This document shows, one piece after another, positions 1 to 64,000 of a stretch of 64,000 bases of DNA (the first letter of the stretch is position 1; the number at the start of each line of letters is the position of its first letter). The DNA is from Candidatus Zhuqueibacterota bacterium (GTDB lineage: Bacteria > Zhuqueibacterota > Zhuqueibacteria > Oceanimicrobiales > Oceanimicrobiaceae): positions 1-64,000 of the forward strand of contig JAJDAG010000086.1 in the NCBI GenBank assembly GCA_029262005.1, given 5' to 3'. A program made the translations under genes and the position numbers. Below the pieces are notes generated by a model. The model was not told the DNA's origin. It was given only the letters and a program-made list of their open reading frames with translations, and did no database searches.

Positions 1-3000
1 TGTTACATCTAAAGAACCGTCACCATCGCTGTCATTTGCGAGGATGACAATGGCTAAAGGTGTGTCAATAAGTGTGGAACTGGTGTCGTTCACTGCAACC
101 GGCGGAACATTGGCTGCATTTACAAGAATGCTAACGGTTGCAGTATTGGACGTCGCGCCATCATTATCGTCAACAGTATATTGAAAAGAGTCACTGCCGG
201 AAAACCCGGAGCTGGGTGCGTAAGTCACAGCACCTGTGGTCGGATTCACGCTCGTCGAACCATTTGCGGGCACGGATGATATAGAAACTGTAGTTGGGTC
301 AATTGTACCGTCGCTATCCGTATCGTTTGCGATTACGTTAATTGTAACGGGCGTGTCAACAATCGTCATCGCCGTGTCATTTACAGCAACCGGTGGAACG
401 TTGCCAACCACAGTGGTTACTTTGACCACCGCGATATTGGAAGCTGCACCATCGTTATCCATTACTGTATATGAAAAAGTATCAATACCGACAAAGCCGG
501 GTGTGGGTGTGTAAGTAACAATGCCGCCCGGTTTCAACGAAGTCGTGCCATTGGAGGCCGCAGTTGCAGAAAGCGTGTTAGCAGCGATGGTCCCGTCAAT
601 ATCCGTATCATTGTCTAAGACACTGATATCGATGGCTGCACCGACTGGTGTTGTGACGGAGTCGTTAACTGCAACGGGCGCGTCATTTACGCCGGCGACA
701 GTAAACACAACGACCGCCGGGCTTGAAGCCGCTCCGACGTTGTCGTTGACAGTGTATTTCAGGCTGTCCAAACCAAAAAAGTCCGGCGTAGGCGTGTAGG
801 TGATTTCACCCGTTGTTGCATTGACGCTGCCTGTGCCGTTAGCTGGAATTGCCGTTATGGCAACACTAGTTGGATCCACGGTGCCATCAACATCAGTATC
901 ATTGTTCAGGACTGCAGCAATCACAGCCACATCCTCATCCGTTGCAACGGAATCCACCTTGGCAACCGGCGGATCATTGACCGGCGTTATGGCTATCCGC
1001 ACTGTTGCTGTATTCGAGGTTGCGCCATCATCATCTTTTACAGTGTAAGTCAGACTATCATTACCAAAAAAGTCTTGAGAGGGTAAATATAATACCTCAC
1101 CCGTGCTGCTATTCACAGAGGCGCTACCGTTCACTGGTGCAGAGACAATTGTAACCGTTCCAGGATCGAAAGTGCCATCCACGTCTTTATCGTTATTAGT
1201 AACCGCAATGGCGACCTGCGTATCCTCGGACGTGGTGACCGTATCATCGTAAGCAATCGGTGCATCATTGACGTCAAGCACATCGACAACGACCATCGCC
1301 GCATTAGATGTATTGCCCTCGTCATCGTCAATCGTATAGGAAAAAACCTCTCGGCCAAAAAAGTTCGCATTCGGGAAAAACGTCAGCACAGCAGTCGTTG
1401 GGTTTACGGAAGCAGAACCACTATCCGGAGGTGTAACAAACTGCACTGTTGACAAATCCAGCGAGCCGTCGGGGTCCGAGTCATTGGCAGTTATATTGAT
1501 GGCAATTGCCACGTCTTCATTCGTTGTCACGCTATCATTTACAGCGACAGGAAGCGTTCCAACACGAATTATAACATTTGCTATATTGGACACAGCCCCA
1601 TCATCATCGCGAATTGTATAGGTGAATGTTTCTTCGCCGCCAAAACCGTTATCCGGCGTGTAGGTGATGATACCGCTGGAGTTGATTGAAGTGGTGCCGT
1701 TGCCGGCAAGCGTCACCGATAATGTTTGAATATTGAGTGTTCCATCAACGTCTATATCATTGGCTAGCACGTCAATGCTTACAGGTGTATCGAGCGTGGT
1801 TCCGGTGGAATCATCAACTGCGATGGGTGCATCATTGATTTCAATTACTGTAATCTCAACCAGCGCGTTGTCTGAAACTGCCCCCAAATTATCCTGAACA
1901 GAATACAAAACGCTATCCAACCCTGCAAAATCAGAATTCGGAATATAGGTCAACGCGCCTGTTGACGGATTCACAGCAATTGCGCCGTTATTGGGTCCAC
2001 TTGCAACTGCAACCGTTGAACTGACTACAGAGCCATCCACATCTGTGTCATTGGACACAATATCAATTATAATCGAATTGTCTTCGTTAACAGAACCTGC
2101 ATCGTCAAAAGCAACCGGCGGATCATTTATTGGCGTTACGGTTATCATAACTTTTGCAATATTAGAGGAGCTGCCGGCATTATCCTGAACAGAATAAGTT
2201 AGAGAATCACTGCCGAAAAAATCAGCCGATGGCGTATAGGTTACCTCACCTGTGGCTGGGTTTACTGAAGCAGCCCCATTGACAGCCGCTGTTTGAATCG
2301 TTACGGAGCCGGCGTTCAGTGTTCCATCTAAATCAGTGTCGTTAGCCAACACATCGACGACAGCCGCAATATCCTCTTGAGTTGACAGCGTATCGTTAAC
2401 TGCAACCGGCGGCTCATTTGCACCCGTCACAGAGATGGTCACTGATGCTGTGTTCGAAAGTGCACCATCATCGTCCTGAACAGTATAATCGAACGAATCG
2501 CTACCGAAAAAATAGGTGTTTGGCGTATAAGTGACCGCACCGGTCGTTTGGTTAACCGTGGCTGTGCCATTCGCCGGGCCGGTGCTGACCGTTACTGAGG
2601 TCAGTACAAGACTGCCGTCAACATCCGTATCGTTGTTCAATACTACGATTATAGCGGATGTGTTTTTAGGCGTCGTCGCCGTATCAATGACCGCGACCGG
2701 CGCATCGTTTACATCATTCACCGTAATGAAAACGGTTGCAATGTTGGAGGTTGCAGCATCGTCATCATCGATGGTGTAGGTAAAACTATCGTTGCCAAAA
2801 TAATTCGGATTCGGCGTGTAAGTGACATCACCTGTGCCACTATTGACTGAAGCGGAACCACTGTCCGGAGGGCTCACAATCGTAACGCTGGTAAGATTCA
2901 ACGTACCGTCTGCATCAATGTCGTTTGCAGGAACAGGGATTACAAGCGCAATGTCCTCATCTGTACTGGTCGTGTCATTTACAGCGATTGGCAAATCATT

Positions 3001-6000
3001 AACATCAGCAACCGAGATTTTCACTTTAGCAATATTAGACAAAGCCCCAACATCGTCCAGAACACGGTACTGCAGGCTGTCGAGCCCAAAAAAATTGTTG
3101 GCAGGTGTATAAGTAATCTCTCCTGAAGTCGCATTAATGCTCGTTGTTCCATGGTTCGGCCCAGTGACAATAGAAACGCTCGATGGTACCAACGAACCAT
3201 CCGGGTCGGTGTCATTTGCAAGAACATCTACTACAACCCCGGTATCCTCCTGCGTGCCGGTCGAATCGTCTACGGCAACAGGCGCATCATTATCAGAAGA
3301 AACACTCACCAGAATCGTTGCCGCGTTTGAGGTGCCATTGTCATTATCTTTAACAGTGTACTTCAAATCGTCACTGCCATTGAAATTTGTATTAGGTGTG
3401 TAAGTAATATCACCTGTACTGCTGTTTACCGATGCTGTGCCGAAATTCGGCGCATTCACAATAGTTACCGAACTGACTACCAGGGTACCGTCCAGATCCG
3501 TATCATTCAATAATGCAGTTATCAAAACCGGGGTATCTTCAGATGTAGTTACCGTATCATTAACCGCGATGGGCAATTCATTTTGGCCGGTTACGGTCAC
3601 GGTGACTGTGCCTGCGTTTGAGCTGGCGCCATCATCATCATCAACTGTATAAGCAAACGTGTCGCTGCCATAAAAATAACTGTCAGGCGTATAAGTGACC
3701 GCACCGGTCGTTTGGTTAACCGTGGCTGTGCCATTTGCAGGGCCGCTTGTAACCGTTACCGAAGCCGGCACCAGACTGCCGTCAACATCCGTGTCGTTGT
3801 TTAAAACTGCGATTGTAGTGGTTGTATTTTTTGGTGTTGTTGCCGTATCAATGACCACGACCGGCGCATCGTTTACATCATTCACCGTAATGAAAACGGT
3901 TGCAATGTTGGAGGTTGCAGCATCGTCATCATCGATAGTGTAGGTAAAACTATCGTTGCCAAAATAATTCGGATTCGGCGTGTATGTTATTTCTCCACTA
4001 CTCCCATTTACCGAGGTTAAGCCACTGACCGGCGGCGTGACAAGAACCAAACTGCTAAAATTAAACGTCCCATCAAACTCAACATCATTGGCTGTCACTG
4101 AAATAACAACTGCCACGTCTTCGTTTGTATTGACTGTGTCATTTATCGCCACGGGTGGATCATTTACATCGGTAACAGTAACAAAAACCGTGGTTACATT
4201 GGAAAAGGCACCCTCATTATCGGCAACACGATAGTGAAAGCTGTCCGCTCCAAAAAAATTACTGCCGGGCGAGTAAGTGGTAACGCCACTCGTTGGATTC
4301 ACCGCCACCGAACCGTTAACAGGGGGTGTGAAAATAGTGACTGTTGTTGGGTCAATCGTACCGTCAAGATCAGTATCATTTATCAAAATATCAATTGCCA
4401 CCGGAATATCTTCCGGTGTACTGGCAAAATCGTTTTGTGTCACCGGAATTTTATTTACATCAGTGACCGACACATTGACGGTTGCCACATTTGATGTGGC
4501 GCCATCATCATCCTGTACTGTGTATGTAAAACTGTCAGCGCCATCAAACCCGGGATTCGGTGTGTAAGCGATAATACCCGTTGCCGGCGTCACATATGTG
4601 GAACCGTTGGCTGGTTGTGCTACAACAGCCACTGAAGACAAAACCAGATTTCCATCAGAATCATTATCATTGGCAAGAACATCAATATCTACCGGGGTTT
4701 CTTCGTTGGTCACAGCCGCATCATTCGAAGCTACTGGAGAGTCATTTACAACCAGAGTCACAGTTGCTGTATTGGATGACGCGCCATCATTGTCATCAAT
4801 GGTGTAATGCAATGAATCGGTGCCGGAAAAACCGGCCGCTGGTGTGTAAGTAATAACGCCGGTGGTTGAATTGACTGAAGTAATACCGTTCGCGACGGCA
4901 GAAACGATGGTAACACTGGTAAGTGTAAGAGTACCATCAGAATCGCTGTCGTTGACAGCTACATCAATATTAACAGAGGTTTGCTCGTTGGTGGCAGCAA
5001 TATCGTTATTGGCAACTGGAGAATCATTAACAAACACCTTAACCAGCGCCGGACTTGATGTCGCACCAAACTGGTCATTGATTGTGTAATAAAAAGAATC
5101 CGTGCCATCAAACCCAACATTTGAGGTGTAAGTTATGGCACCTGTGGTATTATTTATACTTGTGGTCCCATTTGCAGGGGGTGTTGAAATAACAACTGAA
5201 GATAAATCCAGTGTGCTGTTTGCATCTGAATCATTAGCGGCCACATCGATTTCAACCGCAACTGTTTCGTTGGTTGAAGCCGAATCCGCCAAAGCGATTG
5301 GTGCGCCATTTATGTCAATGGTAACCGTAGCGGTATTTGATGTCAGACCACTATTGTCGTTTACAGTGTAAATAAAACTGTCTGTTCCAGAGTAGGTAGC
5401 AACAGGCAAATAAGTAATAACGCCTGTGCCGGGGTTTAACGAAGTCGAACCATGCGCACCGGAGCTGTTCAAAATAGACGAAAGCACCAGAGTGCCATCC
5501 GTGTCATAATCATTGGCCGTAACCGGGATGTTAATCGGTGTACCCTGATTTGTACTAAAAAAATCATTTACGGCAACTGGCGCATCGTTGACGTTGATCA
5601 CTGTTAAAGTGACAGTTGCTGTATTGGATTGAATCCCGTCATCGTCGCTGACTTTATATTGTAAAGAATCTATGCCGAAAAAATCAATGGCTGGGCTGTA
5701 GGTGATTTCCCCGTTGGCGGTATTCACATTTGCTGTGCCGTTTGCCGGCGCCAATGTCACAACAACTGTTGCCGGATCGACAGAACCGTCAATGTCAGAA
5801 TCATTTGCGAGCACATCTACAGCCACAGGCACCTCCTCCAGGGTTGTGGCTGTATCATTATTGGCAACAGGTGGATCGTTAATATCTGAGACTGCAACAA
5901 ACACAACCGCGACATTTGACAAGGCGTTGTCATCATCCCTGATTGTATAAGTAAGTGAGTCTGTTCCAGCAAAGTTCGCTTCAGGGGTATAAATGATAAC

Positions 6001-9000
6001 ACCTGTTGTCGGATTAACCGAAGCCGTACCATGCAATGGCTGGTTAACAACAGAAATCGTTGATGGCTGCACAGTCCCATCCAGATCCGTATCATTGGCA
6101 GCCACGTTAATCACAGCGGCAACTTCTTCAGGAGTAGATGCGCTGTCACGATTAGCAACTGGTGGATCATTAATATCGGTTACATTAATTGTGACTGTCC
6201 CGGGGCTCGAAACAGCACTGCTATCATCCTGTATGGTGTATTGAAATGAATCCACACCGGCAAAATTCAAAATGGGTGTGTAGGTGATCTTGCCGGTCAG
6301 GCCATCAACCACAGCCGCACCATTATTGGGCGCTGAAGTAAGCGCTACAGAGGTCGCAACGACGACTCCATCAACATCCGTATCATTCGCTGCAACATCA
6401 ACGACAACTGTTGATTCTTCAAACATCGTCGCCGCGTCATTTTGTGCCACCGGTGGATCATTAACGTTAGCAACATCGACAATTACCGTTGCTGTGTTAG
6501 AAACCGAACCGTCTTCATCCTGAATTGAATAAACAAATGTATCTCTGCCGACAAAATCCAGGTTAGGTGAGTAAGTCGCAACGCCGGTTACAGGATTCAC
6601 TGAAACCGAACCACTTACCGGCGGTGTTGCCACAACCACAGATGCCAGATTTAATGTGCCATCCAGATCCGTGTCATTGGCAGCAATATTAATGTCAACC
6701 GGAGTCTCTTCAAATGTTGTGGTTGAGTCATCAAAAGCCACAGGCGGGTCGTTAATATCAGTCACTGTAACAAACACGGTAGCTATATTTGAGGCGTCTG
6801 CATCATCATCGAAAACAGTATAAGTAAATGTATCGGCTCCAACAAAATTCAACACCGGAGTATAGGTCACTATGCCGCTGGCACCGTTCACTGTAACAGC
6901 GCCATTTGTCGGTTGTGCCTGAATACTAACCGTTGTTGCGATAACAGAACCATCAACATCTGTGTCATTGGCGCTCACATCGATAAAAATGCTCGTTTCC
7001 TCAGAGGTTATGGTCGTGTCATTGACCGCAACCGGTGGATCATTCACTTCACTGATTGAGAGAATTGCGGTTGCCGTATTTGAAACGAAGCCATCATTAT
7101 CTTTTACTGTATAAATAAACGAATCTGAACCGGAATAATTCAAGTTTGGGGTATACGTTACTTGCCCGGTGCCAGGGCTAATAGACAGCGTACCATGAAC
7201 CGGGCCTAAAGTGATCGCCACAGTCGAATCGACAATTGTGCCGTCAATATCAGTATCGTTGGCAGTAACATCCAAAACGGTTGGGGTGTCTTCGTTGAAA
7301 GAGAATGTATCTCCATTGGCTGTAGGTGCATTATTTGCCCTTATTGACACAGTCGCCTGGTTTGAAGTGCCACCGTCATTATCCTGCACAGTATAACGGA
7401 AAATGGTGTTACCAGCAAAATTCAGAGCAGGTGTAAAAGTAATTGCCCCTGTTGTGGAATTGATAGACGCAGTACCGTTAAACGGACCCAGGACGATTGT
7501 TACAGTTGCCGGTTGCAGTGTGCCCCCATCCGGATCCAAATCATTGTCAAGTACATCAATGACAACAGGCGTGTTAATGAGCGTGACCGCGTAATCATCA
7601 TTGGCCACCGGGGGACCATTCGTATACAGAAAAACGGTCGCAACATTTGAAATAGAACCATCATCATCACTCACAGTGTAATTAAAACTATCAGAACCAA
7701 GATGCCCTGCATTGGGTGTGTAAGTAACAACGCCGGTCCCTGTGTTAATGGATGTCGTACCGTTAGCCGGGCCGCTTATCAAGGCAACCGTTGACGGTAC
7801 CAGGGAACCATCTGCATCACTGTCATTCGCCAAAATATCAACGCTGACCGGCACGCCCGCATCACTCACACTGGTGTCATTAACCGCCACCGGCAAGTCA
7901 TTGATGTCCAGTAACACATTCGCAATATTGGATACCGCCTGATCATCATCCTCCACGGTATATTTCAGGCTATCAGCGCCAAAATAACCGTTGGTCGCCG
8001 AGTATGAAATAGCGCCGGTTAAGGCATTTACACTGGTTGTGCCATGAAGCGGAGCTGTTGTCACTGTTACCGTAGAAGGTTCAATGGTGCCATCCACGTC
8101 CGTATCATTTGCCGTCACATCAATTACAGTCGGCGTGCCGTTGTCGCCTGATGCAGCATCCGCAACGGCTGTGGGGGGATCATTGGTGTTTTGCACGGTT
8201 AGTTTGACCATGGCCTCATTTGAAACACCACCATCATTATCCTGCACAGTATAGCCGAAAGTCTCGGCGCCGGTGTAATTTGCTGCCGGCGTATAGGTCA
8301 CAACACCCGTACCCGGATTCACTGATGTGGCGCCGTTTGATGCCGGTGTGGTAATCACAACTGTACCGGCCGCGATGCTGCCATCACTATCAAAGTCATT
8401 AGTCAGAACATCAACGTCTTCTGCTGTGTCTTCCTCAACAAACGTGGTGTCATTTTGCGCAACCGGCTTGTCATTGACTGAGATCGTAACCAGGCCGGCA
8501 ATAGCATAATCATTGTCATTATCTGCAACCGTATAACGCAAACTATCACTGCCGGAAAAACCCGGGTTTGGTGTATAAGTGATGGCGCCGGTCGTCCCAT
8601 TCACCGAAGCAGAACCATTGACGCTGGCTTTCACAATAGTAACGGTTGTGGCATCAACGGTACCGTCAGAGTCTGTGTCATTGGCTGTAACAGCAATACT
8701 TAAGGGCGTATCTTCCTGAACCAGAGGTGTGTCCGTAACAACCACAGGTCGGTTGTTATTAAAATCCTGATAACCATGAAAATAATACTTGGTGTTTTTA
8801 TCGCCGGAGAGAACAACCATGCCTGTGCTGTTGGTAACACTCTGCCCGGTTGAAGTCGGATTATTAATTTCATCATCAACAAAACTGGACATGAAAAGCC
8901 GTCCCAGTCCGGATGCAAACGACGGACTGTTGATGTGGGTGCTCTTCATATAAATCGCTTTTGGAGCAGTCAAGTCGGTCTTGGCAAAGACATAAATACT

Positions 9001-10047
9001 GTCGGTGTCCGAGTTGAACAAAACCATTGGCCGTGTCGGGTCCTCCTGTTTGTTCCAGACAGGATAATTGCTCCAGGCACCGGTAGTTGGATTCCTTAAA
9101 TTCAGATAAACATAAACCGGATTGATGCCTGATATACTCGTTTTTGTGACAGCGATGATGGTGCCATCACTTTCCCGCTGCGCTAAATTAATGTGATCAT
9201 CTGCCAGCGATCCACTGCCGGCAACAACAGACTCTCGAGGCTGCCAGGTTGTGTCCAGGCTGTCGTCATCATGGACAGCAAAATAAATCTTCTTATCATC
9301 CTGATTCGACCATATGACACCGATTTTGTTATTAAATGAAGTTATGGCGGCTAAATCAAGATTGTCTATGTCATTTCCCTGAACCGGCAGATTAAATGCA
9401 GTGCCCCAGTTTGTATCGCTGATACCGTCCGTGCGGTTAACACGGACTTTCAAGCTGTCTTTGTCTGTCCATGTGACCCATAGTTTTGCATTTGAATCTT
9501 TGGCGATTGTCAATGCACGGGTTTTCACCGTGCCGGGAATATCGACCGGATAACCGCTGTCGAGTGAATAGGAGTTCGAACCGGAACTGTAGGTATATCG
9601 GGTTAAGGCTGCAAGTTTAGAACCGGAGGTTGACATATCTTTATGACGAGAAACAATGTAGAGGGTGTTGCCATCGGACAAAACATCAACCGCACTTTTT
9701 TTGCGCGAATCAACGCTTACCCCAGTGTCAGACCAGTTTTGCGTACTAATATCCAGCCGATGAATCCGATAGGCGTTTCCGCCCTGGCTCCACTGTACCC
9801 CCCACCAATAACCATTATGATACCAAAGTTTCGACTCCGGTTTCTCTTCAGTTGGCTCAGAGGTGGAACCGTCAAAACTGAAATCACGATAACCGGAAAA
9901 CTCCGGTGTGGATTGTGCATTTGCACTGTTAATAAATCCAATGACCGTAAACATAAAAAGCAGGTTGGTCAAAACGTAACCGGTCAAACAACGAGCCCCT
10001 GCCTGTTTTCTTTCTCTAACCAAAGATGCTTTACCTGAGATGTGCAT
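1..10047 (-). CDS. Giant secreted Ig/cadherin-like tandem-repeat protein (C-terminus outside window)
   Basis: An open frame runs without a stop from an ATG at 10045-10047 to the window edge, giving more than 3,349 codons. Residues 1 to about 45 form a signal peptide (basic start, hydrophobic core, SANAQS cleavage region). Residues about 45-430 resemble a sialidase-like propeller, and are homologous to the start of the next gene (KPESKLWYHNGYWWGV here, KPESKIWYNDGFWWGV there). The rest is about 30 repeats of 93-97 residues with the bacterial Ig (Big_9/tandem-95) pattern: PVAVNDT, then EDTP, then DVxANDxDxDGT, GxxTYTPxxxFxGxDSFxYTV and DNxGxxSNxAxVxVxV. Such proteins are usually adhesins or cell-surface/matrix proteins; that role is inferred. 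The Shine-Dalgarno is weak (GGGA before an A-tract). The lack of any in-frame stop over 10 kb argues that the gene is intact. Sorting signals, if any, lie outside the window. Confidence 0.93.
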   Translation of the reverse strand, partial: MHISGKASLVRERKQAGARCLTGYVLTNLLFMFTVIGFINSANAQSTPEFSGYRDFSFDGSTSEPTEEKPESKLWYHNGYWWGVQWSQGGNAYRIHRLDISTQNWSDTGVSVDSRKKSAVDVLSDGNTLYIVSRHKDMSTSGSKLAALTRYTYSSGSNSYSLDSGYPVDIPGTVKTRALTIAKDSNAKLWVTWTDKDSLKVRVNRTDGISDTNWGTAFNLPVQGNDIDNLDLAAITSFNNKIGVIWSNQDDKKIYFAVHDDDSLDTTWQPRESVVAGSGSLADDHINLAQRESDGTIIAVTKTSISGINPVYVYLNLRNPTTGAWSNYPVWNKQEDPTRPMVLFNSDTDSIYVFAKTDLTAPKAIYMKSTHINSPSFASGLGRLFMSSFVDDEINNPTSTGQSVTNSTGMVVLSGDKNTKYYFHGYQDFNNNRPVVVTDTPLVQEDTPLSIAVTANDTDSDGTVDATTVTIVKASVNGSASVNGTTGAITYTPNPGFSGSDSLRYTVADNDNDYAIAGLVTISVNDKPVAQNDTTFVEEDTAEDVDVLTNDFDSDGSIAAGTVVITTPASNGATSVNPGTGVVTYTPAANYTGAETFGYTVQDNDGGVSNEAMVKLTVQNTNDPPTAVADAASGDNGTPTVIDVTANDTDVDGTIEPSTVTVTTAPLHGTTSVNALTGAISYSATNGYFGADSLKYTVEDDDQAVSNIANVLLDINDLPVAVNDTSVSDAGVPVSVDILANDSDADGSLVPSTVALISGPANGTTSINTGTGVVTYTPNAGHLGSDSFNYTVSDDDGSISNVATVFLYTNGPPVANDDYAVTLINTPVVIDVLDNDLDPDGGTLQPATVTIVLGPFNGTASINSTTGAITFTPALNFAGNTIFRYTVQDNDGGTSNQATVSIRANNAPTANGDTFSFNEDTPTVLDVTANDTDIDGTIVDSTVAITLGPVHGTLSISPGTGQVTYTPNLNYSGSDSFIYTVKDNDGFVSNTATAILSISEVNDPPVAVNDTTITSEETSIFIDVSANDTDVDGSVIATTVSIQAQPTNGAVTVNGASGIVTYTPVLNFVGADTFTYTVFDDDADASNIATVFVTVTDINDPPVAFDDSTTTFEETPVDINIAANDTDLDGTLNLASVVVATPPVSGSVSVNPVTGVATYSPNLDFVGRDTFVYSIQDEDGSVSNTATVIVDVANVNDPPVAQNDAATMFEESTVVVDVAANDTDVDGVVVATSVALTSAPNNGAAVVDGLTGKITYTPILNFAGVDSFQYTIQDDSSAVSSPGTVTINVTDINDPPVANRDSASTPEEVAAVINVAANDTDLDGTVQPSTISVVNQPLHGTASVNPTTGVIIYTPEANFAGTDSLTYTIRDDDNALSNVAVVFVAVSDINDPPVANNDTATTLEEVPVAVDVLANDSDIDGSVDPATVVVTLAPANGTANVNTANGEITYSPAIDFFGIDSLQYKVSDDDGIQSNTATVTLTVINVNDAPVAVNDFFSTNQGTPINIPVTANDYDTDGTLVLSSILNSSGAHGSTSLNPGTGVITYLPVATYSGTDSFIYTVNDNSGLTSNTATVTIDINGAPIALADSASTNETVAVEIDVAANDSDANSTLDLSSVVISTPPANGTTSINNTTGAITYTSNVGFDGTDSFYYTINDQFGATSSPALVKVFVNDSPVANNDIAATNEQTSVNIDVAVNDSDSDGTLTLTSVTIVSAVANGITSVNSTTGVITYTPAAGFSGTDSLHYTIDDNDGASSNTATVTLVVNDSPVASNDAAVTNEETPVDIDVLANDNDSDGNLVLSSVAVVAQPANGSTYVTPATGIIAYTPNPGFDGADSFTYTVQDDDGATSNVATVNVSVTDVNKIPVTQNDFASTPEDIPVAIDILINDTDLDGTIDPTTVTIFTPPVNGSVAVNPTSGVTTYSPGSNFFGADSFHYRVADNEGAFSNVTTVFVTVTDVNDPPVAINDTVNTNEDVAVVISVTANDVEFDGTFNFSSLVLVTPPVSGLTSVNGSSGEITYTPNPNYFGNDSFTYTIDDDDAATSNIATVFITVNDVNDAPVVVIDTATTPKNTTTTIAVLNNDTDVDGSLVPASVTVTSGPANGTATVNQTTGAVTYTPDSYFYGSDTFAYTVDDDDGASSNAGTVTVTVTGQNELPIAVNDTVTTSEDTPVLITALLNDTDLDGTLVVSSVTIVNAPNFGTASVNSSTGDITYTPNTNFNGSDDLKYTVKDNDNGTSNAATILVSVSSDNDAPVAVDDSTGTQEDTGVVVDVLANDTDPDGSLVPSSVSIVTGPNHGTTSINATSGEITYTPANNFFGLDSLQYRVLDDVGALSNIAKVKISVADVNDLPIAVNDTTSTDEDIALVIPVPANDIDADGTLNLTSVTIVSPPDSGSASVNSGTGDVTYTPNPNYFGNDSFTYTIDDDDAATSNIATVFITVNDVNDAPVAVIDTATTPKNTSAIIVVLNNDTDVDGSLVLTSVTVSTGPANGTATVNQTTGAVTYTPNTYFFGSDSFDYTVQDDDGALSNTASVTISVTGANEPPVAVNDTLSTQEDIAAVVDVLANDTDLDGTLNAGSVTIQTAAVNGAASVNPATGEVTYTPSADFFGSDSLTYSVQDNAGSSSNIAKVMITVTPINDPPVAFDDAGSVNEDNSIIIDIVSNDTDVDGSVVSSTVAVASGPNNGAIAVNPSTGALTYIPNSDFAGLDSVLYSVQDNLGAVSDNALVEITVIEINDAPIAVDDSTGTTLDTPVSIDVLANDIDVDGTLNIQTLSVTLAGNGTTSINSSGIITYTPDNGFGGEETFTYTIRDDDGAVSNIANVIIRVGTLPVAVNDSVTTNEDVAIAINITANDSDPDGSLDLSTVQFVTPPDSGSASVNPTTAVLTFFPNANFFGREVFSYTIDDDEGNTSNAAMVVVDVLDVNDAPIAYDDTVTTSEDTQVAIAVTNNDKDVDGTFDPGTVTIVSAPVNGSASVNSSTGEVLYLPSQDFFGNDSLTYTVKDDDGATSNTATVRIAITPVNDPPVAKVDSVATDEDVAVIAAVLNNDTDVDGTVDPTSVAITAIPANGTGSVNATTGEITYTPTPDFFGLDSLKYTVNDNVGAASSPAVVVFTVAGVNDAPVAVNDSVTTPVGAAIDISVLDNDTDIDGTIAANTLSATAASNGTTSLKPGGIVTYTPTPGFVGIDTFSYTVMDNDGAASNIAVVKVTTVVGNVPPVAVNDTAMTIVDTPVTINVIANDTDSDGTIDPTTVSISSVPANGSTSVNPTTGAVTYAPSSGFSGSDSFQYTVDDNDGATSNTATVSILVNAANVPPVAVNDTSSTLIDTPLAIVILANDSDGDGSLDVT
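2528..3984 (-). repeat. Near-identical DNA repeats inside the first giant gene
   Basis: The segments at about 2528-2820 and 3692-3984 encode Ig-like repeats that are very similar at DNA level, while most other repeats are diverged. About 120 bases at the promoter-proximal end of each unit (around 2695-2820 and 3859-3984) differ at only a few positions. The offset is 1,164 bases, which is 388 codons or four repeat units, so reading frame and repeat phase are kept. This fits a recent block duplication or gene conversion. It is also a likely place for misassembly. Confidence 0.8.
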
Positions 10048-10247
10048 TCTTTTTTTCCCAATAAACCCAAACAACAGTTTTATAAGGTTGAACGATTTCC
10101 AAACAGCGTCCAACGCTCATTCAAACCTCTCACTTTGCAGCGGGAGTGCGAATCAAACCTGAAATATTCATAAATAAACAAGAGATGATGACGGCTCTAA
10201 GTGCAACAACCCCCGACACAGCTCTATGATACAACGTAACACGGTTT
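10048..10247. other. Intergenic gap between the two giant genes
   Basis: Two hundred bases separate the stop of the downstream-reading giant gene from the ATG of the next one. The only clear structure is a short perfect hairpin at 10105-10117 (AGCGT stem, 3-base loop) without a T-tract. I see no convincing promoter or terminator, so co-transcription of the two genes is possible. Confidence 0.4.
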
Positions 10248-13200
10248 CTACTTTTGCAGAACAATCCGTCTTGAAAATTTTTGCTCACCGATTCCAAGAC
10301 GAATAAAATAAACGCCACTAGCAACATCGAGCCGCTTGTCATCCCGGCCATCCCAAATCGTCTTTTTGAAACCTGCCGAAACCTTTCCATCCACAAGCGA
10401 ACGAACCAGTTGACCACGGACATTGTAAATCAGCAGCTTCACATTGGCATCTTCCGGCAGTTCGTACTGGATATTGGTGCTGGCATTAAATGGATTCGGG
10501 TAATTGGGTCGCAAGGAAGCCGTTTCCGGCAGCATTTCATATTCTTCAACTTCCGCCTTGGCAAGCAAGACTTCCTCACCTCGACTGGCTGAGGTTGTGC
10601 CCGTGTTAATGACCAGCTCCGGCCGGTTGCTGCCTTCATCTGAATCAAACTTGGCTGCATCCGATGAGCCATCACCAATACCAAAATTGTAGGTTCCGTT
10701 TCCACTGATGGCAGCCGTGACATCAACCTCAAAATAACTTCCTGCTGCTACCACACCAAAAGAACCAAGCGGTACGCCGTTAATCGATGGCGAATTATCC
10801 CATACCACGCCATTCTCCTGCCAGGGATTTGCGCTATTATCATAATTATTAGAGACGGTATAAACCGAACCACCGACATTGCTGCCATCAAAGCAGTACA
10901 GTCGAAGCGTTGCACTCTGAACCGGGCCGGTTAGGCCGCTTACGTTGAACCGGAGATACGAGTTGTTTTCAGAGCCACTGCTCTTGCGAATGCGCAGTTC
11001 GGTTCCCGTTCCATAATTGTTGGTCGGTTTTTCAAAGCGCACAAAAGAATCATCAATTGGATTAAACGTAAAGGTTGCGGGTTGTCCTCCACCCGAAACA
11101 GTGATTGTAACCGTAGCTACATTCGACGTTGCGCCGTCATTATCTTTCACAGTGTAAGTAAAACTGTCCACGCCGGAGAAACCGGAATCTGAAGTGTAAG
11201 TAACCACGCCGGTCGCGCCCGAAACGATTGCAGCGCCATCAGTTGGGGCAGCAATGATTGAAACGGTCGTGACATTGATAGAGCCGTCACTGTCGCTGTC
11301 ATTGGCCGTTACATCAATGGCAACTGCGGTAGCCGCTGCAGTTGCGGCATTGTCATTGACTGCGACCGGCGGCGTGTTGCCGCCTCCGCCCCCGCCAGAA
11401 CCAATTGTGACAATCAATTCCGGTGGGTTGCCACCCTCTTTGTTATGGTAAATCGCACGATCCGACGTATTCTTGCTGACGGCAAAACTAAATATGCCAT
11501 TGCCGGAAACAGCGCCGGTAACATCCACTTCAGCGAAAGTTCCGGCTGTAACCTGACCCAAATTACCAACTGGGGAGCCCGTTATATCCGGAGCGTTGCC
11601 CGCAGTCAGAACATCTTCTGTCCATAGACTGCTACTGCCGCTGTAATTATTGGAAACTGAATAAACGTTGCCACCATCTGAACTGCTGTTGGTAACCGAA
11701 AGTCGCAGTTTTGCACTTTGCACGGCGCCGGAAACCCCGGTTACTACAAACTTATAGTAGGCGCTAAATTTGGCCGCTTCAACCTTAGCAGTTTCTTTTG
11801 CGCCATAATTGCTACCCGGCTCCGTAACCTTCACCTGATTATCATCAGTAGATTGAAAAGTAAGTGTTTGCGAGCCGCCACCGCCACTTACTGTAACCGT
11901 CACGGTAGCGTTGTTCGAGACCGCGCCCAGATTGTCTTTCACATTGTAGGTAAACGTATCTGTGCCGCTAAAGCCACTGCTCGGTGTGTACGTAATCACG
12001 CCTGTGACGCCACTTACGCTGGCCGAACCGTTACCGGGTTGTGCTACAACCAAAACCGTAGCCACATTGATCGTGCCGTCGCTGTCAGTGTCGTTGGCGG
12101 TAACGTCAATAGCGACCGCACTGCCCGAAACCGTAGAGGCATTATCGTTAACTGCTACCGGTGCTACATTGCCGGAAGTAACAGCAACCGTGACAGTCGC
12201 AACATTTGAAGTCGCTCCCAGATCGTCTTTCACTGTGTAGGTAAAAGTGTCCGTTCCGCTAAAACCCGTGTTCGGAACGTAGGTCACAATACCGGTTGAG
12301 TTGCTTACTGTGGTTGTTCCATTTGCCGCGGGTGACTGCACTGCAACCGTTGTCACGTTGATCATGCCGTCACTGTCAGTATCATTGGCTGTCACATCGA
12401 TTGCCACGGCAGAGCCCGGAGCAGTTGAAGCATTGTCGTTTACGGCAACGGGTGTGCTATTTCCACCACCGCCACCGCCGTTGGTTTGCACAATGAGGGT
12501 TGGCTGTACCAGCCCTTCTTTTGTATAATATTTTACTTGATTTCCCGAAGTGCTGCTCAGGCAGAAACTGTAAGTACCGTCACCCCCGACTGCGCTGGTG
12601 ACATCAAACTCAACCAACTGATTTGGCGAAACAGCGCCCAGTGAACTCAGTACACCACTCGTCGTATTTGGTGCATTGCCACTAGTGAGTGAGGATTCTA
12701 CCCAGGGCGCCGCGCCATTTGAAAAATTGTTGGATGCCAGGAAAATCTGCCCACCAGTTGGGCCGCCATCGGAACTACCATCGCTAACTTGCAAACGCAC
12801 AACCGCGCTGCTAATTGTGCCGCTAATACCGCTTACCACAAATTTCAGGTAAGAACTAAACGCGCCATTTTCGAGCTTCATGGTTGGTTTAGTGCTATAA
12901 TTCTTGCCGTTATCCGTCAACTTCACCTGGCCATCATCACTTGGCACAAAAGTGACTGTCTGCCCACCACCACCGCTGCTCACCGTGAGCGTAACCGTTG
13001 CTACATTTGAAGTCGCGCCGTCATCGTCATTTACAGTATAAGTAAAAACATCTGTACCGCTGAAACCGCTATTGGGTGTGTAAGTCACCACGCCGGTGGT
13101 GCCATTCGGAACGGCAGTACCGTTGAGCGGCGCAGTCTGAATCTGAACTGTGGTTACATTGATCGTACCATCGCTGTCGGTATCATTTGCAGTCACATCA

Positions 13201-16200
13201 ACTGTAACCGCTGTAGCTAAGGTTGTTGAACCGGAATCATCATTTGCAACCGGTGCGACGTTTGCGGGGCTCACTTCCACAGTCACGGTAGCCGCATTTG
13301 AAGTGGCGCCCAGATTATCGTTGACCGTATACGTAAAAATATCTGTACCGCTGAAACCGCTATTGGGTGTGTAAGTCACCACACCGGTTGTTACACTTGC
13401 GACCGCGACACCATTTGTTGCTTGAGCCTGGATTGCAACGGATGTCACATTGATTGTGCCGTCACTGTCCGTATCGTTTGCCGTAACGTCGATGGCAACT
13501 GCTGCATCGGCACCGGTTGCGGCATTATCATTATTCGCAACAGGAGCAGCATTGCCGGAGCCAACCGCAATAAAAGCCGAAGCGACATTTGAAGCTGCGC
13601 CCTGATTATCATTCACAGTATATTTCAGTGTATCCTGACCTGTAAAACCACTATTCGGCGTATAGGTTATAACGCCGCTCAAGGCATTGACTGCCGCGCT
13701 GCCATTTGCAGGCAAAGACTGAATCGCAACAGTGGTTACATCAATAGTGCCGTCACTGTCCGTGTCATTGGCCGGAACGTCAATTACAACTGCCGAAGCC
13801 ACGGTGGTTGAAGCATTGTCATTATTTGCCACAGGTGGGATATTACCCGCCGTTACAGTAACAGTTACCGTGGCCACATTGGAAGCTGCGCCAAGATTAT
13901 CATTAACCGTATAAGTAAAAACATCAGCGCCACTGAAGCCACTGTTTGGCGTGTACGTTACGATACCGGTTGTACCATTTACAGTAGTTACGCCATTTGT
14001 TGCCGGTGACTGAATAGCCACTGAAGCCGGATTAATGGTACCATCTATATCTGTGTCATTTGCGGTTACATCGATGGCAACTGCTGTAATTGCACTTGTT
14101 GAAGCAGCATCATTGTTTGCCACCGGTGCCGTATTGCCACCGCCACCACTGATTTGAATAATCAGTTCCGGTGGCGTTAAGCCTTCTTTCGTATAATATT
14201 TCACCTGGTTGGTGTTTGTACCAAAAAGGGCGAAGCTGTACGTACCATCACCGCTGACGGTACTGGTTACATCCAATTCCACAACTTGATTGGGTGAAAC
14301 TGCTCCAAGTGAACTGAGCACCCCACTGATGGCATTCGGAGCATTACCACTGGTAAGAACGGATTCAATCCATGCGCCGCCACCGGTTGAGAAATTATTT
14401 GAGACTGCATAAATCTCCCCGCCTGCAGGCCCGCCATCGGAGGCCTGGTCAGTCACTTGCAAACGCACCTTAGCGCTTTGCACTGAACCGCTTAAGCCGC
14501 TTACAGCAAATTTCATATATGAAGCAAAAGAGCCATCCTCAACCTTCATAGTCGATTTTGAGCCGTAATTCTTGCCGACATCAGTCAATTTCACCTGTCC
14601 ATCATGGATTGACTGAAAACTCAAAGTCTGACCGCTGCCACCACCCGTTACAACTACCGTAACAGTCGCAACATTTGAAAGAGCGCCCAGGTTGTCTTTT
14701 ACTGTGTAAGTGAATGTGTCAGTCGCGTTAAAGCCGCTATTGGGTGTGTATGTAACAACACCTGTAACCCCACTTACAACAGCGCTGCCATTTGACGGCT
14801 GCGTCTGAATCGTTACGGTCGAAACGACAATTGTTCCATCGCTATCACTATCATTGGCTGTTACATCAATGGCCACAGATGTTCCGGCAGTGGTGACACC
14901 ATTATCGTTATTGGCGACAGGAGCCGTATTCCCTGCGCCCACCGTGACTGTAACTGTGGCTGCATTGGAGGTTGCGCCCTGGTCATCATTGACTGTGTAA
15001 ATAAATGTGTCTGCACCGCTAAAGCCAGAGTTTGGTGTGTAAGTCACAACACCGGTCAAACCATTAACGGCAACGACACCATTGGCCGGCAGCGAAAGAA
15101 TTGCTACCGTGGATACGATAATCGTACCATCGCTGTCGGTGTCATTGGCCGTCACATCAATGGCAATAGCGGTTGCGGCTCCGGTGGTTGCAATATCATT
15201 ATTAGCAACCGGCGGTTGATTACTACCACCACCAGCATCTGTTTCAACAATTATTTCCGGCGGCAAAAGCCCTTCTCTGGCGTAGTATTTCACCCGATCT
15301 CCCGTCGTATTGCTCAGGCAGAAACTGTAGACTCCATTACCGGTGAGCACACCGGTAACATCAAAATCGACAACACCATTCGGAAAGACTGCTCCTTGAG
15401 TTACCAATATGGAGCCAACGGTTGCGGGGGCATTATTACCAACTAAAGTAGTTTCCACCCAAGGCTGGCTGGAATTTGAAAAATTGTTTGATGCCTGGTA
15501 AAGCGTTCCACCGGTAACCCCGCCATCAGCCGAGCCATCTGTTACATGCAAGCGCAAGGTCGCGGAAACGATATTTCCGCTAATACCGCTTGCGTTGAAC
15601 TTGAAATACGATTCAAATTTTCCATTCTCGATCTTAAACGTACTCTTGCTGCCATAGTTACTCGTTGGTTCGGTCAACTTAATTTGTCCATCGTCAGTGG
15701 CCTGAAATGTGTAGGACGCAGGGGCGACCACCGTCACAGTAACCGCAGCAGAATTGGAAACTGCTCCAACATTGTCTTTTATTGTATAGGTGAATGTATC
15801 AGCACCGACAAATCCGGGATTCGAGGTGTAGGCAATCACACCCGGCGAACCACTTATAACCACACCTCCATTCTGTGGTGCTGAGGCTATCTGAATCGTG
15901 GCAGGATTAATTGTGCCATCAACATCCGTGTCATTCACCGCAACATTGATATTTACGGCTATCCCTTGCAGTGATGTGGCGTTGTCTGCCAAAGCAACAG
16001 GCGCATCATTAACCGCTGTCACATCAATCCTGACTGCAGCCTGATTTGACGTTCCGCCCAGAATGTCATCGACCGTATAAGTTAGACTATCATTTCCAAA
16101 AAAATCAAGTGCCGGTGCATAGTCTATTTCACCGGTCGCACTATTCACACTTGCAGCCCCGTTTTCCGGGCCACCTGTAATCGTTACACTGGAAGCAACC

Positions 16201-19200
16201 AACGCGCCCTCAGGGTCCGAGTCATTGTTCAAAACTGCGATGCTAATGGGCGTATCCTCATCTGTTGATACCGTATCATCAACCGCAACAGGAAGATCGT
16301 TTTGCGAACTAACGGTCAGCACAACCTTTGCGACATTTGAAACAGCACCGACGTCATCAGCAACATTATAAGTCAAGCTATCCGGGCCGTTAAAATTTAT
16401 GTCTGGTGTGTAAGTGATCACGCCAGTGGAACCGTTAACACCGGCCATGCCGTTTACAGGCTGACTCACCAGAGTTACCGTTGCCGGATCTACCGAGCCA
16501 TCAACATCCGTGTCATTGACAACAACATCAACCAGTACCGGCGTATCTTCAGACGTAACAGATGTGTCGTTGACCGCGACCGGTGGATCATTTATTGGCG
16601 TCACTGTGATGCGAACGGTAGCCGCATTTGAGGTGGCGCCTAAATTGTCCTTAACCGTATAAACCAAGCTATCAAGGCCTGTGTAATCTGTGGCAGGCGT
16701 GTAGTTAATCTCGCCTGTCGAACCGTTCACAGTGGCCGCACCATTCTGCGGGCCGCTTGTGATGCTCACGCTCGAAGGGACAAGCGAGCCATCCGGATCA
16801 GTGTCATTGCTCAGAATCTGCATAACAACCGGGATATCTTCATCAGTTGTGACTGTGTCATCAACTGCGACCGGAAAATCATTCTGCGAAGTCACTGTCA
16901 CAAAAACTACTGCTGTATTTGAAACAGCGCCAAGAGCGTCGGCAACATGATAGCTCAAGCTATCTAAACCATTGTAGTCTAAATTTGGTGTATAAGTAAT
17001 CTCCCCGGTTGAACCGTTCACTGTGGTTGAACCATTTACAGGCTGGCTCATCAATGTAACCGTTGCCGCATTAATCGAGTTATCCAAATCACTGTCATTA
17101 GCAACCACATTAATGATTACAGGCGTATCCTCTGATGTCACCGTGGTATCATTTACGGCCACAGGTGGATCGTTTACCGGAGTGATGGTCATGGTGACAA
17201 GCGCTTGTTGTGATGTATTACCATCATTATCATCAACAGTGTACGTAAATGTATCTTGCCCGAAAAAATTTGCTATTGGCGCATAAGTGATGGTCCCGGT
17301 CGTTGGGTTCACAGACGTAGTGCCATTGTTCGGTTGAACCACAACTGCAACCGTTGTCGCATCTATGGTTCCATCCGGATCGTTGTCGTTGCTTAACACA
17401 TTTACAATTTTCGCTGTATCTTCTGAGGTTGTGTCAAAATCAGCTGTAACAAATGGCGCTGAGGTCACCTGCACCACAACCGTCCCGTTGTTTGACAGAC
17501 TTCCAAGATTATCAAGAATTGTATAGCTGAATGAATCTGTTCCCACATACCCATTGTTTGGCGTATAGGTAACATCTCCATTCGGTTTCACCAACGTCGT
17601 TCCATTTGCAGTAAATCCAACTGAAACGCTGGTTGTGTCTAAGGTACCATCAACATCAAAATCATTTGCTGCAACAACAATAGTAACAGCCATGTTAAAC
17701 ATGGTCTGTACTGTATCATTGACGGCCACCGGCGGATCGTTGACAGAAACAATTGTAAGCAAAACTCTCGCAATGTTTGAAGTAAAGCCCAAATTGTCAT
17801 CAATTGTATAAAACAGGCTATCCAGGCCGAAATAATTAACATTGGGTGTATACGTAATAGCGCCGGTTGTAGAATTAATTGTTATCGAGCCATGACCTGG
17901 ACCGGTCGTTACCGCAACCGAAGATAAATCGAGCGTGCCATCTTCATCACTATCATTAGCAGCAACATCAACGATAGCAGCATTATCCTCGTTCATGGTT
18001 GCCTCGTCATCAACTGCCACCGGAGAGTCGTTCGACGAATCTATGGCAATCAAAACCTTTGCTGCATTCGAAATTGCACCCTGCTTATCTTTCATTGTAT
18101 ACTGCAAGCTGTCATTGCCAAAGAAATCAAGATTGGGTGTATAGGTTACCACTCCAGTGACCGGGTTCACCGATGCATTTCCGTTTTGTGGATTTGCCAA
18201 AATCACTACAGATGTGGAATCCAGTGTGCCATCCAAATCATAATCATTCGCAAGAACGCTAATATTTGTTGGCGTATCTTCAGTGGTGTTTACAGTGTCG
18301 TTCACAGCAACCGGGAACTCATTGTTGCCGGTAACCGTGATTAAAACCGTTGCGACATTTGAGGTTCCACCAAGGTTGTCATCAATTGTGTAAGTAAGGC
18401 TATCTGAACCAATATAAAATGGCGTCGGCGTGTAAGTCACAATGCCGGTCGATGGGTTGACATTTGCTGTGCCGTTAACAGGCTGGGTAACAACAGAAAC
18501 CGAAGACAGAACCAAAGTGCCATCCACATCCGAATCATTTGCCGCCACATCAATGGCAATCACAGTATTTTTGCTGACGCTCACGGTATCGTTTACAGCC
18601 AATGGCACGTCATTAACGGGGCTTATTGTTATCGAAACTGAGGCAATGTTCGTGGTGGAGCCCACATTGTCGTTCACGGTATAGGTAAAGCCATCGCTGC
18701 CGGAAAAATTAGTGTTCGGTGTATAAGTAACAACGCCTGTAACTGGATGTACCGATGTAGTTCCATTTGCTGTCAGGGTAATCAGCGTAACTGTTGAGCC
18801 ATCAATCGCGCCGTCGGGATCGACATCATTGGCAATGACATCAATGTCAACCGGCACATCCTCATCTGTAGTTGCGTTGTCATTCAAGGCAAATGGCGTT
18901 TTGTTAACATTAACCAGTACGATGGCAATGTTTGATGTAACGCCATTGCTGTCAGAAACAGAATAGCTAAAACTATCCTGACCAAAAAAGTTCGTATTGG
19001 GAGAATAAGTCACAACTCCTGTTGTGGGATTAACCGAGATTGTCCCACTTGAGGGAGTCGATGCCAAACTCACTGTTGCAGGGTCAATGGAGGTATTAAA
19101 GGCTGTATCGTTGGCGGTTACATCGATTGCAACCGGCAAATCTTCATCAGTGATGACTGTGTCATTCACCGCAACAGGGGCAGCGAGAAACGTGTTTACA

Positions 19201-22200
19201 GTCACAGTACCCGTGTTTGAAACAGCGCCCATGTCATCTCGCACCGTGTAAAAAAACTGGTCTGAACCAAGATAGCCTGAACCCGGCGTATAGGTAATTA
19301 CACCGTTTGGCTTGATGGCCGTAGTACCGTGAGAACCGGAGCCTGCCAGAATTGAAAGAGGGTTAATTGTACCATCCACATCGTAGTCATTGGCAGTCAC
19401 AGCTACATCAACCGGTACATCAAGCAGTGTGGAGGCGGTGTCATCAACAGCCACAGGCGGATCATTGATGGGATTGACTGTTATAAACACAACACCCTGA
19501 TTTGAGAAATCACCACCATCATCCTGGATGGTGTATTTGAATGAATCGGCTCCAAAAAAATTCAAATCCGGTGTATATGTGACTTCACCTGTTGTGCCGT
19601 TTATCGAAGTCAAACCGTGAAGGGGTGCTACAGCCTCAGCAACCGTAGACGGAACAACAACGCCATCCAAATCAATATCATTGGCAGCCACATCTATAGT
19701 GATGGCAATTTCCTCGTCTGTGGTCACAGTATCATTCACCGCAGTCGGCGGATCATTGAATCCACTCACGTCGATCGTCACCGTGGCAACGTTTGACGTG
19801 CCATTATCATCATCAGTCAATGTGTAAGTAAAGAAATCACTCCCTGAATAATCCTGTCCAGGTGTGTAAGTCACAAATCCGGTTGTGCCTTGCACGGACG
19901 TTGTGCCGTTAGCAGGCGGGGTGCTTATTGCAAGCAGACTAATAGTTAATGAACCATCAACATCAGAATCATTAGCTGCAACATTGATAGAGACAGGCGT
20001 ATCTTCGATGGTTGATGCGGTGTCATTTAGCGCAACCGGTGCATCGTTTACAGCATTCACTGTAAGAGCAACCAAAGCAGTGTTAGAAGTGATACCATCG
20101 TCGTCGTTTACAGTATAAGAAAAAGAGTCCGAGCCGTAGTAGTTAAGATTTGGTGTGTATGTCACAACACCTGTTGTCGGGTTCACCGAAGTCACACCGC
20201 TATCAGGTGCGCTCACAACCAGGACAGTGACTGGATCAATTGTGCCGTCTTCATCCGTATCGTTTGCCACAACATCTACTGAAACAGGCGTATCTTCATT
20301 TGTAGTAGCGGCATCATTATTGGCCACTGGCGCAACATCCACTGCGATATTGACATTCGCCTCATTAGAAGAAGCGCCGTCATTATCATCCACTGTATAG
20401 CCAAATAAATCGATTCCTGAGAAAAGCGAATTCGGTGTATAGGTCACAACACCTGTTGTACTGTTAATAGCGAGAGAACCATTAAACGGCCCAAAGGTCA
20501 CTGCAATGGAGGCGGTGTCAAGAGTGCCGTCCTGATCATCGTCATTATCCAAAATTGAAAAATCGACTGCCACACCTTTGAGTGTCTGCGGCAAGTCATT
20601 CACTGCCACCGGCACCATATTTACCCGCAGATGCACTGTTGCGACATTTGTGGTTAAACCACTGTCATCCTGAACAGTGTAAGTCAGACTGTCCAGCCCC
20701 ATATATGCGAACGAGGGTGTGTACGTAATCGCCCCGGTTGAACTATTTACAGTAAAAGAACCGTGACTTGGTAGAGTCCCGACGCTCACAGTTGAGGTGA
20801 CCAGAGTACCATCAGCATCACTATCATTATTAAGCACGTCTACAGTGATGGCTGTATTTTTTTGGGTGGTTGCACTATCGTCTACTGCAATCGGTTTGGC
20901 GTTAATCTGCAGCAGCACAGTTGCAGTGTTGGAAGTGGCCCCAAGATTGTCGTCTACCGTATAGGTGAATGAATCCGTTCCAAACGTACCGGTGTTTGGC
21001 GTAAATGTAATCTCGCCCGTAACATTACTAACCGTCGCAGTCCCTTTTGACGGCGTAGACTGTAGCAATACGCTCGACACATTCAGGGTCCCATCCACAT
21101 CAAAATCGTTGCTCAAAACATCGATAACGCTGATTGCCTGATTATTGGTTAACACGGTGTCATTAATTGCAAAAGGCGGATCATTGAGTTCACTAACAGT
21201 CACGCTAACTGTTGCCTGATTTGAAACACCACCACTGTCATCCGCAACTGTGTAAATAAATGTATCTAAACCTGTGAAATTCAAATTAGGCGTGTAGGTA
21301 ACTTCACCTGTAACCGTACTAACCGTGGTTATACCATTGCTTGCCGGAGTAACCACAACAACACTTGCAAGATTGATGGAACCGTCTGAGTCAATGTCAT
21401 TTGCCAGAACATCAATGGCGATTGCAACATCCTCTGTGGTTTGCACAGTATCATCTGCCGCCACGGGTGAATCATTTACTGTAACGGTAACAATTTTTCC
21501 AACGGCATTGGCGCCATCATCATCAGAAACAGTAAAATAGAATTCATCGCTGCCGGAAAAACCCGGATTGGGCAAATAGGTGATTGCACCTGTGCTGGCA
21601 TTAATTGAGGTAGTTCCGTTTGTCGCTGAAATAACAACCTGAACAGTCGCCGGATCAATCGTACCATCAGGATCGGTTGCGCCAAAAAGAACATCCACTG
21701 TTACTGGTGATAGCTCATTTGTGAAAGCCGTATTGGCCAGCACAGTCGGACGCGTATTGTTAAAATCCACAAAGCCGTGCATATAGAAATCAGGGCCTTT
21801 GTCTGAGGCCTGGATTAACATTCCGCTCGCGTTTGTTAAGGCCACTTTGGCAGAAGTTGTATTGTTGACGGTATCCTCATCAGGGCCCATGATCAATATT
21901 TGACCAGGCCCGGACGAAAACGTTGGATTGCTGATATGAGCACTTTTGTAGTAAACAGCATCATAATCTTTCAATCTGGATATCGCATAAATACTGTCGG
22001 TACTCGCATTGAAAACGACAATCGGCCGGGTTGGATCTTCCGCTGTGGTCCACACCGCATGATTACTCCAGGTACCGGCCGGTGTGCGCTTATTTAACAT
22101 AGCGAGGGTCGCACCGGTGCCGTTAAAGCTTGTTTTACTAATAGCGAGGACCGTGCCATCACTTGGGCGGACTGCAAGGTTTATATGGTCGTCAGCACTG

Positions 22201-23051
22201 CCGTTCCCAGACAAAACGGTCTCTCGTGCCTGCCAGACTCCAGGGGCGCTGGCGTCATTGTGTACAGCGAAGTAGATTTTTTCATCAATTTGATTTGACC
22301 ACAAAACACCGACCTTGTTTCCGGAAAATGCAGCAATGGCAGAAAGATCGGTTGTGCCAAGGCTATTTCCTTGAACCGGTAGAATCCAGCCAATGCCCCA
22401 ATTAGCATCGCTTATGCCATCGGTGTGGTTAACCCAAACGTTGTTACCCTTGGTCCAAGCAGCCCAAATCTTACCTGCTGAGTCCTTTGTAATGGTCAAA
22501 GCATCGGTCTTGAGTGTGCCGGTTATGTTTACTGGGAAACCAGAGTCCAGGCTGTAGCTGTTTGAGCCTGAATTGTAAGAGTAGCGGCTCAAGGTTGCGA
22601 TTTCGGAATCGTTGCTGCTGACATTCAATTTGGCACGCGACGAAATATAGATTTTGTTGCCGTCAACCAGGGCGTCGGCTGCGGACTTGTTGCGGTCGTC
22701 TACCTCAGGGCCTGTGTTGGTCCAGTTTTGCGTTGCAGGATCAAATCGATGAATACGAAATGTTTCCGAATTCAAATCCCATAAAACGCCCCACCAGAAG
22801 CCATCATTATACCAGATTTTTGACTCCGGCTTTGTTTCCGTTGGCTCTGAAGTAACACCGCCACCACCATAGCTAAAATTGCGGTAGCCGGCAATCAAAG
22901 GTTCCGATTGAAATGCCTGCGCTTGTAGAGGGTGCGTTGTCAGTGTGAGGGCTGCTCCCGTTAGAACAGCTAAAGCCACGACGCTTTTGACCTTTCGCCC
23001 AAATGTATGACTTGGATGGTTTTCACCCGTTGCTCGCCCGTTGATACTCAT
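10248..23051 (-). CDS. Giant secreted repeat protein: propeller, 30 Ig-like repeats, five DNRLRE/CBM96-like domains, FlgD-like sorting tail
   Basis: 4,267 aa. The ATG at 23049-23051 has a GGAG Shine-Dalgarno 8 bases upstream. Residues 1 to about 46 are a long signal peptide ending near LQAQA. A propeller-like domain follows (about 47-440), then 21 Big_9/cadherin-like repeats of about 95 aa (about 441-2440). From there to about 4150, five domains of about 155 aa (starting near 2447, 2810, 3367, 3730 and 3990) alternate with nine more repeats. Each of the five begins like DDGQVKLT, then NYG, and later has VExDVT; this matches the DNRLRE/CBM96 type, which is often linked to polysaccharide binding. 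The last about 90 residues (YPNPFNAST, VRGQLVRSL, ASGVYFIRL) are a FlgD-like/Por-type C-terminal domain. It is probably a surface or matrix protein. The upstream-facing neighbour is its tandem paralogue. Exact function is unknown. Confidence 0.95.
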   Translation of the reverse strand: MSINGRATGENHPSHTFGRKVKSVVALAVLTGAALTLTTHPLQAQAFQSEPLIAGYRNFSYGGGGVTSEPTETKPESKIWYNDGFWWGVLWDLNSETFRIHRFDPATQNWTNTGPEVDDRNKSAADALVDGNKIYISSRAKLNVSSNDSEIATLSRYSYNSGSNSYSLDSGFPVNITGTLKTDALTITKDSAGKIWAAWTKGNNVWVNHTDGISDANWGIGWILPVQGNSLGTTDLSAIAAFSGNKVGVLWSNQIDEKIYFAVHNDASAPGVWQARETVLSGNGSADDHINLAVRPSDGTVLAISKTSFNGTGATLAMLNKRTPAGTWSNHAVWTTAEDPTRPIVVFNASTDSIYAISRLKDYDAVYYKSAHISNPTFSSGPGQILIMGPDEDTVNNTTSAKVALTNASGMLIQASDKGPDFYMHGFVDFNNTRPTVLANTAFTNELSPVTVDVLFGATDPDGTIDPATVQVVISATNGTTSINASTGAITYLPNPGFSGSDEFYFTVSDDDGANAVGKIVTVTVNDSPVAADDTVQTTEDVAIAIDVLANDIDSDGSINLASVVVVTPASNGITTVSTVTGEVTYTPNLNFTGLDTFIYTVADDSGGVSNQATVSVTVSELNDPPFAINDTVLTNNQAISVIDVLSNDFDVDGTLNVSSVLLQSTPSKGTATVSNVTGEITFTPNTGTFGTDSFTYTVDDNLGATSNTATVLLQINAKPIAVDDSATTQKNTAITVDVLNNDSDADGTLVTSTVSVGTLPSHGSFTVNSSTGAITYTPSFAYMGLDSLTYTVQDDSGLTTNVATVHLRVNMVPVAVNDLPQTLKGVAVDFSILDNDDDQDGTLDTASIAVTFGPFNGSLAINSTTGVVTYTPNSLFSGIDLFGYTVDDNDGASSNEANVNIAVDVAPVANNDAATTNEDTPVSVDVVANDTDEDGTIDPVTVLVVSAPDSGVTSVNPTTGVVTYTPNLNYYGSDSFSYTVNDDDGITSNTALVALTVNAVNDAPVALNDTASTIEDTPVSINVAANDSDVDGSLTISLLAISTPPANGTTSVQGTTGFVTYTPGQDYSGSDFFTYTLTDDDNGTSNVATVTIDVSGFNDPPTAVNDTVTTDEEIAITIDVAANDIDLDGVVVPSTVAEAVAPLHGLTSINGTTGEVTYTPDLNFFGADSFKYTIQDDGGDFSNQGVVFITVNPINDPPVAVDDTASTLLDVPVDVAVTANDYDVDGTINPLSILAGSGSHGTTAIKPNGVITYTPGSGYLGSDQFFYTVRDDMGAVSNTGTVTVNTFLAAPVAVNDTVITDEDLPVAIDVTANDTAFNTSIDPATVSLASTPSSGTISVNPTTGVVTYSPNTNFFGQDSFSYSVSDSNGVTSNIAIVLVNVNKTPFALNDNATTDEDVPVDIDVIANDVDPDGAIDGSTVTLITLTANGTTSVHPVTGVVTYTPNTNFSGSDGFTYTVNDNVGSTTNIASVSITISPVNDVPLAVNDTVSVSKNTVIAIDVAANDSDVDGTLVLSSVSVVTQPVNGTANVNPSTGIVTYTPTPFYIGSDSLTYTIDDNLGGTSNVATVLITVTGNNEFPVAVNDTVNTTEDTPTNISVLANDYDLDGTLDSTSVVILANPQNGNASVNPVTGVVTYTPNLDFFGNDSLQYTMKDKQGAISNAAKVLIAIDSSNDSPVAVDDEATMNEDNAAIVDVAANDSDEDGTLDLSSVAVTTGPGHGSITINSTTGAITYTPNVNYFGLDSLFYTIDDNLGFTSNIARVLLTIVSVNDPPVAVNDTVQTMFNMAVTIVVAANDFDVDGTLDTTSVSVGFTANGTTLVKPNGDVTYTPNNGYVGTDSFSYTILDNLGSLSNNGTVVVQVTSAPFVTADFDTTSEDTAKIVNVLSNDNDPDGTIDATTVAVVVQPNNGTTSVNPTTGTITYAPIANFFGQDTFTYTVDDNDGNTSQQALVTMTITPVNDPPVAVNDTTVTSEDTPVIINVVANDSDLDNSINAATVTLMSQPVNGSTTVNGSTGEITYTPNLDYNGLDSLSYHVADALGAVSNTAVVFVTVTSQNDFPVAVDDTVTTDEDIPVVMQILSNDTDPDGSLVPSSVSITSGPQNGAATVNGSTGEINYTPATDYTGLDSLVYTVKDNLGATSNAATVRITVTPINDPPVAVNDTSVTSEDTPVLVDVVVNDTDVDGSVDPATVTLVSQPVNGMAGVNGSTGVITYTPDINFNGPDSLTYNVADDVGAVSNVAKVVLTVSSQNDLPVAVDDTVSTDEDTPISIAVLNNDSDPEGALVASSVTITGGPENGAASVNSATGEIDYAPALDFFGNDSLTYTVDDILGGTSNQAAVRIDVTAVNDAPVALADNATSLQGIAVNINVAVNDTDVDGTINPATIQIASAPQNGGVVISGSPGVIAYTSNPGFVGADTFTYTIKDNVGAVSNSAAVTVTVVAPASYTFQATDDGQIKLTEPTSNYGSKSTFKIENGKFESYFKFNASGISGNIVSATLRLHVTDGSADGGVTGGTLYQASNNFSNSSQPWVETTLVGNNAPATVGSILVTQGAVFPNGVVDFDVTGVLTGNGVYSFCLSNTTGDRVKYYAREGLLPPEIIVETDAGGGSNQPPVANNDIATTGAATAIAIDVTANDTDSDGTIIVSTVAILSLPANGVVAVNGLTGVVTYTPNSGFSGADTFIYTVNDDQGATSNAATVTVTVGAGNTAPVANNDNGVTTAGTSVAIDVTANDSDSDGTIVVSTVTIQTQPSNGSAVVSGVTGVVTYTPNSGFNATDTFTYTVKDNLGALSNVATVTVVVTGGGSGQTLSFQSIHDGQVKLTDVGKNYGSKSTMKVEDGSFASYMKFAVSGLSGSVQSAKVRLQVTDQASDGGPAGGEIYAVSNNFSTGGGAWIESVLTSGNAPNAISGVLSSLGAVSPNQVVELDVTSTVSGDGTYSFALFGTNTNQVKYYTKEGLTPPELIIQISGGGGNTAPVANNDAASTSAITAVAIDVTANDTDIDGTINPASVAIQSPATNGVTTVNGTTGIVTYTPNSGFSGADVFTYTVNDNLGAASNVATVTVTVTAGNIPPVANNDNASTTVASAVVIDVPANDTDSDGTIDVTTVAIQSLPANGSAAVNALSGVITYTPNSGFTGQDTLKYTVNDNQGAASNVASAFIAVGSGNAAPVANNDNAATGADAAVAIDVTANDTDSDGTINVTSVAIQAQATNGVAVASVTTGVVTYTPNSGFSGTDIFTYTVNDNLGATSNAATVTVEVSPANVAPVANDDSGSTTLATAVTVDVTANDTDSDGTINVTTVQIQTAPLNGTAVPNGTTGVVTYTPNSGFSGTDVFTYTVNDDDGATSNVATVTLTVSSGGGGQTVTFVPSDDGQVKLTDNGKNYSTKPTMKLENGAFSSYLKFVVSGISGTISSAVVRLQVSDGSSDGGPTGGQIFLASNNFSNGAAPWVESSLTSGNAPNTTSGVLSSLGAVSPNQLVEFDVTSAVGGDGTYSFCLSSTSGNQVKYYTKEGLVQPTLIVQTNGGGGGGNSTPVAVNDNASTAPGSAVAIDVTANDTDSDGMINVTTVAVQSPAANGTTTVSNSTGIVTYVPNTGFSGTDTFTYTVKDDLGATSNVATVTVAVTSGNVAPVAVNDNASTVSGSAVAIDVTANDTDSDGTINVATVLVVAQPGNGSASVSGVTGVITYTPSSGFSGTDTFTYNVKDNLGAVSNNATVTVTVSGGGGSQTLTFQSTDDNQVKVTEPGSNYGAKETAKVEAAKFSAYYKFVVTGVSGAVQSAKLRLSVTNSSSDGGNVYSVSNNYSGSSSLWTEDVLTAGNAPDITGSPVGNLGQVTAGTFAEVDVTGAVSGNGIFSFAVSKNTSDRAIYHNKEGGNPPELIVTIGSGGGGGGNTPPVAVNDNAATAAATAVAIDVTANDSDSDGSINVTTVSIIAAPTDGAAIVSGATGVVTYTSDSGFSGVDSFTYTVKDNDGATSNVATVTITVSGGGQPATFTFNPIDDSFVRFEKPTNNYGTGTELRIRKSSGSENNSYLRFNVSGLTGPVQSATLRLYCFDGSNVGGSVYTVSNNYDNSANPWQENGVVWDNSPSINGVPLGSFGVVAAGSYFEVDVTAAISGNGTYNFGIGDGSSDAAKFDSDEGSNRPELVINTGTTSASRGEEVLLAKAEVEEYEMLPETASLRPNYPNPFNASTNIQYELPEDANVKLLIYNVRGQLVRSLVDGKVSAGFKKTIWDGRDDKRLDVASGVYFIRLGIGEQKFSRRIVLQK

Positions 23052-23704
23052 TGATGAATCTCCGTTGTATGTCCCCGATGTCTAACTGCAGCGAATAAAA
23101 TTGTATATTTTCAACCACTCCTATGGTTGCATGAGTGGCCAAAAACACAAAGATGCACTATCGTGCGGGCTTGCCCTAGTCGATTGCCACCATATAAATG
23201 GTGCTTTATCACTTGAACCTCCTTGCCCAAATAGAACCGTGCCCCCAATTGGAGTTTAGAAATTGAACAGCTATTGAACCGAAAAAAGAAAAGAAACGTG
23301 TTTATAACTGAATACACGTCGTCATTTTGTATCTTACTCACAGTTGAGCAAAATGCAGAGGAAAGAAATATATTTTTCCAGAAAAAAATTACGGACTGCT
23401 TTTTTTCGTATTTTTTACAGGAACACAAGCTCTTGACAACTGAAAATTCTGTGTATTAAATTGCTGTTTTCTGATACATCGCGGCAAACAACAAAACCAG
23501 GCCGAAATTGTTTGTTACGTATCGAAAATTACCTCCGCTACATGTGAAGCTGCTGATAATGCGTCCTCAATCTGTGTGTCCACATTATAAGGATTAGGGG
23601 AACCCGGCCAAATTTAGTTGACTTTAGCGCCAGGTGTCATTATTTTTCTGATGATATCTATCAGCATGCATATCTTAACAGCCTAACATGAAAGGCCGCC
23701 CCGA
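23052..23704. other. Intergenic region with short inverted repeats upstream of the giant gene
   Basis: About 650 bases separate the divergent giant gene and the YCII lipoprotein gene. On the giant-gene side, 23115-23138 holds an inverted repeat (CCACTC/GAGTGG) overlapped by an alternative pair (CAACC/GGTTG at 23112-23129). Further out, 23296-23319 has ACGTGT/ACACGT arms. These could be a structured leader and an operator, but I could not match them to a known riboswitch. The lipoprotein side carries the promoter listed separately. Confidence 0.35.
23618..23646 (+). promoter_or_regulatory. Sigma-70-like promoter for the YCII lipoprotein gene
   Basis: TTGACT at 23618-23623 and TATTTT at 23641-23646 are separated by exactly 17 bases. 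The predicted start is about 50 bases before the ATG at 23705. A second, weaker candidate (TTGACA near 23434) lies further upstream. Confidence 0.5.
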
Positions 23705-24202
23705 ATGAATATCAAGCCATTTCTATTATTGTTAATAGCATCAACTATCGTTACAAGCTGTGAATTAAAAACTGAGCAGCCAAAGCCGGAAAAGTACGAC
23801 AACGAAAAACAACAACCGAGTTTCGATCAGGCGCTTGCCGCAAGCCTAGGTGCGGATGAGTATGGTATGAAAAAATATGTTCTGGCATTTTTAAAAGCCG
23901 GACCAAATCGTGATCAGGATTCGCTGTCGGCAGCAAAGCTGCAAAAAGCCCATTTGGACAACATTCAGGCCCTTGCCAAAGCAGGAAAATTGTCTTTGGC
24001 CGGCCCGTTTCTGGATAACGGAAACATGCGGGGCATCTACATATTCAACGTAGAATCTGTTGAAGAGGCGAAAAAGTTGACTGAAACAGATCCGGCAATT
24101 CGGGCGGGAAGATTAACCATGGAGCTACACCCGTGGTATGGCTCGGCTGCGCTGCAGCAAGTAACGCAAATTCATGATAAAGTGGCAAAAACGAAATTCT
24201 GA
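23705..24202 (+). CDS. YCII-related domain lipoprotein
   Basis: 165 aa. The N-terminus is a lipoprotein signal ending in a VTSC lipobox, so the mature protein should be anchored by a lipidated Cys near residue 19. Residues about 55-160 match the YCII/YciI ferredoxin-like fold: the strand KKYVLAFLKAGPNR, then a helix with AHLDNIQALAKAGKLSLAGPF, then a strand GIYIFNVES, then the EEAKKLTETDPAIRAGRL helix and a final TMELHPWYG strand. Family members are small stand-alone or fused proteins of mostly unknown activity. A Shine-Dalgarno (AAAGG) lies 9 bases before the ATG. The gene stands alone, divergent from the giant gene. Confidence 0.85.
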   Translation: MNIKPFLLLLIASTIVTSCELKTEQPKPEKYDNEKQQPSFDQALAASLGADEYGMKKYVLAFLKAGPNRDQDSLSAAKLQKAHLDNIQALAKAGKLSLAGPFLDNGNMRGIYIFNVESVEEAKKLTETDPAIRAGRLTMELHPWYGSAALQQVTQIHDKVAKTKF

Positions 24203-24236
24203 AAAATGGAAGTTCTTAATCTCAAAACCACTGGGC

Positions 24237-24260
24237 CACAGAGGCGCATAGGACACAGAG
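24237..24260. repeat. CACAGAG tandem motif (degenerate repeat)
   Basis: CACAGAG occurs at 24237-24243 and 24254-24260 in the gap after the YCII lipoprotein gene. The same motif forms the arms of the larger inverted repeat at 57430-57568, which suggests a dispersed element. Confidence 0.4.
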
Positions 24261-24321
24261 ATAGAAAAATCAATTCAAGTTTCGCAGCTACCTGAATCAT
24301 TGATTTTCACCCCACCGGGAG

Positions 24322-24735
24322 TCAATCGACAATCTTATATGAAGTCGTGATCTCTGCGGTCTTATCAACCATGCCGGCAACAGAGCAATAGGTGCCAATG
24401 GAAAGCTTGATTGCCTTCTCCAGGTTCGAGGCTTTCAGATTGCTGCTTTTTACCACATACTCAAGATGCACCCTGGTAAATACTTTCGGGTGCGCGTCCG
24501 ACCTCTCAGCTTCAATGTTAACCTCGAAATCATCGACCTGCACACGCATTTTTTTTAGAATGAGCAACACATCAATGGCCGAGCAACTGCCGAGTGCATT
24601 CAGCACCATTTCCATTGGGCCGGTGGCGCCATCCGCCCCTTGATCTTTAACTGACGTATCTAGCACCGACCAGTGATTTGAATCTGAAATCGCGGCGAAA
24701 GTGGTGCCTTCAATTTGCTTGATTGTTGTTTTCAT
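24322..24735 (-). CDS. OsmC/Ohr family protein
   Basis: 137 aa, the usual length of stand-alone OsmC-like proteins, which are small cytosolic thiol peroxidases acting on organic hydroperoxides. The two family cysteines are present, in GSCSAIDV (about residue 50) and in YCSVAGM (about residue 116), and the central helix carries MEMVLNALGSC. An upstream GGATAAG gives a modest ribosome binding site. It is convergent with the YCII lipoprotein gene and has no obvious partner, so peroxide defence is inferred from the family only. It belongs to the YhfA-like OsmC branch rather than clearly to Ohr. Confidence 0.88.
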   Translation of the reverse strand: MKTTIKQIEGTTFAAISDSNHWSVLDTSVKDQGADGATGPMEMVLNALGSCSAIDVLLILKKMRVQVDDFEVNIEAERSDAHPKVFTRVHLEYVVKSSNLKASNLEKAIKLSIGTYCSVAGMVDKTAEITTSYKIVD

Positions 24736-24929
24736 GATTCTACTTATCCGGTATTATTTTTGAGTTAAACCGGTTGGTGCCATCGCTGCAAATGAAGCCA
24801 ATTGAAAAGTTGCGGCGATTCATGCTCCTGAAAAAGCAGACGCTGCCCGGATTTAGCTAAGATAGGTTTTTTTGTTTAAAATCCAAATCGGCGGGGATAG
24901 CAATTCGATCTGTTGGAAGCTTTAACTAA

Positions 24930-24981
24930 AAGGCAGAAGCGCCTGTCCTACCGTGGACTCAATAAAATGCGCCTCTGCCTT
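24930..24981 (-). terminator. Large stem-loop downstream of the HYR/FlgD-like protein gene
   Basis: The arms at 24930-24942 and 24969-24981 pair over 13 positions with one mismatch (AAGGCAGA-GCGC type). An inner GTCC/GGAC hairpin lies in the loop. On the minus strand the second arm is followed by TTTTAG, so it can end transcription of the gene whose stop is at 25012. The size and nested architecture also resemble a mobile palindromic repeat. Confidence 0.5.
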
Positions 24982-25011
24982 GGGGAAACACCTTTCCGGA
25001 AAAAAAATTAC

Positions 25012-26904
25012 TTATTTCGTCAGAATCAACTTCCTGGTCGCCACAAAGCCATTGGCTTTCAACTGGTACAGATAAACGCCACTCGCCACTTTCGCGCCGC
25101 GGGAATCTGTGCCGTTCCAGACTATGCTGTGCTGACCGGCGGCAATGACGCCCGAGTGTAGCATATGAATCAACTGGCTGCGCAGGTTGTAAATAGCCAG
25201 ATAGACTTCGCTCGCTTCCGGTACGTCAAAAGTAATCGTCGTGCTCGGGTTGAAAGGGTTCGGGTAATTTTGCCCCAGAGTAAAGCTTTGGGGAACAGAT
25301 TCGTGTGACGCTGTTTCGACTCTACCGAAGTCTCCTCCCGATTTCGCCAAACCACTGCCGCAGGTCCCCGCAATCGTGTAGTTCGCACCATTATCCATAG
25401 CTGGATTGCCGTTCTGGCTCTTCGGGATGTGGATTTGCAGGTTCGTTGTTCCGGTGTTGCCGTTGCCGTCATCTACTTCCAGGTTGATGGTATAGACCCG
25501 GCCATTACCGCTTCCCTGGCGCTCGGCGCGCAAATCGACGGTGTTGCAAGAAGTAATGACGATGTCACTCTTGGTGTTGCCATCGCCGCCGCCTTTAGCA
25601 TCTTCTTTTTCATCACTGGAAACTGAGGAGATGATGACATCGCTGGCCGTAAGGGAAGCGTTGCAGTTATCTGAGACTCCTGTGACGTACTGCGTGATAT
25701 CGATGTTGCGATACTTGTGATTTGGCGGCCAAAGGTTGATGGGTACCGGGCTTGCCGTCAATGTCGGCGCGGTCACGTCATCCACAACCACATTCTGCGT
25801 CTGTTGGCTGGTATTGCCGTTGCCGTCATCGTATGTCCAGGTGACGGTGAACGTGCCTTGTGTGGTATAAATCATCGGGTCTGATGTAGTTGCTGTAATG
25901 CTGCCCGCACAATTGTCCATAGCGGTCGGCTCGGTGAGCGTGACACTGCACTCGCCGGTGGCGTCGGGAATATTGGCCACGTCCGGGACAGGTGCCGTGT
26001 CGTCAGCCACGTTAACCGTAATAACTGTGCTGCAAGACCCACCATTGCCGTCGTCTGCGGTCACGGTGACGGTGTTGGCGCCCAGAACCAATGTCGTCGG
26101 GCTCACCGTGATGGCCAGCAGATCGCCATCCGGGTCGGTGACGCCGGTGACGTCTGCACCGGAGATGGTGGCCTGACAGTTGGCGCTTGCGCTTTGGGCA
26201 GCAACGCTAGCGTTGCTACAATCCGGTGGAAGGTTTGTGCCAGTTACTGTAATATAGTCAATGCGCCCATCTCTTTGCCCATAATATCGATATTTATTGG
26301 TAGCTATTATTACTTTTGTGGCAATCCTGTTATTATAATGATTAACTGCTGCACCTAATTGCACACCATCCAAGTATGCAGTCCAGGTTATGCCTTCTCT
26401 ACGAATCTCCAACTCATTATCGATTGTGGGGTTAATTCTACCAAAACCATTTGGATCATTATCATAAAAATATCCATCACCATGGGCGTATGTGAGACCA
26501 CCATAGCCACTTGCAGCTTGAGAATCGTCCCACATTACCAATGCAACTCTTTCATAATTCGAAGTCATTAGTTCAATATAAGTATTGCTGGTTGAACCAT
26601 ATGGATCACCGTCCTGACACCTAATATGAGCTTTAAATGAGAAATCTTCACTTGGAGAAATTGACTGGAGTAAATCGCTCTCATAAACTGCAAAAATATG
26701 ACTGTACGGATTCGTTCCCATTGTTTTAATTTTTGCCCATCCATTTTCTTCTGTCCACTCACAACCAGCTCCATTATTTGGTGCAGGACTCCAATTAGCA
26801 AAGTTGTCAAATTGTTCATCGAAAAGTAATACCTGGCCATAACTGTTTGCGCATAAAGCCAAAGTACTTAAGAACATGATTACCGCGTTGGCGAATCTAA
26901 ACAT
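25012..26904 (-). CDS. Secreted multidomain protein with HYR-like domains and FlgD-like C-terminal sorting domain
   Basis: 630 aa. A strong Shine-Dalgarno (AAAGGAGG) precedes the ATG. Residues 1-23 form a signal peptide (cleavage near NSYGQ). Residues about 25-225 look like a concanavalin/LamG-type jelly roll (FDEQFDNFANW, DNELEIRREG, WTAYLDGVQLG). Residues about 230-500 hold Cys-containing HYR-like Ig repeats (TDPDGDLLAITVSP, TVTADDGNGGSCSTVITV, ATDNCAGS-like). The last about 90 residues are a FlgD-like/Por-type tail (NYPNPFNPSTTITF, VASGVYLYQLKANG). This implies export to the periplasm and then to the surface or medium. The substrate is unknown. It stands alone between two gaps and shares only the tail type with the giant protein. 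Confidence 0.9.
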   Translation of the reverse strand: MFRFANAVIMFLSTLALCANSYGQVLLFDEQFDNFANWSPAPNNGAGCEWTEENGWAKIKTMGTNPYSHIFAVYESDLLQSISPSEDFSFKAHIRCQDGDPYGSTSNTYIELMTSNYERVALVMWDDSQAASGYGGLTYAHGDGYFYDNDPNGFGRINPTIDNELEIRREGITWTAYLDGVQLGAAVNHYNNRIATKVIIATNKYRYYGQRDGRIDYITVTGTNLPPDCSNASVAAQSASANCQATISGADVTGVTDPDGDLLAITVSPTTLVLGANTVTVTADDGNGGSCSTVITVNVADDTAPVPDVANIPDATGECSVTLTEPTAMDNCAGSITATTSDPMIYTTQGTFTVTWTYDDGNGNTSQQTQNVVVDDVTAPTLTASPVPINLWPPNHKYRNIDITQYVTGVSDNCNASLTASDVIISSVSSDEKEDAKGGGDGNTKSDIVITSCNTVDLRAERQGSGNGRVYTINLEVDDGNGNTGTTNLQIHIPKSQNGNPAMDNGANYTIAGTCGSGLAKSGGDFGRVETASHESVPQSFTLGQNYPNPFNPSTTITFDVPEASEVYLAIYNLRSQLIHMLHSGVIAAGQHSIVWNGTDSRGAKVASGVYLYQLKANGFVATRKLILTK

Positions 26905-27409
26905 GATAACCTCCTTTAATTGATTTAGTTACTGACAACACACCTCAGACCATGGTTTCAATTCTATGGTCAACTTCCATGCCATCCATTTAAATGTTGT
27001 CTGAGTATTTTTGCATCTTTGTTTTTTAGATGGTTATATCCGAATACTATAAACACGAAAGCAAAATCAGACGCTACCCTGTTTTGCAGAATTGAAACCC
27101 TCTGTTGTACAACACCTTGACAGACTAATTAAAATCAACACCTTAATCTGTGGTAAAGATGACACGCTGTTTGTTGTAAAAAAGACACAGATGCCGAACA
27201 AAACCAAACAACAAACGCTCACCATCTGCGATTTTATAAATCACAGTGAAGTGCATTTGATTCACATTTACAAACCGGAACAATTTAAAGGAAGGGACAA
27301 CTTCAACAGGTGAACTATGCGCGGAATGGATTTTGCGATGCTTTGATATGCGGCACAGCTAAGTCAGAGAAACATATCGGTGTAGATACAAATTTGCGCC
27401 GCACAACAC
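26905..27409. other. 500-base intergenic region with a 12-bp separated inverted repeat
   Basis: No gene is supported here. GGTTTCAATTCT at 26954-26965 recurs inverted at 27088-27099 (perfect over 12 bases, 122 bases between). The first copy lies about 50 bases upstream of the secreted-protein start, where an operator would be expected. No terminator for the downstream-facing gene was seen. Confidence 0.45.
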
Positions 27410-28780
27410 TTAACAAGCTCCCCAGTCAATCCCCAACCCGTGCATTTTCCGATACAAATTGGCCCGGTCCAATCCGAGAATCTTTGCGGCTCTGGAAACA
27501 CTGCCATTGTTTTCCTGCAAGGCGTTGAGAATGAACTGCCGCTCGAATTGTCGGCGGGCTTCGTGTAAGGTGGTGTGAGCGCTTGAGGCAGATATTATGC
27601 GGTCTTCGGGGACATCGAGGAAAGGTTTAACATGTTCGAGGTCTATGATCTGGCTGTAGTTTATTACCAAAATGCGTTCGATGAAATTTCGCAGTTGACG
27701 AATGTTGCCCGGCCAGTTGTGATATTTGAGGAAACGGCTGGCGGCCGGGGTCAAACGTGGCTCAGGCACACCGAGGGATTCGGCGAATTCCGCCAAAAAG
27801 TGACCTGTCAGAAGCGGGATGTCGCTGCGGCGCTCACGCAGCGCGGGTACGTGAATGTGGACAACGTTTATGCGGTAGTATAGATCTTCCCGGAACTTAC
27901 TTTTTTGTACTTCTTGAAGCAAGTTGTGGTTGGTGGCTGCCAGCAGGCGCACATTTACTTTAATCGTCTCCGTAGATCCCACTTTCTGAATTTCACCCGA
28001 TTCTAGAAAACGGAGGAGCTTGACCTGCATCATTTCATCCATATCGCCAATTTCATCGAGAAACAGGGTGCCGTTGTCGGCAGTTTCGAGGCGGCCTTTT
28101 TTAGCGGAGAGGGCACCGGTAAAAGCGCCTTTGGTGTGGCCAAAAAGCTCGCTTTCAAGGATTGTTGCCGGCACTGCGGCGCAGTTGATTTTTACCGACT
28201 GTCGATTGCTGCGTTTGCTGCCGGCATGAATGGCGGTTGCCACCAGCTCTTTGCCCGTGCCGTTCTCGCCTGAAATGAGCACCGAACTGTTGGTCGGGGC
28301 GATGCGCTCAATGAGGTTGTAAATCCGTTTCATTTCCCCGGACTGACCAATCATTTTGAAGCGCTGCAGGTTCTCTTGCTTGTATTGAGCCAGCTCCTGT
28401 TCGAGCTTGCCAAGAGCCAGGGCATTGCGAACGGTGACCAGGATTCGATCTCGGTCCAACGGCTTTTCAAGAAAATCATAAACACCGATTTTAGTCGCCT
28501 CGACAGCGCGGGGGACAGTGCCAAAAGCGGAAAACAAAATGATAGGAATGAGCGATTTTTGTTCCAGAAACTTCGTTGCCAATTCGAGCCCTGACACTTC
28601 CGGCATCATCAAATCGAGCAACACAAGGTCAAAATCAGCAGCCTCAAACCGTGCCAGCGCTTGACTGCTGCTTGTAGCAACGGTGGGTTGGTAGCCCTCG
28701 CGTTTGAGCATTTTTTTAAGAATTTCGCAGATGGGCGCTTCGTCATCCACGATCAGAATTGTGGGTTGGTGGTTCGGCAC
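27410..28780 (-). CDS. NtrC-family sigma-54-dependent response regulator
   Basis: 456 aa, a full-length NtrC-type activator. The receiver domain (1-120) has the acidic pair D12-D13, the phospho-acceptor D56 in LLDLMMP and the conserved K107. The AAA+ domain follows, with Walker A GENGTGKE at 171-178, the sigma-54 contact loop GAFTGA at 218-223 and Walker B LFLDE at 239-243. The C-terminus is a Fis-type helix-turn-helix ([20 protein letters not shown]). It should activate RNA polymerase with sigma-54 after phosphorylation by the sensor kinase encoded just upstream. The apparent start is GTG with no clear Shine-Dalgarno, so the exact start is uncertain. Target promoters were not identified in the window. 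Confidence 0.93.
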
Positions 28781-28930
28781 TAGATATTTTGAGAAACTCT
28801 ATCCTTTGCTTATTTGCCACGGCTTGAATATTACTTTCTGTATTTAGCGACTCCTTCCTTCACTTGACCGTGACAATCAGTATCCATTGATCAGGAAAGT
28901 CACCTGGTGTCGATGCATTCGTTGGGGTTA

Positions 28931-28953
28931 GAAATGCTGAAGCATTTCACTCC
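28931..28953 (-). repeat. Small palindromic repeat, copy 1
   Basis: On the minus strand this starts GGAGTG and folds into a hairpin (GAAATGCT arms, 28931-28938 and 28941-28948). It sits in the 213-base gap between the sensor kinase and response-regulator genes. It aligns without gaps to 31685-31707, with two compensatory base-pair changes. Confidence 0.65.
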
Positions 28954-28993
28954 TTCTGTTTTTGCAACCACCGTGCCAAGACCAAGGCCCGGC

Positions 28994-31521
28994 TCATTTT
29001 GCCATTTTGAAACGCAGGGTAACAACGGTTCCTAAACTTTCCTGGCTGTCAATAATAAAATCGCCACCATGCTCGCGCATGTTTTTAAAAACGATGCTTA
29101 GACCCAGTCCTGTGCCGCTTTCCTTGTTTGTGATGTACGGTTCGCCTATTTTGTGCAGAATTTCAGAAGGAATGCCGCATCCGGTGTCGCGGATTTGCAA
29201 CTCGACAAAACTGGTTCCGGCGGAACGTCCTTTATGAAAGAACACCTGAGTCAGCGATGTGCTTACCAAAATTCGTCCCTTTTTGATGAGGCTTTCAAGA
29301 GCGTTGAAGAAAACTGTTTTCAGGGCGAACTCGAATTGTTCCCGGTCAAAAAGGGCTTTTGGCAATTCCTGCTCCAACTGAAATTCCACATGAATGTCGC
29401 GTTGGTGTTCAGGCAGCCATTGTGAAATGAGCTCCGGAGTCAAAATGTTTAGATCGATGGGCTTTGCTTGTGGCGGTTCCAGACTGACGAAACGCATGAA
29501 ACGGTCGCTCACCCGCGTGAGTCGATTCACTTGTGAAATAATGGCCTCGAAATATTCGTCCATCTCTCCATTTGTGCTGTTGCCATTTGTTTTCAAAAGA
29601 TGACGCAGCTCCTCGGTGTTGAGTTTTACCGCTGTGAGAGGGTTCTTGATGCCATGCGCCATCCGCTGTGCCACCGGCGCCCAAGATTTGATCTGCTGTA
29701 AATACGCCTGCTCAATCAAATCCGTCATCTGAATAAAGATGAGTTTTTGCAGTGGCAGGTAAAAAGAATCTAATTGAACGACTTTTTTATTCGGTTCTTC
29801 CGCGAGCGTGACCTGACGGCTTTGCGACCGTTTTTTATCCTTGATTATTTCGGCCAGTGCTGTTTGTAGAGCGAGTTGCTCAGGAATGTAACTGTTAAAC
29901 AAATTTGCAAAATTCAAGCCGTTTTTTAAGCGGCTCTGTACATCCAAAAGTTCTCCCCACTGCGCGCCGATTCTTTCGACTCGTCCATTTTGCCGCAGCA
30001 AAAGCACTTTGTTGAGAACACCGGCCTTTTCCAGGAAGAGAAGCAGCATTCTGCGCCCGTAGCTGCCGTAGAAAAGATTTCCGCTGTAAGCCAGAACACC
30101 GATGCACAATAGAGCAAGGAAACTCCAGAGTACATAAGGTTGTTCCCGGCGCGTTAACAGCGCTGCCAGGGGTTTGGCTGCGAACTCATACAATGTGAAG
30201 CGGTGATACTTTTCATGAGAAAGCAGCTCAGGCATTCGATTGAGAATATACGTTCGTTTTTCTCCTTTAACCAGGTGCACAGAAGAACCTCTGGCTAATT
30301 GCCTATCAAAAACGGGCTTAAGTTCACTGTTCAAGATGTGCAGGCGAAGGTCGCCGGTTATACAAATCACCTCCAGGGCACCATTGCCATCCAGGTCGGC
30401 CGCACCAACAACCTCGACGCTGCCTGCCTTGCCCCGGAAAAAATCAGTGGAGCCGAGTTCATCGTCGAGCGTACAAACCAGACCACTGCTGGTGCCAAGA
30501 ATGAGTTCTGCCTTACCGTCCATATCCAAATCATGCAGCAGTCTCAGGTTGATATCGGCCCAAGCAGTGAGCCACTCGCCGATTCCCTTTTGTTTCAAGA
30601 TGCTGCCATTAGTCCGGTCCAGGAGCATAATTTCATCCTGAGCTTTGTCGATTTGGCGCAAACTGAAACAGTATGTGATGATTTCCGGTTTACCGTCGCC
30701 GGTCATATCACCCACATCGATGTGGCCGCCGGTAAAAAAGCCGCCTACGGCCCGTTTCCAGCGCAAACTGCCATCATAATTCAACAAAAATACATAGCTG
30801 CTGTCATCGCTGATGCCGTTCCACTCAGCGCCATTATCTGGAGCGTAGGTACCGACTGCGATCTCCTGCTTACCATCTAGGTCAATGTCTTCAATGATGA
30901 CGTTTCTGACCTGCGGCCCAAAAATAAACTCCCATTCGATGTACCCTGTTGCCATATTAACAGCCATCAAACCTCTTTTGACGGCATCTTTTCCGCTCTT
31001 GATAGCGAACACTGCCAGTGATTTATTATTTTCGTAGTCAATGTTTCCGATAGAAGCAAGGGAGAGGTCCAGGACACCGTTTGGTTCCACATCCGTTCCG
31101 GTAAATTCGAAAAAGGCCTTATCGATTCTTGGCTTCCCAAAGACTGTTCCAAAGCGCCAACGGTCAAAAGTGACTTTATTAGGGGTGATATGCTGGATTA
31201 CAACCTCCGCAGTATCAATTGTACTGGTTTCGATAGGGAATAAGGATGAAACCGGGAGCCAAGCTTGTTTACGCTATGCAAAGTACTTGCGCCCTTTGAG
31301 TCCAGGATATCCATTTGCTCGCCAAGATCCATGATGAGTTCGTCTGCACCGTCGCCGTTGATATCGAAACCTTGCACAGAGAAATAAGGATCATCCCAGA
31401 GTGTTTTTAACTGATATTTTGACTCTTCGGCTGGAGGTGGCGAACCGCAGGCAGTGAGTCCCCATAACACGAGACTCGTTTGCAGATAAAACGACCAGAT
31501 TTTGTAAGCAGTCTTGAACAT
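28994..31521 (-). pseudogene. Sensor histidine kinase with periplasmic FG-GAP repeats, split by a frameshift
   Basis: Two adjoining frames read as one gene. The 5' part (31521-31198) has a signal sequence with LTAC and an FG-GAP unit (DINGDGADELI). The 3' part (28994 to about 31270) continues with further FG-GAP units (DIDLDGKQEIAVG, DMTGDGKPEIITY, DLDMDGKAELILG, DLDGNGALEVICI), a membrane segment (VLWSFLALLCIGVLAYSG), the H-box RMAHGIKNPLTAV, and N and G boxes (DTGCGIPS, GTGLGLSI). The 3' frame stays open upstream of its first GTG as far as a TAG near 31274. One extra base in the TTT run at 31268-31270 would join the frames and read through. The partner is the NtrC-type regulator immediately downstream. 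It may be a real mutation, phase variation or a sequence error; translation of only the 3' part from GTG at 31090 would give 698 aa. Confidence 0.8.
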
Positions 31522-31683
31522 TCCGTTGAACTCTTTGCTACGTCTGGTTGTTTGCTTACGAATGGCTTTGAAACAGAATTTCTTGTACCGGGGACTTGCT
31601 GCGAAAGATAAGGCAAAATCGAAATATTGTCAAGGAGAATGGACAAATATATCCGAATTACTGAACTTTGGTTAAAGGAGGAC

Positions 31684-31749
31684 CGGAGTGCAACACTTCA
31701 GCGTTGCGATGTTCTGTAAGACAAAGCAAAACTAAAGTTTTGCACTCCG
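31684..31749. repeat. Cruciform-type palindromic element with two inner hairpins (repeat copy 2)
   Basis: The outer arms CGGAGTGCAA (31684-31693) and TTGCACTCCG (31740-31749) are a perfect 10-bp inverted repeat. Inside are a hairpin at 31690-31707 (GCAAC/GTTGC) and a second at 31726-31743 (GCAAAACT/AGTTTTGC, 2-base loop). The inner hairpins overlap the outer arms, so alternative folds compete. The first hairpin with its GGAGTG start belongs to the same family as 28931-28953. It lies between the sensor kinase and kbl genes. Confidence 0.75.
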
Positions 31750-31770
31750 AGGTTCGTCACGCCTGAATAT

Positions 31771-32946
31771 TTACAACAACCCCATTCCCCTGCCTACTTT
31801 CTCAAACACACCAAGCGCAAAATCCAAATCCTCGCGCGAATGAGTGGCTGAATTCATCACACGAATGCGATCCTTGCCTTTTGGCACTGTGGGAAAACTG
31901 ATTGCCATGCCGAAAATACCATTCTCAAACAAGTTGCGGCTGAATGCCTTTGCCTTGTTCGGGTCGCCGATCATGACCGGTGTAATAGGTGTGACTGTAA
32001 CGCCAAGATCAAAACCCAAGTCCCGCAACTTTTGTTGAAAATATTTTGAGTTATTCCATAGCTTCTCCACCAACTCACCGGTATCATTCAAAATATCCAC
32101 GGCTTTGATGCACGCAGCCACGTCTGCCGGCGTCACGGCGCTGGAAAACAAAAATGGTCGGGCGCGCTGGCGCAAGAAATCCACGATCTTTTTCTTACCG
32201 GAAACAAACCCGCCAACAACGCCAAACGCCTTGGAAAGTGTGCCGATTTCAATATCCACCTGGCCATGCAAACCAAAATGATCCACAATGCCGCGACCGG
32301 CATTTCCCATCACGCCTTCGCCGTGGGCGTCATCAACCATCACCATGGCGTTATGTTTTTGTGCCACTTCAACCAACTCAGGCAGCAATGCAATATCGCC
32401 GTCCATGCTGAAGACGCCATCAGTAATAACCAATTTTCGGCGGGCTCCGGCATGTTCTTTGAGGCGTTCTTCCAGAGAATTCGCATCGCAATGAGAAAAA
32501 CGTACTGTTTTTGCCTTTGATAAACGGCAGGCATCAATGATACTGGCGTGGTTCAATTCATCAGAAAAAATAACATCATCGGCAGCCATCAAAGTCGGAA
32601 CGGTAGCAACGTTGGCATTAAAGCCGGACTGAAAAGAAATCGACGCTTCGACTTTCTTAAAAGCAGCCAACTTTTCTTCCAGTTCATTATGCAGTGACAT
32701 GGTGCCGGCGATGCTGCGCACAGCGGCTGGTCCAACCCCAAACTCTTCGATGGCCGCTTGCGCCGCTTTTTTTAAAGCCGGGTGATTGGCAAAGCCGAGA
32801 TAGTTGTTGGCGCACATGTTCAGCACTTTCCTGCCATCCACTTTTATCCAGGCACCCTGGGCCGTGCCGATGGTTCTGATGGTATTAAAAAGCCCTTGCT
32901 CATTAAGTTGTGCAAGCTCATTGTCGAGAAAACTCAAATCTGCCAT
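31771..32946 (-). CDS. kbl: Glycine C-acetyltransferase (2-amino-3-ketobutyrate CoA ligase)
   Basis: 391 aa, close to the family's usual 395-400. It is a fold-type I PLP enzyme of the alpha-oxoamine synthase family. The PLP-binding Lys is K239 in GTLSKAFG; the cofactor-stacking and Asp-His region is [12 protein letters not shown]; the N-terminus has [12 protein letters not shown]. These match Kbl more closely than BioF or HemA, though family members are hard to separate by eye. It cleaves 2-amino-3-ketobutyrate with CoA to glycine and acetyl-CoA in threonine breakdown, or runs the reverse reaction. No threonine dehydrogenase gene is nearby. GGAGGA lies 9 bases before the ATG. It is 47 bases downstream of the flavoprotein gene and probably in its operon. 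Confidence 0.88.
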
Positions 32947-32993
32947 TATTTTTGTTCCTCCAAATTAACAAAAACCATAGATTAGACTTCACT

Positions 32994-34367
32994 TTATTTT
33001 CTTAGCTTTCCACGTGCCGCGTTCACCGCCACAAGCACCGGATCCCACACCGGCGAAAACGGCGGTGCGTAACTCAAATCCAGGTGCGCAATATCCTCTA
33101 ACTTCATTTTGTTCGAAAGCGCGGTGGCAAAAACATCAATGCGTTTGCTGACGCCGTTTTTGCCGGCCATTTGCGCACCGAGAAGATGGCCGCTGCGCTT
33201 GTCAAAAACTACACAAATCGTAATCGGCTCAGCAGATTGATAATAGCCCGCTTTTGACATTACCCGGACCGTTGTCGCGTCGGCATAAAAACCAGCCCGT
33301 GTTGCTGCCTGCAAGTTCAACCCGGTCCTGGCAATCTCGAGGTCAAACAGCTTAAAAACAGCCGTGCCCACAACGCCGCGGAAGCGCGCTGTGCCACCAC
33401 CGATATTTTCGCCAACCACCCTGCCCTGCTTGTTGGCCGTGGTTCCGAGCGGAAAATAATCCGGTTTGCCGGATACCAGATTTCTTACTTCAACACAGTC
33501 ACCGGCAGCAAAAATATTCGACGCGCTGGTCTGCATTTTCCAATCGACTGCAATGGCGCCGGTGCTTCCCAACCGCAGACCGGCTTTTGCAGCAAGCTCG
33601 GTATTCGGCTGTACGCCCGCGCTGATAAGAACGAGATCAGCCGGTATTTTTTGCCCACTCTTCAATGTGACTTTTCGCACGGCACCACACTGGCCACAAC
33701 AAATTTCCGTGGCCACTTGATTTACAAAAACATCAACCTTATTCCCAGCCAACTCAGCAGCAGCCAACTCGGCCATTTGCGGCTCAAAACCAGGTAAAAT
33801 CCGCGATTGCTTTTCGATAATTGAGGTTGAAATTCCCCGTCGACAGAAGGCCTCAGCCATTTCCAGGGCAATGTAACCACCCCCGATGAGCGCAGCGCTG
33901 CGAGGCCGCTCCTGGTCAACAAACTGTTTGATGCGTATGCCATCGGCAAGCGTACGCAGGGTAAACACTTGCTGATTTTCTCTGCCTGAAATGGTCGGCA
34001 GGAAGGGTCGACCGCCGGCAGCAATCAAGAGCTTATCATAGTGAAAAGCGACTTCCTTACCCGTACTCAGCATCACGGCAGTCACCCTGCGCTGCACAGG
34101 ACTGATGTCTACAACCTCGTGCTGAGTAAGAACATCTATGCCGCGTTTTGCACGAAACTCATCCGGAGTAATGCTCACAAGTTCCGAATGATGCCGCACC
34201 TGATCGGCAACATAATAGGGTATGCCACAGGCACTGTAAGAAACATGTGATGTTTTTTCAAGAGCCAGAACCTGTAGGTGCGAATTCATCCGCCTGGCCT
34301 TACTGGCAGCACTCATGCCGGCAGCGTTGCCGCCAATAACAATCAGTCGCTCTTCACGCGTTTTCAA
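32994..34367 (-). CDS. CoA-disulfide reductase-like FAD/NAD(P)H oxidoreductase
   Basis: About 457 aa from the chosen TTG at 34365-34367. That start has AGGTG about 9 bases upstream and begins just before the first FAD-binding strand (RLIVIGGNAAGMSAASKARR); the longer open frame overlaps the upstream gene. The single redox Cys of the CoA-disulfide reductase/NADH oxidase group is present in SYSACGIPYY. A second Rossmann motif (SAALIGGGYIALEMAEAF), the FAD-contact IFAAGDC and a C-terminal dimerisation domain (SYAPPFSPVWDP) follow. No rhodanese domain is fused. It likely reduces CoA disulfide or related thiols with NAD(P)H in the cytosol. It is tightly coupled to the Cys-rich membrane protein gene upstream. 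Confidence 0.85.
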   Translation of the reverse strand: MKTREERLIVIGGNAAGMSAASKARRMNSHLQVLALEKTSHVSYSACGIPYYVADQVRHHSELVSITPDEFRAKRGIDVLTQHEVVDISPVQRRVTAVMLSTGKEVAFHYDKLLIAAGGRPFLPTISGRENQQVFTLRTLADGIRIKQFVDQERPRSAALIGGGYIALEMAEAFCRRGISTSIIEKQSRILPGFEPQMAELAAAELAGNKVDVFVNQVATEICCGQCGAVRKVTLKSGQKIPADLVLISAGVQPNTELAAKAGLRLGSTGAIAVDWKMQTSASNIFAAGDCVEVRNLVSGKPDYFPLGTTANKQGRVVGENIGGGTARFRGVVGTAVFKLFDLEIARTGLNLQAATRAGFYADATTVRVMSKAGYYQSAEPITICVVFDKRSGHLLGAQMAGKNGVSKRIDVFATALSNKMKLEDIAHLDLSYAPPFSPVWDPVLVAVNAARGKLRK

Positions 34368-34377
34368 ATTCAAATTC

Positions 34378-34761
34378 TCACCTGAAAAAGTACGGATACC
34401 GATCCAGCACCTTAAAAACATAACCGTGGACAACGGCCAAAACAATAAAGGCCAACAATCCAACCAGCAGCAAACCGAAGAAACCGAGACTGCGTTTTTT
34501 GTAGAAATGGTAAATTGATAAGCCCTGTCCGAGAAAAACCAGCACGAATGGCAAAACCATCAACACCGGGTTGCGTGCCTCACACCAGGGACAATGCGGC
34601 ACCCCTGCTACATTGATGTTGCAATAATCAACAGCGCCGGCCCAGAACGGCTTGCAACCGCATTTGTACATCAAATCACAAAATGGGAGCAAAAAAATAG
34701 CCGTGACTGCAAATGAAATAAGCAGAACGGCCAACAGCTTAAAGGGCACCTGGAAAATCAT
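34378..34761 (-). CDS. Small Cys-rich membrane protein with CPWC motif
   Basis: 127 aa, not recognised. It has three or four hydrophobic segments (about 5-27, 65-82 and 92-112). Between the first and second is a loop with five cysteines: CDLMYKCGCKP, DYCNINV and HCPWCEARNP. A CxxC pair in a loop facing one membrane side suggests disulfide exchange or metal/heme binding, and the next gene encodes a disulfide-reductase-like enzyme. The stop lies within about 10 bases of the start of that gene, so translation is probably coupled. Function is unknown; a thiol-redox link is inferred from context only. Confidence 0.7.
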   Translation of the reverse strand: MIFQVPFKLLAVLLISFAVTAIFLLPFCDLMYKCGCKPFWAGAVDYCNINVAGVPHCPWCEARNPVLMVLPFVLVFLGQGLSIYHFYKKRSLGFFGLLLVGLLAFIVLAVVHGYVFKVLDRYPYFFR

Positions 34762-35022
34762 AATCGAGCATTACTTCTGTCTTTTGAGTCGTTCTAGTTT
34801 CGTTTAGAATGCTACCCGATACAACAACTTCAAACTCTAATTGTTTTACTATTCTTTGTAAGACAAGATGCTGCTTGTTGTCCAGGAAATTGCTTGACTC
34901 AAAGAATCTGAAAGTTGCCACAGCCCTGTTTGATGGCCGTACTAAAACGCCAAAAAACCATCACTCGACTGACCAATTATATAAATGTTTGCCGCCATTG
35001 TCAACGAATTTCTTGAGCGAAC

Positions 35023-35049
35023 AAAAAAGCCCCGGCCGCATGCCGGGGC
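35023..35049 (-). terminator. Rho-independent terminator
   Basis: The stem GCCCCGG/CCGGGGC (35029-35035 and 35043-35049) has a 7-base loop and on the minus strand is followed by six Ts. It sits 37 bases after the stop of the small exported-protein gene and separates that gene from the Cys-rich membrane protein gene. The rest of the 324-base gap (34762-35085) shows nothing else. Confidence 0.9.
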
Positions 35050-35085
35050 ACAAGAAACTGCCGTCAAACAATCAAGAAATGAAAA

Positions 35086-35457
35086 TTACAATGGGTTGAT
35101 TATATTATACTTACGGAATGACAATAAATTGAAGACAAAGGTCGTGTTCCGGGATAAGGAGGTTCTGAAATCATAACACCGATGCTCAGGATTTTTCGAC
35201 GATGTATCATACTTGAAAAGCAATGATAACGGCATTTTGTAACTCAACAGGTCCGCCCTGAATGATGCCGGCGTCAGACCTGATGCTTCTGTTGCTATAC
35301 TGTAAATGCTCTGGTCCGCTACCGAGAAATTCGACGAGTCGATATGGGTTGACTCAACCTCTCTATCCACGCCTTTTGACTGCGCCGACGCGACTGAGAC
35401 TAAAAGAAGTGCTAGCAAAAAGACCCTGATTGTCAAACTTGTTTTTCTCGTTTTCAT
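35086..35457 (-). CDS. Small exported hypothetical protein
   Basis: 123 aa, not recognised. It begins with a clear signal peptide (MKTRKTSLTIRVF, hydrophobic core, SVASAQS cleavage site). The mature part has no motif I know. Its 3' end is followed by a strong terminator, and the next gene upstream ends only 61 bases away, which supports a real gene at the end of an operon. There is no clear Shine-Dalgarno. The C-terminal part is low in structure and may be altered. Confidence 0.55.
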   Translation of the reverse strand: MKTRKTSLTIRVFLLALLLVSVASAQSKGVDREVESTHIDSSNFSVADQSIYSIATEASGLTPASFRADLLSYKMPLSLLFKYDTSSKNPEHRCYDFRTSLSRNTTFVFNLLSFRKYNIINPL

Positions 35458-35518
35458 AAGAACGCACCGTCCAATTTTGCAAGATAAAACACCGGTTGAA
35501 ATCGAATTATTCCTGGCA

Positions 35519-36898
35519 TCACTTCACACCGTTCGTCCACTTACTGTTTTTCTGCATAACTTTCTCAATTTCAGACACAGTCCTGGGGGCCTTGTGCGAC
35601 AGCAGTTTGTAGCCATCTTCAGTCACCAGTACATCGTCTTCAATCCTGACGCCGATGTTCCAGTACTTTTTATCCACGGGCGCGCCCTCTTTAATGTAAA
35701 TTCCCGGCTCAACTGTAATCACCATCCCGGGCTGCAGTGGCCCGCGGTCCCCGATATCGTGGGTATCCAGGCCAAGGTAGTGGCTTGTTCCATGGTTGAA
35801 GTATTTAGCATAGCCTGCCTTCTCAATTACGGCTTTCGCGGTTTTATGGACATCCCTAAAAGGCAAGCCAGGTTTGATTACCTCCATGGCTGCATTTTGT
35901 GCCCGCAGCACAATTTCATAAATCTCTTGTTGCTCTTTTGTGAATTTGCCATTAGCGGGAATGGTACGTGTTACATCAGCGGAGTAACCGTGATATTCAG
36001 CGCCAATATCCATAACAATCATGTCGTGCTTTTCAACCTTTCTTCTATTTGTCGAATAATGCAGCACAGTCGAATTAGGGCCGGCACCGATAATTGAGGG
36101 AAACGCGGGGTACTCAGAACCCCGATCCTTGAAAACATACTCAATGGCCGCCTCAAGCTGATATTCGTAAATACCCGGTTTAGAACGGCGCATGGCTTCA
36201 AGATGGGCCAGACAGGTTATATCGATTGCCTTTTGCATGCGAGCAAGTTCGGCCCGTGACTTGATTTGGCGTAAAGGCCGAATCAGCTCTTTTGGTGACT
36301 TGACATTTAACCCGGTGAATTTGTCACGAAGCCACTTCTTGCTTTTTTGAGAAATAAAGTAACGTTCACCTGTAATACTTTCCAACAAAAACTCAACGGG
36401 AAAAGCATAATAAAGCAACTCTTTTCCTTCAAGTAATTGTTGGGCCAATTCACCAAATGTGTCATAGCTTCTGACCACCTCAATTGCGAGTTGCTCCTGA
36501 ACCTGCTCGGGTGTAATGGTTTCTCCGGTGACTGCGGCTCTCCTGGGATTGGACTTCGGCACGAAAACAATCTCCCGGGTTGACACACCGGAAACTTCCT
36601 CGGCGTTCTTTAACAGCAGCAATGCCGTCCGTGCATCAACGATACCGGTCAGATAGAAGAGATCGTTTGCCTGACGGTATTCATACTCAACATCATTTGA
36701 TCTTGTTTTTAATGCAGCGGCATGAAAAATAGCGATAGAATTTTCAGGCATCAATTCTAGCACAGCGGCGCGCCGTTGCGCATAAACCTCAGCAGAAAAC
36801 CGGGCATTCTCCTCTGCACGAACATTGATTGAAAGCACAAAAAGGATAAGCCAAACAATGACGGCTTTATCAAAACGAAATTTTTCTTTCAGCATCAC
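35519..36898 (-). CDS. Exported Xaa-Pro aminopeptidase (M24B)
   Basis: 459 aa. A signal peptide (about 1-28, ending NVRAEE) precedes the creatinase-type N-terminal domain (about 30-180) and the pita-bread catalytic domain (about 215-445). The metal ligands of M24B peptidases are visible: two Asp in MDIGAEYHGYSADVTRT, the His in HYLGLDTHDIG, and Glu in TVEPGIY and RIEDDVLVT. It should remove N-terminal residues preceding proline, here outside the cytoplasm. The start is GTG at 36896-36898 or the next ATG. The upstream gene's stop overlaps this start, so the two are translationally coupled. Confidence 0.92.
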   Translation of the reverse strand: MMLKEKFRFDKAVIVWLILFVLSINVRAEENARFSAEVYAQRRAAVLELMPENSIAIFHAAALKTRSNDVEYEYRQANDLFYLTGIVDARTALLLLKNAEEVSGVSTREIVFVPKSNPRRAAVTGETITPEQVQEQLAIEVVRSYDTFGELAQQLLEGKELLYYAFPVEFLLESITGERYFISQKSKKWLRDKFTGLNVKSPKELIRPLRQIKSRAELARMQKAIDITCLAHLEAMRRSKPGIYEYQLEAAIEYVFKDRGSEYPAFPSIIGAGPNSTVLHYSTNRRKVEKHDMIVMDIGAEYHGYSADVTRTIPANGKFTKEQQEIYEIVLRAQNAAMEVIKPGLPFRDVHKTAKAVIEKAGYAKYFNHGTSHYLGLDTHDIGDRGPLQPGMVITVEPGIYIKEGAPVDKKYWNIGVRIEDDVLVTEDGYKLLSHKAPRTVSEIEKVMQKNSKWTNGVK

Positions 36899-37734
36899 GG
36901 CATCAATTCCATTTTTGTTTCTATTGTTTGTGAAGTTGGGATGACCATGGTTTGTTGTCCGGTCACGGCGATGGTCATTTCAATATCAATCGCGTTTTGC
37001 ATTCCCACCAGAATACCAGCCGTCGGCTCAAAGTGAATGATTCCTTCGATGTCACCATCGCCCTCAAGAAAAAAAGACATCCCACGCATAGAACCCTCTC
37101 CTGTCAGCTCGATCTCACCCTTAACAGCCATCTTAAGACAATTATGGCCGGCTAGCAGTTCTTCGCCCAGCAGCGTGAAATCAACCTTCATTTTTCGGAT
37201 GGTTTGGCCGCCGCGGGTGTGCGTGGTATCAATATCGCTGAGCTGAACGGTAGCGCCGGTTTCCAGCGGTTGCCCGGGAAGGTTCGGCAAAAATTCCTGC
37301 TCAGAGGAAAAGCCGGGCATGAACCCGGGCACAAGAAATGTATCGATCTCCACTGAGGCCAACTGGTCGCCATTGGGAGCAAGGAGTTTTCGAATCTGCT
37401 TGCCCACAAGACCGTCCGGGTTACTCAACGTCGAATCAACTTGCATTGATTGCACTGTGATTTCAAGCGCTTCAATTTCAAGTATAATTTCAAGATTGTC
37501 ATTCTTGTCATAACCCTGCAAACTCGCTTTTGTAATGCCGGAAAAAGAAGATTTGCTTTCAAATTCAGAGCCCATCACTTCCTGCAGCGCCAAAATCCGG
37601 GTATCGGTCTTGTATCTGAGTGCAGCGCCTTGTTCCATTTTGTATTTGCAAACATATTTCTCCTTGGCCGAAACTGGAGCCCAGGCCAACAAGAGCAAGG
37701 CAAACCACAGGCTAAAAAACCAGTTCATGTTCAT
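36895..37734 (-). CDS. Exported protein of unknown function
   Basis: About 279 aa from the ATG at 37734, which has GGAGA at good spacing (an ATG six codons upstream lacks one). A signal peptide (NWFFSLWFALLLL, cleavage near PVSAKE) is followed by a beta-rich mature protein with repeated short strands (LEIILEIEALEITVQSMQ, MKVDFTLLGEELLAGHNCLK, IEGIIHFEPTAGILVGMQ). The layout resembles periplasmic beta-sandwich proteins of the DUF6263 kind, but I cannot confirm this. It overlaps the aminopeptidase start by four bases, so both are probably exported and made together. Confidence 0.75.
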   Translation of the reverse strand: MNMNWFFSLWFALLLLAWAPVSAKEKYVCKYKMEQGAALRYKTDTRILALQEVMGSEFESKSSFSGITKASLQGYDKNDNLEIILEIEALEITVQSMQVDSTLSNPDGLVGKQIRKLLAPNGDQLASVEIDTFLVPGFMPGFSSEQEFLPNLPGQPLETGATVQLSDIDTTHTRGGQTIRKMKVDFTLLGEELLAGHNCLKMAVKGEIELTGEGSMRGMSFFLEGDGDIEGIIHFEPTAGILVGMQNAIDIEMTIAVTGQQTMVIPTSQTIETKMELMP

Positions 37735-37835
37735 TCTTTTTTCTCCATTCACTATTAGCAGATTATAATAAAATCACTGAAATCTTGCCAGGCAGTCGCT
37801 GGCCTTGAACCACGGGAACAATAAAAAAAGCCATC

Positions 37836-39074
37836 TTACTCCACGGCTTTCTCCTTCACCGGCACCTTCTTTTTTGCTTTTGAGAGTGCCATAATACCCG
37901 GCAAATCGATACCGGCCATAAATTCGAGAGAGGCGCCACCACCCGTAGACACATGTGAAATCTTATCTTTCATCCCAGCTTTCTCAATGGCGGCGATGGA
38001 ATCTCCGCCACCGACAACGGTAAAAGCGCCATTCTCCGTGGCAGCGGCCACGGCCCTGGCGATCTCCATGGTTCCTTTTGCAAAATTGTCGTCCTCGAAA
38101 ATTCCCATGGGCCCATTCCACAAAATGGATTTTGCACAACTTATTTTTTCTGTAAATGCCGCCACCGTAGCCGGGCCAATATCAACCCCTCTCCAATCTG
38201 CCTCAATTGTTGTATTTTCACTGGTTTTAAATTCCGTGTTTTTAGCGCCGGTAGCAACTGTATGGTCTAGAGGAAGCATAAAATCGACCGGTCTGTGGGG
38301 ATGAGAATTATTCGCTACGGTCATGGTGTTAAACGCAGTGGCCAGGCTTTTTTCATCGAGAAGCGAAGCACCGATATTCTCCCCTTTGGCTCGCAGAAAA
38401 GTATAAGCCATGCCACCGCCAATCAGAATAGATGTGGCCTTGGTTACAAGATTGCGGATAACCTTCAGTTTGTCAGCCACTTTGGCACCACCGAGAATAA
38501 TCACATAGGGTTTTTCAGGATCTTCAATGAGGCGGCTTAGATTTTTGACCTCATCCAACAAAAGGTAACCTGCTGCATTCTCCTTTATGTTTTTAGTTAC
38601 GCCTACCGTCGAAGCATGGGCCCGGTGCACAGCACCAAAAGCATCGTTGACAAAAACCTCCCCCAGACTCGCCAGTTCCTTGGAGAATTCAGGATCGTTT
38701 TCTGTTTCCTCTTTATGAAAGCGCGTGTTTTCAAGCAAAAGCACCTCGCCATCCTTTAAATCCTCTGCCTGCTTGCGCACGGCCTCACCAACGCAATCTG
38801 AGGCCATTTGAACAGGCTTTCCGAGCATTTCCGCCAGCTTCTCCGATACCGGTTTTAAACTAAACTTGGCGTTTACCGCACCTTTAGGTCTGCCAAGATG
38901 CGACATCAAAATGAGTCGACCACCATCGTCAATAACTTTTTTGATGGTGGGTAAAGCAGCTTCAATGCGTGTCACATCACCAACTTTTCCGTTAGCTACC
39001 GGCACGTTAAAATCCACGCGGGTCAAAACCTGTTTCCCTTTTAATTCCAAATCATCTATGACTAAGCGGTCCAT
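37836..39074 (-). CDS. pgk: Phosphoglycerate kinase
   Basis: 412 aa, usual length. It transfers phosphate from 1,3-bisphosphoglycerate to ADP in glycolysis. The substrate-binding start (KQVLTRVDFNVP), the basic-patch motifs (SHLGRPKG, LENTRFHKEE), the hinge and ATP-binding parts (VIILGGAKVADKL, WNGPMGIFE) and the C-terminal VGGGDSIAAIEK, STGGGASLEFMAG are all present. AGGAGG lies just before the ATG. A weak stem (AAAGCC/GGCTTT followed by Ts) overlaps the stop and may terminate transcription. It stands alone, without gap or tpi. Confidence 0.97.
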   Translation of the reverse strand: MDRLVIDDLELKGKQVLTRVDFNVPVANGKVGDVTRIEAALPTIKKVIDDGGRLILMSHLGRPKGAVNAKFSLKPVSEKLAEMLGKPVQMASDCVGEAVRKQAEDLKDGEVLLLENTRFHKEETENDPEFSKELASLGEVFVNDAFGAVHRAHASTVGVTKNIKENAAGYLLLDEVKNLSRLIEDPEKPYVIILGGAKVADKLKVIRNLVTKATSILIGGGMAYTFLRAKGENIGASLLDEKSLATAFNTMTVANNSHPHRPVDFMLPLDHTVATGAKNTEFKTSENTTIEADWRGVDIGPATVAAFTEKISCAKSILWNGPMGIFEDDNFAKGTMEIARAVAAATENGAFTVVGGGDSIAAIEKAGMKDKISHVSTGGGASLEFMAGIDLPGIMALSKAKKKVPVKEKAVE

Positions 39075-39731
39075 TTATCCTCCTGTGCGAAAAAATAAAT
39101 TATAATTTCGTTTTTGAATTAACTAGTGAACGATGCCTGCAGCACATTATTGTTCAATCTGTGTTCTCTCTGTCACAAAAAAACCAGGGTAGCATGCTTG
39201 TCTGAAAAACTCAACAAACAAAATAACAATTCACAGACAAATCTCAACTACCAATTTATGAAATTCAAAACCTGATTAATTCCTAAATTCACAATATAAA
39301 GTCAAACGTCATGCACCGGATCGTCACTCAGGAGGCGTCTTGTTAGCTTGGTAAGTGGCTGTAAATGAACAAACTTCCTCCTGAATGAGAAGGGTGCTGT
39401 GAATTATTCAGGATAGCAGCCCTTTCGAGCTGGTCGGGAAGATTAACCAAAAAATTTAGTTGGGAGAAAAGCCGGGCATAAATTTCGGAGGTGAGTGATT
39501 GGTCAGGTATGCGGGCGAAACCCTCAATGTGCCGATAATTCTCAGCCGGGAGAAATTAGAATGGAGAATTGTAATGCTTGTGAAGGCCGCGAGAATTTCC
39601 ATGCCGACACAGTTCTCTTACGCTTACGCAATGATGGTGATTTCACTGACTTTCAGGTGACGCCCAAAAAAATCACGCCGGCAAAAGACATTGCCTCTGG
39701 ATGCGCGCACAGGACTGTTTTGAAACACTCA
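39075..39731. other. 650-base intergenic region, mostly unassigned
   Basis: Between pgk and the PilZ gene I see AT-rich DNA and a degenerate CACAGAG-like stretch near 39160-39178. There is also an imperfect inverted repeat near 39391-39422 (GGGTGCTG ... AGCAGCCC). A short rightward frame overlapping the PilZ gene is not convincing. A TATAAT at 39099-39104 (minus) may be the pgk -10 box, but no good -35 matches it. Confidence 0.3.
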
Positions 39732-40088
39732 TCAGTTCAAGCCGATACTAGTCTGCAGGGTAACAACGTGCTTGGTGGTCATGTCCAGGAGTTGCAACAC
39801 GCATACGCACTCATCACTATTTAGACTCGGCAGAATGCGCACAAAGTTGGAGTTGGCATTCACTTTTTCGCCACTAGGCGTCCGGATTTCCACTTTGGTT
39901 GTAAAACGCTTAACCGTTTTGGCCGCATCTTTCCAGTGACTGACAAAGGCAACCCCACCGACACTCAAATTAAGTATCTGAACTTCAATGGGTTTTCCGT
40001 TTAATCCAAAAATTTTAATTCGCCACGCTTCTTCGCCTGACGTGTCAATACGAGGGTGTCTGCGTTTTTCTGCAGTCTGCTGGCTCAT
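39732..40088 (-). CDS. PilZ domain protein
   Basis: 118 aa from the ATG at 40088, which has AAAGGA 9-10 bases upstream (an in-frame TTG seven codons earlier has none). It is a single PilZ domain with both c-di-GMP signatures: the RxxxR-type box in EKRRHPRI and the [D/N]xSxxG-type box in NLSVGGVAF. The rest forms the six-strand barrel (KVEIRTPSGEKVNANSNFVR). Stand-alone PilZ proteins pass c-di-GMP signals to motility or secretion machinery; the partner is not visible here. Confidence 0.87.
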   Translation of the reverse strand: MSQQTAEKRRHPRIDTSGEEAWRIKIFGLNGKPIEVQILNLSVGGVAFVSHWKDAAKTVKRFTTKVEIRTPSGEKVNANSNFVRILPSLNSDECVCVLQLLDMTTKHVVTLQTSIGLN

Positions 40089-40159
40089 AAGAGTCGTTCC
40101 TTTGGTCAAAAAAAAGAATTATCGGTCTTATCTAAAGAAAGGCAAGTGAACAGATTCCC

Positions 40160-40190
40160 GGTTGAGGGGCAACGCTGAAGTTTTTCAACC
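40160..40190 (-). repeat. Degenerate copy of the small palindromic repeat, copy 3
   Basis: The minus strand carries the CTTCAGCGTTGC end of the repeat family seen at 28931 and 31685. The outer arms GGTTGA/TCAACC (40160-40165, 40185-40190) enclose it. The 5' half has diverged. It lies in the 270-base gap below the leftward envelope operon. Confidence 0.45.
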
Positions 40191-40360
40191 GATCACCCAA
40201 CACATAGACAAATAAAGAAAAGCGAACACAAGAAGCAAGTAAAATCCGGTCAAAATATCCTGATAGAACAACATGCTTGCAGATTACAGGCTATAACCGT
40301 CAATGCAGAACTTTGCTGGACCACATTACAAAGCCAATGATTACAAGAGGATATTTACGA

Positions 40361-41650
40361 TCACAACTCGCCCAAAACGCGATAAACCAACTCCAACAAT
40401 TCAATGGGAATCAGGCTTCCCGGACTAACGACTTCCCTTACTTTTTGCGAAATTCTCCAACTTGCAGTCCAACTGCTCCAGCAATCATAATATTCAGGAC
40501 TGTGGGCATACTCAACAATGGCCCTGGAAATAATGTCGATCGCATTGTCCTTAACCTCAGGATCATTGAAATCAAACATCACCTTGATCTCATAAGCGGG
40601 CAGTAGATCTCGAACGCTATCCATAACAAGCGTTACATGATTTGTACTCGTCTGACCATTTGAGCCATTCTTTTCTTGCCAGTTGGTTGCACTTTCATTG
40701 CTATTTTGAAGGCTGACATTGCTTGCCATTGCATCTGCGCCAAAAGTCGATTTGTTGCGTTGGTATTTGTAATAATCAGGCCGTTTATCAGTGGGATGTT
40801 CATACAAAATAATCCAATCCGCCAATGGCTCCATCACATAATGATTTTGCTGATTGGCACGCACATAAAACCGCGTAAGCGTTGTGAAATCCGACTTTGA
40901 ACTGCCACGTAATCGAAGTAAATAGGTGCCGGCCGGCAAAGCAACATAAGTTTCAATTTCGGTTGATTTGCGGAAAACCTTGGCAAAAGCCTCTCTAATG
41001 CGAGTCTCGGCCAACTCAAAGGTATAGCCACCGGAAGTGCTGCCGGTCTGAGACAATTTTACCAGCTCCAAATTGTCAGGCTCAAAATTAGCTGTTACCA
41101 TGAAATTTCGAAAAGAAATTTTCACTTTACCGAAGTCTTGCAGCCCTCTGCCCTTCTCCTCAAGCAGATCCACGAGTCGGTAATAAGTTTTACTACCGGC
41201 CTGAATAGGGTGTGGCAGATCCTTGTAAAGGGCAGGCGGCTCATTGGTTCCTTCATAAACATTCAAAGACTCATAGTACTGGTAGCAGGCACGCTCAAAA
41301 AAATGAAAATTGAGCGGCGCCTTCTCAAGAAACATCAGCGACTTCAGAGTCAGAGCGCGCGAGGCGATATCACGCGGCTCCCGATTCTCTGTGACAGACA
41401 GGCTTATGGTCTCATAGATTTCCATAACCTGATCGATGTAAACACTCAAAAGCTTTTCAAATGCTGCCAGCTCATGTACTCTCGATTTATCCTCATAATA
41501 AAGTTTTTGATATTCGAGATACATGTGAAAAATGCTGCTCTCATGCTGACGCATGCGCGTGACCAGACCATCCTTTGCTTGAGTCCGCCCATTTGCTGTA
41601 AAACAGGTCAGCAAAACAGCGACAATAAATATACTCGCGACTGCTTTCAT
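40361..41650 (-). CDS. Exported protein of unknown function, paralogue of the next gene
   Basis: About 429 aa from the ATG at 41650, whose ATGA overlaps the stop of the upstream gene. The signal peptide is MKAVASIFIVAVLLTCF, cleaved near GRTQA. The mature N-terminal about 150 residues are helical and clearly paralogous to the neighbouring gene: ELAAFEKLLSVYIDQV here, ELLAFESLISIYVDEV there, each followed by IASR and later LPHxxxxGxKxxxRLxDLL. The C-terminal about 250 residues are unique, with a short PEGA-like stretch (ALPAGTYLLRLRGSSKSDF). No known family. It is the last gene of the leftward operon. Confidence 0.8.
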   Translation of the reverse strand: MKAVASIFIVAVLLTCFTANGRTQAKDGLVTRMRQHESSIFHMYLEYQKLYYEDKSRVHELAAFEKLLSVYIDQVMEIYETISLSVTENREPRDIASRALTLKSLMFLEKAPLNFHFFERACYQYYESLNVYEGTNEPPALYKDLPHPIQAGSKTYYRLVDLLEEKGRGLQDFGKVKISFRNFMVTANFEPDNLELVKLSQTGSTSGGYTFELAETRIREAFAKVFRKSTEIETYVALPAGTYLLRLRGSSKSDFTTLTRFYVRANQQNHYVMEPLADWIILYEHPTDKRPDYYKYQRNKSTFGADAMASNVSLQNSNESATNWQEKNGSNGQTSTNHVTLVMDSVRDLLPAYEIKVMFDFNDPEVKDNAIDIISRAIVEYAHSPEYYDCWSSWTASWRISQKVREVVSPGSLIPIELLELVYRVLGEL

Positions 41651-42219
41651 TTCCCGGCTCCATTCTGCGAACCTTGACTCGCCGTTTTGAAACATTCAAT
41701 CATTTGAAAATTTTTACTGCGATTGTCCAGAAGGTCGGCCAACCGCGTAAACAACTTACGCCCGACCCAGACTTCGTGGGGAAGTTTGGTGCTGAGAAGG
41801 GGTTCCTGCAGATTATTTTGTGAAAGCCGCAGCGCTTTCTTGTAATCTTCACAGGCTTTGGCATAGTTGGTTCGGTCTTCCTTGGTTCTCTCCAGGTAAG
41901 TAAGTGCCCTAAAAATCAAACACCTGGAAGCAATATTCTGTTGAGATTCAAGCGTGGTTCCCTTGACGCGCCAAAATGTGTCATACAAATTCAACACTTC
42001 ATCAACATAGATGCTGATAAGGGACTCAAAAGCCAGAAGCTCGTTGCCGCGACGTTTATCGATGTATAAAAATTTTTGCAACTCATTAAAAATCCGAACC
42101 ACGTCACGTTCCAGCGCTACCATCTGTTCCTCGAGCTGCATGTCCATTTGTTGGGCTGCGAGATCTGAGCAGTGACCGCAAATCGTCAACAACAAGGTGA
42201 TGTATAATATGACTTTCAA
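41647..42219 (-). CDS. Exported helical protein, shorter paralogue
   Basis: About 190 aa from a TTG at 42217-42219, the start with a usable Shine-Dalgarno (AAAGG, 8 bases) and the one that puts a signal peptide first (LKVILYITLLLTICGHCSDL). A longer frame reaches back into the upstream gene. The mature part is helical and matches only the helical half of the following gene. It has an LPHEVWVGRKLFTRLADLL segment near the end. It overlaps the next start by four bases. Function unknown. Confidence 0.75.
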   Translation of the reverse strand: MKVILYITLLLTICGHCSDLAAQQMDMQLEEQMVALERDVVRIFNELQKFLYIDKRRGNELLAFESLISIYVDEVLNLYDTFWRVKGTTLESQQNIASRCLIFRALTYLERTKEDRTNYAKACEDYKKALRLSQNNLQEPLLSTKLPHEVWVGRKLFTRLADLLDNRSKNFQMIECFKTASQGSQNGAGK

Positions 42220-42220
42220 T

Positions 42221-43663
42221 TCAGTCACCTTTGCGTGTGGTTGGAAATGAACGGGCGCTGTCCGCAATACATTTTATAATCGGTCTGAGCCAATGCAGAA
42301 CAGGCTGTAAACCAAAGCGTTCAGCGATTTGGCGGTAAACCCTGGCAAAAGGCAAGAGCTCGGCAGCTTTTTCAAATTCGAGTTGGCCACAAAGATCATT
42401 CTGACTCAGTCCCTGCGACTCCAAAACAGCTTTCCAGGCTTTGTCTACCATGTCCACAGCAAATTCTTTATTGCCGATTTCATAGCCGATTTCAGACAGC
42501 CGCAAATACAGATCTTCATAACCATCCCAGACAAATTTTTGTCTGCGGCCAAATCTACCGTCCGGCAGCAGCAACTCTTCACCTACGCGCTTGGCACGCG
42601 CATAAGCATTCATGCGATTTGTTGAGTCCGCGAAACTAAAATAATAGTTTACCAGACGAAAAATAGAGTTGCCGTAAACGCGTTTTATCTCAGTTGCCAG
42701 GGAAAGACTGATATCAGACCCTCGATCAACCAGAAGGCCGTAAGCCTGCTGAGCTTTCTCCCGCGCATACTGCAACTCTGCTTCAGGTTGCGCGTTGATG
42801 CCCTCTTTTTCCATAAACAAAGCAACCTTTGTCAGTTCTTTTAGCATCTCGGCCTGGCGCTGCGTGCTCTTGGCGTGCTGATAGGCCAACTCAAGATTTC
42901 TTCTGGTTTGGCGGTAATTATAATCATCAGGATAATTATTGAGATCCTTTTGTGCGGCAAAGCCGCGAGCACGCCATTCGTTGCCACGTAAATTAAATTC
43001 ATCCTCAACAGCGCGTTGTCTGTAAACCCGAAAAAACAGACTGTCCTGGCTTGAAAGCGACGCTTTCTCAGCCAAATCACAAGCCAGCCGAACCATAAAA
43101 CTGGTGAAAAGACCATTCGTCAAGGCGCTGTCAGGCGGTGTAATGGTCAAGTCAACAGCCTGGTTGGCAAAAATCCTGATCTTGTCAATCAGCTCCTGCG
43201 ATACATTCCAGTCATTTTTCGCATACAAACCTAAAATGCCCTGCCAGGCGTTCACCAAACCATCGAGGTAAGCGCCATCTTTCATCTCAGTGGCACGCAA
43301 CGATTCCATATAACCAAAATTAAAAGAAATCTCGGGATCACCAAAAAGCTCGTAACTCTTCTTCAGCGAAAGGATGGCCGCGTCAAGCGTCACCAGGTTC
43401 CGGTCTTGTAAATAGAGTTGATATTCAGCAAACCCTTTCAGTCGGTGGACGCTTTTCATGACATCGGTAAACCGGCATTCAACATCCGGTACGCTTTCAG
43501 CGCAACGGGTCAAAATCTGTTGGCTTAAATCAACCGTACGCGCATAATCATTGTTCCGGTACGTTTCCTGAATTTGTTCATACAGCTCGCCCACCGGTTG
43601 ACCATAAAGGCCGGAACCGCCAAGACTTAACAAGATGCTAACCAAACAAAGCAATCGTTTCAT
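42221..43663 (-). CDS. Exported helical/TPR-like protein
   Basis: 480 aa. A signal peptide (MKRLLCLVSILLSLGGSG, cleavage near LYGQP) is followed by an all-helical protein with TPR-like spacing (IQETYRNNDYARTVDLSQQIL, RRNLELAYQHAKSTQRQAEM, RMNAYARAKRVGEELL). It is not recognised beyond that. TPR-like periplasmic proteins are usually assembly or docking factors. It sits in the middle of the leftward operon; its stop is two bases from the next gene's start, so translation is coupled. Confidence 0.8.
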   Translation of the reverse strand: MKRLLCLVSILLSLGGSGLYGQPVGELYEQIQETYRNNDYARTVDLSQQILTRCAESVPDVECRFTDVMKSVHRLKGFAEYQLYLQDRNLVTLDAAILSLKKSYELFGDPEISFNFGYMESLRATEMKDGAYLDGLVNAWQGILGLYAKNDWNVSQELIDKIRIFANQAVDLTITPPDSALTNGLFTSFMVRLACDLAEKASLSSQDSLFFRVYRQRAVEDEFNLRGNEWRARGFAAQKDLNNYPDDYNYRQTRRNLELAYQHAKSTQRQAEMLKELTKVALFMEKEGINAQPEAELQYAREKAQQAYGLLVDRGSDISLSLATEIKRVYGNSIFRLVNYYFSFADSTNRMNAYARAKRVGEELLLPDGRFGRRQKFVWDGYEDLYLRLSEIGYEIGNKEFAVDMVDKAWKAVLESQGLSQNDLCGQLEFEKAAELLPFARVYRQIAERFGLQPVLHWLRPIIKCIADSARSFPTTRKGD

Positions 43664-43685
43664 TTTATTTCAACACTCTCCAATT

Positions 43686-44672
43686 TCAAAGTGAAAGCCT
43701 GAGTATCTGGCTGTACGCCTGTCTCAGCTCCTGAATTGTCGTTCTTTTGCTCTCTCCCAAGACCCGAATCCAGATATTCCCATCATTTCGCCAGTTCACT
43801 TCATGTGCCGTCCCATCGGAATAGGTAAATGAAATAACGAACCCGTTCCGGTGCCGCTTGAGAGCGCTGTTTGTCTGACCATACCTCCCTTTATTGAGTC
43901 GATCGATTTCGGATATAACTTTGTTCCAAAGCTTGTACCCCTCAGTACCAATTGTTGAAGACGAAAAATTCAAAATCTTGCCAGGCTCTTTGTTGAATTC
44001 CAAGGAATGCTGCTTGCGCTCCCTCATATTCCTTTTGTTTTTTTCTGCCTTCGGCTTATCGCTCAGGTCCATCCCGGAATCCGACGTTTGTACCGTTCTA
44101 CGTTTCGTCTCTGTTGAGCCGATATCCAGACCGCTGCCGGACTCGCCTGCCGCAAGTCGATTGCCAGCCCTAAATTTGACGCTGCCTTCATTGGAAGCCC
44201 GATTGCGCCGAAAATCAAGTTCTGGTCCGGAAGCACCACTCAAGGGGGAGTTTGATAGCAGATAATTGCCCATGTCATTGGAAGCCAAAGTCAACTGAGC
44301 TTCGTCAGATTCCTCGGCCAGCAATTCTTCTATTTGGTCCATAATTTCCTTAACTTCAGCAACATCCTCAGGTACCTTCTCTTCAATCACAACCGGAACA
44401 ACTGCCACCACTTGTTCCATAACAACCTGTTGCGGTGGTGGCGGAATATCCAGAACATCAATTAGCTCGAAATTCACTTCCGCATCTCGCACGACATATT
44501 TTTTCGTATCCACATCCGCCACAAGCCGAAACAACAATACGGACAAAATCAAACTGGCGACGATGCTTTTCTCAACATTAATACGGTACCTGCGTTTGCA
44601 GGCGCCAAAATCGGTTTCCTCCGAACCTTTGCCAAGGACAAACCGGGGGGTTTGGTTTTGATGTTTAATCAC
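43686..44672 (-). CDS. TonB-like single-pass inner-membrane protein without a typical TonB C-terminal domain
   Basis: 328 aa. The short cytoplasmic start is followed by one membrane segment (about 35-52, SIVASLILSVLLFRLVAD), then a TonB-type layout: FELIDVLDIPPPPQQV, a Val/Glu/Pro linker and an acidic helix (EIMDQIEELLAEE). The middle is polar and low-complexity. The C-terminal about 85 residues (TEGYKLWNKVISEIDRLNKG, FVISFTYSDGTAHEVNW) do not show the TonB signature. It may span the periplasm and act on the other envelope proteins of this operon. No ExbB/ExbD genes are in the window. Confidence 0.75.
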   Translation of the reverse strand: MIKHQNQTPRFVLGKGSEETDFGACKRRYRINVEKSIVASLILSVLLFRLVADVDTKKYVVRDAEVNFELIDVLDIPPPPQQVVMEQVVAVVPVVIEEKVPEDVAEVKEIMDQIEELLAEESDEAQLTLASNDMGNYLLSNSPLSGASGPELDFRRNRASNEGSVKFRAGNRLAAGESGSGLDIGSTETKRRTVQTSDSGMDLSDKPKAEKNKRNMRERKQHSLEFNKEPGKILNFSSSTIGTEGYKLWNKVISEIDRLNKGRYGQTNSALKRHRNGFVISFTYSDGTAHEVNWRNDGNIWIRVLGESKRTTIQELRQAYSQILRLSL

Positions 44673-44741
44673 TTTATGTTCCCCACTTCCATGTTTGATA
44701 AAAACCGCGAACAGATAATCGGCAAACTGAGACGCTGAAAA

Positions 44742-45749
44742 TTATCTTGAAACCGAGCTGAGCTCCGGCAGAAAGGCCGGTTTTTTATGCCCGAACCGTA
44801 GCAGGATACATTGTAAAACAGACTCGGGAGCACGGTACTGGACATTTACAAAAAGGCTGCTTGGCCGTTGAAACGAGCTGGTGTCCAGACGCAAATTAAA
44901 AAGTCGCTCTTCACCGAACTTTAAAACAGCGGAACCAAACTTCGGGATCTTGGCAATGTAAATGCCTTTCCCAACGTAGATAGCCGGAATATCAGTTGGC
45001 GAGGAATCGCTGGTTGAAAACAACCGCAAGTAGTCGCCAAAAACCAAATCAGAAACATCTGAAGGATGAAAAGTCGGTTTCTTGGTTCCGGTCAAAATTT
45101 CGTTCGCGTCTTTGAATTTCGATTTGCCGGCAGCCTCAAGAATATCTTCGGCCAACTGCATGATACTTACAAAATCCGATGGTGTATCAACCGGTGTTGG
45201 CGCGTTTTTGAAATCATCCTGATACGCGTACCTGGAGATGATCCTGGTCCAGACTGACCGCTTGGACTCAAACGTTGGGACAACCTCAAGCTGCAGTACC
45301 TTGATTTCGTAACGCGCCTGTTCGACCAGCGAGTTCTTGACGATGTTCACATAAATAGTATACTCACGCGCGAGATTGTCAGGACGTGGTGGCCGGGACC
45401 GCAGCAAACCGAGGATGTTGTCACGCGCGGTAATGCGCCTGTTGCGCAAGGATTGATCGATGGCGCGAAAAACTGCACGAATAGAATTCTGCTCGATATC
45501 ATCGTCCTCATAGGCGCAGCCAAAAGTCTGAATATAATTATCATTTTTATAAACTGTTTCAATAGGCTTGTTAATTGCCCTTTTCATAAACCCGAGCAAC
45601 GTGTTGCTATCGCCTTTCGTCCAGCACTTCTCTTTATATTTTCGAGTACTCTCCTGAACAACACCAGCTGAAATCGCCTGCGACAACGGTGATAACAGGG
45701 TAATAAATTGCACCAGAACTATCGTGATGCCAAAAAATAACACACGCAT
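44742..45749 (-). CDS. Exported protein of unknown function, first gene of the leftward operon
   Basis: About 335 aa from the ATG at 45749; this start gives a good signal peptide (MRVLFFGITIVLVQF, cleavage near SQAISA), whereas the longer frame adds 31 polar residues. The mature part is mixed alpha/beta with two cysteines (EKCWTKG, TFGCAYEDDD) and a C-terminal beta-rich section (IPAIYVGKGIYIAKIPKFG). No known family. The promoter region upstream is shared with the rightward kinase operon. Confidence 0.75.
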   Translation of the reverse strand: MRVLFFGITIVLVQFITLLSPLSQAISAGVVQESTRKYKEKCWTKGDSNTLLGFMKRAINKPIETVYKNDNYIQTFGCAYEDDDIEQNSIRAVFRAIDQSLRNRRITARDNILGLLRSRPPRPDNLAREYTIYVNIVKNSLVEQARYEIKVLQLEVVPTFESKRSVWTRIISRYAYQDDFKNAPTPVDTPSDFVSIMQLAEDILEAAGKSKFKDANEILTGTKKPTFHPSDVSDLVFGDYLRLFSTSDSSPTDIPAIYVGKGIYIAKIPKFGSAVLKFGEERLFNLRLDTSSFQRPSSLFVNVQYRAPESVLQCILLRFGHKKPAFLPELSSVSR

Positions 45750-45911
45750 CTTGTTGTACCCGCTTATTGTTTTAAGTGATAGAGCGCTGGACCCATCTTT
45801 TGGAACAGATAGGTTTCTAAAGTGATAAGTTAGCTCAGACACTCCGTTCTGCGTAAAAAAAAAATCATTTCTTTGCAGATGAGTGGCAAATGGAAATTCA
45901 GACGTGAATCT

Positions 45912-46220
45912 GCAATTCCGAAACTATGGCAGTACATCTAATTTTAAACTCAGACAATTCAAGTCAAAACAGGGATGTTCACCATGAGTTTTACCATCTG
46001 CCCCTTGTAGAAAACAATTGCCATCCAGCGAGACCAAGAGGGTAACATGGACCGGCAAGCGTCGTTTGAACATATTATGCCGAATGTTTCACTTGGAGAC
46101 ACCAGCCGAAAGATCGTCCATTTTGGAACATGCAATTGCTCAGAGTTGAAACAGTCCGGCCCCATCAGGTATTAACAGCTACTGGCACATGAATTGCGCT
46201 CAGGCCGTCAACAGCAATTC
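45912..46220. promoter_or_regulatory. Cluster of GCAATT/AATTGC half-sites in the divergent promoter region
   Basis: GCAATT or its complement occurs at 45912-45917, 46016-46021, 46132-46139 (as the palindrome GCAATTGC), 46192-46197 and 46214-46219. The last two form a 7-bp inverted repeat (GAATTGC/GCAATTC, 46191-46220). About 0.2 such hexamers are expected by chance in 480 bases on both strands. Candidate promoters overlap the cluster: TTGAAA (46146) with TATTAA (46170) for the rightward operon, 18-base spacer, and TTGACT at 45962-45967 (minus) for the leftward one. A shared regulator binding here is an inference. Confidence 0.45.
46047..46175 (+). CDS. Possible 42-residue small protein upstream of the kinase gene
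   Basis: The ATG at 46047 has AGAGG 5 bases upstream. The frame runs 42 codons to TAA at 46173 and encodes a polar peptide with a CNC motif. It lies in the divergent promoter region and overlaps the proposed -10/-35 elements, so one of the two calls is probably wrong. No membrane segment or known motif. Only weakly supported. Confidence 0.2.
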   Translation: MDRQASFEHIMPNVSLGDTSRKIVHFGTCNCSELKQSGPIRY

Positions 46221-46328
46221 AACTGTTCGTGTCACTTCGCCGTCATTACCCAAAAAACCCTAACATACACTTGTTCTGTCACCGGCAGATTCAGGTTTAT
46301 TTGATATCAAAGGAGCAACAGAAGACAG

Positions 46329-49016
46329 ATGAACGTTGGAACCACCATTGGCAATAAGTACAAAATTGAAAAAGAACTCAATCGCGGTGGCTTTGGGATC
46401 ATTTACCAGGGCACCGATGAAACTTTCGGCAAAGCTGTCGCCATTAAGGCCGTTGCCCCCAAGCTGCTGGATGAAGCCATGTATATCGACATGTTCCAGC
46501 AGGAAGCCGTCAATGTTGCTCAACTCAATCATCAGAACATTGTCCAGGTGCTGGATATCAAACGTGAAGCCGATGGCGTCTTCATCATCATGGAGCTTAT
46601 CGATGGTTTTGATCTCCTGACAATCCTAAAGGCCTGTAGAAAAGCAGACACACCTCTGCCAACGCAACTCGGCGCATATATCATCGCTGAAGTCTGCAAT
46701 GGCTTGCATTATGCACACAATCGCCGCAATCCGGAAACAAATGAAGCGCTAAACCTGGTCCACCAGGACATTTCACCAATGAACATCATGTTGAACCGCA
46801 ACGGTGAAATCAAGATCATCGATTTTGGCATGGCCAATTTTCGGCGTCAGCAAAAACAAAAACGCGGCGAAGTGCAGATTCAGGGCAACATTCGGTACCT
46901 CGCTCCGGAACAAATCAAACAAACAGGAACCATTGATTGCCGAACGGACATATTTGCACTTGGCGTTATTCTGTTTGAATTTTTGACGGGTGAGCGCCTG
47001 ATCCCATCTCCCAACATGCAGGAAATTATTGAAAGCACCTTGATGGGAGAATACGATTTGTCCAGACTTGAACGGGACGACATCCCTGAGCGTTTGCAAC
47101 AGATTGCCCAAAAAGCCCTGCAACGGAATGCTTCAAATCGGTACCCCTCCGCTAACCACATGTATCGCGATTTGATGCACTATCTAATATTAACAGCGCC
47201 GGCAGCCGACTTTATGAACGACTTGGCCGCCTTTATCGCTGAGATGCAACCTGAACTCCTGGCAGATGCAGCCAACAAAGTTACAGATGAACCTGACAGT
47301 GTTCAGCCACATTCCCAGAGCGAAATAGAAGCGGAACGAACAGAACATACGCCTGTGGTAAAAAGTGGTGAACAAGAACGCGTGTTCGCATTTGAGGATC
47401 CGCCTTCCACAAATGCCCCTGAAGAACCGTCACAGCAGGGCAGCGAAAAGGTCTTCGCTATGCCGGGAACAATTGCATTGGGCGAAGAGCAAGAAAATGC
47501 AAACGAAGGACTGCAAATAGGCCCTCTACAGAAAAAAGAAATATCGCCTGTCTTCAAAACGGTTGAAGCTGAACAGGACAGTCCAAACGCATTTTACAGC
47601 TTTGTTGAAGACACTGATGAGGATGACCAGAAAACAATCATCGATGTGGTTCGACTGTCCGCACGCACCCATCGAAAAGCCATTATCGCAACAATTCTGA
47701 CCTTTGCTCTAACGCTAGTGTCGTTTACAGTCGTCGATACTTTTGCTCACATGACGCCGATGGGCGCCACCATCTACGACTTTTTCTTCCCGCCTGCAAT
47801 AGGAATTGTCTCTGTTCCGGCAGGAGCCAATGTCTACCTTGACGATAAACTCCTTGAGGAAACAACTCCGCTTGCATTGGCAGAGATTTCACCGGGCATC
47901 CACAAACTCATGCTGTCTCTGCCGCAGTATCAATCCATTGTGAAATCAATCAATGTACCTCGTAAAGGTGAACTGCATTTATCGGGAGAAGCACAGAGGC
48001 GCGCCAACCAACCTTACGTTTTGCGATTCAAAGCCCAATTCGATATTGTTTCACAACCCGGTGGCGCACAGATCACCATCGATGGCGTTAAAATGAACCA
48101 GCAAACGCCGGCGACCATTTTCTGGGATGTGACCGAAAAGCCCACAGCAATCGAATTGGCAATACCAGGGCTTCCCAGGCTTGCCGGACTGAGCATTAAT
48201 TCCATCGACGATGAAGAATACATTTCAGATAATCGGATTTGGAAAATCGCCAAGCCGATTGAAGGTCTCGCACACTATGTGACTGAAGGTATCTTTCATA
48301 AAAATTTCACCATCAATTCAAGACCGAAATTTGCAGATCTCTATGTTGATGGAAGTGAAAGACCCATGGGTGTGACCGGAGTAAATGGCAGCCTGATGCT
48401 GAAAATCGGGCAGCACAGTTTCACACTCAAGAAAGACGGTTACATCTCGAAAACTTTTGTCGTTGATATAAACGAGGAAACACCGGCAGCCATGAACAAA
48501 GACCTTTTGCGCAGAGTTCGTATTTTTGCCAAAGATGTCCAATCGGGCAATGGCGATGATCTTGGGGCCAAGCTTGTGGACTTAAGACTCAACCAGAAAC
48601 GCGTCACCTACAGACGGAAAACACCGGTCATGGTCGAACTGCTGCCCTACACATACAAAGCCAAACTGACCAAAAAGGGCTATCATGATCTGAGTATCAA
48701 AATTTCTCCAACCGACAAATCCGTTGTTGCGAAAATGACGCCGCTTTTCTCTGAAATGACAGTGGAAACCATTGACGCCATCACAAGCTCGCCTATCAGT
48801 TCGGCCGAAATCATTTACAGACCGACTGAACGCGGCACAAGTGAAGAAGTTCTTGGCACCACGAACTCGAACGGTAGAATCGTAGGTAAGCTATTACCGG
48901 GGGCATACGAAGTTATCGTATCGAAAAGCGGATATCAGACCCAGAGAAAGACCATTCAATTGCAGTCTAATCTGGAAAATCGGCTGACATTTCGTTTAGC
49001 CGCCATGCGCAATTAA
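46329..49016 (+). CDS. Transmembrane Ser/Thr protein kinase with periplasmic PEGA-like repeats
   Basis: 895 aa. The N-terminal kinase domain (about 10-285) keeps the essential residues: the glycine loop LNRGGFGIIY, ATP Lys K40 in AIKAV, catalytic loop HQDISPMNI (145-147, HQD rather than HRD, so a non-RD type), DFG at 165-167 and LAPEQ. A charged linker of about 150 residues leads to one membrane segment (about 451-472, AIIATILTFALTLVSFTVV). Beyond it are four or five beta repeats of the PEGA type (IVSVPAGANVYLDD, IVSQPGGAQITIDG, INSRPKFADLYVDG). It likely senses the envelope and phosphorylates FHA partners encoded next. A Shine-Dalgarno (AAAGGAG) is somewhat distant. First gene of the rightward operon. 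Confidence 0.93.
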   Translation: MNVGTTIGNKYKIEKELNRGGFGIIYQGTDETFGKAVAIKAVAPKLLDEAMYIDMFQQEAVNVAQLNHQNIVQVLDIKREADGVFIIMELIDGFDLLTILKACRKADTPLPTQLGAYIIAEVCNGLHYAHNRRNPETNEALNLVHQDISPMNIMLNRNGEIKIIDFGMANFRRQQKQKRGEVQIQGNIRYLAPEQIKQTGTIDCRTDIFALGVILFEFLTGERLIPSPNMQEIIESTLMGEYDLSRLERDDIPERLQQIAQKALQRNASNRYPSANHMYRDLMHYLILTAPAADFMNDLAAFIAEMQPELLADAANKVTDEPDSVQPHSQSEIEAERTEHTPVVKSGEQERVFAFEDPPSTNAPEEPSQQGSEKVFAMPGTIALGEEQENANEGLQIGPLQKKEISPVFKTVEAEQDSPNAFYSFVEDTDEDDQKTIIDVVRLSARTHRKAIIATILTFALTLVSFTVVDTFAHMTPMGATIYDFFFPPAIGIVSVPAGANVYLDDKLLEETTPLALAEISPGIHKLMLSLPQYQSIVKSINVPRKGELHLSGEAQRRANQPYVLRFKAQFDIVSQPGGAQITIDGVKMNQQTPATIFWDVTEKPTAIELAIPGLPRLAGLSINSIDDEEYISDNRIWKIAKPIEGLAHYVTEGIFHKNFTINSRPKFADLYVDGSERPMGVTGVNGSLMLKIGQHSFTLKKDGYISKTFVVDINEETPAAMNKDLLRRVRIFAKDVQSGNGDDLGAKLVDLRLNQKRVTYRRKTPVMVELLPYTYKAKLTKKGYHDLSIKISPTDKSVVAKMTPLFSEMTVETIDAITSSPISSAEIIYRPTERGTSEEVLGTTNSNGRIVGKLLPGAYEVIVSKSGYQTQRKTIQLQSNLENRLTFRLAAMRN

Positions 49017-49061
49017 TGACTTGAGAATAATTAATTTAGCTTATCGACAGGAGATACTTTA

Positions 49062-51404
49062 ATGCCCAAAATGATCGTCAAAAAAAAGGCAGAGGTAATC
49101 AGTGAATTCGATTTGAGCGGTTCACAAACCTCGTTTACAATCGGATCGGAAAACAACAATGATGTGGTCATCGCCGATAAACTGATTTCCATGATGCACG
49201 CCAGCATCGAACGAACAGCAAATCGATATTTTATTCGGGACTTGCAAAGCGCATTCGGCACCTATGTTAACGGCAACCGAATCACCGATATTGTGGAATT
49301 AAGGAACGGAGACAAAGTTCAAGTCGGTGAACACGCAATTGTCTTCGACAATCCACTCGAAAGTATGGACATTTCTTTTGATCAAAAAAACGGTCAGGGC
49401 CACACCAACCTGGATGAATTCGAGGCAAAAGTCCGTAAGGAGGACCTACCGCTTCTGCGCCAGGGCAGTATCGACAAAACCAATTCAATTCCATACCAAC
49501 TGCTGGCAATTTATGGTCCGTATGAAGGCAAGCGCTACCAATTGCGGCAACATGAAACCAAAATCGGTCGCGATGACAATCTTAATGATATTATTCTAAA
49601 CAAGAACAAAAAAGGCGAAGCGGATCAAAGCATATCCCGACGACACGCAACCATCATGTATAAAGATGGGTCTTTTTTTGTGGCAGACAAACGCAGCAAA
49701 ACACGCACATATGTAAACAGAACTGTTGTGCCCGAAGGCGGTGATGTCGAATTGTTTATGAATGATGAAATAGAAATTGTAAGCGATCAGCAAAGCACCA
49801 TTTTTCGGCTTGCAGAAGAGGGGCAATTGGACTATTCACCGCCGAAAAAAGCCGGTGTCTGGCTGGTTCGTTACAAATCCAAATTCACAACCGGACTGGT
49901 TCTGGCAGTCGCTCTGCTTGGCATGTTTTTCGCTACCACAGGCTTCCGCGAAAGAACCATGTTGACACAAAAACCGGACCCGCTTACTCTTGAACTCAGT
50001 TACTGGGCAACAGACAAAAGTATGGCGCTACAGAGTATGGCTTCGGACGGTGTTTTGGCAGACAAAGTCTTCAGTCTGGTTCCCGCTGTTTCCGATGTTA
50101 ATGGAGACGGAGTGCCTGACATCATTATGGCCAATGTCACAAACAAACCCTTGCTTATCGATGGCGTTTCAAAGCAAGCAAAGTGGATTATCGATACACT
50201 GCCGGCATCGCCGCGTTCAGCCCTCCAGGCAGCAGACATTAACCAGAACCAGTTAAGCGACTTGATTTATCTAAGCAACGACGGCCGTGTGGTCGCCATT
50301 GATGGCCAGTACGGAGCCGAAATCTGGATTAGTCCTTTTTTCGGTGCAGACCTGACAGGTCCTCCGGTTGTTGATGATTTTGACGGCGATGGTTTAAACG
50401 ATGTCGCTATCGCGGATGTTGACGGCAACATCCACATTGGCTATAATCAGGTACTCACTATGGAATGGTCATCAATAAGCACCCGCATCCCAATCGCTTG
50501 CCCGCTAACCAGCGCAGATCTCGACAAAGATGGGGATTCAGAGCTGGTCTGTGGCTCGGAACGCGGCATCGTTTTTATTCTTGATGGTGTAAATAAAGAT
50601 ATTTTTGGAACCATTGATATCAACGACGAGCTTAACCAGGCCCTAGGGTCAGTATATGAAGACAATCAAATTCGCTATCCAGTGGGCATCGCTGATCTGA
50701 ATGGCGACGGCCAGGAAGACTTGTTGATCACCAGCGTGCAGGGGCGCATCATCGCAGTAGATGGCAGCACCCGGCACCGGCTCTGGCACGATGTTCTCAC
50801 CAGTGAACTTACTCTTAGAACCGACCACCCATTCCCGTTTGCATTAGGTGATTTTGACGGTGACGCGCTTTATGACGTTGTCACCGGTTCAGATCAAGGT
50901 GAAATCAGAGCATACTCTGGAAAAGGATCGCATCAGAAAGCTAAAATAATCTGGAGTTTGATGCCTGACAGACCCTCTGCAGTTTATCAGAGTTTTGTGG
51001 TCGGCGATATCAATAAAGATCATACTTCAGATGTTATTTACACCGACGAGGCCAGTATGCTTTGGCTCATAGATGGCAAATCCGGCACCAACTTACTCGG
51101 TGCAGCAGAACCCACAACATCGGAGGCCAGCATGCCGTTAGCTGCTGACCTGGAAAGTGATGGCTATCTGGATATTGTTATGGCAACCAAATCCGGTATT
51201 GTCTTCCAGTATAAATCAAACAGTCGAATTCCAAAAGGGTCGGTAATATGGGGGCAACAATTCGGGCAAAGCCAAAACCGGGTCAAACCGGCGTATGAAC
51301 TGCCTGCAACAATGAAAGCAGATATGTCGATGCTCGTGGGAATACTGCTCTTCATTGGCAGTGGCGCAACAACTTTCGTGATACGTAATCGCCGTAAGAA
51401 GTAG
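49062..51404 (+). CDS. Membrane protein with two FHA domains and a periplasmic FG-GAP propeller
   Basis: 780 aa. FHA1 (about 25-85) is degenerate at the phosphopeptide arginine (IGSENNND) but keeps SMMH; FHA2 (about 150-240) has the full signature (KIGRDDNLND, SISRRHATI). A membrane segment (about 275-292, GLVLAVALLGMFFATTG) is followed by about 450 residues of FG-GAP/VCBS units with calcium-type loops (DVNGDGVPDII, DFDGDGLNDVA, DLDKDGDSELV, DLNGDGQEDLL). A last membrane segment (about 755-773) ends in RNRRKK. The topology is therefore FHA domains inside, propeller outside. It should bind phosphothreonine on the kinase or its targets. AGGAGA precedes the ATG; the gap to the kinase gene is 45 bases. 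Confidence 0.93.
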   Translation: MPKMIVKKKAEVISEFDLSGSQTSFTIGSENNNDVVIADKLISMMHASIERTANRYFIRDLQSAFGTYVNGNRITDIVELRNGDKVQVGEHAIVFDNPLESMDISFDQKNGQGHTNLDEFEAKVRKEDLPLLRQGSIDKTNSIPYQLLAIYGPYEGKRYQLRQHETKIGRDDNLNDIILNKNKKGEADQSISRRHATIMYKDGSFFVADKRSKTRTYVNRTVVPEGGDVELFMNDEIEIVSDQQSTIFRLAEEGQLDYSPPKKAGVWLVRYKSKFTTGLVLAVALLGMFFATTGFRERTMLTQKPDPLTLELSYWATDKSMALQSMASDGVLADKVFSLVPAVSDVNGDGVPDIIMANVTNKPLLIDGVSKQAKWIIDTLPASPRSALQAADINQNQLSDLIYLSNDGRVVAIDGQYGAEIWISPFFGADLTGPPVVDDFDGDGLNDVAIADVDGNIHIGYNQVLTMEWSSISTRIPIACPLTSADLDKDGDSELVCGSERGIVFILDGVNKDIFGTIDINDELNQALGSVYEDNQIRYPVGIADLNGDGQEDLLITSVQGRIIAVDGSTRHRLWHDVLTSELTLRTDHPFPFALGDFDGDALYDVVTGSDQGEIRAYSGKGSHQKAKIIWSLMPDRPSAVYQSFVVGDINKDHTSDVIYTDEASMLWLIDGKSGTNLLGAAEPTTSEASMPLAADLESDGYLDIVMATKSGIVFQYKSNSRIPKGSVIWGQQFGQSQNRVKPAYELPATMKADMSMLVGILLFIGSGATTFVIRNRRKK

Positions 51405-51454
51405 GAATCTCTTAATAAATGCTAATTGTAAATTAAAAGGACACGAGCTTATTC

Positions 51455-53095
51455 ATGACTGCAAACATCAACCAACGAGTCAACATGGCTGCGGCCAGCG
51501 ACGTTGGAACAGCCCGGAAAGATAATGAAGATTCACTATACTATTCCGAGGCAAAAAATTTCTTTATCGTCTGTGATGGCATGGGGGGACATGAAAAAGG
51601 GGCGCTCGCCAGCAAGATAGGGTGTGAAACCTTGCGAGATCTACTATTTGCCAAAGACACAACAATGGGTCTCGTCATAAAAAATACTATTTTTGATGTC
51701 GCCAAAGCGGGTCACGGGGTGAATTCAGAATTACCGCATTCTGCCCAAAAAATCATTGCCGGCATTCGATTGGCCAACCGCAGAATACTGGCCAACTGCT
51801 TCGGCAGCAAACGAATGCAAGGCATGGGCACAACACTTGTAGCTGGTTACTTCCACCAGGGCCACATTATCATTGCCCATGTGGGAGACAGCAGGCTATA
51901 CCGTTTGCGACGGGATGTGCTCACCTGCTTGACCACAGACCATTCCTGGCTCAACGAACTACTCGAAGACAAAGAGATCAGTGAAAAAGACGCAGAGCAT
52001 TTCAAGAAGAAAAATGTTTTAACGCGCGCTTTAGGTATTTCCGCAACTGTCAAAATTGATTTGCAAATAGATTGTGTTGAGCCGGACGATCTTTACCTTG
52101 CCTGTAGCGATGGCCTCTACAACGCGCTAAGCGGTGACCTGCTAAAAAGCATTTTGACAGCCTACCACGGTTCATTACAGAACAAAGTAACCAATCTGGT
52201 CAACCGGGCCAAAATGATGGACGGTTCGGACAACATAACAGCCGGCCTTATGCACATTGCGGGCACGGGTGAAGCCACTACTGAACTATTTCAGGAGAAA
52301 CTAACTGTTCCACCTGAACAGGAAAATATCACAGATTATCTCAACCAGGTTGTTAAAAATATTTACCCTGTCAGACTGGCTTCGAACAGCGGTGGGAAGA
52401 AACGGCTCAGGCTCGCTGGGGCTGTTGCCGCAGCGGTGCTCCTCGCGGGCTTGCTGCTTTTTTATACAAGCACGGCCCTGAAGAGTAAACCGGCAGGCGT
52501 GCAAACGGCACTGTTCACTGAAAACATTACGCCGGTTGCAGCCGGACAAAGACCCAGTTCAGCACCTGTAGAAAATGCGGGCCAAATCGCCCTGGTTCAA
52601 ATTACAGCCCCGGGAGCCTTGCTGTCACTTGAAGAGATAAGCGGTGTTCGTGTGCTTGACAGTATTTCAGAATTACGTTCAGGAAAGCCAATTTCAGCAG
52701 GAACTTATACATGGGCGCTCGCCGACGCATACGAGAATATTATTTATAAAAAAGAAAATATTTCTCTTGAGCCGCTTAATAATTATCAAAGCATTCAAGA
52801 TGGGCAAGAGGCTACATTGGACGAATTCACCGCAAGCAACAATGCAGCAGAGCGCTTACACCCACAGCGGTCGCTTATTTTTCTTGCCGGAAATTTTGAA
52901 TCTGCCGATTATCAAGACGCCTCCATCTTCATCAACGACAAGCGCTTTGGCCCATTGATGCGTTTCAGAGACAGTGGCTTTCACCTTAGCAGAGGCGTTT
53001 ATGACATAAAGATAGTCAGCAGCAAGAAAAAAGTCCTCAAACAAAAATCGCAGGTCAAGATAAACCGTGGCGAAACCCTCGCCTTGGAGTTTTAA
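51455..53095 (+). CDS. Transmembrane PP2C-family Ser/Thr phosphatase
   Basis: 546 aa. The N-terminal PP2C domain (about 8-270) has all the metal-binding motifs: ARKDNEDS, CDGMGGHE, AHVGDSRLYR, SDGLYNAL and DGSDNITA. A membrane segment (about 318-337, LAGAVAAAVLLAGLLLFYTS) is followed by about 200 periplasmic residues with PEGA-like strands (SAGTYTWALADAYENIIYKK, SRGVYDIKIVSSKK). It likely reverses the phosphorylation made by the kinase two genes upstream. An anchored phosphatase with its own outside domain is unusual and suggests that removal of phosphate is also signal-controlled. Confidence 0.93.
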   Translation: MTANINQRVNMAAASDVGTARKDNEDSLYYSEAKNFFIVCDGMGGHEKGALASKIGCETLRDLLFAKDTTMGLVIKNTIFDVAKAGHGVNSELPHSAQKIIAGIRLANRRILANCFGSKRMQGMGTTLVAGYFHQGHIIIAHVGDSRLYRLRRDVLTCLTTDHSWLNELLEDKEISEKDAEHFKKKNVLTRALGISATVKIDLQIDCVEPDDLYLACSDGLYNALSGDLLKSILTAYHGSLQNKVTNLVNRAKMMDGSDNITAGLMHIAGTGEATTELFQEKLTVPPEQENITDYLNQVVKNIYPVRLASNSGGKKRLRLAGAVAAAVLLAGLLLFYTSTALKSKPAGVQTALFTENITPVAAGQRPSSAPVENAGQIALVQITAPGALLSLEEISGVRVLDSISELRSGKPISAGTYTWALADAYENIIYKKENISLEPLNNYQSIQDGQEATLDEFTASNNAAERLHPQRSLIFLAGNFESADYQDASIFINDKRFGPLMRFRDSGFHLSRGVYDIKIVSSKKKVLKQKSQVKINRGETLALEF

Positions 53096-53150
53096 ACGGA
53101 TTGAAAAGTAATGTTAATGAGTAACGCTTTCGCATTGAGGAGGTAAAAAA

Positions 53151-55025
53151 TTGAAGACACGACGCCTTAGCCTGACACAGCTTTGCCTCATGATTATTGC
53201 CATCATAACCCTATTAGAGACAACAGCGTTCACGCAATCAAACAACCAGCAAGCTATCAGGCTGTTCAATAAGGGAATTCAAGAAAAAGATGCTCGAACC
53301 AAACTCGACTTCTACAAGAAAGCACTGGAGCTTGACCCAACCTTTGTTGAGGCAAAGTACAACATGGGCCTGACGTACAAGAAGCTCAGAGATTACATCC
53401 AGGCCGAATCATACCTTTTGTCCGCACGCGATGCCATAAAGGCAAATTCGTCCAGGAAGCTCGCCGACAGAATTCTCTATCACCTTGCTCTTTCGCAAAA
53501 ACATCTTGGCCAATATGCTGAAAGCGAACAATCTCTACTCGCAGCCAATAAGGTCGCCGGTAGCACCGCGATGAAGTCGCAGATCATTTTTGAGCTTGGA
53601 CGCACTTATCATGAAATGAAACGCTATCCTGAAGCGTTGGCAACGCTGCGTGAAGGCCAAAAAAAGTTCAAAAGCAACAGTACCTTTTTTCAAAACCTCA
53701 TCACCATTATTGAGACGGGCCGAAAAACAGACCAGCTTGAGCTCGACATTCAGAAGTCAATCGACGCAGGTGATTTTGCCCTGGCCCAAACGCTGATTCT
53801 TCAGCTTCAGGAAATCAGTCCCTATCATGCCGGTCTCACTGAAAAAAAAGCCTTGATTGACTCCTTGATTAACTCAAAAGCCAAAGATGGATTTCTGCAG
53901 GAGATGTTTAGCACTGCTGAAAAACAAAGTGATGAAGGAAATATCAAATCCGCAATTAGCACACTTGAAACAATTCTGCAAAATGATACAAACAATGAGG
54001 CTGTTCACGCCAAACTGGAAGGACTGAAAACAAAGTATGAAGAACAGCAAACAAAAGAACGGGCGCAACGAGAATATGACAACGGTCTGAAAGCACTGCA
54101 AGAGCAAAATTGGACCCGGGCAATCATTGCTTTTGAAAAAGTCGTAGAACTCGCTCCAAACTTTGAAGACTCAGAGGCGCGATTACGTGAAGCCAACCGC
54201 AAATTAGAATCCCAAGGTACTGAAACCATTGTTCGGCAATATTATATTGATGGCGTTGCTGCAATGAATCGAAAGGACTTGCGTTCAGCGCTGGCTTCTT
54301 TTGAAAAAGCGTCAAATCTGAATCCAAACTATAGAGACATCAAAACGCTAATCAAGCAACTTAGAAGAGCCTCACAAAACAATACCATGACAAGTCCGAG
54401 CATGGCCTCGAATGAACACTTCAAATCCCTTTACGACCAGGCTGTGATCTCCGTGGGCGAAGAAGAGTGGATGCAAGCCGTACTAACCCTGGAAAAACTG
54501 CGGATGCTGGCGCCAAACGACCACAATGTTTTACGCTTACTCATCCAGGCCAAAGACAGACTGAATATGAACAAAAAATCAGAAAATACAGATTCGGCAG
54601 ATAACGGCTTTAACAAAATGGTTTACGTAAGTGGCGCTGTTATTGCATTGATAGCGTTGCCAATGTTTGGCTTTGTTGCATTTTCAGCGACAAGCCGGGC
54701 ACGTTTGCATTACTTGCGTGGTAATTACATTAAGGCTGCACGAGTTTACGAACGCATGCTGGCGAAACATCCGGAGCGCCTTAAATATTATGGCACCCTG
54801 GCGAACATTTATCTCGTGCTCGGCCGCAATGACGCGCAGGCGTTGCGTGTGTTTAAAATGCTCGTGGATCTCAATCTGGCCAAGCATATTCACCCGCAAA
54901 TAAATTCCATCCTTTCACAAAAATATCTGAGTGACGGCCAGCACGACAATGAAGCCATCACCATACTTGAAAACGAACTCATGGTAGAGCAAAACAACCA
55001 GGAGTCAACTGACGAAACGGCATGA
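53151..55025 (+). CDS. Membrane-anchored TPR protein
   Basis: 624 aa. The start is TTG at 53151, supported by AGGAGGT at 53138-53144 with a 6-base gap; no ATG fits. A signal peptide or anchor (about 8-25) is followed by TPR units (about 30-460: ALELDPTFVEAKYNMGLTYK, AIIAFEKVVELAPNFEDSE, ALASFEKASNLNPNYRD). A membrane segment (about 491-511, VSGAVIALIALPMFGFVAF) leads to a second TPR block (HYLRGNYIKAARVYERML). The outside part is therefore TPR between two membrane segments, with a cytoplasmic TPR tail. It probably docks partners of the kinase system. It overlaps the next gene by four bases (ATGA). Confidence 0.9.
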   Translation: MKTRRLSLTQLCLMIIAIITLLETTAFTQSNNQQAIRLFNKGIQEKDARTKLDFYKKALELDPTFVEAKYNMGLTYKKLRDYIQAESYLLSARDAIKANSSRKLADRILYHLALSQKHLGQYAESEQSLLAANKVAGSTAMKSQIIFELGRTYHEMKRYPEALATLREGQKKFKSNSTFFQNLITIIETGRKTDQLELDIQKSIDAGDFALAQTLILQLQEISPYHAGLTEKKALIDSLINSKAKDGFLQEMFSTAEKQSDEGNIKSAISTLETILQNDTNNEAVHAKLEGLKTKYEEQQTKERAQREYDNGLKALQEQNWTRAIIAFEKVVELAPNFEDSEARLREANRKLESQGTETIVRQYYIDGVAAMNRKDLRSALASFEKASNLNPNYRDIKTLIKQLRRASQNNTMTSPSMASNEHFKSLYDQAVISVGEEEWMQAVLTLEKLRMLAPNDHNVLRLLIQAKDRLNMNKKSENTDSADNGFNKMVYVSGAVIALIALPMFGFVAFSATSRARLHYLRGNYIKAARVYERMLAKHPERLKYYGTLANIYLVLGRNDAQALRVFKMLVDLNLAKHIHPQINSILSQKYLSDGQHDNEAITILENELMVEQNNQESTDETA

Positions 55026-57259
55026 CAAACAAAACAAACCCTGACAAAGACAGCCGCATGTCACAGCTTCTGTACACGCTGGGCAAATCGTATTTAGAGC
55101 GTCAACATTTTCAGGAAGCCAACGACAAATTCGGTCAATTACTTGAGTTTACGCCAAACGACCCGGATATTTGCCTTAACCTGGCAAGCAGCCGAATAGG
55201 CCTGCAGGACGTTTCAGACAACTCTCTCGAAATATATGAAAGGGCGGTTGCACTCAATCCGGACAACGATGTAATTTACACACAAATAGCCGACCTGTTT
55301 CGGAAGTTTAATATCGACACAGCATTTGCCACGGCAATGGTTCAAGATTCAGACTCACCACAAATTGAAGCTTCAGGCGCACCTGCTGAGGCCTCTCTTG
55401 ATTCAGTTGAGGCCATGAAGGAAGAGGCTTTCGCCAATATAAGAGCTGAGCTGGAAGAACTTTGGTGGAAAGAACATTTCGACGAGGCCAGAAAACTTCT
55501 AAACAACATGCGGGAAAAGGGAAATGCTTCCGAAACAGCCACGGCACTGACTGAAGCCTATGAACATCTGGCAAAACAAAAAAAAGTCAACAAGAAAGCA
55601 ACCTTGCAGTTGCTCCGGGACAACATCCCGGCCATTTCACCAGAAACATCCTTGCAGGCATTACGTGATTATTTGACGCTAAAATATGTTTTGCCCAAAG
55701 AGGATAGAAGGCAAACACCTGAAGCCCCTGATCGTGACTCGAAAGAATATGAATTTATCCTTGGCATGGTTGCAATGGACGATTTTTTTGGAAAATTGCA
55801 AGGCCGGCAAAATGGCCATGAGCAATTGCCGGAAAGCCAGGATGGTCAAGACATTCTGCAGAATATCCTTGGCATCGCTGAGTCAGAACCGCAAAATAAT
55901 GAACCCGACGACGAAGAGATTGAAGGTTTCATGTTCCTGCAACTCATCTCTTCTGCTGGCCAAAATGACGTTCCAGACCGGATTACGAGTCTGGTCAAGA
56001 CGCACCTTTCACGCATTCCACAAAGTAAATTAAGGCGCGCGGGCACAGGATTTGTCAGCCTGGCAGTCAACCCGCTTGACCAACTCCGGGACATCGTAAG
56101 ATTGTTGCGCAGCCTGGAGAGCTATAATGCAGCAGCAGGAAGCAATGCCCAGGTGAAATTGCTTTGTGCGCTTTTCATTAGTAGCCGTCACTCCGAAGAA
56201 GCATCTGAATTTCACGAATTGCTATTAAAGGGAATCCACTTGATGCGCGTAGCTGAACAAGAGTTGAGTGTCAACGGCAGCGCAGGCAGAATCCTGTTTG
56301 CAGGTGAAGAAGCCTGGAAAGAAAAACTTCTCGATGCAGATATTGTCATGAAGTCGGATTACCGGCTCGCCTTATTGCCTGGTCACGAACTTACCTGCTT
56401 CGAGGTGGCATGGCAGAGAGCACTTGAAGATGCCACTGAAGCGCGGCCGTACCTGTTGGGTGATCTTGAGGTAAGACGTTGCCTCGAACAGCATCAAGGG
56501 TATTCAACTCTGATGGCGCGCAATAAGCAACTGGGGCGTGCAGTCATTGTCAAAGCGCTCTCCAAAGCTAAGGCGCGGCACTACATAAGCGACAAAAGCA
56601 AAAAAGACAGTCTCTACGATGGTATTCGAAAAATTGGCAGGCTGAATCACCCGAATATCGCCACGCTTTTCGACATGGGGGCGCATGACAATACCATCTA
56701 TTACACGCGGGAGTATATCGAAGGTAAGCATTTCTCCGAGAAGGATTTCACTAATGCCAACTGGGAGTTTGAATTTGCAGAGCAACTGCTAAAGATAATT
56801 CGCGCCCTGGCGTATGTGCACAATCAAGGCGATGCCCATTTGAATCTGAAGCCGGCAAATATCTGGCTCAACGAAGCAGAAAATATCAAAATCTCGGATT
56901 TTCGCGTGAAAGCATTTTGTGCAGAAGATGTCAGCAATGGCGGTTGGAAATACCAGGCTCCCGAAATTTTATCCGGTGAAGCCGGGGGTGTGCGCTGCGA
57001 CATTTACTCGCTCGGTATCATTTGTTACGAAATCCTCGCACAAAAGCACCCTTACGATCTCGCCAATATCAGCACTCCGGAAGACATTACAAAAAACAGC
57101 ATCCCTGAGTTGGAAAACAAAGAACTCAGTTTCCACGACGGTTGGAACAAGATTTTCTTGAAAATGACAGCACCTGAACCAGGTCAAAGGTACGCAGAGC
57201 TAATCCAGGTTCTGGTTGACCTCAGGACGCTGCAACTGGAGTTGTTGCCGCCGGATTAG
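55022..57259 (+). CDS. Cytoplasmic TPR protein with a degenerate (pseudo)kinase domain
   Basis: 745 aa, no signal or membrane segment. TPR units (about 10-105) and a helical middle region of unknown type (about 130-470) precede a protein-kinase-like domain (about 489-740). The ATP Lys is kept (K511, VIVKAL) and APE is present (QAPEIL), but the glycine loop is absent. The catalytic Asp is replaced (HLN at 606-608 for HRD) and DFG is DFR (626-628). The domain is predicted to be inactive as a kinase, or to bind nucleotide only. Coupled to the TPR membrane protein, it probably acts as a scaffold or allosteric regulator of the active kinase. It is followed by a long stem-loop terminator. Confidence 0.9.
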   Translation: MTNKTNPDKDSRMSQLLYTLGKSYLERQHFQEANDKFGQLLEFTPNDPDICLNLASSRIGLQDVSDNSLEIYERAVALNPDNDVIYTQIADLFRKFNIDTAFATAMVQDSDSPQIEASGAPAEASLDSVEAMKEEAFANIRAELEELWWKEHFDEARKLLNNMREKGNASETATALTEAYEHLAKQKKVNKKATLQLLRDNIPAISPETSLQALRDYLTLKYVLPKEDRRQTPEAPDRDSKEYEFILGMVAMDDFFGKLQGRQNGHEQLPESQDGQDILQNILGIAESEPQNNEPDDEEIEGFMFLQLISSAGQNDVPDRITSLVKTHLSRIPQSKLRRAGTGFVSLAVNPLDQLRDIVRLLRSLESYNAAAGSNAQVKLLCALFISSRHSEEASEFHELLLKGIHLMRVAEQELSVNGSAGRILFAGEEAWKEKLLDADIVMKSDYRLALLPGHELTCFEVAWQRALEDATEARPYLLGDLEVRRCLEQHQGYSTLMARNKQLGRAVIVKALSKAKARHYISDKSKKDSLYDGIRKIGRLNHPNIATLFDMGAHDNTIYYTREYIEGKHFSEKDFTNANWEFEFAEQLLKIIRALAYVHNQGDAHLNLKPANIWLNEAENIKISDFRVKAFCAEDVSNGGWKYQAPEILSGEAGGVRCDIYSLGIICYEILAQKHPYDLANISTPEDITKNSIPELENKELSFHDGWNKIFLKMTAPEPGQRYAELIQVLVDLRTLQLELLPPD

Positions 57260-57309
57260 TCTGTGTTGCGTCAAAACGACTAAGAAATTAAGATAATCAC
57301 TCTAAACAG

Positions 57310-57349
57310 AACAGGGAAGCGAAGCCGGCCGTGGCATCACTTCCCTGTT
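57310..57349 (+). terminator. Stem-loop terminator of the kinase operon
   Basis: The perfect 10-bp arms AACAGGGAAG (57310-57319) and CTTCCCTGTT (57340-57349) enclose a 20-base loop, followed by a short T-rich run. It sits 50 bases after the operon's last stop. The T-run is weak, but the stem is strong. Confidence 0.7.
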
Positions 57350-57429
57350 TGTTATTACACGTCAGCGCAATCCTTACGTAGTATCTGAACCTGCGATGAT
57401 AAAACTGCTTTAGCCTGAATTATGCATCA

Positions 57430-57568
57430 GCTACAGAGCACAGAGTAAAAAAAACATAAGGTTAGAGTTTAAGAAAAATGCGAATCGCCACTTGCTCTTA
57501 AAAACTATCTTTAATGAGAGTAGTTGTCGTAAGTTCTGTATTCTCAGTGTGCTCTGTGTGTCTGTAGC
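57430..57568. repeat. Inverted repeat element with GCTACAGA/CACAGAG arms
   Basis: The left arm 57430-57445 and right arm 57552-57568 (inverted) share GCTACAGA and CACAGAG and differ only by one or two bases between those blocks. The 106 bases between encode nothing. This is the size of a small non-autonomous element. It ends 22 bases from the porin stop. Confidence 0.5.
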
Positions 57569-57589
57569 AAAATTCATAAATAAAACAGG

Positions 57590-58684
57590 TTAGAAATTGA
57601 ATGTCGTCTGCGCACGGATCTTAAAAACGCTGTTCGCACCATCAGCGGTGGGCATTTCAAGTTCAGCATTAATTTGTAAACGTGAGGTCTTGCCAAAATA
57701 AACGGCTGGTCCACCGCGCAAAACAATGGCCTCATTTTTGTCAACATCGGAATCCGGGTCCTGATAGCTGATGCCAGCGGCAAACTCAACCGCATCGAGT
57801 CCGCCCAGACTCTCATTTTTGCCGGCCAATTTACGGGTCCACCAACCTGAAACATCTGCCACGGTGAAACCGATATCATCTGCTGTGCCGGCAAACTTTT
57901 TCTCAACGCTACCGAAGACAACGCCACCCTCTATTTCAAATTTCGCGCGTTCGCCTATTTTCGTGTAGAAACCAAAATCAGGGGCGATGGCGAAGATTGT
58001 GCCGGAATCATCCCTGCCTGCGTTTTTTGAACCTGCTTGATTTGCGACGGCTGAAACCGCAATCTCAAAAGACTTATTCACAGCGTAATTCACCCGGCCT
58101 GCAACCATTTTGCCGTTGTTAACAAACTCACTCTTGCTGCGACCGGCGTCCTCGCGGCCACCTTCACCAGCACCGTTTGAAAAATTTGCTGCCCAGGACA
58201 GACCACTATCATATTTACCGCCAAACTCCACACCGATATGCCGGGCGATAAGATGCAAGTCGCCCAACATTTCCGCAGCCTCACTTCTTTCCACCAGAAA
58301 CAACTTACTGGATGAGCGCATTTCTTCACGCCAAACAGGTACTTTAAATTGCCCGAAACGGGCGAAAAAATGCTGACCAAACTTAATTTTGCCTTCGGCA
58401 TCTTTTAATTTAGGAGTGTTATCGCGAACCTCAATCTGGAATTTGGTTGAAACCCAATCCGTGAGCTTGGCCTTTACTTGCAAACGACCACGCCTGATTC
58501 TGAAGCCACTGTTGGTTTTGCTGGCGTCTCCCTCAGTATCTGCGTTGAAAAGATACTGCAGTTGCGCTCGCCCGGTAAATTCCCACTTCTTTGCGTTCTT
58601 GATTTTTACTTCTTGCGCTATGCCCAAACCACTTGACCCAAAAATCACAGCGCAACACGCCAAAACAAAAAACGTTCTCTTCAT
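57590..58684 (-). CDS. Outer-membrane porin of the OprO/OprP type
   Basis: 364 aa from the ATG at 58684 with GGAG at good spacing (an upstream in-frame ATG has none). The signal peptide (MKRTFFVLACCAVIFG, cleavage GIAQE) is followed by alternating amphipathic strands and short turns (WEFTGRAQLQYLF, FRIRRGRLQVKAKL, FFARFGQFKVPVWREE, AIVLRGGPAVYFG). It ends in a terminal Phe (TTFNF), as expected for a beta-barrel recognised by BAM. The FRIRRGRLxxK motif is typical of phosphate-selective porins O and P; whether phosphate is the substrate cannot be told. It may be controlled through the 18-bp palindrome upstream. Confidence 0.88.
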   Translation of the reverse strand: MKRTFFVLACCAVIFGSSGLGIAQEVKIKNAKKWEFTGRAQLQYLFNADTEGDASKTNSGFRIRRGRLQVKAKLTDWVSTKFQIEVRDNTPKLKDAEGKIKFGQHFFARFGQFKVPVWREEMRSSSKLFLVERSEAAEMLGDLHLIARHIGVEFGGKYDSGLSWAANFSNGAGEGGREDAGRSKSEFVNNGKMVAGRVNYAVNKSFEIAVSAVANQAGSKNAGRDDSGTIFAIAPDFGFYTKIGERAKFEIEGGVVFGSVEKKFAGTADDIGFTVADVSGWWTRKLAGKNESLGGLDAVEFAAGISYQDPDSDVDKNEAIVLRGGPAVYFGKTSRLQINAELEMPTADGANSVFKIRAQTTFNF

Positions 58685-58958
58685 ATTTTTCTCCATTAAA
58701 AATAAATCGTTGGCGCGCTCCAGATGGAACCCCCAACCTTAAACCGCTTTTAAAAACAACCAATGCCATTTCCCACTAAAAAAAAAGCATAACGAAAGAT
58801 AATTGCCTAATGTTACATTTGTGTTTCAGCGTAGTAAAATTTTATTTACAACTATAGGAACCATTCAGGCAGTATGTGGAAAACGCCTGCGGGTAAAACA
58901 CCTGACTTGAAAAAAGATTATGCTGGAATCCGTCGAAAGGACTCAAAATAAACGGTTG

Positions 58959-58976
58959 CTACAATTTAAATTGTAG
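58959..58976. promoter_or_regulatory. 18-bp perfect palindrome upstream of the porin gene
   Basis: CTACAATTTAAATTGTAG is a perfect 18-bp palindrome about 275 bases before the porin start and about 100 after the aromatic operon's last stop. It fits a dimeric repressor or activator site of TACA-N8-TGTA form. The rest of the 390-base gap (58685-59077) shows no gene and no obvious terminator. Confidence 0.5.
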
Positions 58977-59077
58977 ACAGTTTGACTCGAAGCAACGGCG
59001 ATGCTGACGGGCAGGTAACGGCAAGAACGAAGAGTGAACGGCCCCCCTTCAAATACATTCAGCAAACAACTTACTTC

Positions 59078-60172
59078 TTAATTCTCATCCTCCGGGTTGA
59101 TTACATTTGACTGGAGGCGAATGGCATAGGTATGAAGAATTTCATAAACCTCTTTGACGAAGGAAGTATCCAACCCGAGCCTTGCTGCTTTGTCCAGGCG
59201 GTCTTCAACGACCTGGTTCCAGCGTTTGACCTGCAAGACGGTCATGTTGTGTTCCTTTTTGTACTGACCAATTTTTTTCACAACTTGCATTCGCCGCGCA
59301 AAGGCTTCGAGAATTTCATAGTCAATGGCATTGCTTTCCTGGCGTAACTTGCTCAGCACATCGCCCTGCGGCAGGTTTGAGCCATTTGTATCACGGATTA
59401 TCAGACTATCCAGCAAAGCAGCCAAAACAGCCGGCTTGATTTGTTGATGAGGATCACTCAATGCAGTTGCCGGATCCGGGTGTGTTTCAATCATCAAACC
59501 GTTCATGGTCAAGTCAAGCGCTTTTTGCGACAGGGATTGCAGAAGCTCACTGTTTCCAGCAATGTGGCTGGGATCGCAGATGAGGGGCAAGTTTGGAGCG
59601 AAACGCTTGAGTTCAACAGGAATAACCCACTTCGGGGCATTACGGAAGGAGGTTTGTTCATGAGTGGCAAACCCGCGGTGAATGGCACCCAACCGCTTGA
59701 TGCCGGCGTGATTGAGCCGTTCCAACGCACCAATCCAAAGTTGTAAATCAGGATTTACTGGGTTCTTAACCCATACAGGCACATCAGCGCCGCGCAGCGC
59801 ATTAGCGATTTCCTGCACGGAAAACGGGTTCGCCGAAGTTCTCGCCCCTACCCAAAGAACATCGATACCATATTTGAGCGCCTCATAAACATGCCCCGCA
59901 TTGGCGACTTCCACAGCGGTTTGCAGACCAGTCTCTTTTTTTGCGAGTTGCAACCAGCGCAACCCTTCAATCCCGACACCCTCAAATGTATTTGGCCGGG
60001 TTCTTGGTTTCCAGATGCCTGCTCGAAAAACTTTGACTTGCGAGATTTTTGCTAAGGCCTGCGCTGTTTGTAAAACCTGTTCCTCCGATTCTGCGCTGCA
60101 AGGGCCGGCGATAATGTATCGCCGGTCGTTTAAATCCAGCCAATCAGTAGCGATATCCAGATTAGAACTCAT
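59078..60172 (-). CDS. Bifunctional DAHP synthase / chorismate mutase (type II)
   Basis: 364 aa from the ATG at 60172 with a GAGAG ribosome site (the earlier in-frame ATG lacks one). Residues about 10-255 are a DAHP synthase of the I-beta group (YIIAGPCSAESEEQV, KPRTRPNTFEG, WVGARTSANPF, CDPSHIAGN, IETHPDPATALSD). Residues about 275-360 are an AroQ-type chorismate mutase (LRQESNAIDYEILEAFARRM, VKKIGQYKKEHN). It condenses PEP with erythrose 4-phosphate and converts chorismate to prephenate, so it acts at both ends of the common pathway. The fused mutase often allows feedback control. Last gene of the operon; the gap to the aminotransferase gene is 39 bases. Confidence 0.95.
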   Translation of the reverse strand: MSSNLDIATDWLDLNDRRYIIAGPCSAESEEQVLQTAQALAKISQVKVFRAGIWKPRTRPNTFEGVGIEGLRWLQLAKKETGLQTAVEVANAGHVYEALKYGIDVLWVGARTSANPFSVQEIANALRGADVPVWVKNPVNPDLQLWIGALERLNHAGIKRLGAIHRGFATHEQTSFRNAPKWVIPVELKRFAPNLPLICDPSHIAGNSELLQSLSQKALDLTMNGLMIETHPDPATALSDPHQQIKPAVLAALLDSLIIRDTNGSNLPQGDVLSKLRQESNAIDYEILEAFARRMQVVKKIGQYKKEHNMTVLQVKRWNQVVEDRLDKAARLGLDTSFVKEVYEILHTYAIRLQSNVINPEDEN

Positions 60173-60211
60173 TGATTTTTCTCTCATAATAGGTTGATGA
60201 CTAACGTTTTA

Positions 60212-61378
60212 CTACAACGAAAGCTGCTGCAGCCGCTTAACGGCTTCTCTAATTCTATCTTCCGGTAAACAGAGCGATGCACGCATGTAACGCGCGCCAT
60301 TGCTGCCAAATATCTCCCCCGGCGTAAGGCAAACATACGCCTTGTTTAGAATATCGTCCATATAATTGCTAATGTTATCGATAGATTCCGGCGCTTTTGC
60401 CCAGACAAACAAACCCGGCCGCGCGCGCTCATAAGTGCCATGCAGGCAGTCAAATAATTCGCAAGCAGCACGCCTGCGGCCACGGTAAATTTCATTCTGC
60501 TCATCATGCCACTCCGGGGAATTTTCAAGTGACCGAACAGCAGCGCATTGGATGGGATAAAACATGCCGGAATCCATGTTGCTTTTCACACTGAGAATCG
60601 CCTCGAGGTAATCTTGTTTACCGCTTACCATGCCAACGCGCCAACCAGCCATATGATGAGATTTGCTCAAAGAGTTCAACTCTATACAACAATCGAAGGC
60701 GCCTTCCACAGACAAAATGCTCTGTGGCGCGGCACTGTTCAGAACGAGGCTATATGGATTATCATGGCAAATCAAAATACGGTGCTTTTGCGCAAATTCA
60801 ACAAGCTCTTCATAAAATCCCAGGGTCGCAACCGCACCGGTAGGCATATTCGGATAATTGACCCACATCACTTTTACCCGGGTCAAATCTTCTTTTTCCA
60901 GCACCGAGAGATCAGGCAGCCAATCCAGTTCCTCCTTCAGATCATAAACCAGCGGCACGGCACCGGTCAGGTTCGCAACCTTTCCATAAGCCGGGTATCC
61001 AGGGTTTGGTACCAGCACTTTGTCCCCCGGATTCAAGAAAGCCAAAGAAATATGAAAAATACCCTCCTTTGAGCCCAGCAACGGCAATATCTCAGAATCA
61101 TAGTCAAGTTCAACGCTGTAAGTTCGCCGATACCAGTTGGCCATGGCTGACCGCAACATTTTGGTACCATTATACGGCTGATAGCCATGACAATCTTCAC
61201 TTTCAACGCTGGCCTGAATTGCCTTGACAGCCGCAGCACTCGGGGATAAATCAGGACTGCCAATTCCCAGATTTATCACGTCATGCCCCGCAGCCTCCAG
61301 CCTGCTTATTTCCCGCTGCTTCCTGGAAAAGTAATATTCTCCAACATCATTAAGCCTGTCAGCACTAGAAACGATCAT
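60212..61378 (-). CDS. Class I/II aminotransferase (LL-DAP aminotransferase-like), aromatic operon
   Basis: 388 aa from the ATG at 61378, which has GGAG 9 bases upstream and overlaps the pheA stop by 14 bases; a longer frame starts 10 codons earlier. Fold-type I PLP enzyme: INLGIGSPDLSPS, the substrate and cofactor loop NPGYPAYGKV, NYPNMPTG, ICHDNPYS, the Schiff-base Lys in SLSKSHHMAGWRVG and the Arg near the C-terminus (ARYMRASLCLP). In the same operon position, Bacteroidota carry an aminotransferase thought to act on prephenate or aromatic keto acids; that role is inferred here. Confidence 0.88.
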   Translation of the reverse strand: MIVSSADRLNDVGEYYFSRKQREISRLEAAGHDVINLGIGSPDLSPSAAAVKAIQASVESEDCHGYQPYNGTKMLRSAMANWYRRTYSVELDYDSEILPLLGSKEGIFHISLAFLNPGDKVLVPNPGYPAYGKVANLTGAVPLVYDLKEELDWLPDLSVLEKEDLTRVKVMWVNYPNMPTGAVATLGFYEELVEFAQKHRILICHDNPYSLVLNSAAPQSILSVEGAFDCCIELNSLSKSHHMAGWRVGMVSGKQDYLEAILSVKSNMDSGMFYPIQCAAVRSLENSPEWHDEQNEIYRGRRRAACELFDCLHGTYERARPGLFVWAKAPESIDNISNYMDDILNKAYVCLTPGEIFGSNGARYMRASLCLPEDRIREAVKRLQQLSL

Positions 61379-62201
61379 AGGGCTTGTCTCCGCATTGATA
61401 TTCTCCAAGAATGGTAAGTTCTCTGGTTAGCTGCCGCACTTTGGCAATGGCCAATTCGTAATTTTCTCTTTTCAGCCACCGCAAATCTACATGAAAGGCA
61501 TATTCATCAGGGTGGCCGGGAATAGGAATCGACTGTATTAAACCCAGATTGAGCGACTGGTCGCGAAAAACATCCAGCACATTTGCCAACGCACCAACTT
61601 TATGCTGAACGTGAAAGCATACAGATGCTTTATTGGCATCAGGACTCACCACTTGTTTTTCTTTGGATAAAACCAGGAACCGCGTATAATTGTTTTTTAT
61701 GTTCTCAATTGAAGCTGCAAGAATGTTTAAATCATACAACTCAGCAGCCGATTCTGCGGCAATGGCGGCCACACCGCGTAACCCTTTCTCACGAATCTCA
61801 CGGGCGCTGTCCGCTGTATCATGTGATTCTTCGCCACAAATGTGTGGGTGTTGTTCCAGGAATTCATTGCATTGATGTAAGGCCATTGGATGTGACCGCA
61901 CAATCTTTATATCCGTAATTGTTTGGCCGGGCAAAGCCATCAGGTTTTGTTTGACATGCAGGTATCGTTCCCCCACAATCGTGAATGGGAAACGCTGCAG
62001 CAACGTGTAGTTTGGCAGGATGCCGCCGGCAAGCGAATTTTCGATGGCCATCACCACAAAATCAACCTGACCGGCTTGCAAATACGTGCATTGCTGCCGG
62101 AAAGTACGACACTCAACCAAAGCCAATTCATGCCCGGGGAAATACTGGCGAGCCACCAAATCATGGAAAGAGGCTTTGCCGCCCTGAATCGCAATTCTCA
62201 T
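61365..62201 (-). CDS. pheA: Prephenate dehydratase with ACT domain
   Basis: 278 aa. The catalytic domain (1 to about 180) has GGKASFHDLVA, VMAIENSLAGG, and the TRF motif in NNYTRFLVL. The ACT domain (about 195-275) has VQHKVGALANVLDVF. The common phenylalanine-binding ESRP motif is replaced by IQSIP, as in Bacteroidota homologues, so the feedback ligand may bind differently. It converts prephenate to phenylpyruvate. GGAGTG lies just before the ATG, and the leader upstream holds a promoter and an attenuator-like terminator. First gene of the aromatic operon. Confidence 0.94.
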   Translation of the reverse strand: MRIAIQGGKASFHDLVARQYFPGHELALVECRTFRQQCTYLQAGQVDFVVMAIENSLAGGILPNYTLLQRFPFTIVGERYLHVKQNLMALPGQTITDIKIVRSHPMALHQCNEFLEQHPHICGEESHDTADSAREIREKGLRGVAAIAAESAAELYDLNILAASIENIKNNYTRFLVLSKEKQVVSPDANKASVCFHVQHKVGALANVLDVFRDQSLNLGLIQSIPIPGHPDEYAFHVDLRWLKRENYELAIAKVRQLTRELTILGEYQCGDKPYDRF

Positions 62202-62217
62202 CAGTCACTCCAAAAAC

Positions 62218-62246
62218 AAAAAAGGCCCCGATTGATTGTCGGGGCC
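62218..62246 (-). terminator. Attenuator-type terminator in the pheA leader
   Basis: GGCCCCGA (62224-62231) and TCGGGGCC (62239-62246) make an 8-bp stem with a 7-base loop; on the minus strand it is followed by a run of seven Ts (62217 is a G break beyond the six at 62218-62223 plus one). It lies between the pheA promoter and the pheA start, so it would stop transcription before the gene. An upstream AGCCCCGG in the same leader can pair with the 3' arm and so break the terminator. Confidence 0.8.
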
Positions 62247-62310
62247 CAAGGGTTGTCAAATAAACTCAGCAGAAATTGTCATGCAACCTTTAGACGTCAC
62301 CGGGGCTATA
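62247..62310 (-). promoter_or_regulatory. pheA leader with competing hairpins and a short peptide
   Basis: The leader reads AGCCCCGG (about 62301-62308), then a GGTTG/CAACC stem, then the terminator. Within the GGTTG/CAACC loop is an eight-codon reading frame (MTISAEFI) with one Phe codon, preceded by AAAGG. The layout fits transcription attenuation, but a single Phe codon is weak evidence for ribosome-stalling control. No T-box signature was seen. Confidence 0.5.
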
Positions 62311-62319
62311 AAAAAAAAT

Positions 62320-62348
62320 AAAGTAAAGTCGTTTTTTTTGCATGTCAA
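62320..62348 (-). promoter_or_regulatory. Sigma-70-like promoter of the aromatic operon
   Basis: TTGACA (62343-62348, minus strand) and TACTTT (62320-62325) are separated by 17 bases. Transcription would start about 110 bases before the pheA ATG, just ahead of the attenuator leader. Confidence 0.7.
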
Positions 62349-62578
62349 GCAACTTTCATAACAAATTATTACGGAATGATAGCGATGCTAATCATAAAAA
62401 ACAACTGATATTTTCAACCATCGACTCCCGGATTGCACTTGCAAATATGTTAATAGATTGTTAAATTGACGCGCCTTTTAATACAAACTTTCAATTGCTA
62501 ATTCCGCAGGAAATCACCTGCACCTCAGTTGAGTAAAAACTTCACTACATAAATTTCATTATTTCGAGACAAGTTACC

Positions 62579-63499
62579 ATGTTAAAAAATCTGCCAAACC
62601 TAATTCTAACAATCATCTTGCTGACAAATCTAAACTGCGGTCAAACAAAAACGCCGGCTGAGACGGACCCTGCTTATGTTGCAGCCATCCAGAAATGGCA
62701 GCAAAAACGAACCTCCTCACTCACCAGGAAAAACGGTTGGCTATGTTTAGCCGGGCTATTATGGTTAGAAGAAGGCGAAAACAGGTTTGGCTCACACGCG
62801 ACAAATTCCGTTCGCTTCCCGGAAGGGCAAGCGCCAAATTTCATCGGGACTTTCATGTTGGAAAAAGGAGAAGTGCGCGTGACTATAGACCCGGGCATCA
62901 AAGTCCTCTGCGAGGAAAAACCTGTACAGAAAATGCTTCTAAAAACCGATCTAAGTGACGAAAAGACTATCCTTTCGCTGGGCACGTTGAGTTGGTACAT
63001 TATCAAGCGCGGTGACCGATTCGGTGTCCGGCTGCGTGACAGTGAACATGCGAATTTGCGCAATTTTAAGGACATTGACGCCTTTGAAATAGATCCAGCC
63101 TGGCGCATTAAAGCAAAATTTGAACCGTATGTACCTGTGAAAAAAATTCCAATCCCGAATGTTCTTGGTAGCATCACTGATGAGCGCTGTCCCGGAGCCC
63201 TGGTTTTTGAAGTGGATGGAAACATGCATCGATTGGACGTGTTGGCTGACACCGACGAAGACGACTTCTTTATGATATTCGCCGACAAAACCAGCGGTTA
63301 TGAGACTTATGGCGCTGGACGGTTTCTGTATGTTGAAAAGCCCGGAGAAGACGGAACAACTTTTATTGATTTTAACAAAGCATACAATCCGCCCTGCGCG
63401 TTCACTGAGTTTGCCACATGCCCTTTGCCGCCTTCGCAAAATAGACTACCTGTGAACATCATGGCTGGAGAAAAAAAATACGCCGGTGGATCACATTGA
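62579..63499 (+). CDS. DUF1684 domain lipoprotein
   Basis: 306 aa. The start gives a signal ending in a lipobox-like LNCG at about residue 20. The mature part matches the DUF1684 family from end to end: YVAAIQKWQQKR, GWLCLAGLLWLEEGENRFGS, DPAWRIKAKF, LVFEVDG, and the hallmark NPPCAFTEFATCPLPPSQNRL with its two cysteines. The family is widespread in FCB bacteria and its activity is not established. It stands alone, divergent from pheA. Confidence 0.85.
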   Translation: MLKNLPNLILTIILLTNLNCGQTKTPAETDPAYVAAIQKWQQKRTSSLTRKNGWLCLAGLLWLEEGENRFGSHATNSVRFPEGQAPNFIGTFMLEKGEVRVTIDPGIKVLCEEKPVQKMLLKTDLSDEKTILSLGTLSWYIIKRGDRFGVRLRDSEHANLRNFKDIDAFEIDPAWRIKAKFEPYVPVKKIPIPNVLGSITDERCPGALVFEVDGNMHRLDVLADTDEDDFFMIFADKTSGYETYGAGRFLYVEKPGEDGTTFIDFNKAYNPPCAFTEFATCPLPPSQNRLPVNIMAGEKKYAGGSH

Positions 63500-63566
63500 A
63501 TTCGACCGCCCTGGCACAGATGTGCAATTTGTAACACCAAACAAGCACGTTAAAAAATATGGGATT

Positions 63567-64000
63567 CTATTTCCAAAGATCCTCTAACTTTCCTCTGGCC
63601 CGAATGATCTCAAAGGAGGTGTCATCGACCAGTACTTCCGCTGGTCGGACACGGGCATTGTAGTTGGAACTAAACGAAAAGCCATAAGCGCCAGCGGTCA
63701 TGACTGCGAGCAATTCCCCCCGCTTCATATCCGGCAAGGATCTGTCTTTGCCGATAAAATCACCAGACTCACAAATCGGGCCAACAACATCAACAGTCAC
63801 AAGGCCGCCCTCTTTTTCCTGCACTGGAACAATCTGGTGATACGCATTGTACAGGCTGGGCCGAATGAGATCATTCATGCCGGCATCGACCACCACGAAC
63901 TGTTTACCCCGCGTTTCCTTGCGAAAAAGGACTTTTGTCACCAGGATGCCGGTATCTGCTATGAGTGATCGTCCAGGTTCAACCACAATCTTGCAGCCAA
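63567..64000 (-). CDS. lysA: Diaminopimelate decarboxylase, C-terminal part (5' end outside window)
   Basis: About 144 codons of the C-terminal half are in the window. PLP fold-III decarboxylase features: VVEPGRSLIADTGIL, the substrate-binding CESGDFIGKDRSLP (Cys and Asp from the partner subunit) and AYGFSFSSNYNARVRPAEVLV. It removes CO2 from meso-diaminopimelate to give lysine. It is convergent with the DUF1684 gene; no terminator was seen in the 67-base gap. Confidence 0.93.
   Translation of the reverse strand, partial: GCKIVVEPGRSLIADTGILVTKVLFRKETRGKQFVVVDAGMNDLIRPSLYNAYHQIVPVQEKEGGLVTVDVVGPICESGDFIGKDRSLPDMKRGELLAVMTAGAYGFSFSSNYNARVRPAEVLVDDTSFEIIRARGKLEDLWK

Follow-up and report, generated by a model that had tools for sequence, protein, structure and literature searches.

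Genome comparison suggests that a membrane kinase/FHA/phosphatase kit of Candidatus Zhuqueibacterota is a reusable switch set beside cell-envelope machines

A 64,000-nucleotide stretch of a Candidatus Zhuqueibacterota genome (contig JAJDAG010000086.1, positions 1 to 64,000), here termed the window, carries a rightward operon that encodes a membrane Ser/Thr kinase, an FHA/FG-GAP protein, a PP2C phosphatase and two TPR proteins. The operon is divergent from a leftward cassette of five genes. Genome comparison suggests that the rightward operon is a kit that serves as a reusable switch and is set beside cell-envelope machines. The interpretation favoured here, which we judge about evenly poised between right and wrong, is that this module acts as a trans-membrane phospho-switch that is reused with different envelope machines, and that in the window it is paired with a new, phylum-specific envelope assembly. 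The features are as follows.

40361..41695, minus strand: L1, exported protein with an N-terminal domain common to L2
41647..42267, minus strand: L2, exported protein that looks paralogous to the L1 N-terminal part
42221..43663, minus strand: L3, exported protein of ~480 aa (conservation)
43686..44672, minus strand: L4, TM/Pro-rich protein (layout: tail, TM, linker, C-terminal domain)
44742..45842, minus strand: L5, exported protein (AlphaFold2 model of pLDDT 80, Foldseek, hhalign)
45843..46328, no strand: divergent intergenic region between the operons, 486 bp (ORF positions)
46329..49016, plus strand: R1, membrane Ser/Thr kinase (Pfam: Pkinase 6.7e-42, PEGA 3.4e-26)
49062..51404, plus strand: R2, FHA/FG-GAP protein (Pfam: FHA 2.7e-34 in two stretches, FG-GAP_3 1.2e-22)
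51455..53095, plus strand: R3, PP2C phosphatase (PP2C_2 1.3e-8 in Pfam; Stp1/PP2C 2e-62 in NCBIfam)
53151..55025, plus strand: R4, TPR/TM protein (Pfam TPR, hydropathy)
55022..57259, plus strand: R5, TPR-pseudokinase (Pfam: TPR and Pkinase 2.6e-28)

The initial annotation had described five closely spaced rightward genes divergent from five leftward ones, and all ten open reading frames are confirmed; successive rightward frames are separated by 45, 50, 55 and -4 bp. It had also placed a domain of four of the five rightward products outside the membrane, and hydropathy agrees. R1 has a cytoplasmic kinase domain, a TM at 451-469, and PEGA repeats and a carboxypeptidase-regulatory-like domain outside (Pfam, hydropathy). 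These outside domains stand in place of PASTA repeats, which are absent, and R1 scores below the PASTA-kinase cut-off (Pfam, NCBIfam). R2 displays two N-terminal FHA domains, a TM at 277-295, an FG-GAP beta-propeller region outside and a C-terminal TM at 756-774 (Pfam, hydropathy), and R3 has one TM at 318-336 (hydropathy) with its C-terminal domain outside. R4 consists of a signal at 6-24, an exported TPR domain of ~470 aa, a TM at 493-511 and a cytoplasmic TPR tail (Pfam, hydropathy). R5 shows no TM by hydropathy and is a cytoplasmic TPR protein with a pseudokinase domain at its C-terminus.

The beta3 Lys, HxD Asp, Asn and DFG of R1 are conserved in 37/37 homologues, the metal-binding Asp residues of R3 in 35/35, and the GR/SxxH/N signature of the second FHA domain (FHA2) of R2 in 42-43 of 45; the Arg of FHA1 is retained in only 4 homologues. 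Judged by these residues, the R1 active site and the R3 site are intact and FHA2 is canonical, which bears out the earlier description of an envelope-spanning Ser/Thr phosphorylation kit. The catalytic Asp of R5, also annotated earlier as a pseudokinase, is replaced in all 28 homologues (by Asn in 22 and Arg in 6), with HLN instead of HRD, and the Lys (28/29) and the DFG Asp (27/27) are retained. R5 is thus a pseudokinase by sequence, a kinase fold minus its catalytic residue; its inactivity is predicted.

Each of the five leftward open reading frames has an N-terminal signal or anchor segment, and the true start of L5 is probably near residue 32, going by its homologues. The products had been said to lack known families, and indeed L1-L5, singly or as families, gave no Pfam or NCBIfam match reaching cut-off and no match to any known machine in profile searches, while profiles of L1, L3, L4 and L5 against solved-structure sequences returned nothing credible. 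L3 is the best-conserved member (80-88% within the window's family, 55-62% between families). The window's L2 shares 34% identity with the L1 homologue of genome G027, and L2 and L1 look paralogous in their N-terminal part. Beyond this domain L1 has a beta-sandwich-looking stretch, a variable linker and a C-terminal region, as read by eye; profile comparison of L1 with the R1 outside domains was not significant, which leaves the presence of a PEGA-like domain unproven. Of the five, only L4 is predicted to reach into the cytoplasm; it comprises a cytoplasmic tail of ~35 aa, one TM, a Pro-rich disordered linker and a small alpha-beta4-alpha C-terminal domain, for which Foldseek gave nothing below E 0.05 and no PDB match at E<=0.001.

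In structure and profile, the C-terminal half of L5 (~260-311) is similar to the latter half of NlpC/P60 domains. Foldseek gave a probability of up to 0.99, yet an E value of 0.02. The hhalign score was 32.6, over 49 columns only; the reversed profile scored 23.6, and none of 60 column shuffles exceeded 20.7. L5 differs from NlpC/P60 proteins in lacking the catalytic His, the aligned position holding a His in 0/14 homologues; the Cys half gave no profile alignment, and L5 does not match NLPC_P60 in Pfam.

The ten-gene divergent block is conserved in four genera of the window's family (G000, the window's genome, and G024, G026 and G027), and because of this conservation the arrangement is not attributable to chance. 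The left flank is common to G000 and G024 only, and most of the shared right flank to G000 and G026 only. Among 82 genomes of the KSB1/Calditrichota phylum, the cassette is present in 17 and the module in 35, with up to three copies per genome. All 17 cassette genomes have a module, and none of the 47 module-less genomes has a cassette (Fisher p 2.8e-8, not corrected for kinship). The cassette is a real conserved unit, and its association with the module is still not random; the co-distribution is strongly shaped by descent. In the FHA protein tree, the window-type clade (support 100/99) comprises cassette-bearing genomes only, and families f1 and f12 have a window-type module in 11 of 12 cassette genomes. 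The f13 module is sister to the window type, and no cassette accompanies it. In G028 the cassette is at a contig edge, and a window-type FHA or PP2C gene was not found.

A GTDB-wide scan with L3 as the only query found cassette matches restricted to this phylum; its two peptide patterns had been derived from members of the phylum itself, so highly diverged relatives in other groups could escape it. For the module, the sampling outside the phylum covered ~300 genomes; kinase, FHA protein and PP2C are still together in the distant genomes G196, G279 and G090.

The initial annotation had proposed a single system of two operons in which the leftward genes encode the machine or structure under phosphorylation control; it took recurrence of both operons in genomes without type VI genes as support, and their independent occurrence as the finding that would count against it. 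This proposal is borne out in part. The four-genus block and the 17/17 versus 0/47 distribution agree with the recurrence. Independent occurrence is nevertheless partly seen: 18 phylum genomes have a module without the cassette, and in other cassette-bearing families the two are separate in every case where the contig extends to the cassette's flanks. The single two-operon system is contradicted by the sister copies of the module. In the genome of the window and in relatives, two paralogous modules, A and B, flank a type IV pilus-like cluster on both sides, with an RsbU/RsbW-like pair adjoining copy B; one copy in G066 adjoins Tad-like genes, and one in G013 adjoins ExbB-ExbD-ExbD and a TM/Pro-rich protein. 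Some modules have no obvious machine alongside, within the flanks retrieved. What the rightward operon encodes is a module that can be reused, not one half of a single two-operon device.

Alternatively, the module could be a general signalling kit for the envelope or cell surface with its targets elsewhere, such as the type IV pilus-like machine or RsbU/RsbW-like global regulators, and the cassette an independent envelope system that merely came to lie alongside when the ancestor of a single family arose. The module-only genomes, the unlinked cassettes outside the window's family and the pilus-like and RsbU/RsbW-like neighbours all favour this explanation, but the ten-gene block has persisted in four genera despite changes in both flanks, and module-less genomes lack the cassette; we regard it as possible and lean against it. 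An unlikely alternative is that the operons share only a regulator or a condition, for example surface attachment or growth state, through divergent co-expression and with no direct biochemical contact. The divergent layout with its 486-bp spacer would suit it, as would the PilZ-like gene (named by eye) adjoining the cassette in G000 and G024. However, G026 and G027 have an additional TPR-like gene inside the spacer, and the shared promoter region is thus not strictly conserved.

It is very improbable that the two operons are a divergent locus for type VI (or TssL/TssM-like) secretion together with the kinase/FHA/PP2C pathway that normally accompanies it. The PpkA/Fha/PppA pathway logic is similar, and L2 has a weak DotU/TssL match (E 0.007 and 0.026), but this is below the curated cut-offs and covers 40 residues only, in an exported protein, and L2 was rejected as a DotU. 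The sister modules adjoin type IV pilus-like genes, and the sheath gene VipA/TssB (PF05591) is missing from the window's genome and all 17 cassette genomes, in line with the initial annotation, which had noted no type VI gene; it is found in four other phylum genomes. Because of the missing VipA gene, a type VI locus was rejected.

Under the favoured interpretation of a reusable phospho-switch, the PEGA kinase R1 would be the writer, R2 the reader and R3 the eraser. R1 to R4 might each sense the envelope through an outside domain, and R5 might act as a scaffold in the cytoplasm. Module copies would be sited next to trans-envelope machines, the window copy being paired with the L1-L5 cassette. 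The cassette proteins are envisaged to build an envelope assembly peculiar to the phylum, with L4 as its inner-membrane anchor and L1, L2, L3 and L5 as the portion in the periplasm or farther out, where L5 perhaps touches peptidoglycan by means of its degenerate NlpC/P60-like domain. As the short cytoplasmic tail of L4 is the sole part of the cassette predicted to be reachable by the kinase, its phosphorylation and subsequent recognition by FHA2 represent the likely link, modelled on the reading of phospho-TssL by Fha in type VI secretion; within this tail (residues 1-35), Thr8, Ser17 and Thr20 are candidate sites. More specifically, and with the balance tilted slightly against it, we tentatively propose that L1-L5 make up a hitherto undescribed trans-envelope machine of this phylum and that a dedicated module assembles or switches it, the same kind of kit also serving pili and ExbB/ExbD complexes.

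Sets of kinase, FHA protein and phosphatase are known so far for single machines, e.g. type VI secretion. No paper was found on a PEGA kinase with FHA and phosphatase, on FHA with FG-GAP, or on KSB1 with pili and FHA. A modular kit whose writer, reader and eraser are all envelope-exposed would, if true, point to a general principle of plug-in phospho-control of trans-envelope machines. It also exposes a concrete unknown, a five-protein cassette with relatives outside one phylum undetected in the scan made.

Comparisons can be drawn with several known systems. L4, initially annotated as TonB-like, shares with TonB/TolA the order of TM, disordered Pro-rich linker and small globular C-terminal domain. 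Proteins of that family carry a Ser/His motor-binding motif in the TM helix (PMC12204202), whereas SxxxH is found in the TM of 0/15 L4 homologues. There is no TonB_C Pfam match in 15 members, the C-terminal fold is alpha-beta4-alpha with no fold match, and the cassette is without ExbB/ExbD; only the architecture agrees, and L4 was rejected as a TonB family member. The Myxococcus Agl-Glt system likewise has an FHA protein, GltG, in a trans-envelope machine. R2 matches the GltG model weakly (1.9e-9), far below cut-off and confined to the FHA domain, and L1-L5 have no match to NCBIfam Glt models.

There is also a likeness in gene content to PknB/PrkC signalling, with a trans-membrane kinase whose Hanks domain has an intact active site and an adjoining PP2C, and to the mycobacterial PknB-PstP-FhaA-MviN locus, which has a trans-membrane kinase, PP2C and FHA proteins. 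In mycobacteria, FhaA regulates the pseudokinase protein MviN after phosphorylation by PknB, and thereby wall synthesis is controlled (PMC3989709; PMC6554272). In the window, however, PEGA is found and not PASTA, the pseudokinase forms a soluble TPR protein of its own, FHA is fused to a propeller and wall-synthesis genes are not adjacent. In the type VI PpkA-Fha-PppA pathway, kinase, FHA reader and PP2C eraser are similarly encoded together and act on an envelope machine at its inner-membrane component (PMC3953482, PMC5995506), with Fha binding a phosphothreonine of TssL (PMC3953482). The window's module differs in that the sheath gene is absent, both the phosphatase and the FHA protein are anchored in the membrane and carry domains outside it, the latter protein bears an FG-GAP propeller, and TPR and pseudokinase partners are present.

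Two divergent operons make up the locus, and the positions that the initial annotation gave for their ten genes were all confirmed in the window. The rightward operon (the module) encodes a Ser/Thr phosphorylation kit and the leftward one (the cassette) five exported proteins.

46329-57259, + strand: rightward operon R1-R5
R1, + strand: kinase with PEGA repeats
R2, + strand: two FHA domains and FG-GAP repeats
R3, + strand: PP2C
R4, + strand: TPR protein with two hydrophobic segments
R5, + strand: TPR and kinase fold
45842-40361, - strand: leftward operon, in the order L5, L4, L3, L2, L1

An N-terminal signal or anchor is present in each of L1-L5. In agreement with the initial annotation, none of the five belongs to a family at the curated cut-off; for L1, L3, L4 and L5 the 14-15 homologues of each that were scanned gave the same result. 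L1 and L2 appear to have an N-terminal part in common (domains of L1 were read by eye), and L3 is the most conserved member.

L5 was found in 17 of the 82 genomes of the phylum, most genomes compared being draft MAGs. L1-L4 adjoin it wherever the contig is long enough, and strong L3 matches come from the same 17 genomes. A GTDB-wide L3 profile scan, with one genome per species, yielded 15 loci. Their records are titled KSB1 or Calditrichaeota/Caldithrix, or belong to MAGs that are unplaced or carry another label (in one case 'Bacteroidetes'). The latter MAGs match known phylum genomes; one short KSB1 contig is unmatched. This recurrence and the scan establish that the cassette is real, conserved and, as far as the L3 scan reaches, confined to the phylum.

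The proposed pairing of the two operons holds in one direction. The ten genes are the only ones around the locus common to four genera, represented by the window's genome (G000), G024, G026 and G027. The left flank is common to G000 and G024 only, and most of the shared right flank to G000 and G026 only; L2 of G027 is intact, though masked by an overlapping open reading frame. The module is present in every cassette genome, whereas 18 genomes carry it without the cassette and 47 have neither (Fisher p 2.8e-8, with kinship ignored and no species tree). In families f9-f12 cassette and module are not neighbours, a view limited by shorter contigs in G064, G067 and G070. Four genomes of the window's family and six of f12 form the window-type clade of the R2 tree, and each of them has the cassette; the sister group, f13, lacks it altogether. 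Within f1 and f12 the window-type module accompanies the cassette in 11 of 12 genomes, the exception being G028, whose cassette lies at a contig edge and in which neither a window-type FHA nor a window-type PP2C was detected. Thus the cassette either requires a module or is nested within the set of genomes that have one; the module itself does not need the cassette.

In G028, the genome lacking a window-type module, L1 occupies two overlapping frames (L043:3370-4718), which points to a broken gene or to a sequencing error. In the window, the gene immediately downstream of the cassette is PilZ-like by eye (39732-40109, - strand); it and pgk are retained beside the cassette in G024, not in G026 or G027.

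The module was counted by R2 at E<=1e-20 and occurs in 35 of the 82 genomes. Genomes of the window's family carry up to three copies, as many as the window's own genome has. Around R2, the genes R1 and R3 recur in unchanged order, usually along with R4 and R5. Outside the phylum, the R2 profile matched four of ~306 sampled genomes at E<=1e-40. Two (G196, G279) have the full triad of kinase, FHA/propeller and PP2C together, G090 has it together but with an R2 relative consisting of the FHA part only, and in G333 FHA and PP2C lie close to a contig edge. The triad is therefore wider than the phylum; neither R4/R5 nor the cassette was seen among these genomes outside it. In the 1422-aa kinase of G196 (L186:2931-7199), response-regulator receiver, kinase, PEGA and TPR domains are fused.

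Across the module copies found, R1 is intact at the catalytic Lys, Asp, Asn and DFG in 37/37, and the metal-binding Asp residues of R3 are present in 35/35. In R2, FHA2 retains the Arg, Ser and His that bind phosphothreonine in 42-43 of 45 copies, while FHA1 retains its Arg in only 4. R5 lacks the catalytic Asp in 28/28 but retains Lys and the DFG Asp. From these residues, the module is predicted to comprise a single writer, a single good reader and a single eraser, together with one conserved pseudokinase.

Sister modules lie beside other machines. Paralogous copies A and B, both on contig C83 of G000 (L009-L010), bracket a type IV pilus-like cluster with a secretin, PilT-like and PilB-like ATPases, a PilC-like protein and pilin-like proteins (secretin, T2SSE and PilN/SPOR domains confirmed, remaining names by eye). 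This arrangement recurs in the window's family: copy A adjoins the secretin end in G000, G023, G026, G027, G028 and G029, and copy B the pilin/PilC end in G000, G025, G026 and G027. Within this region (L009-L011, G000:C83), copy B also diverges from RsbU/RsbW-like genes, beyond which lies an Mla-like ABC transporter set (by eye). The second module copy of G066 (L106, G066:C213) adjoins Tad-like pilus genes; an outer-membrane-type protein lies between its kinase and FHA genes, and two further FHA proteins follow the module. The G013 module (L108:12149-15089) is followed by MotA/ExbB (fused to an Ig-like domain), a pair of ExbD genes and a TM/Pro-rich, TonB-like-looking protein truncated by the contig end.

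Elsewhere in the window, at 1-23051 (- strand), dozens of cadherin-like repeats (by eye) make up two giant open reading frames of 3371 aa (open at the window edge) and 4267 aa. Both are likely surface adhesins, and the larger has a sorting-type sequence (NYPNPFN...) at its C-terminus. At 27410-31090 (- strand), an NtrC-type response regulator adjoins a histidine-kinase-like protein that begins with a repeat region (by eye).

The C-terminal half of L5 resembles NlpC/P60. Its structure model (pLDDT 80) matched MepS/Spr, CwlO and phage NlpC/P60 proteins in Foldseek with probability up to 0.99, at E of only ~0.015-0.1. The L5 profile scored 32.6 against 25 NlpC/P60 domains from relatives (P 0.0003), compared with maxima of 20.7 for 60 column shuffles and 18.7 for eight other profiles, and 23.6 for the reversed profile. 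The catalytic His, however, is not kept, and we lean towards a degenerate domain, perhaps one contacting peptidoglycan. A regular NlpC/P60 gene lies just past the window's right end (G000:C190:65896-66162).

L4, initially described as TonB-like, is indeed laid out like a force transducer, with a tail, a TM, a Pro-rich linker and a small domain. The likeness to TonB itself ends there, with no SxxxH motif in 15/15 homologues and no TonB_C match; its C-terminal alpha-beta4-alpha domain, modelled fairly confidently (pLDDT 84), has no PDB match. L4 is the sole cassette member with a predicted cytoplasmic part, ~35 residues with several Ser/Thr (Thr8, Ser17 and Thr20 in the window). If R1 acts directly on the cassette, this tail would for that reason be the target. 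Information on assembly state or wall contact would come from the outside domains of R1-R4. The reader would be FHA2 of R2, by analogy with Fha, which reads phospho-TssL (PMC3953482).
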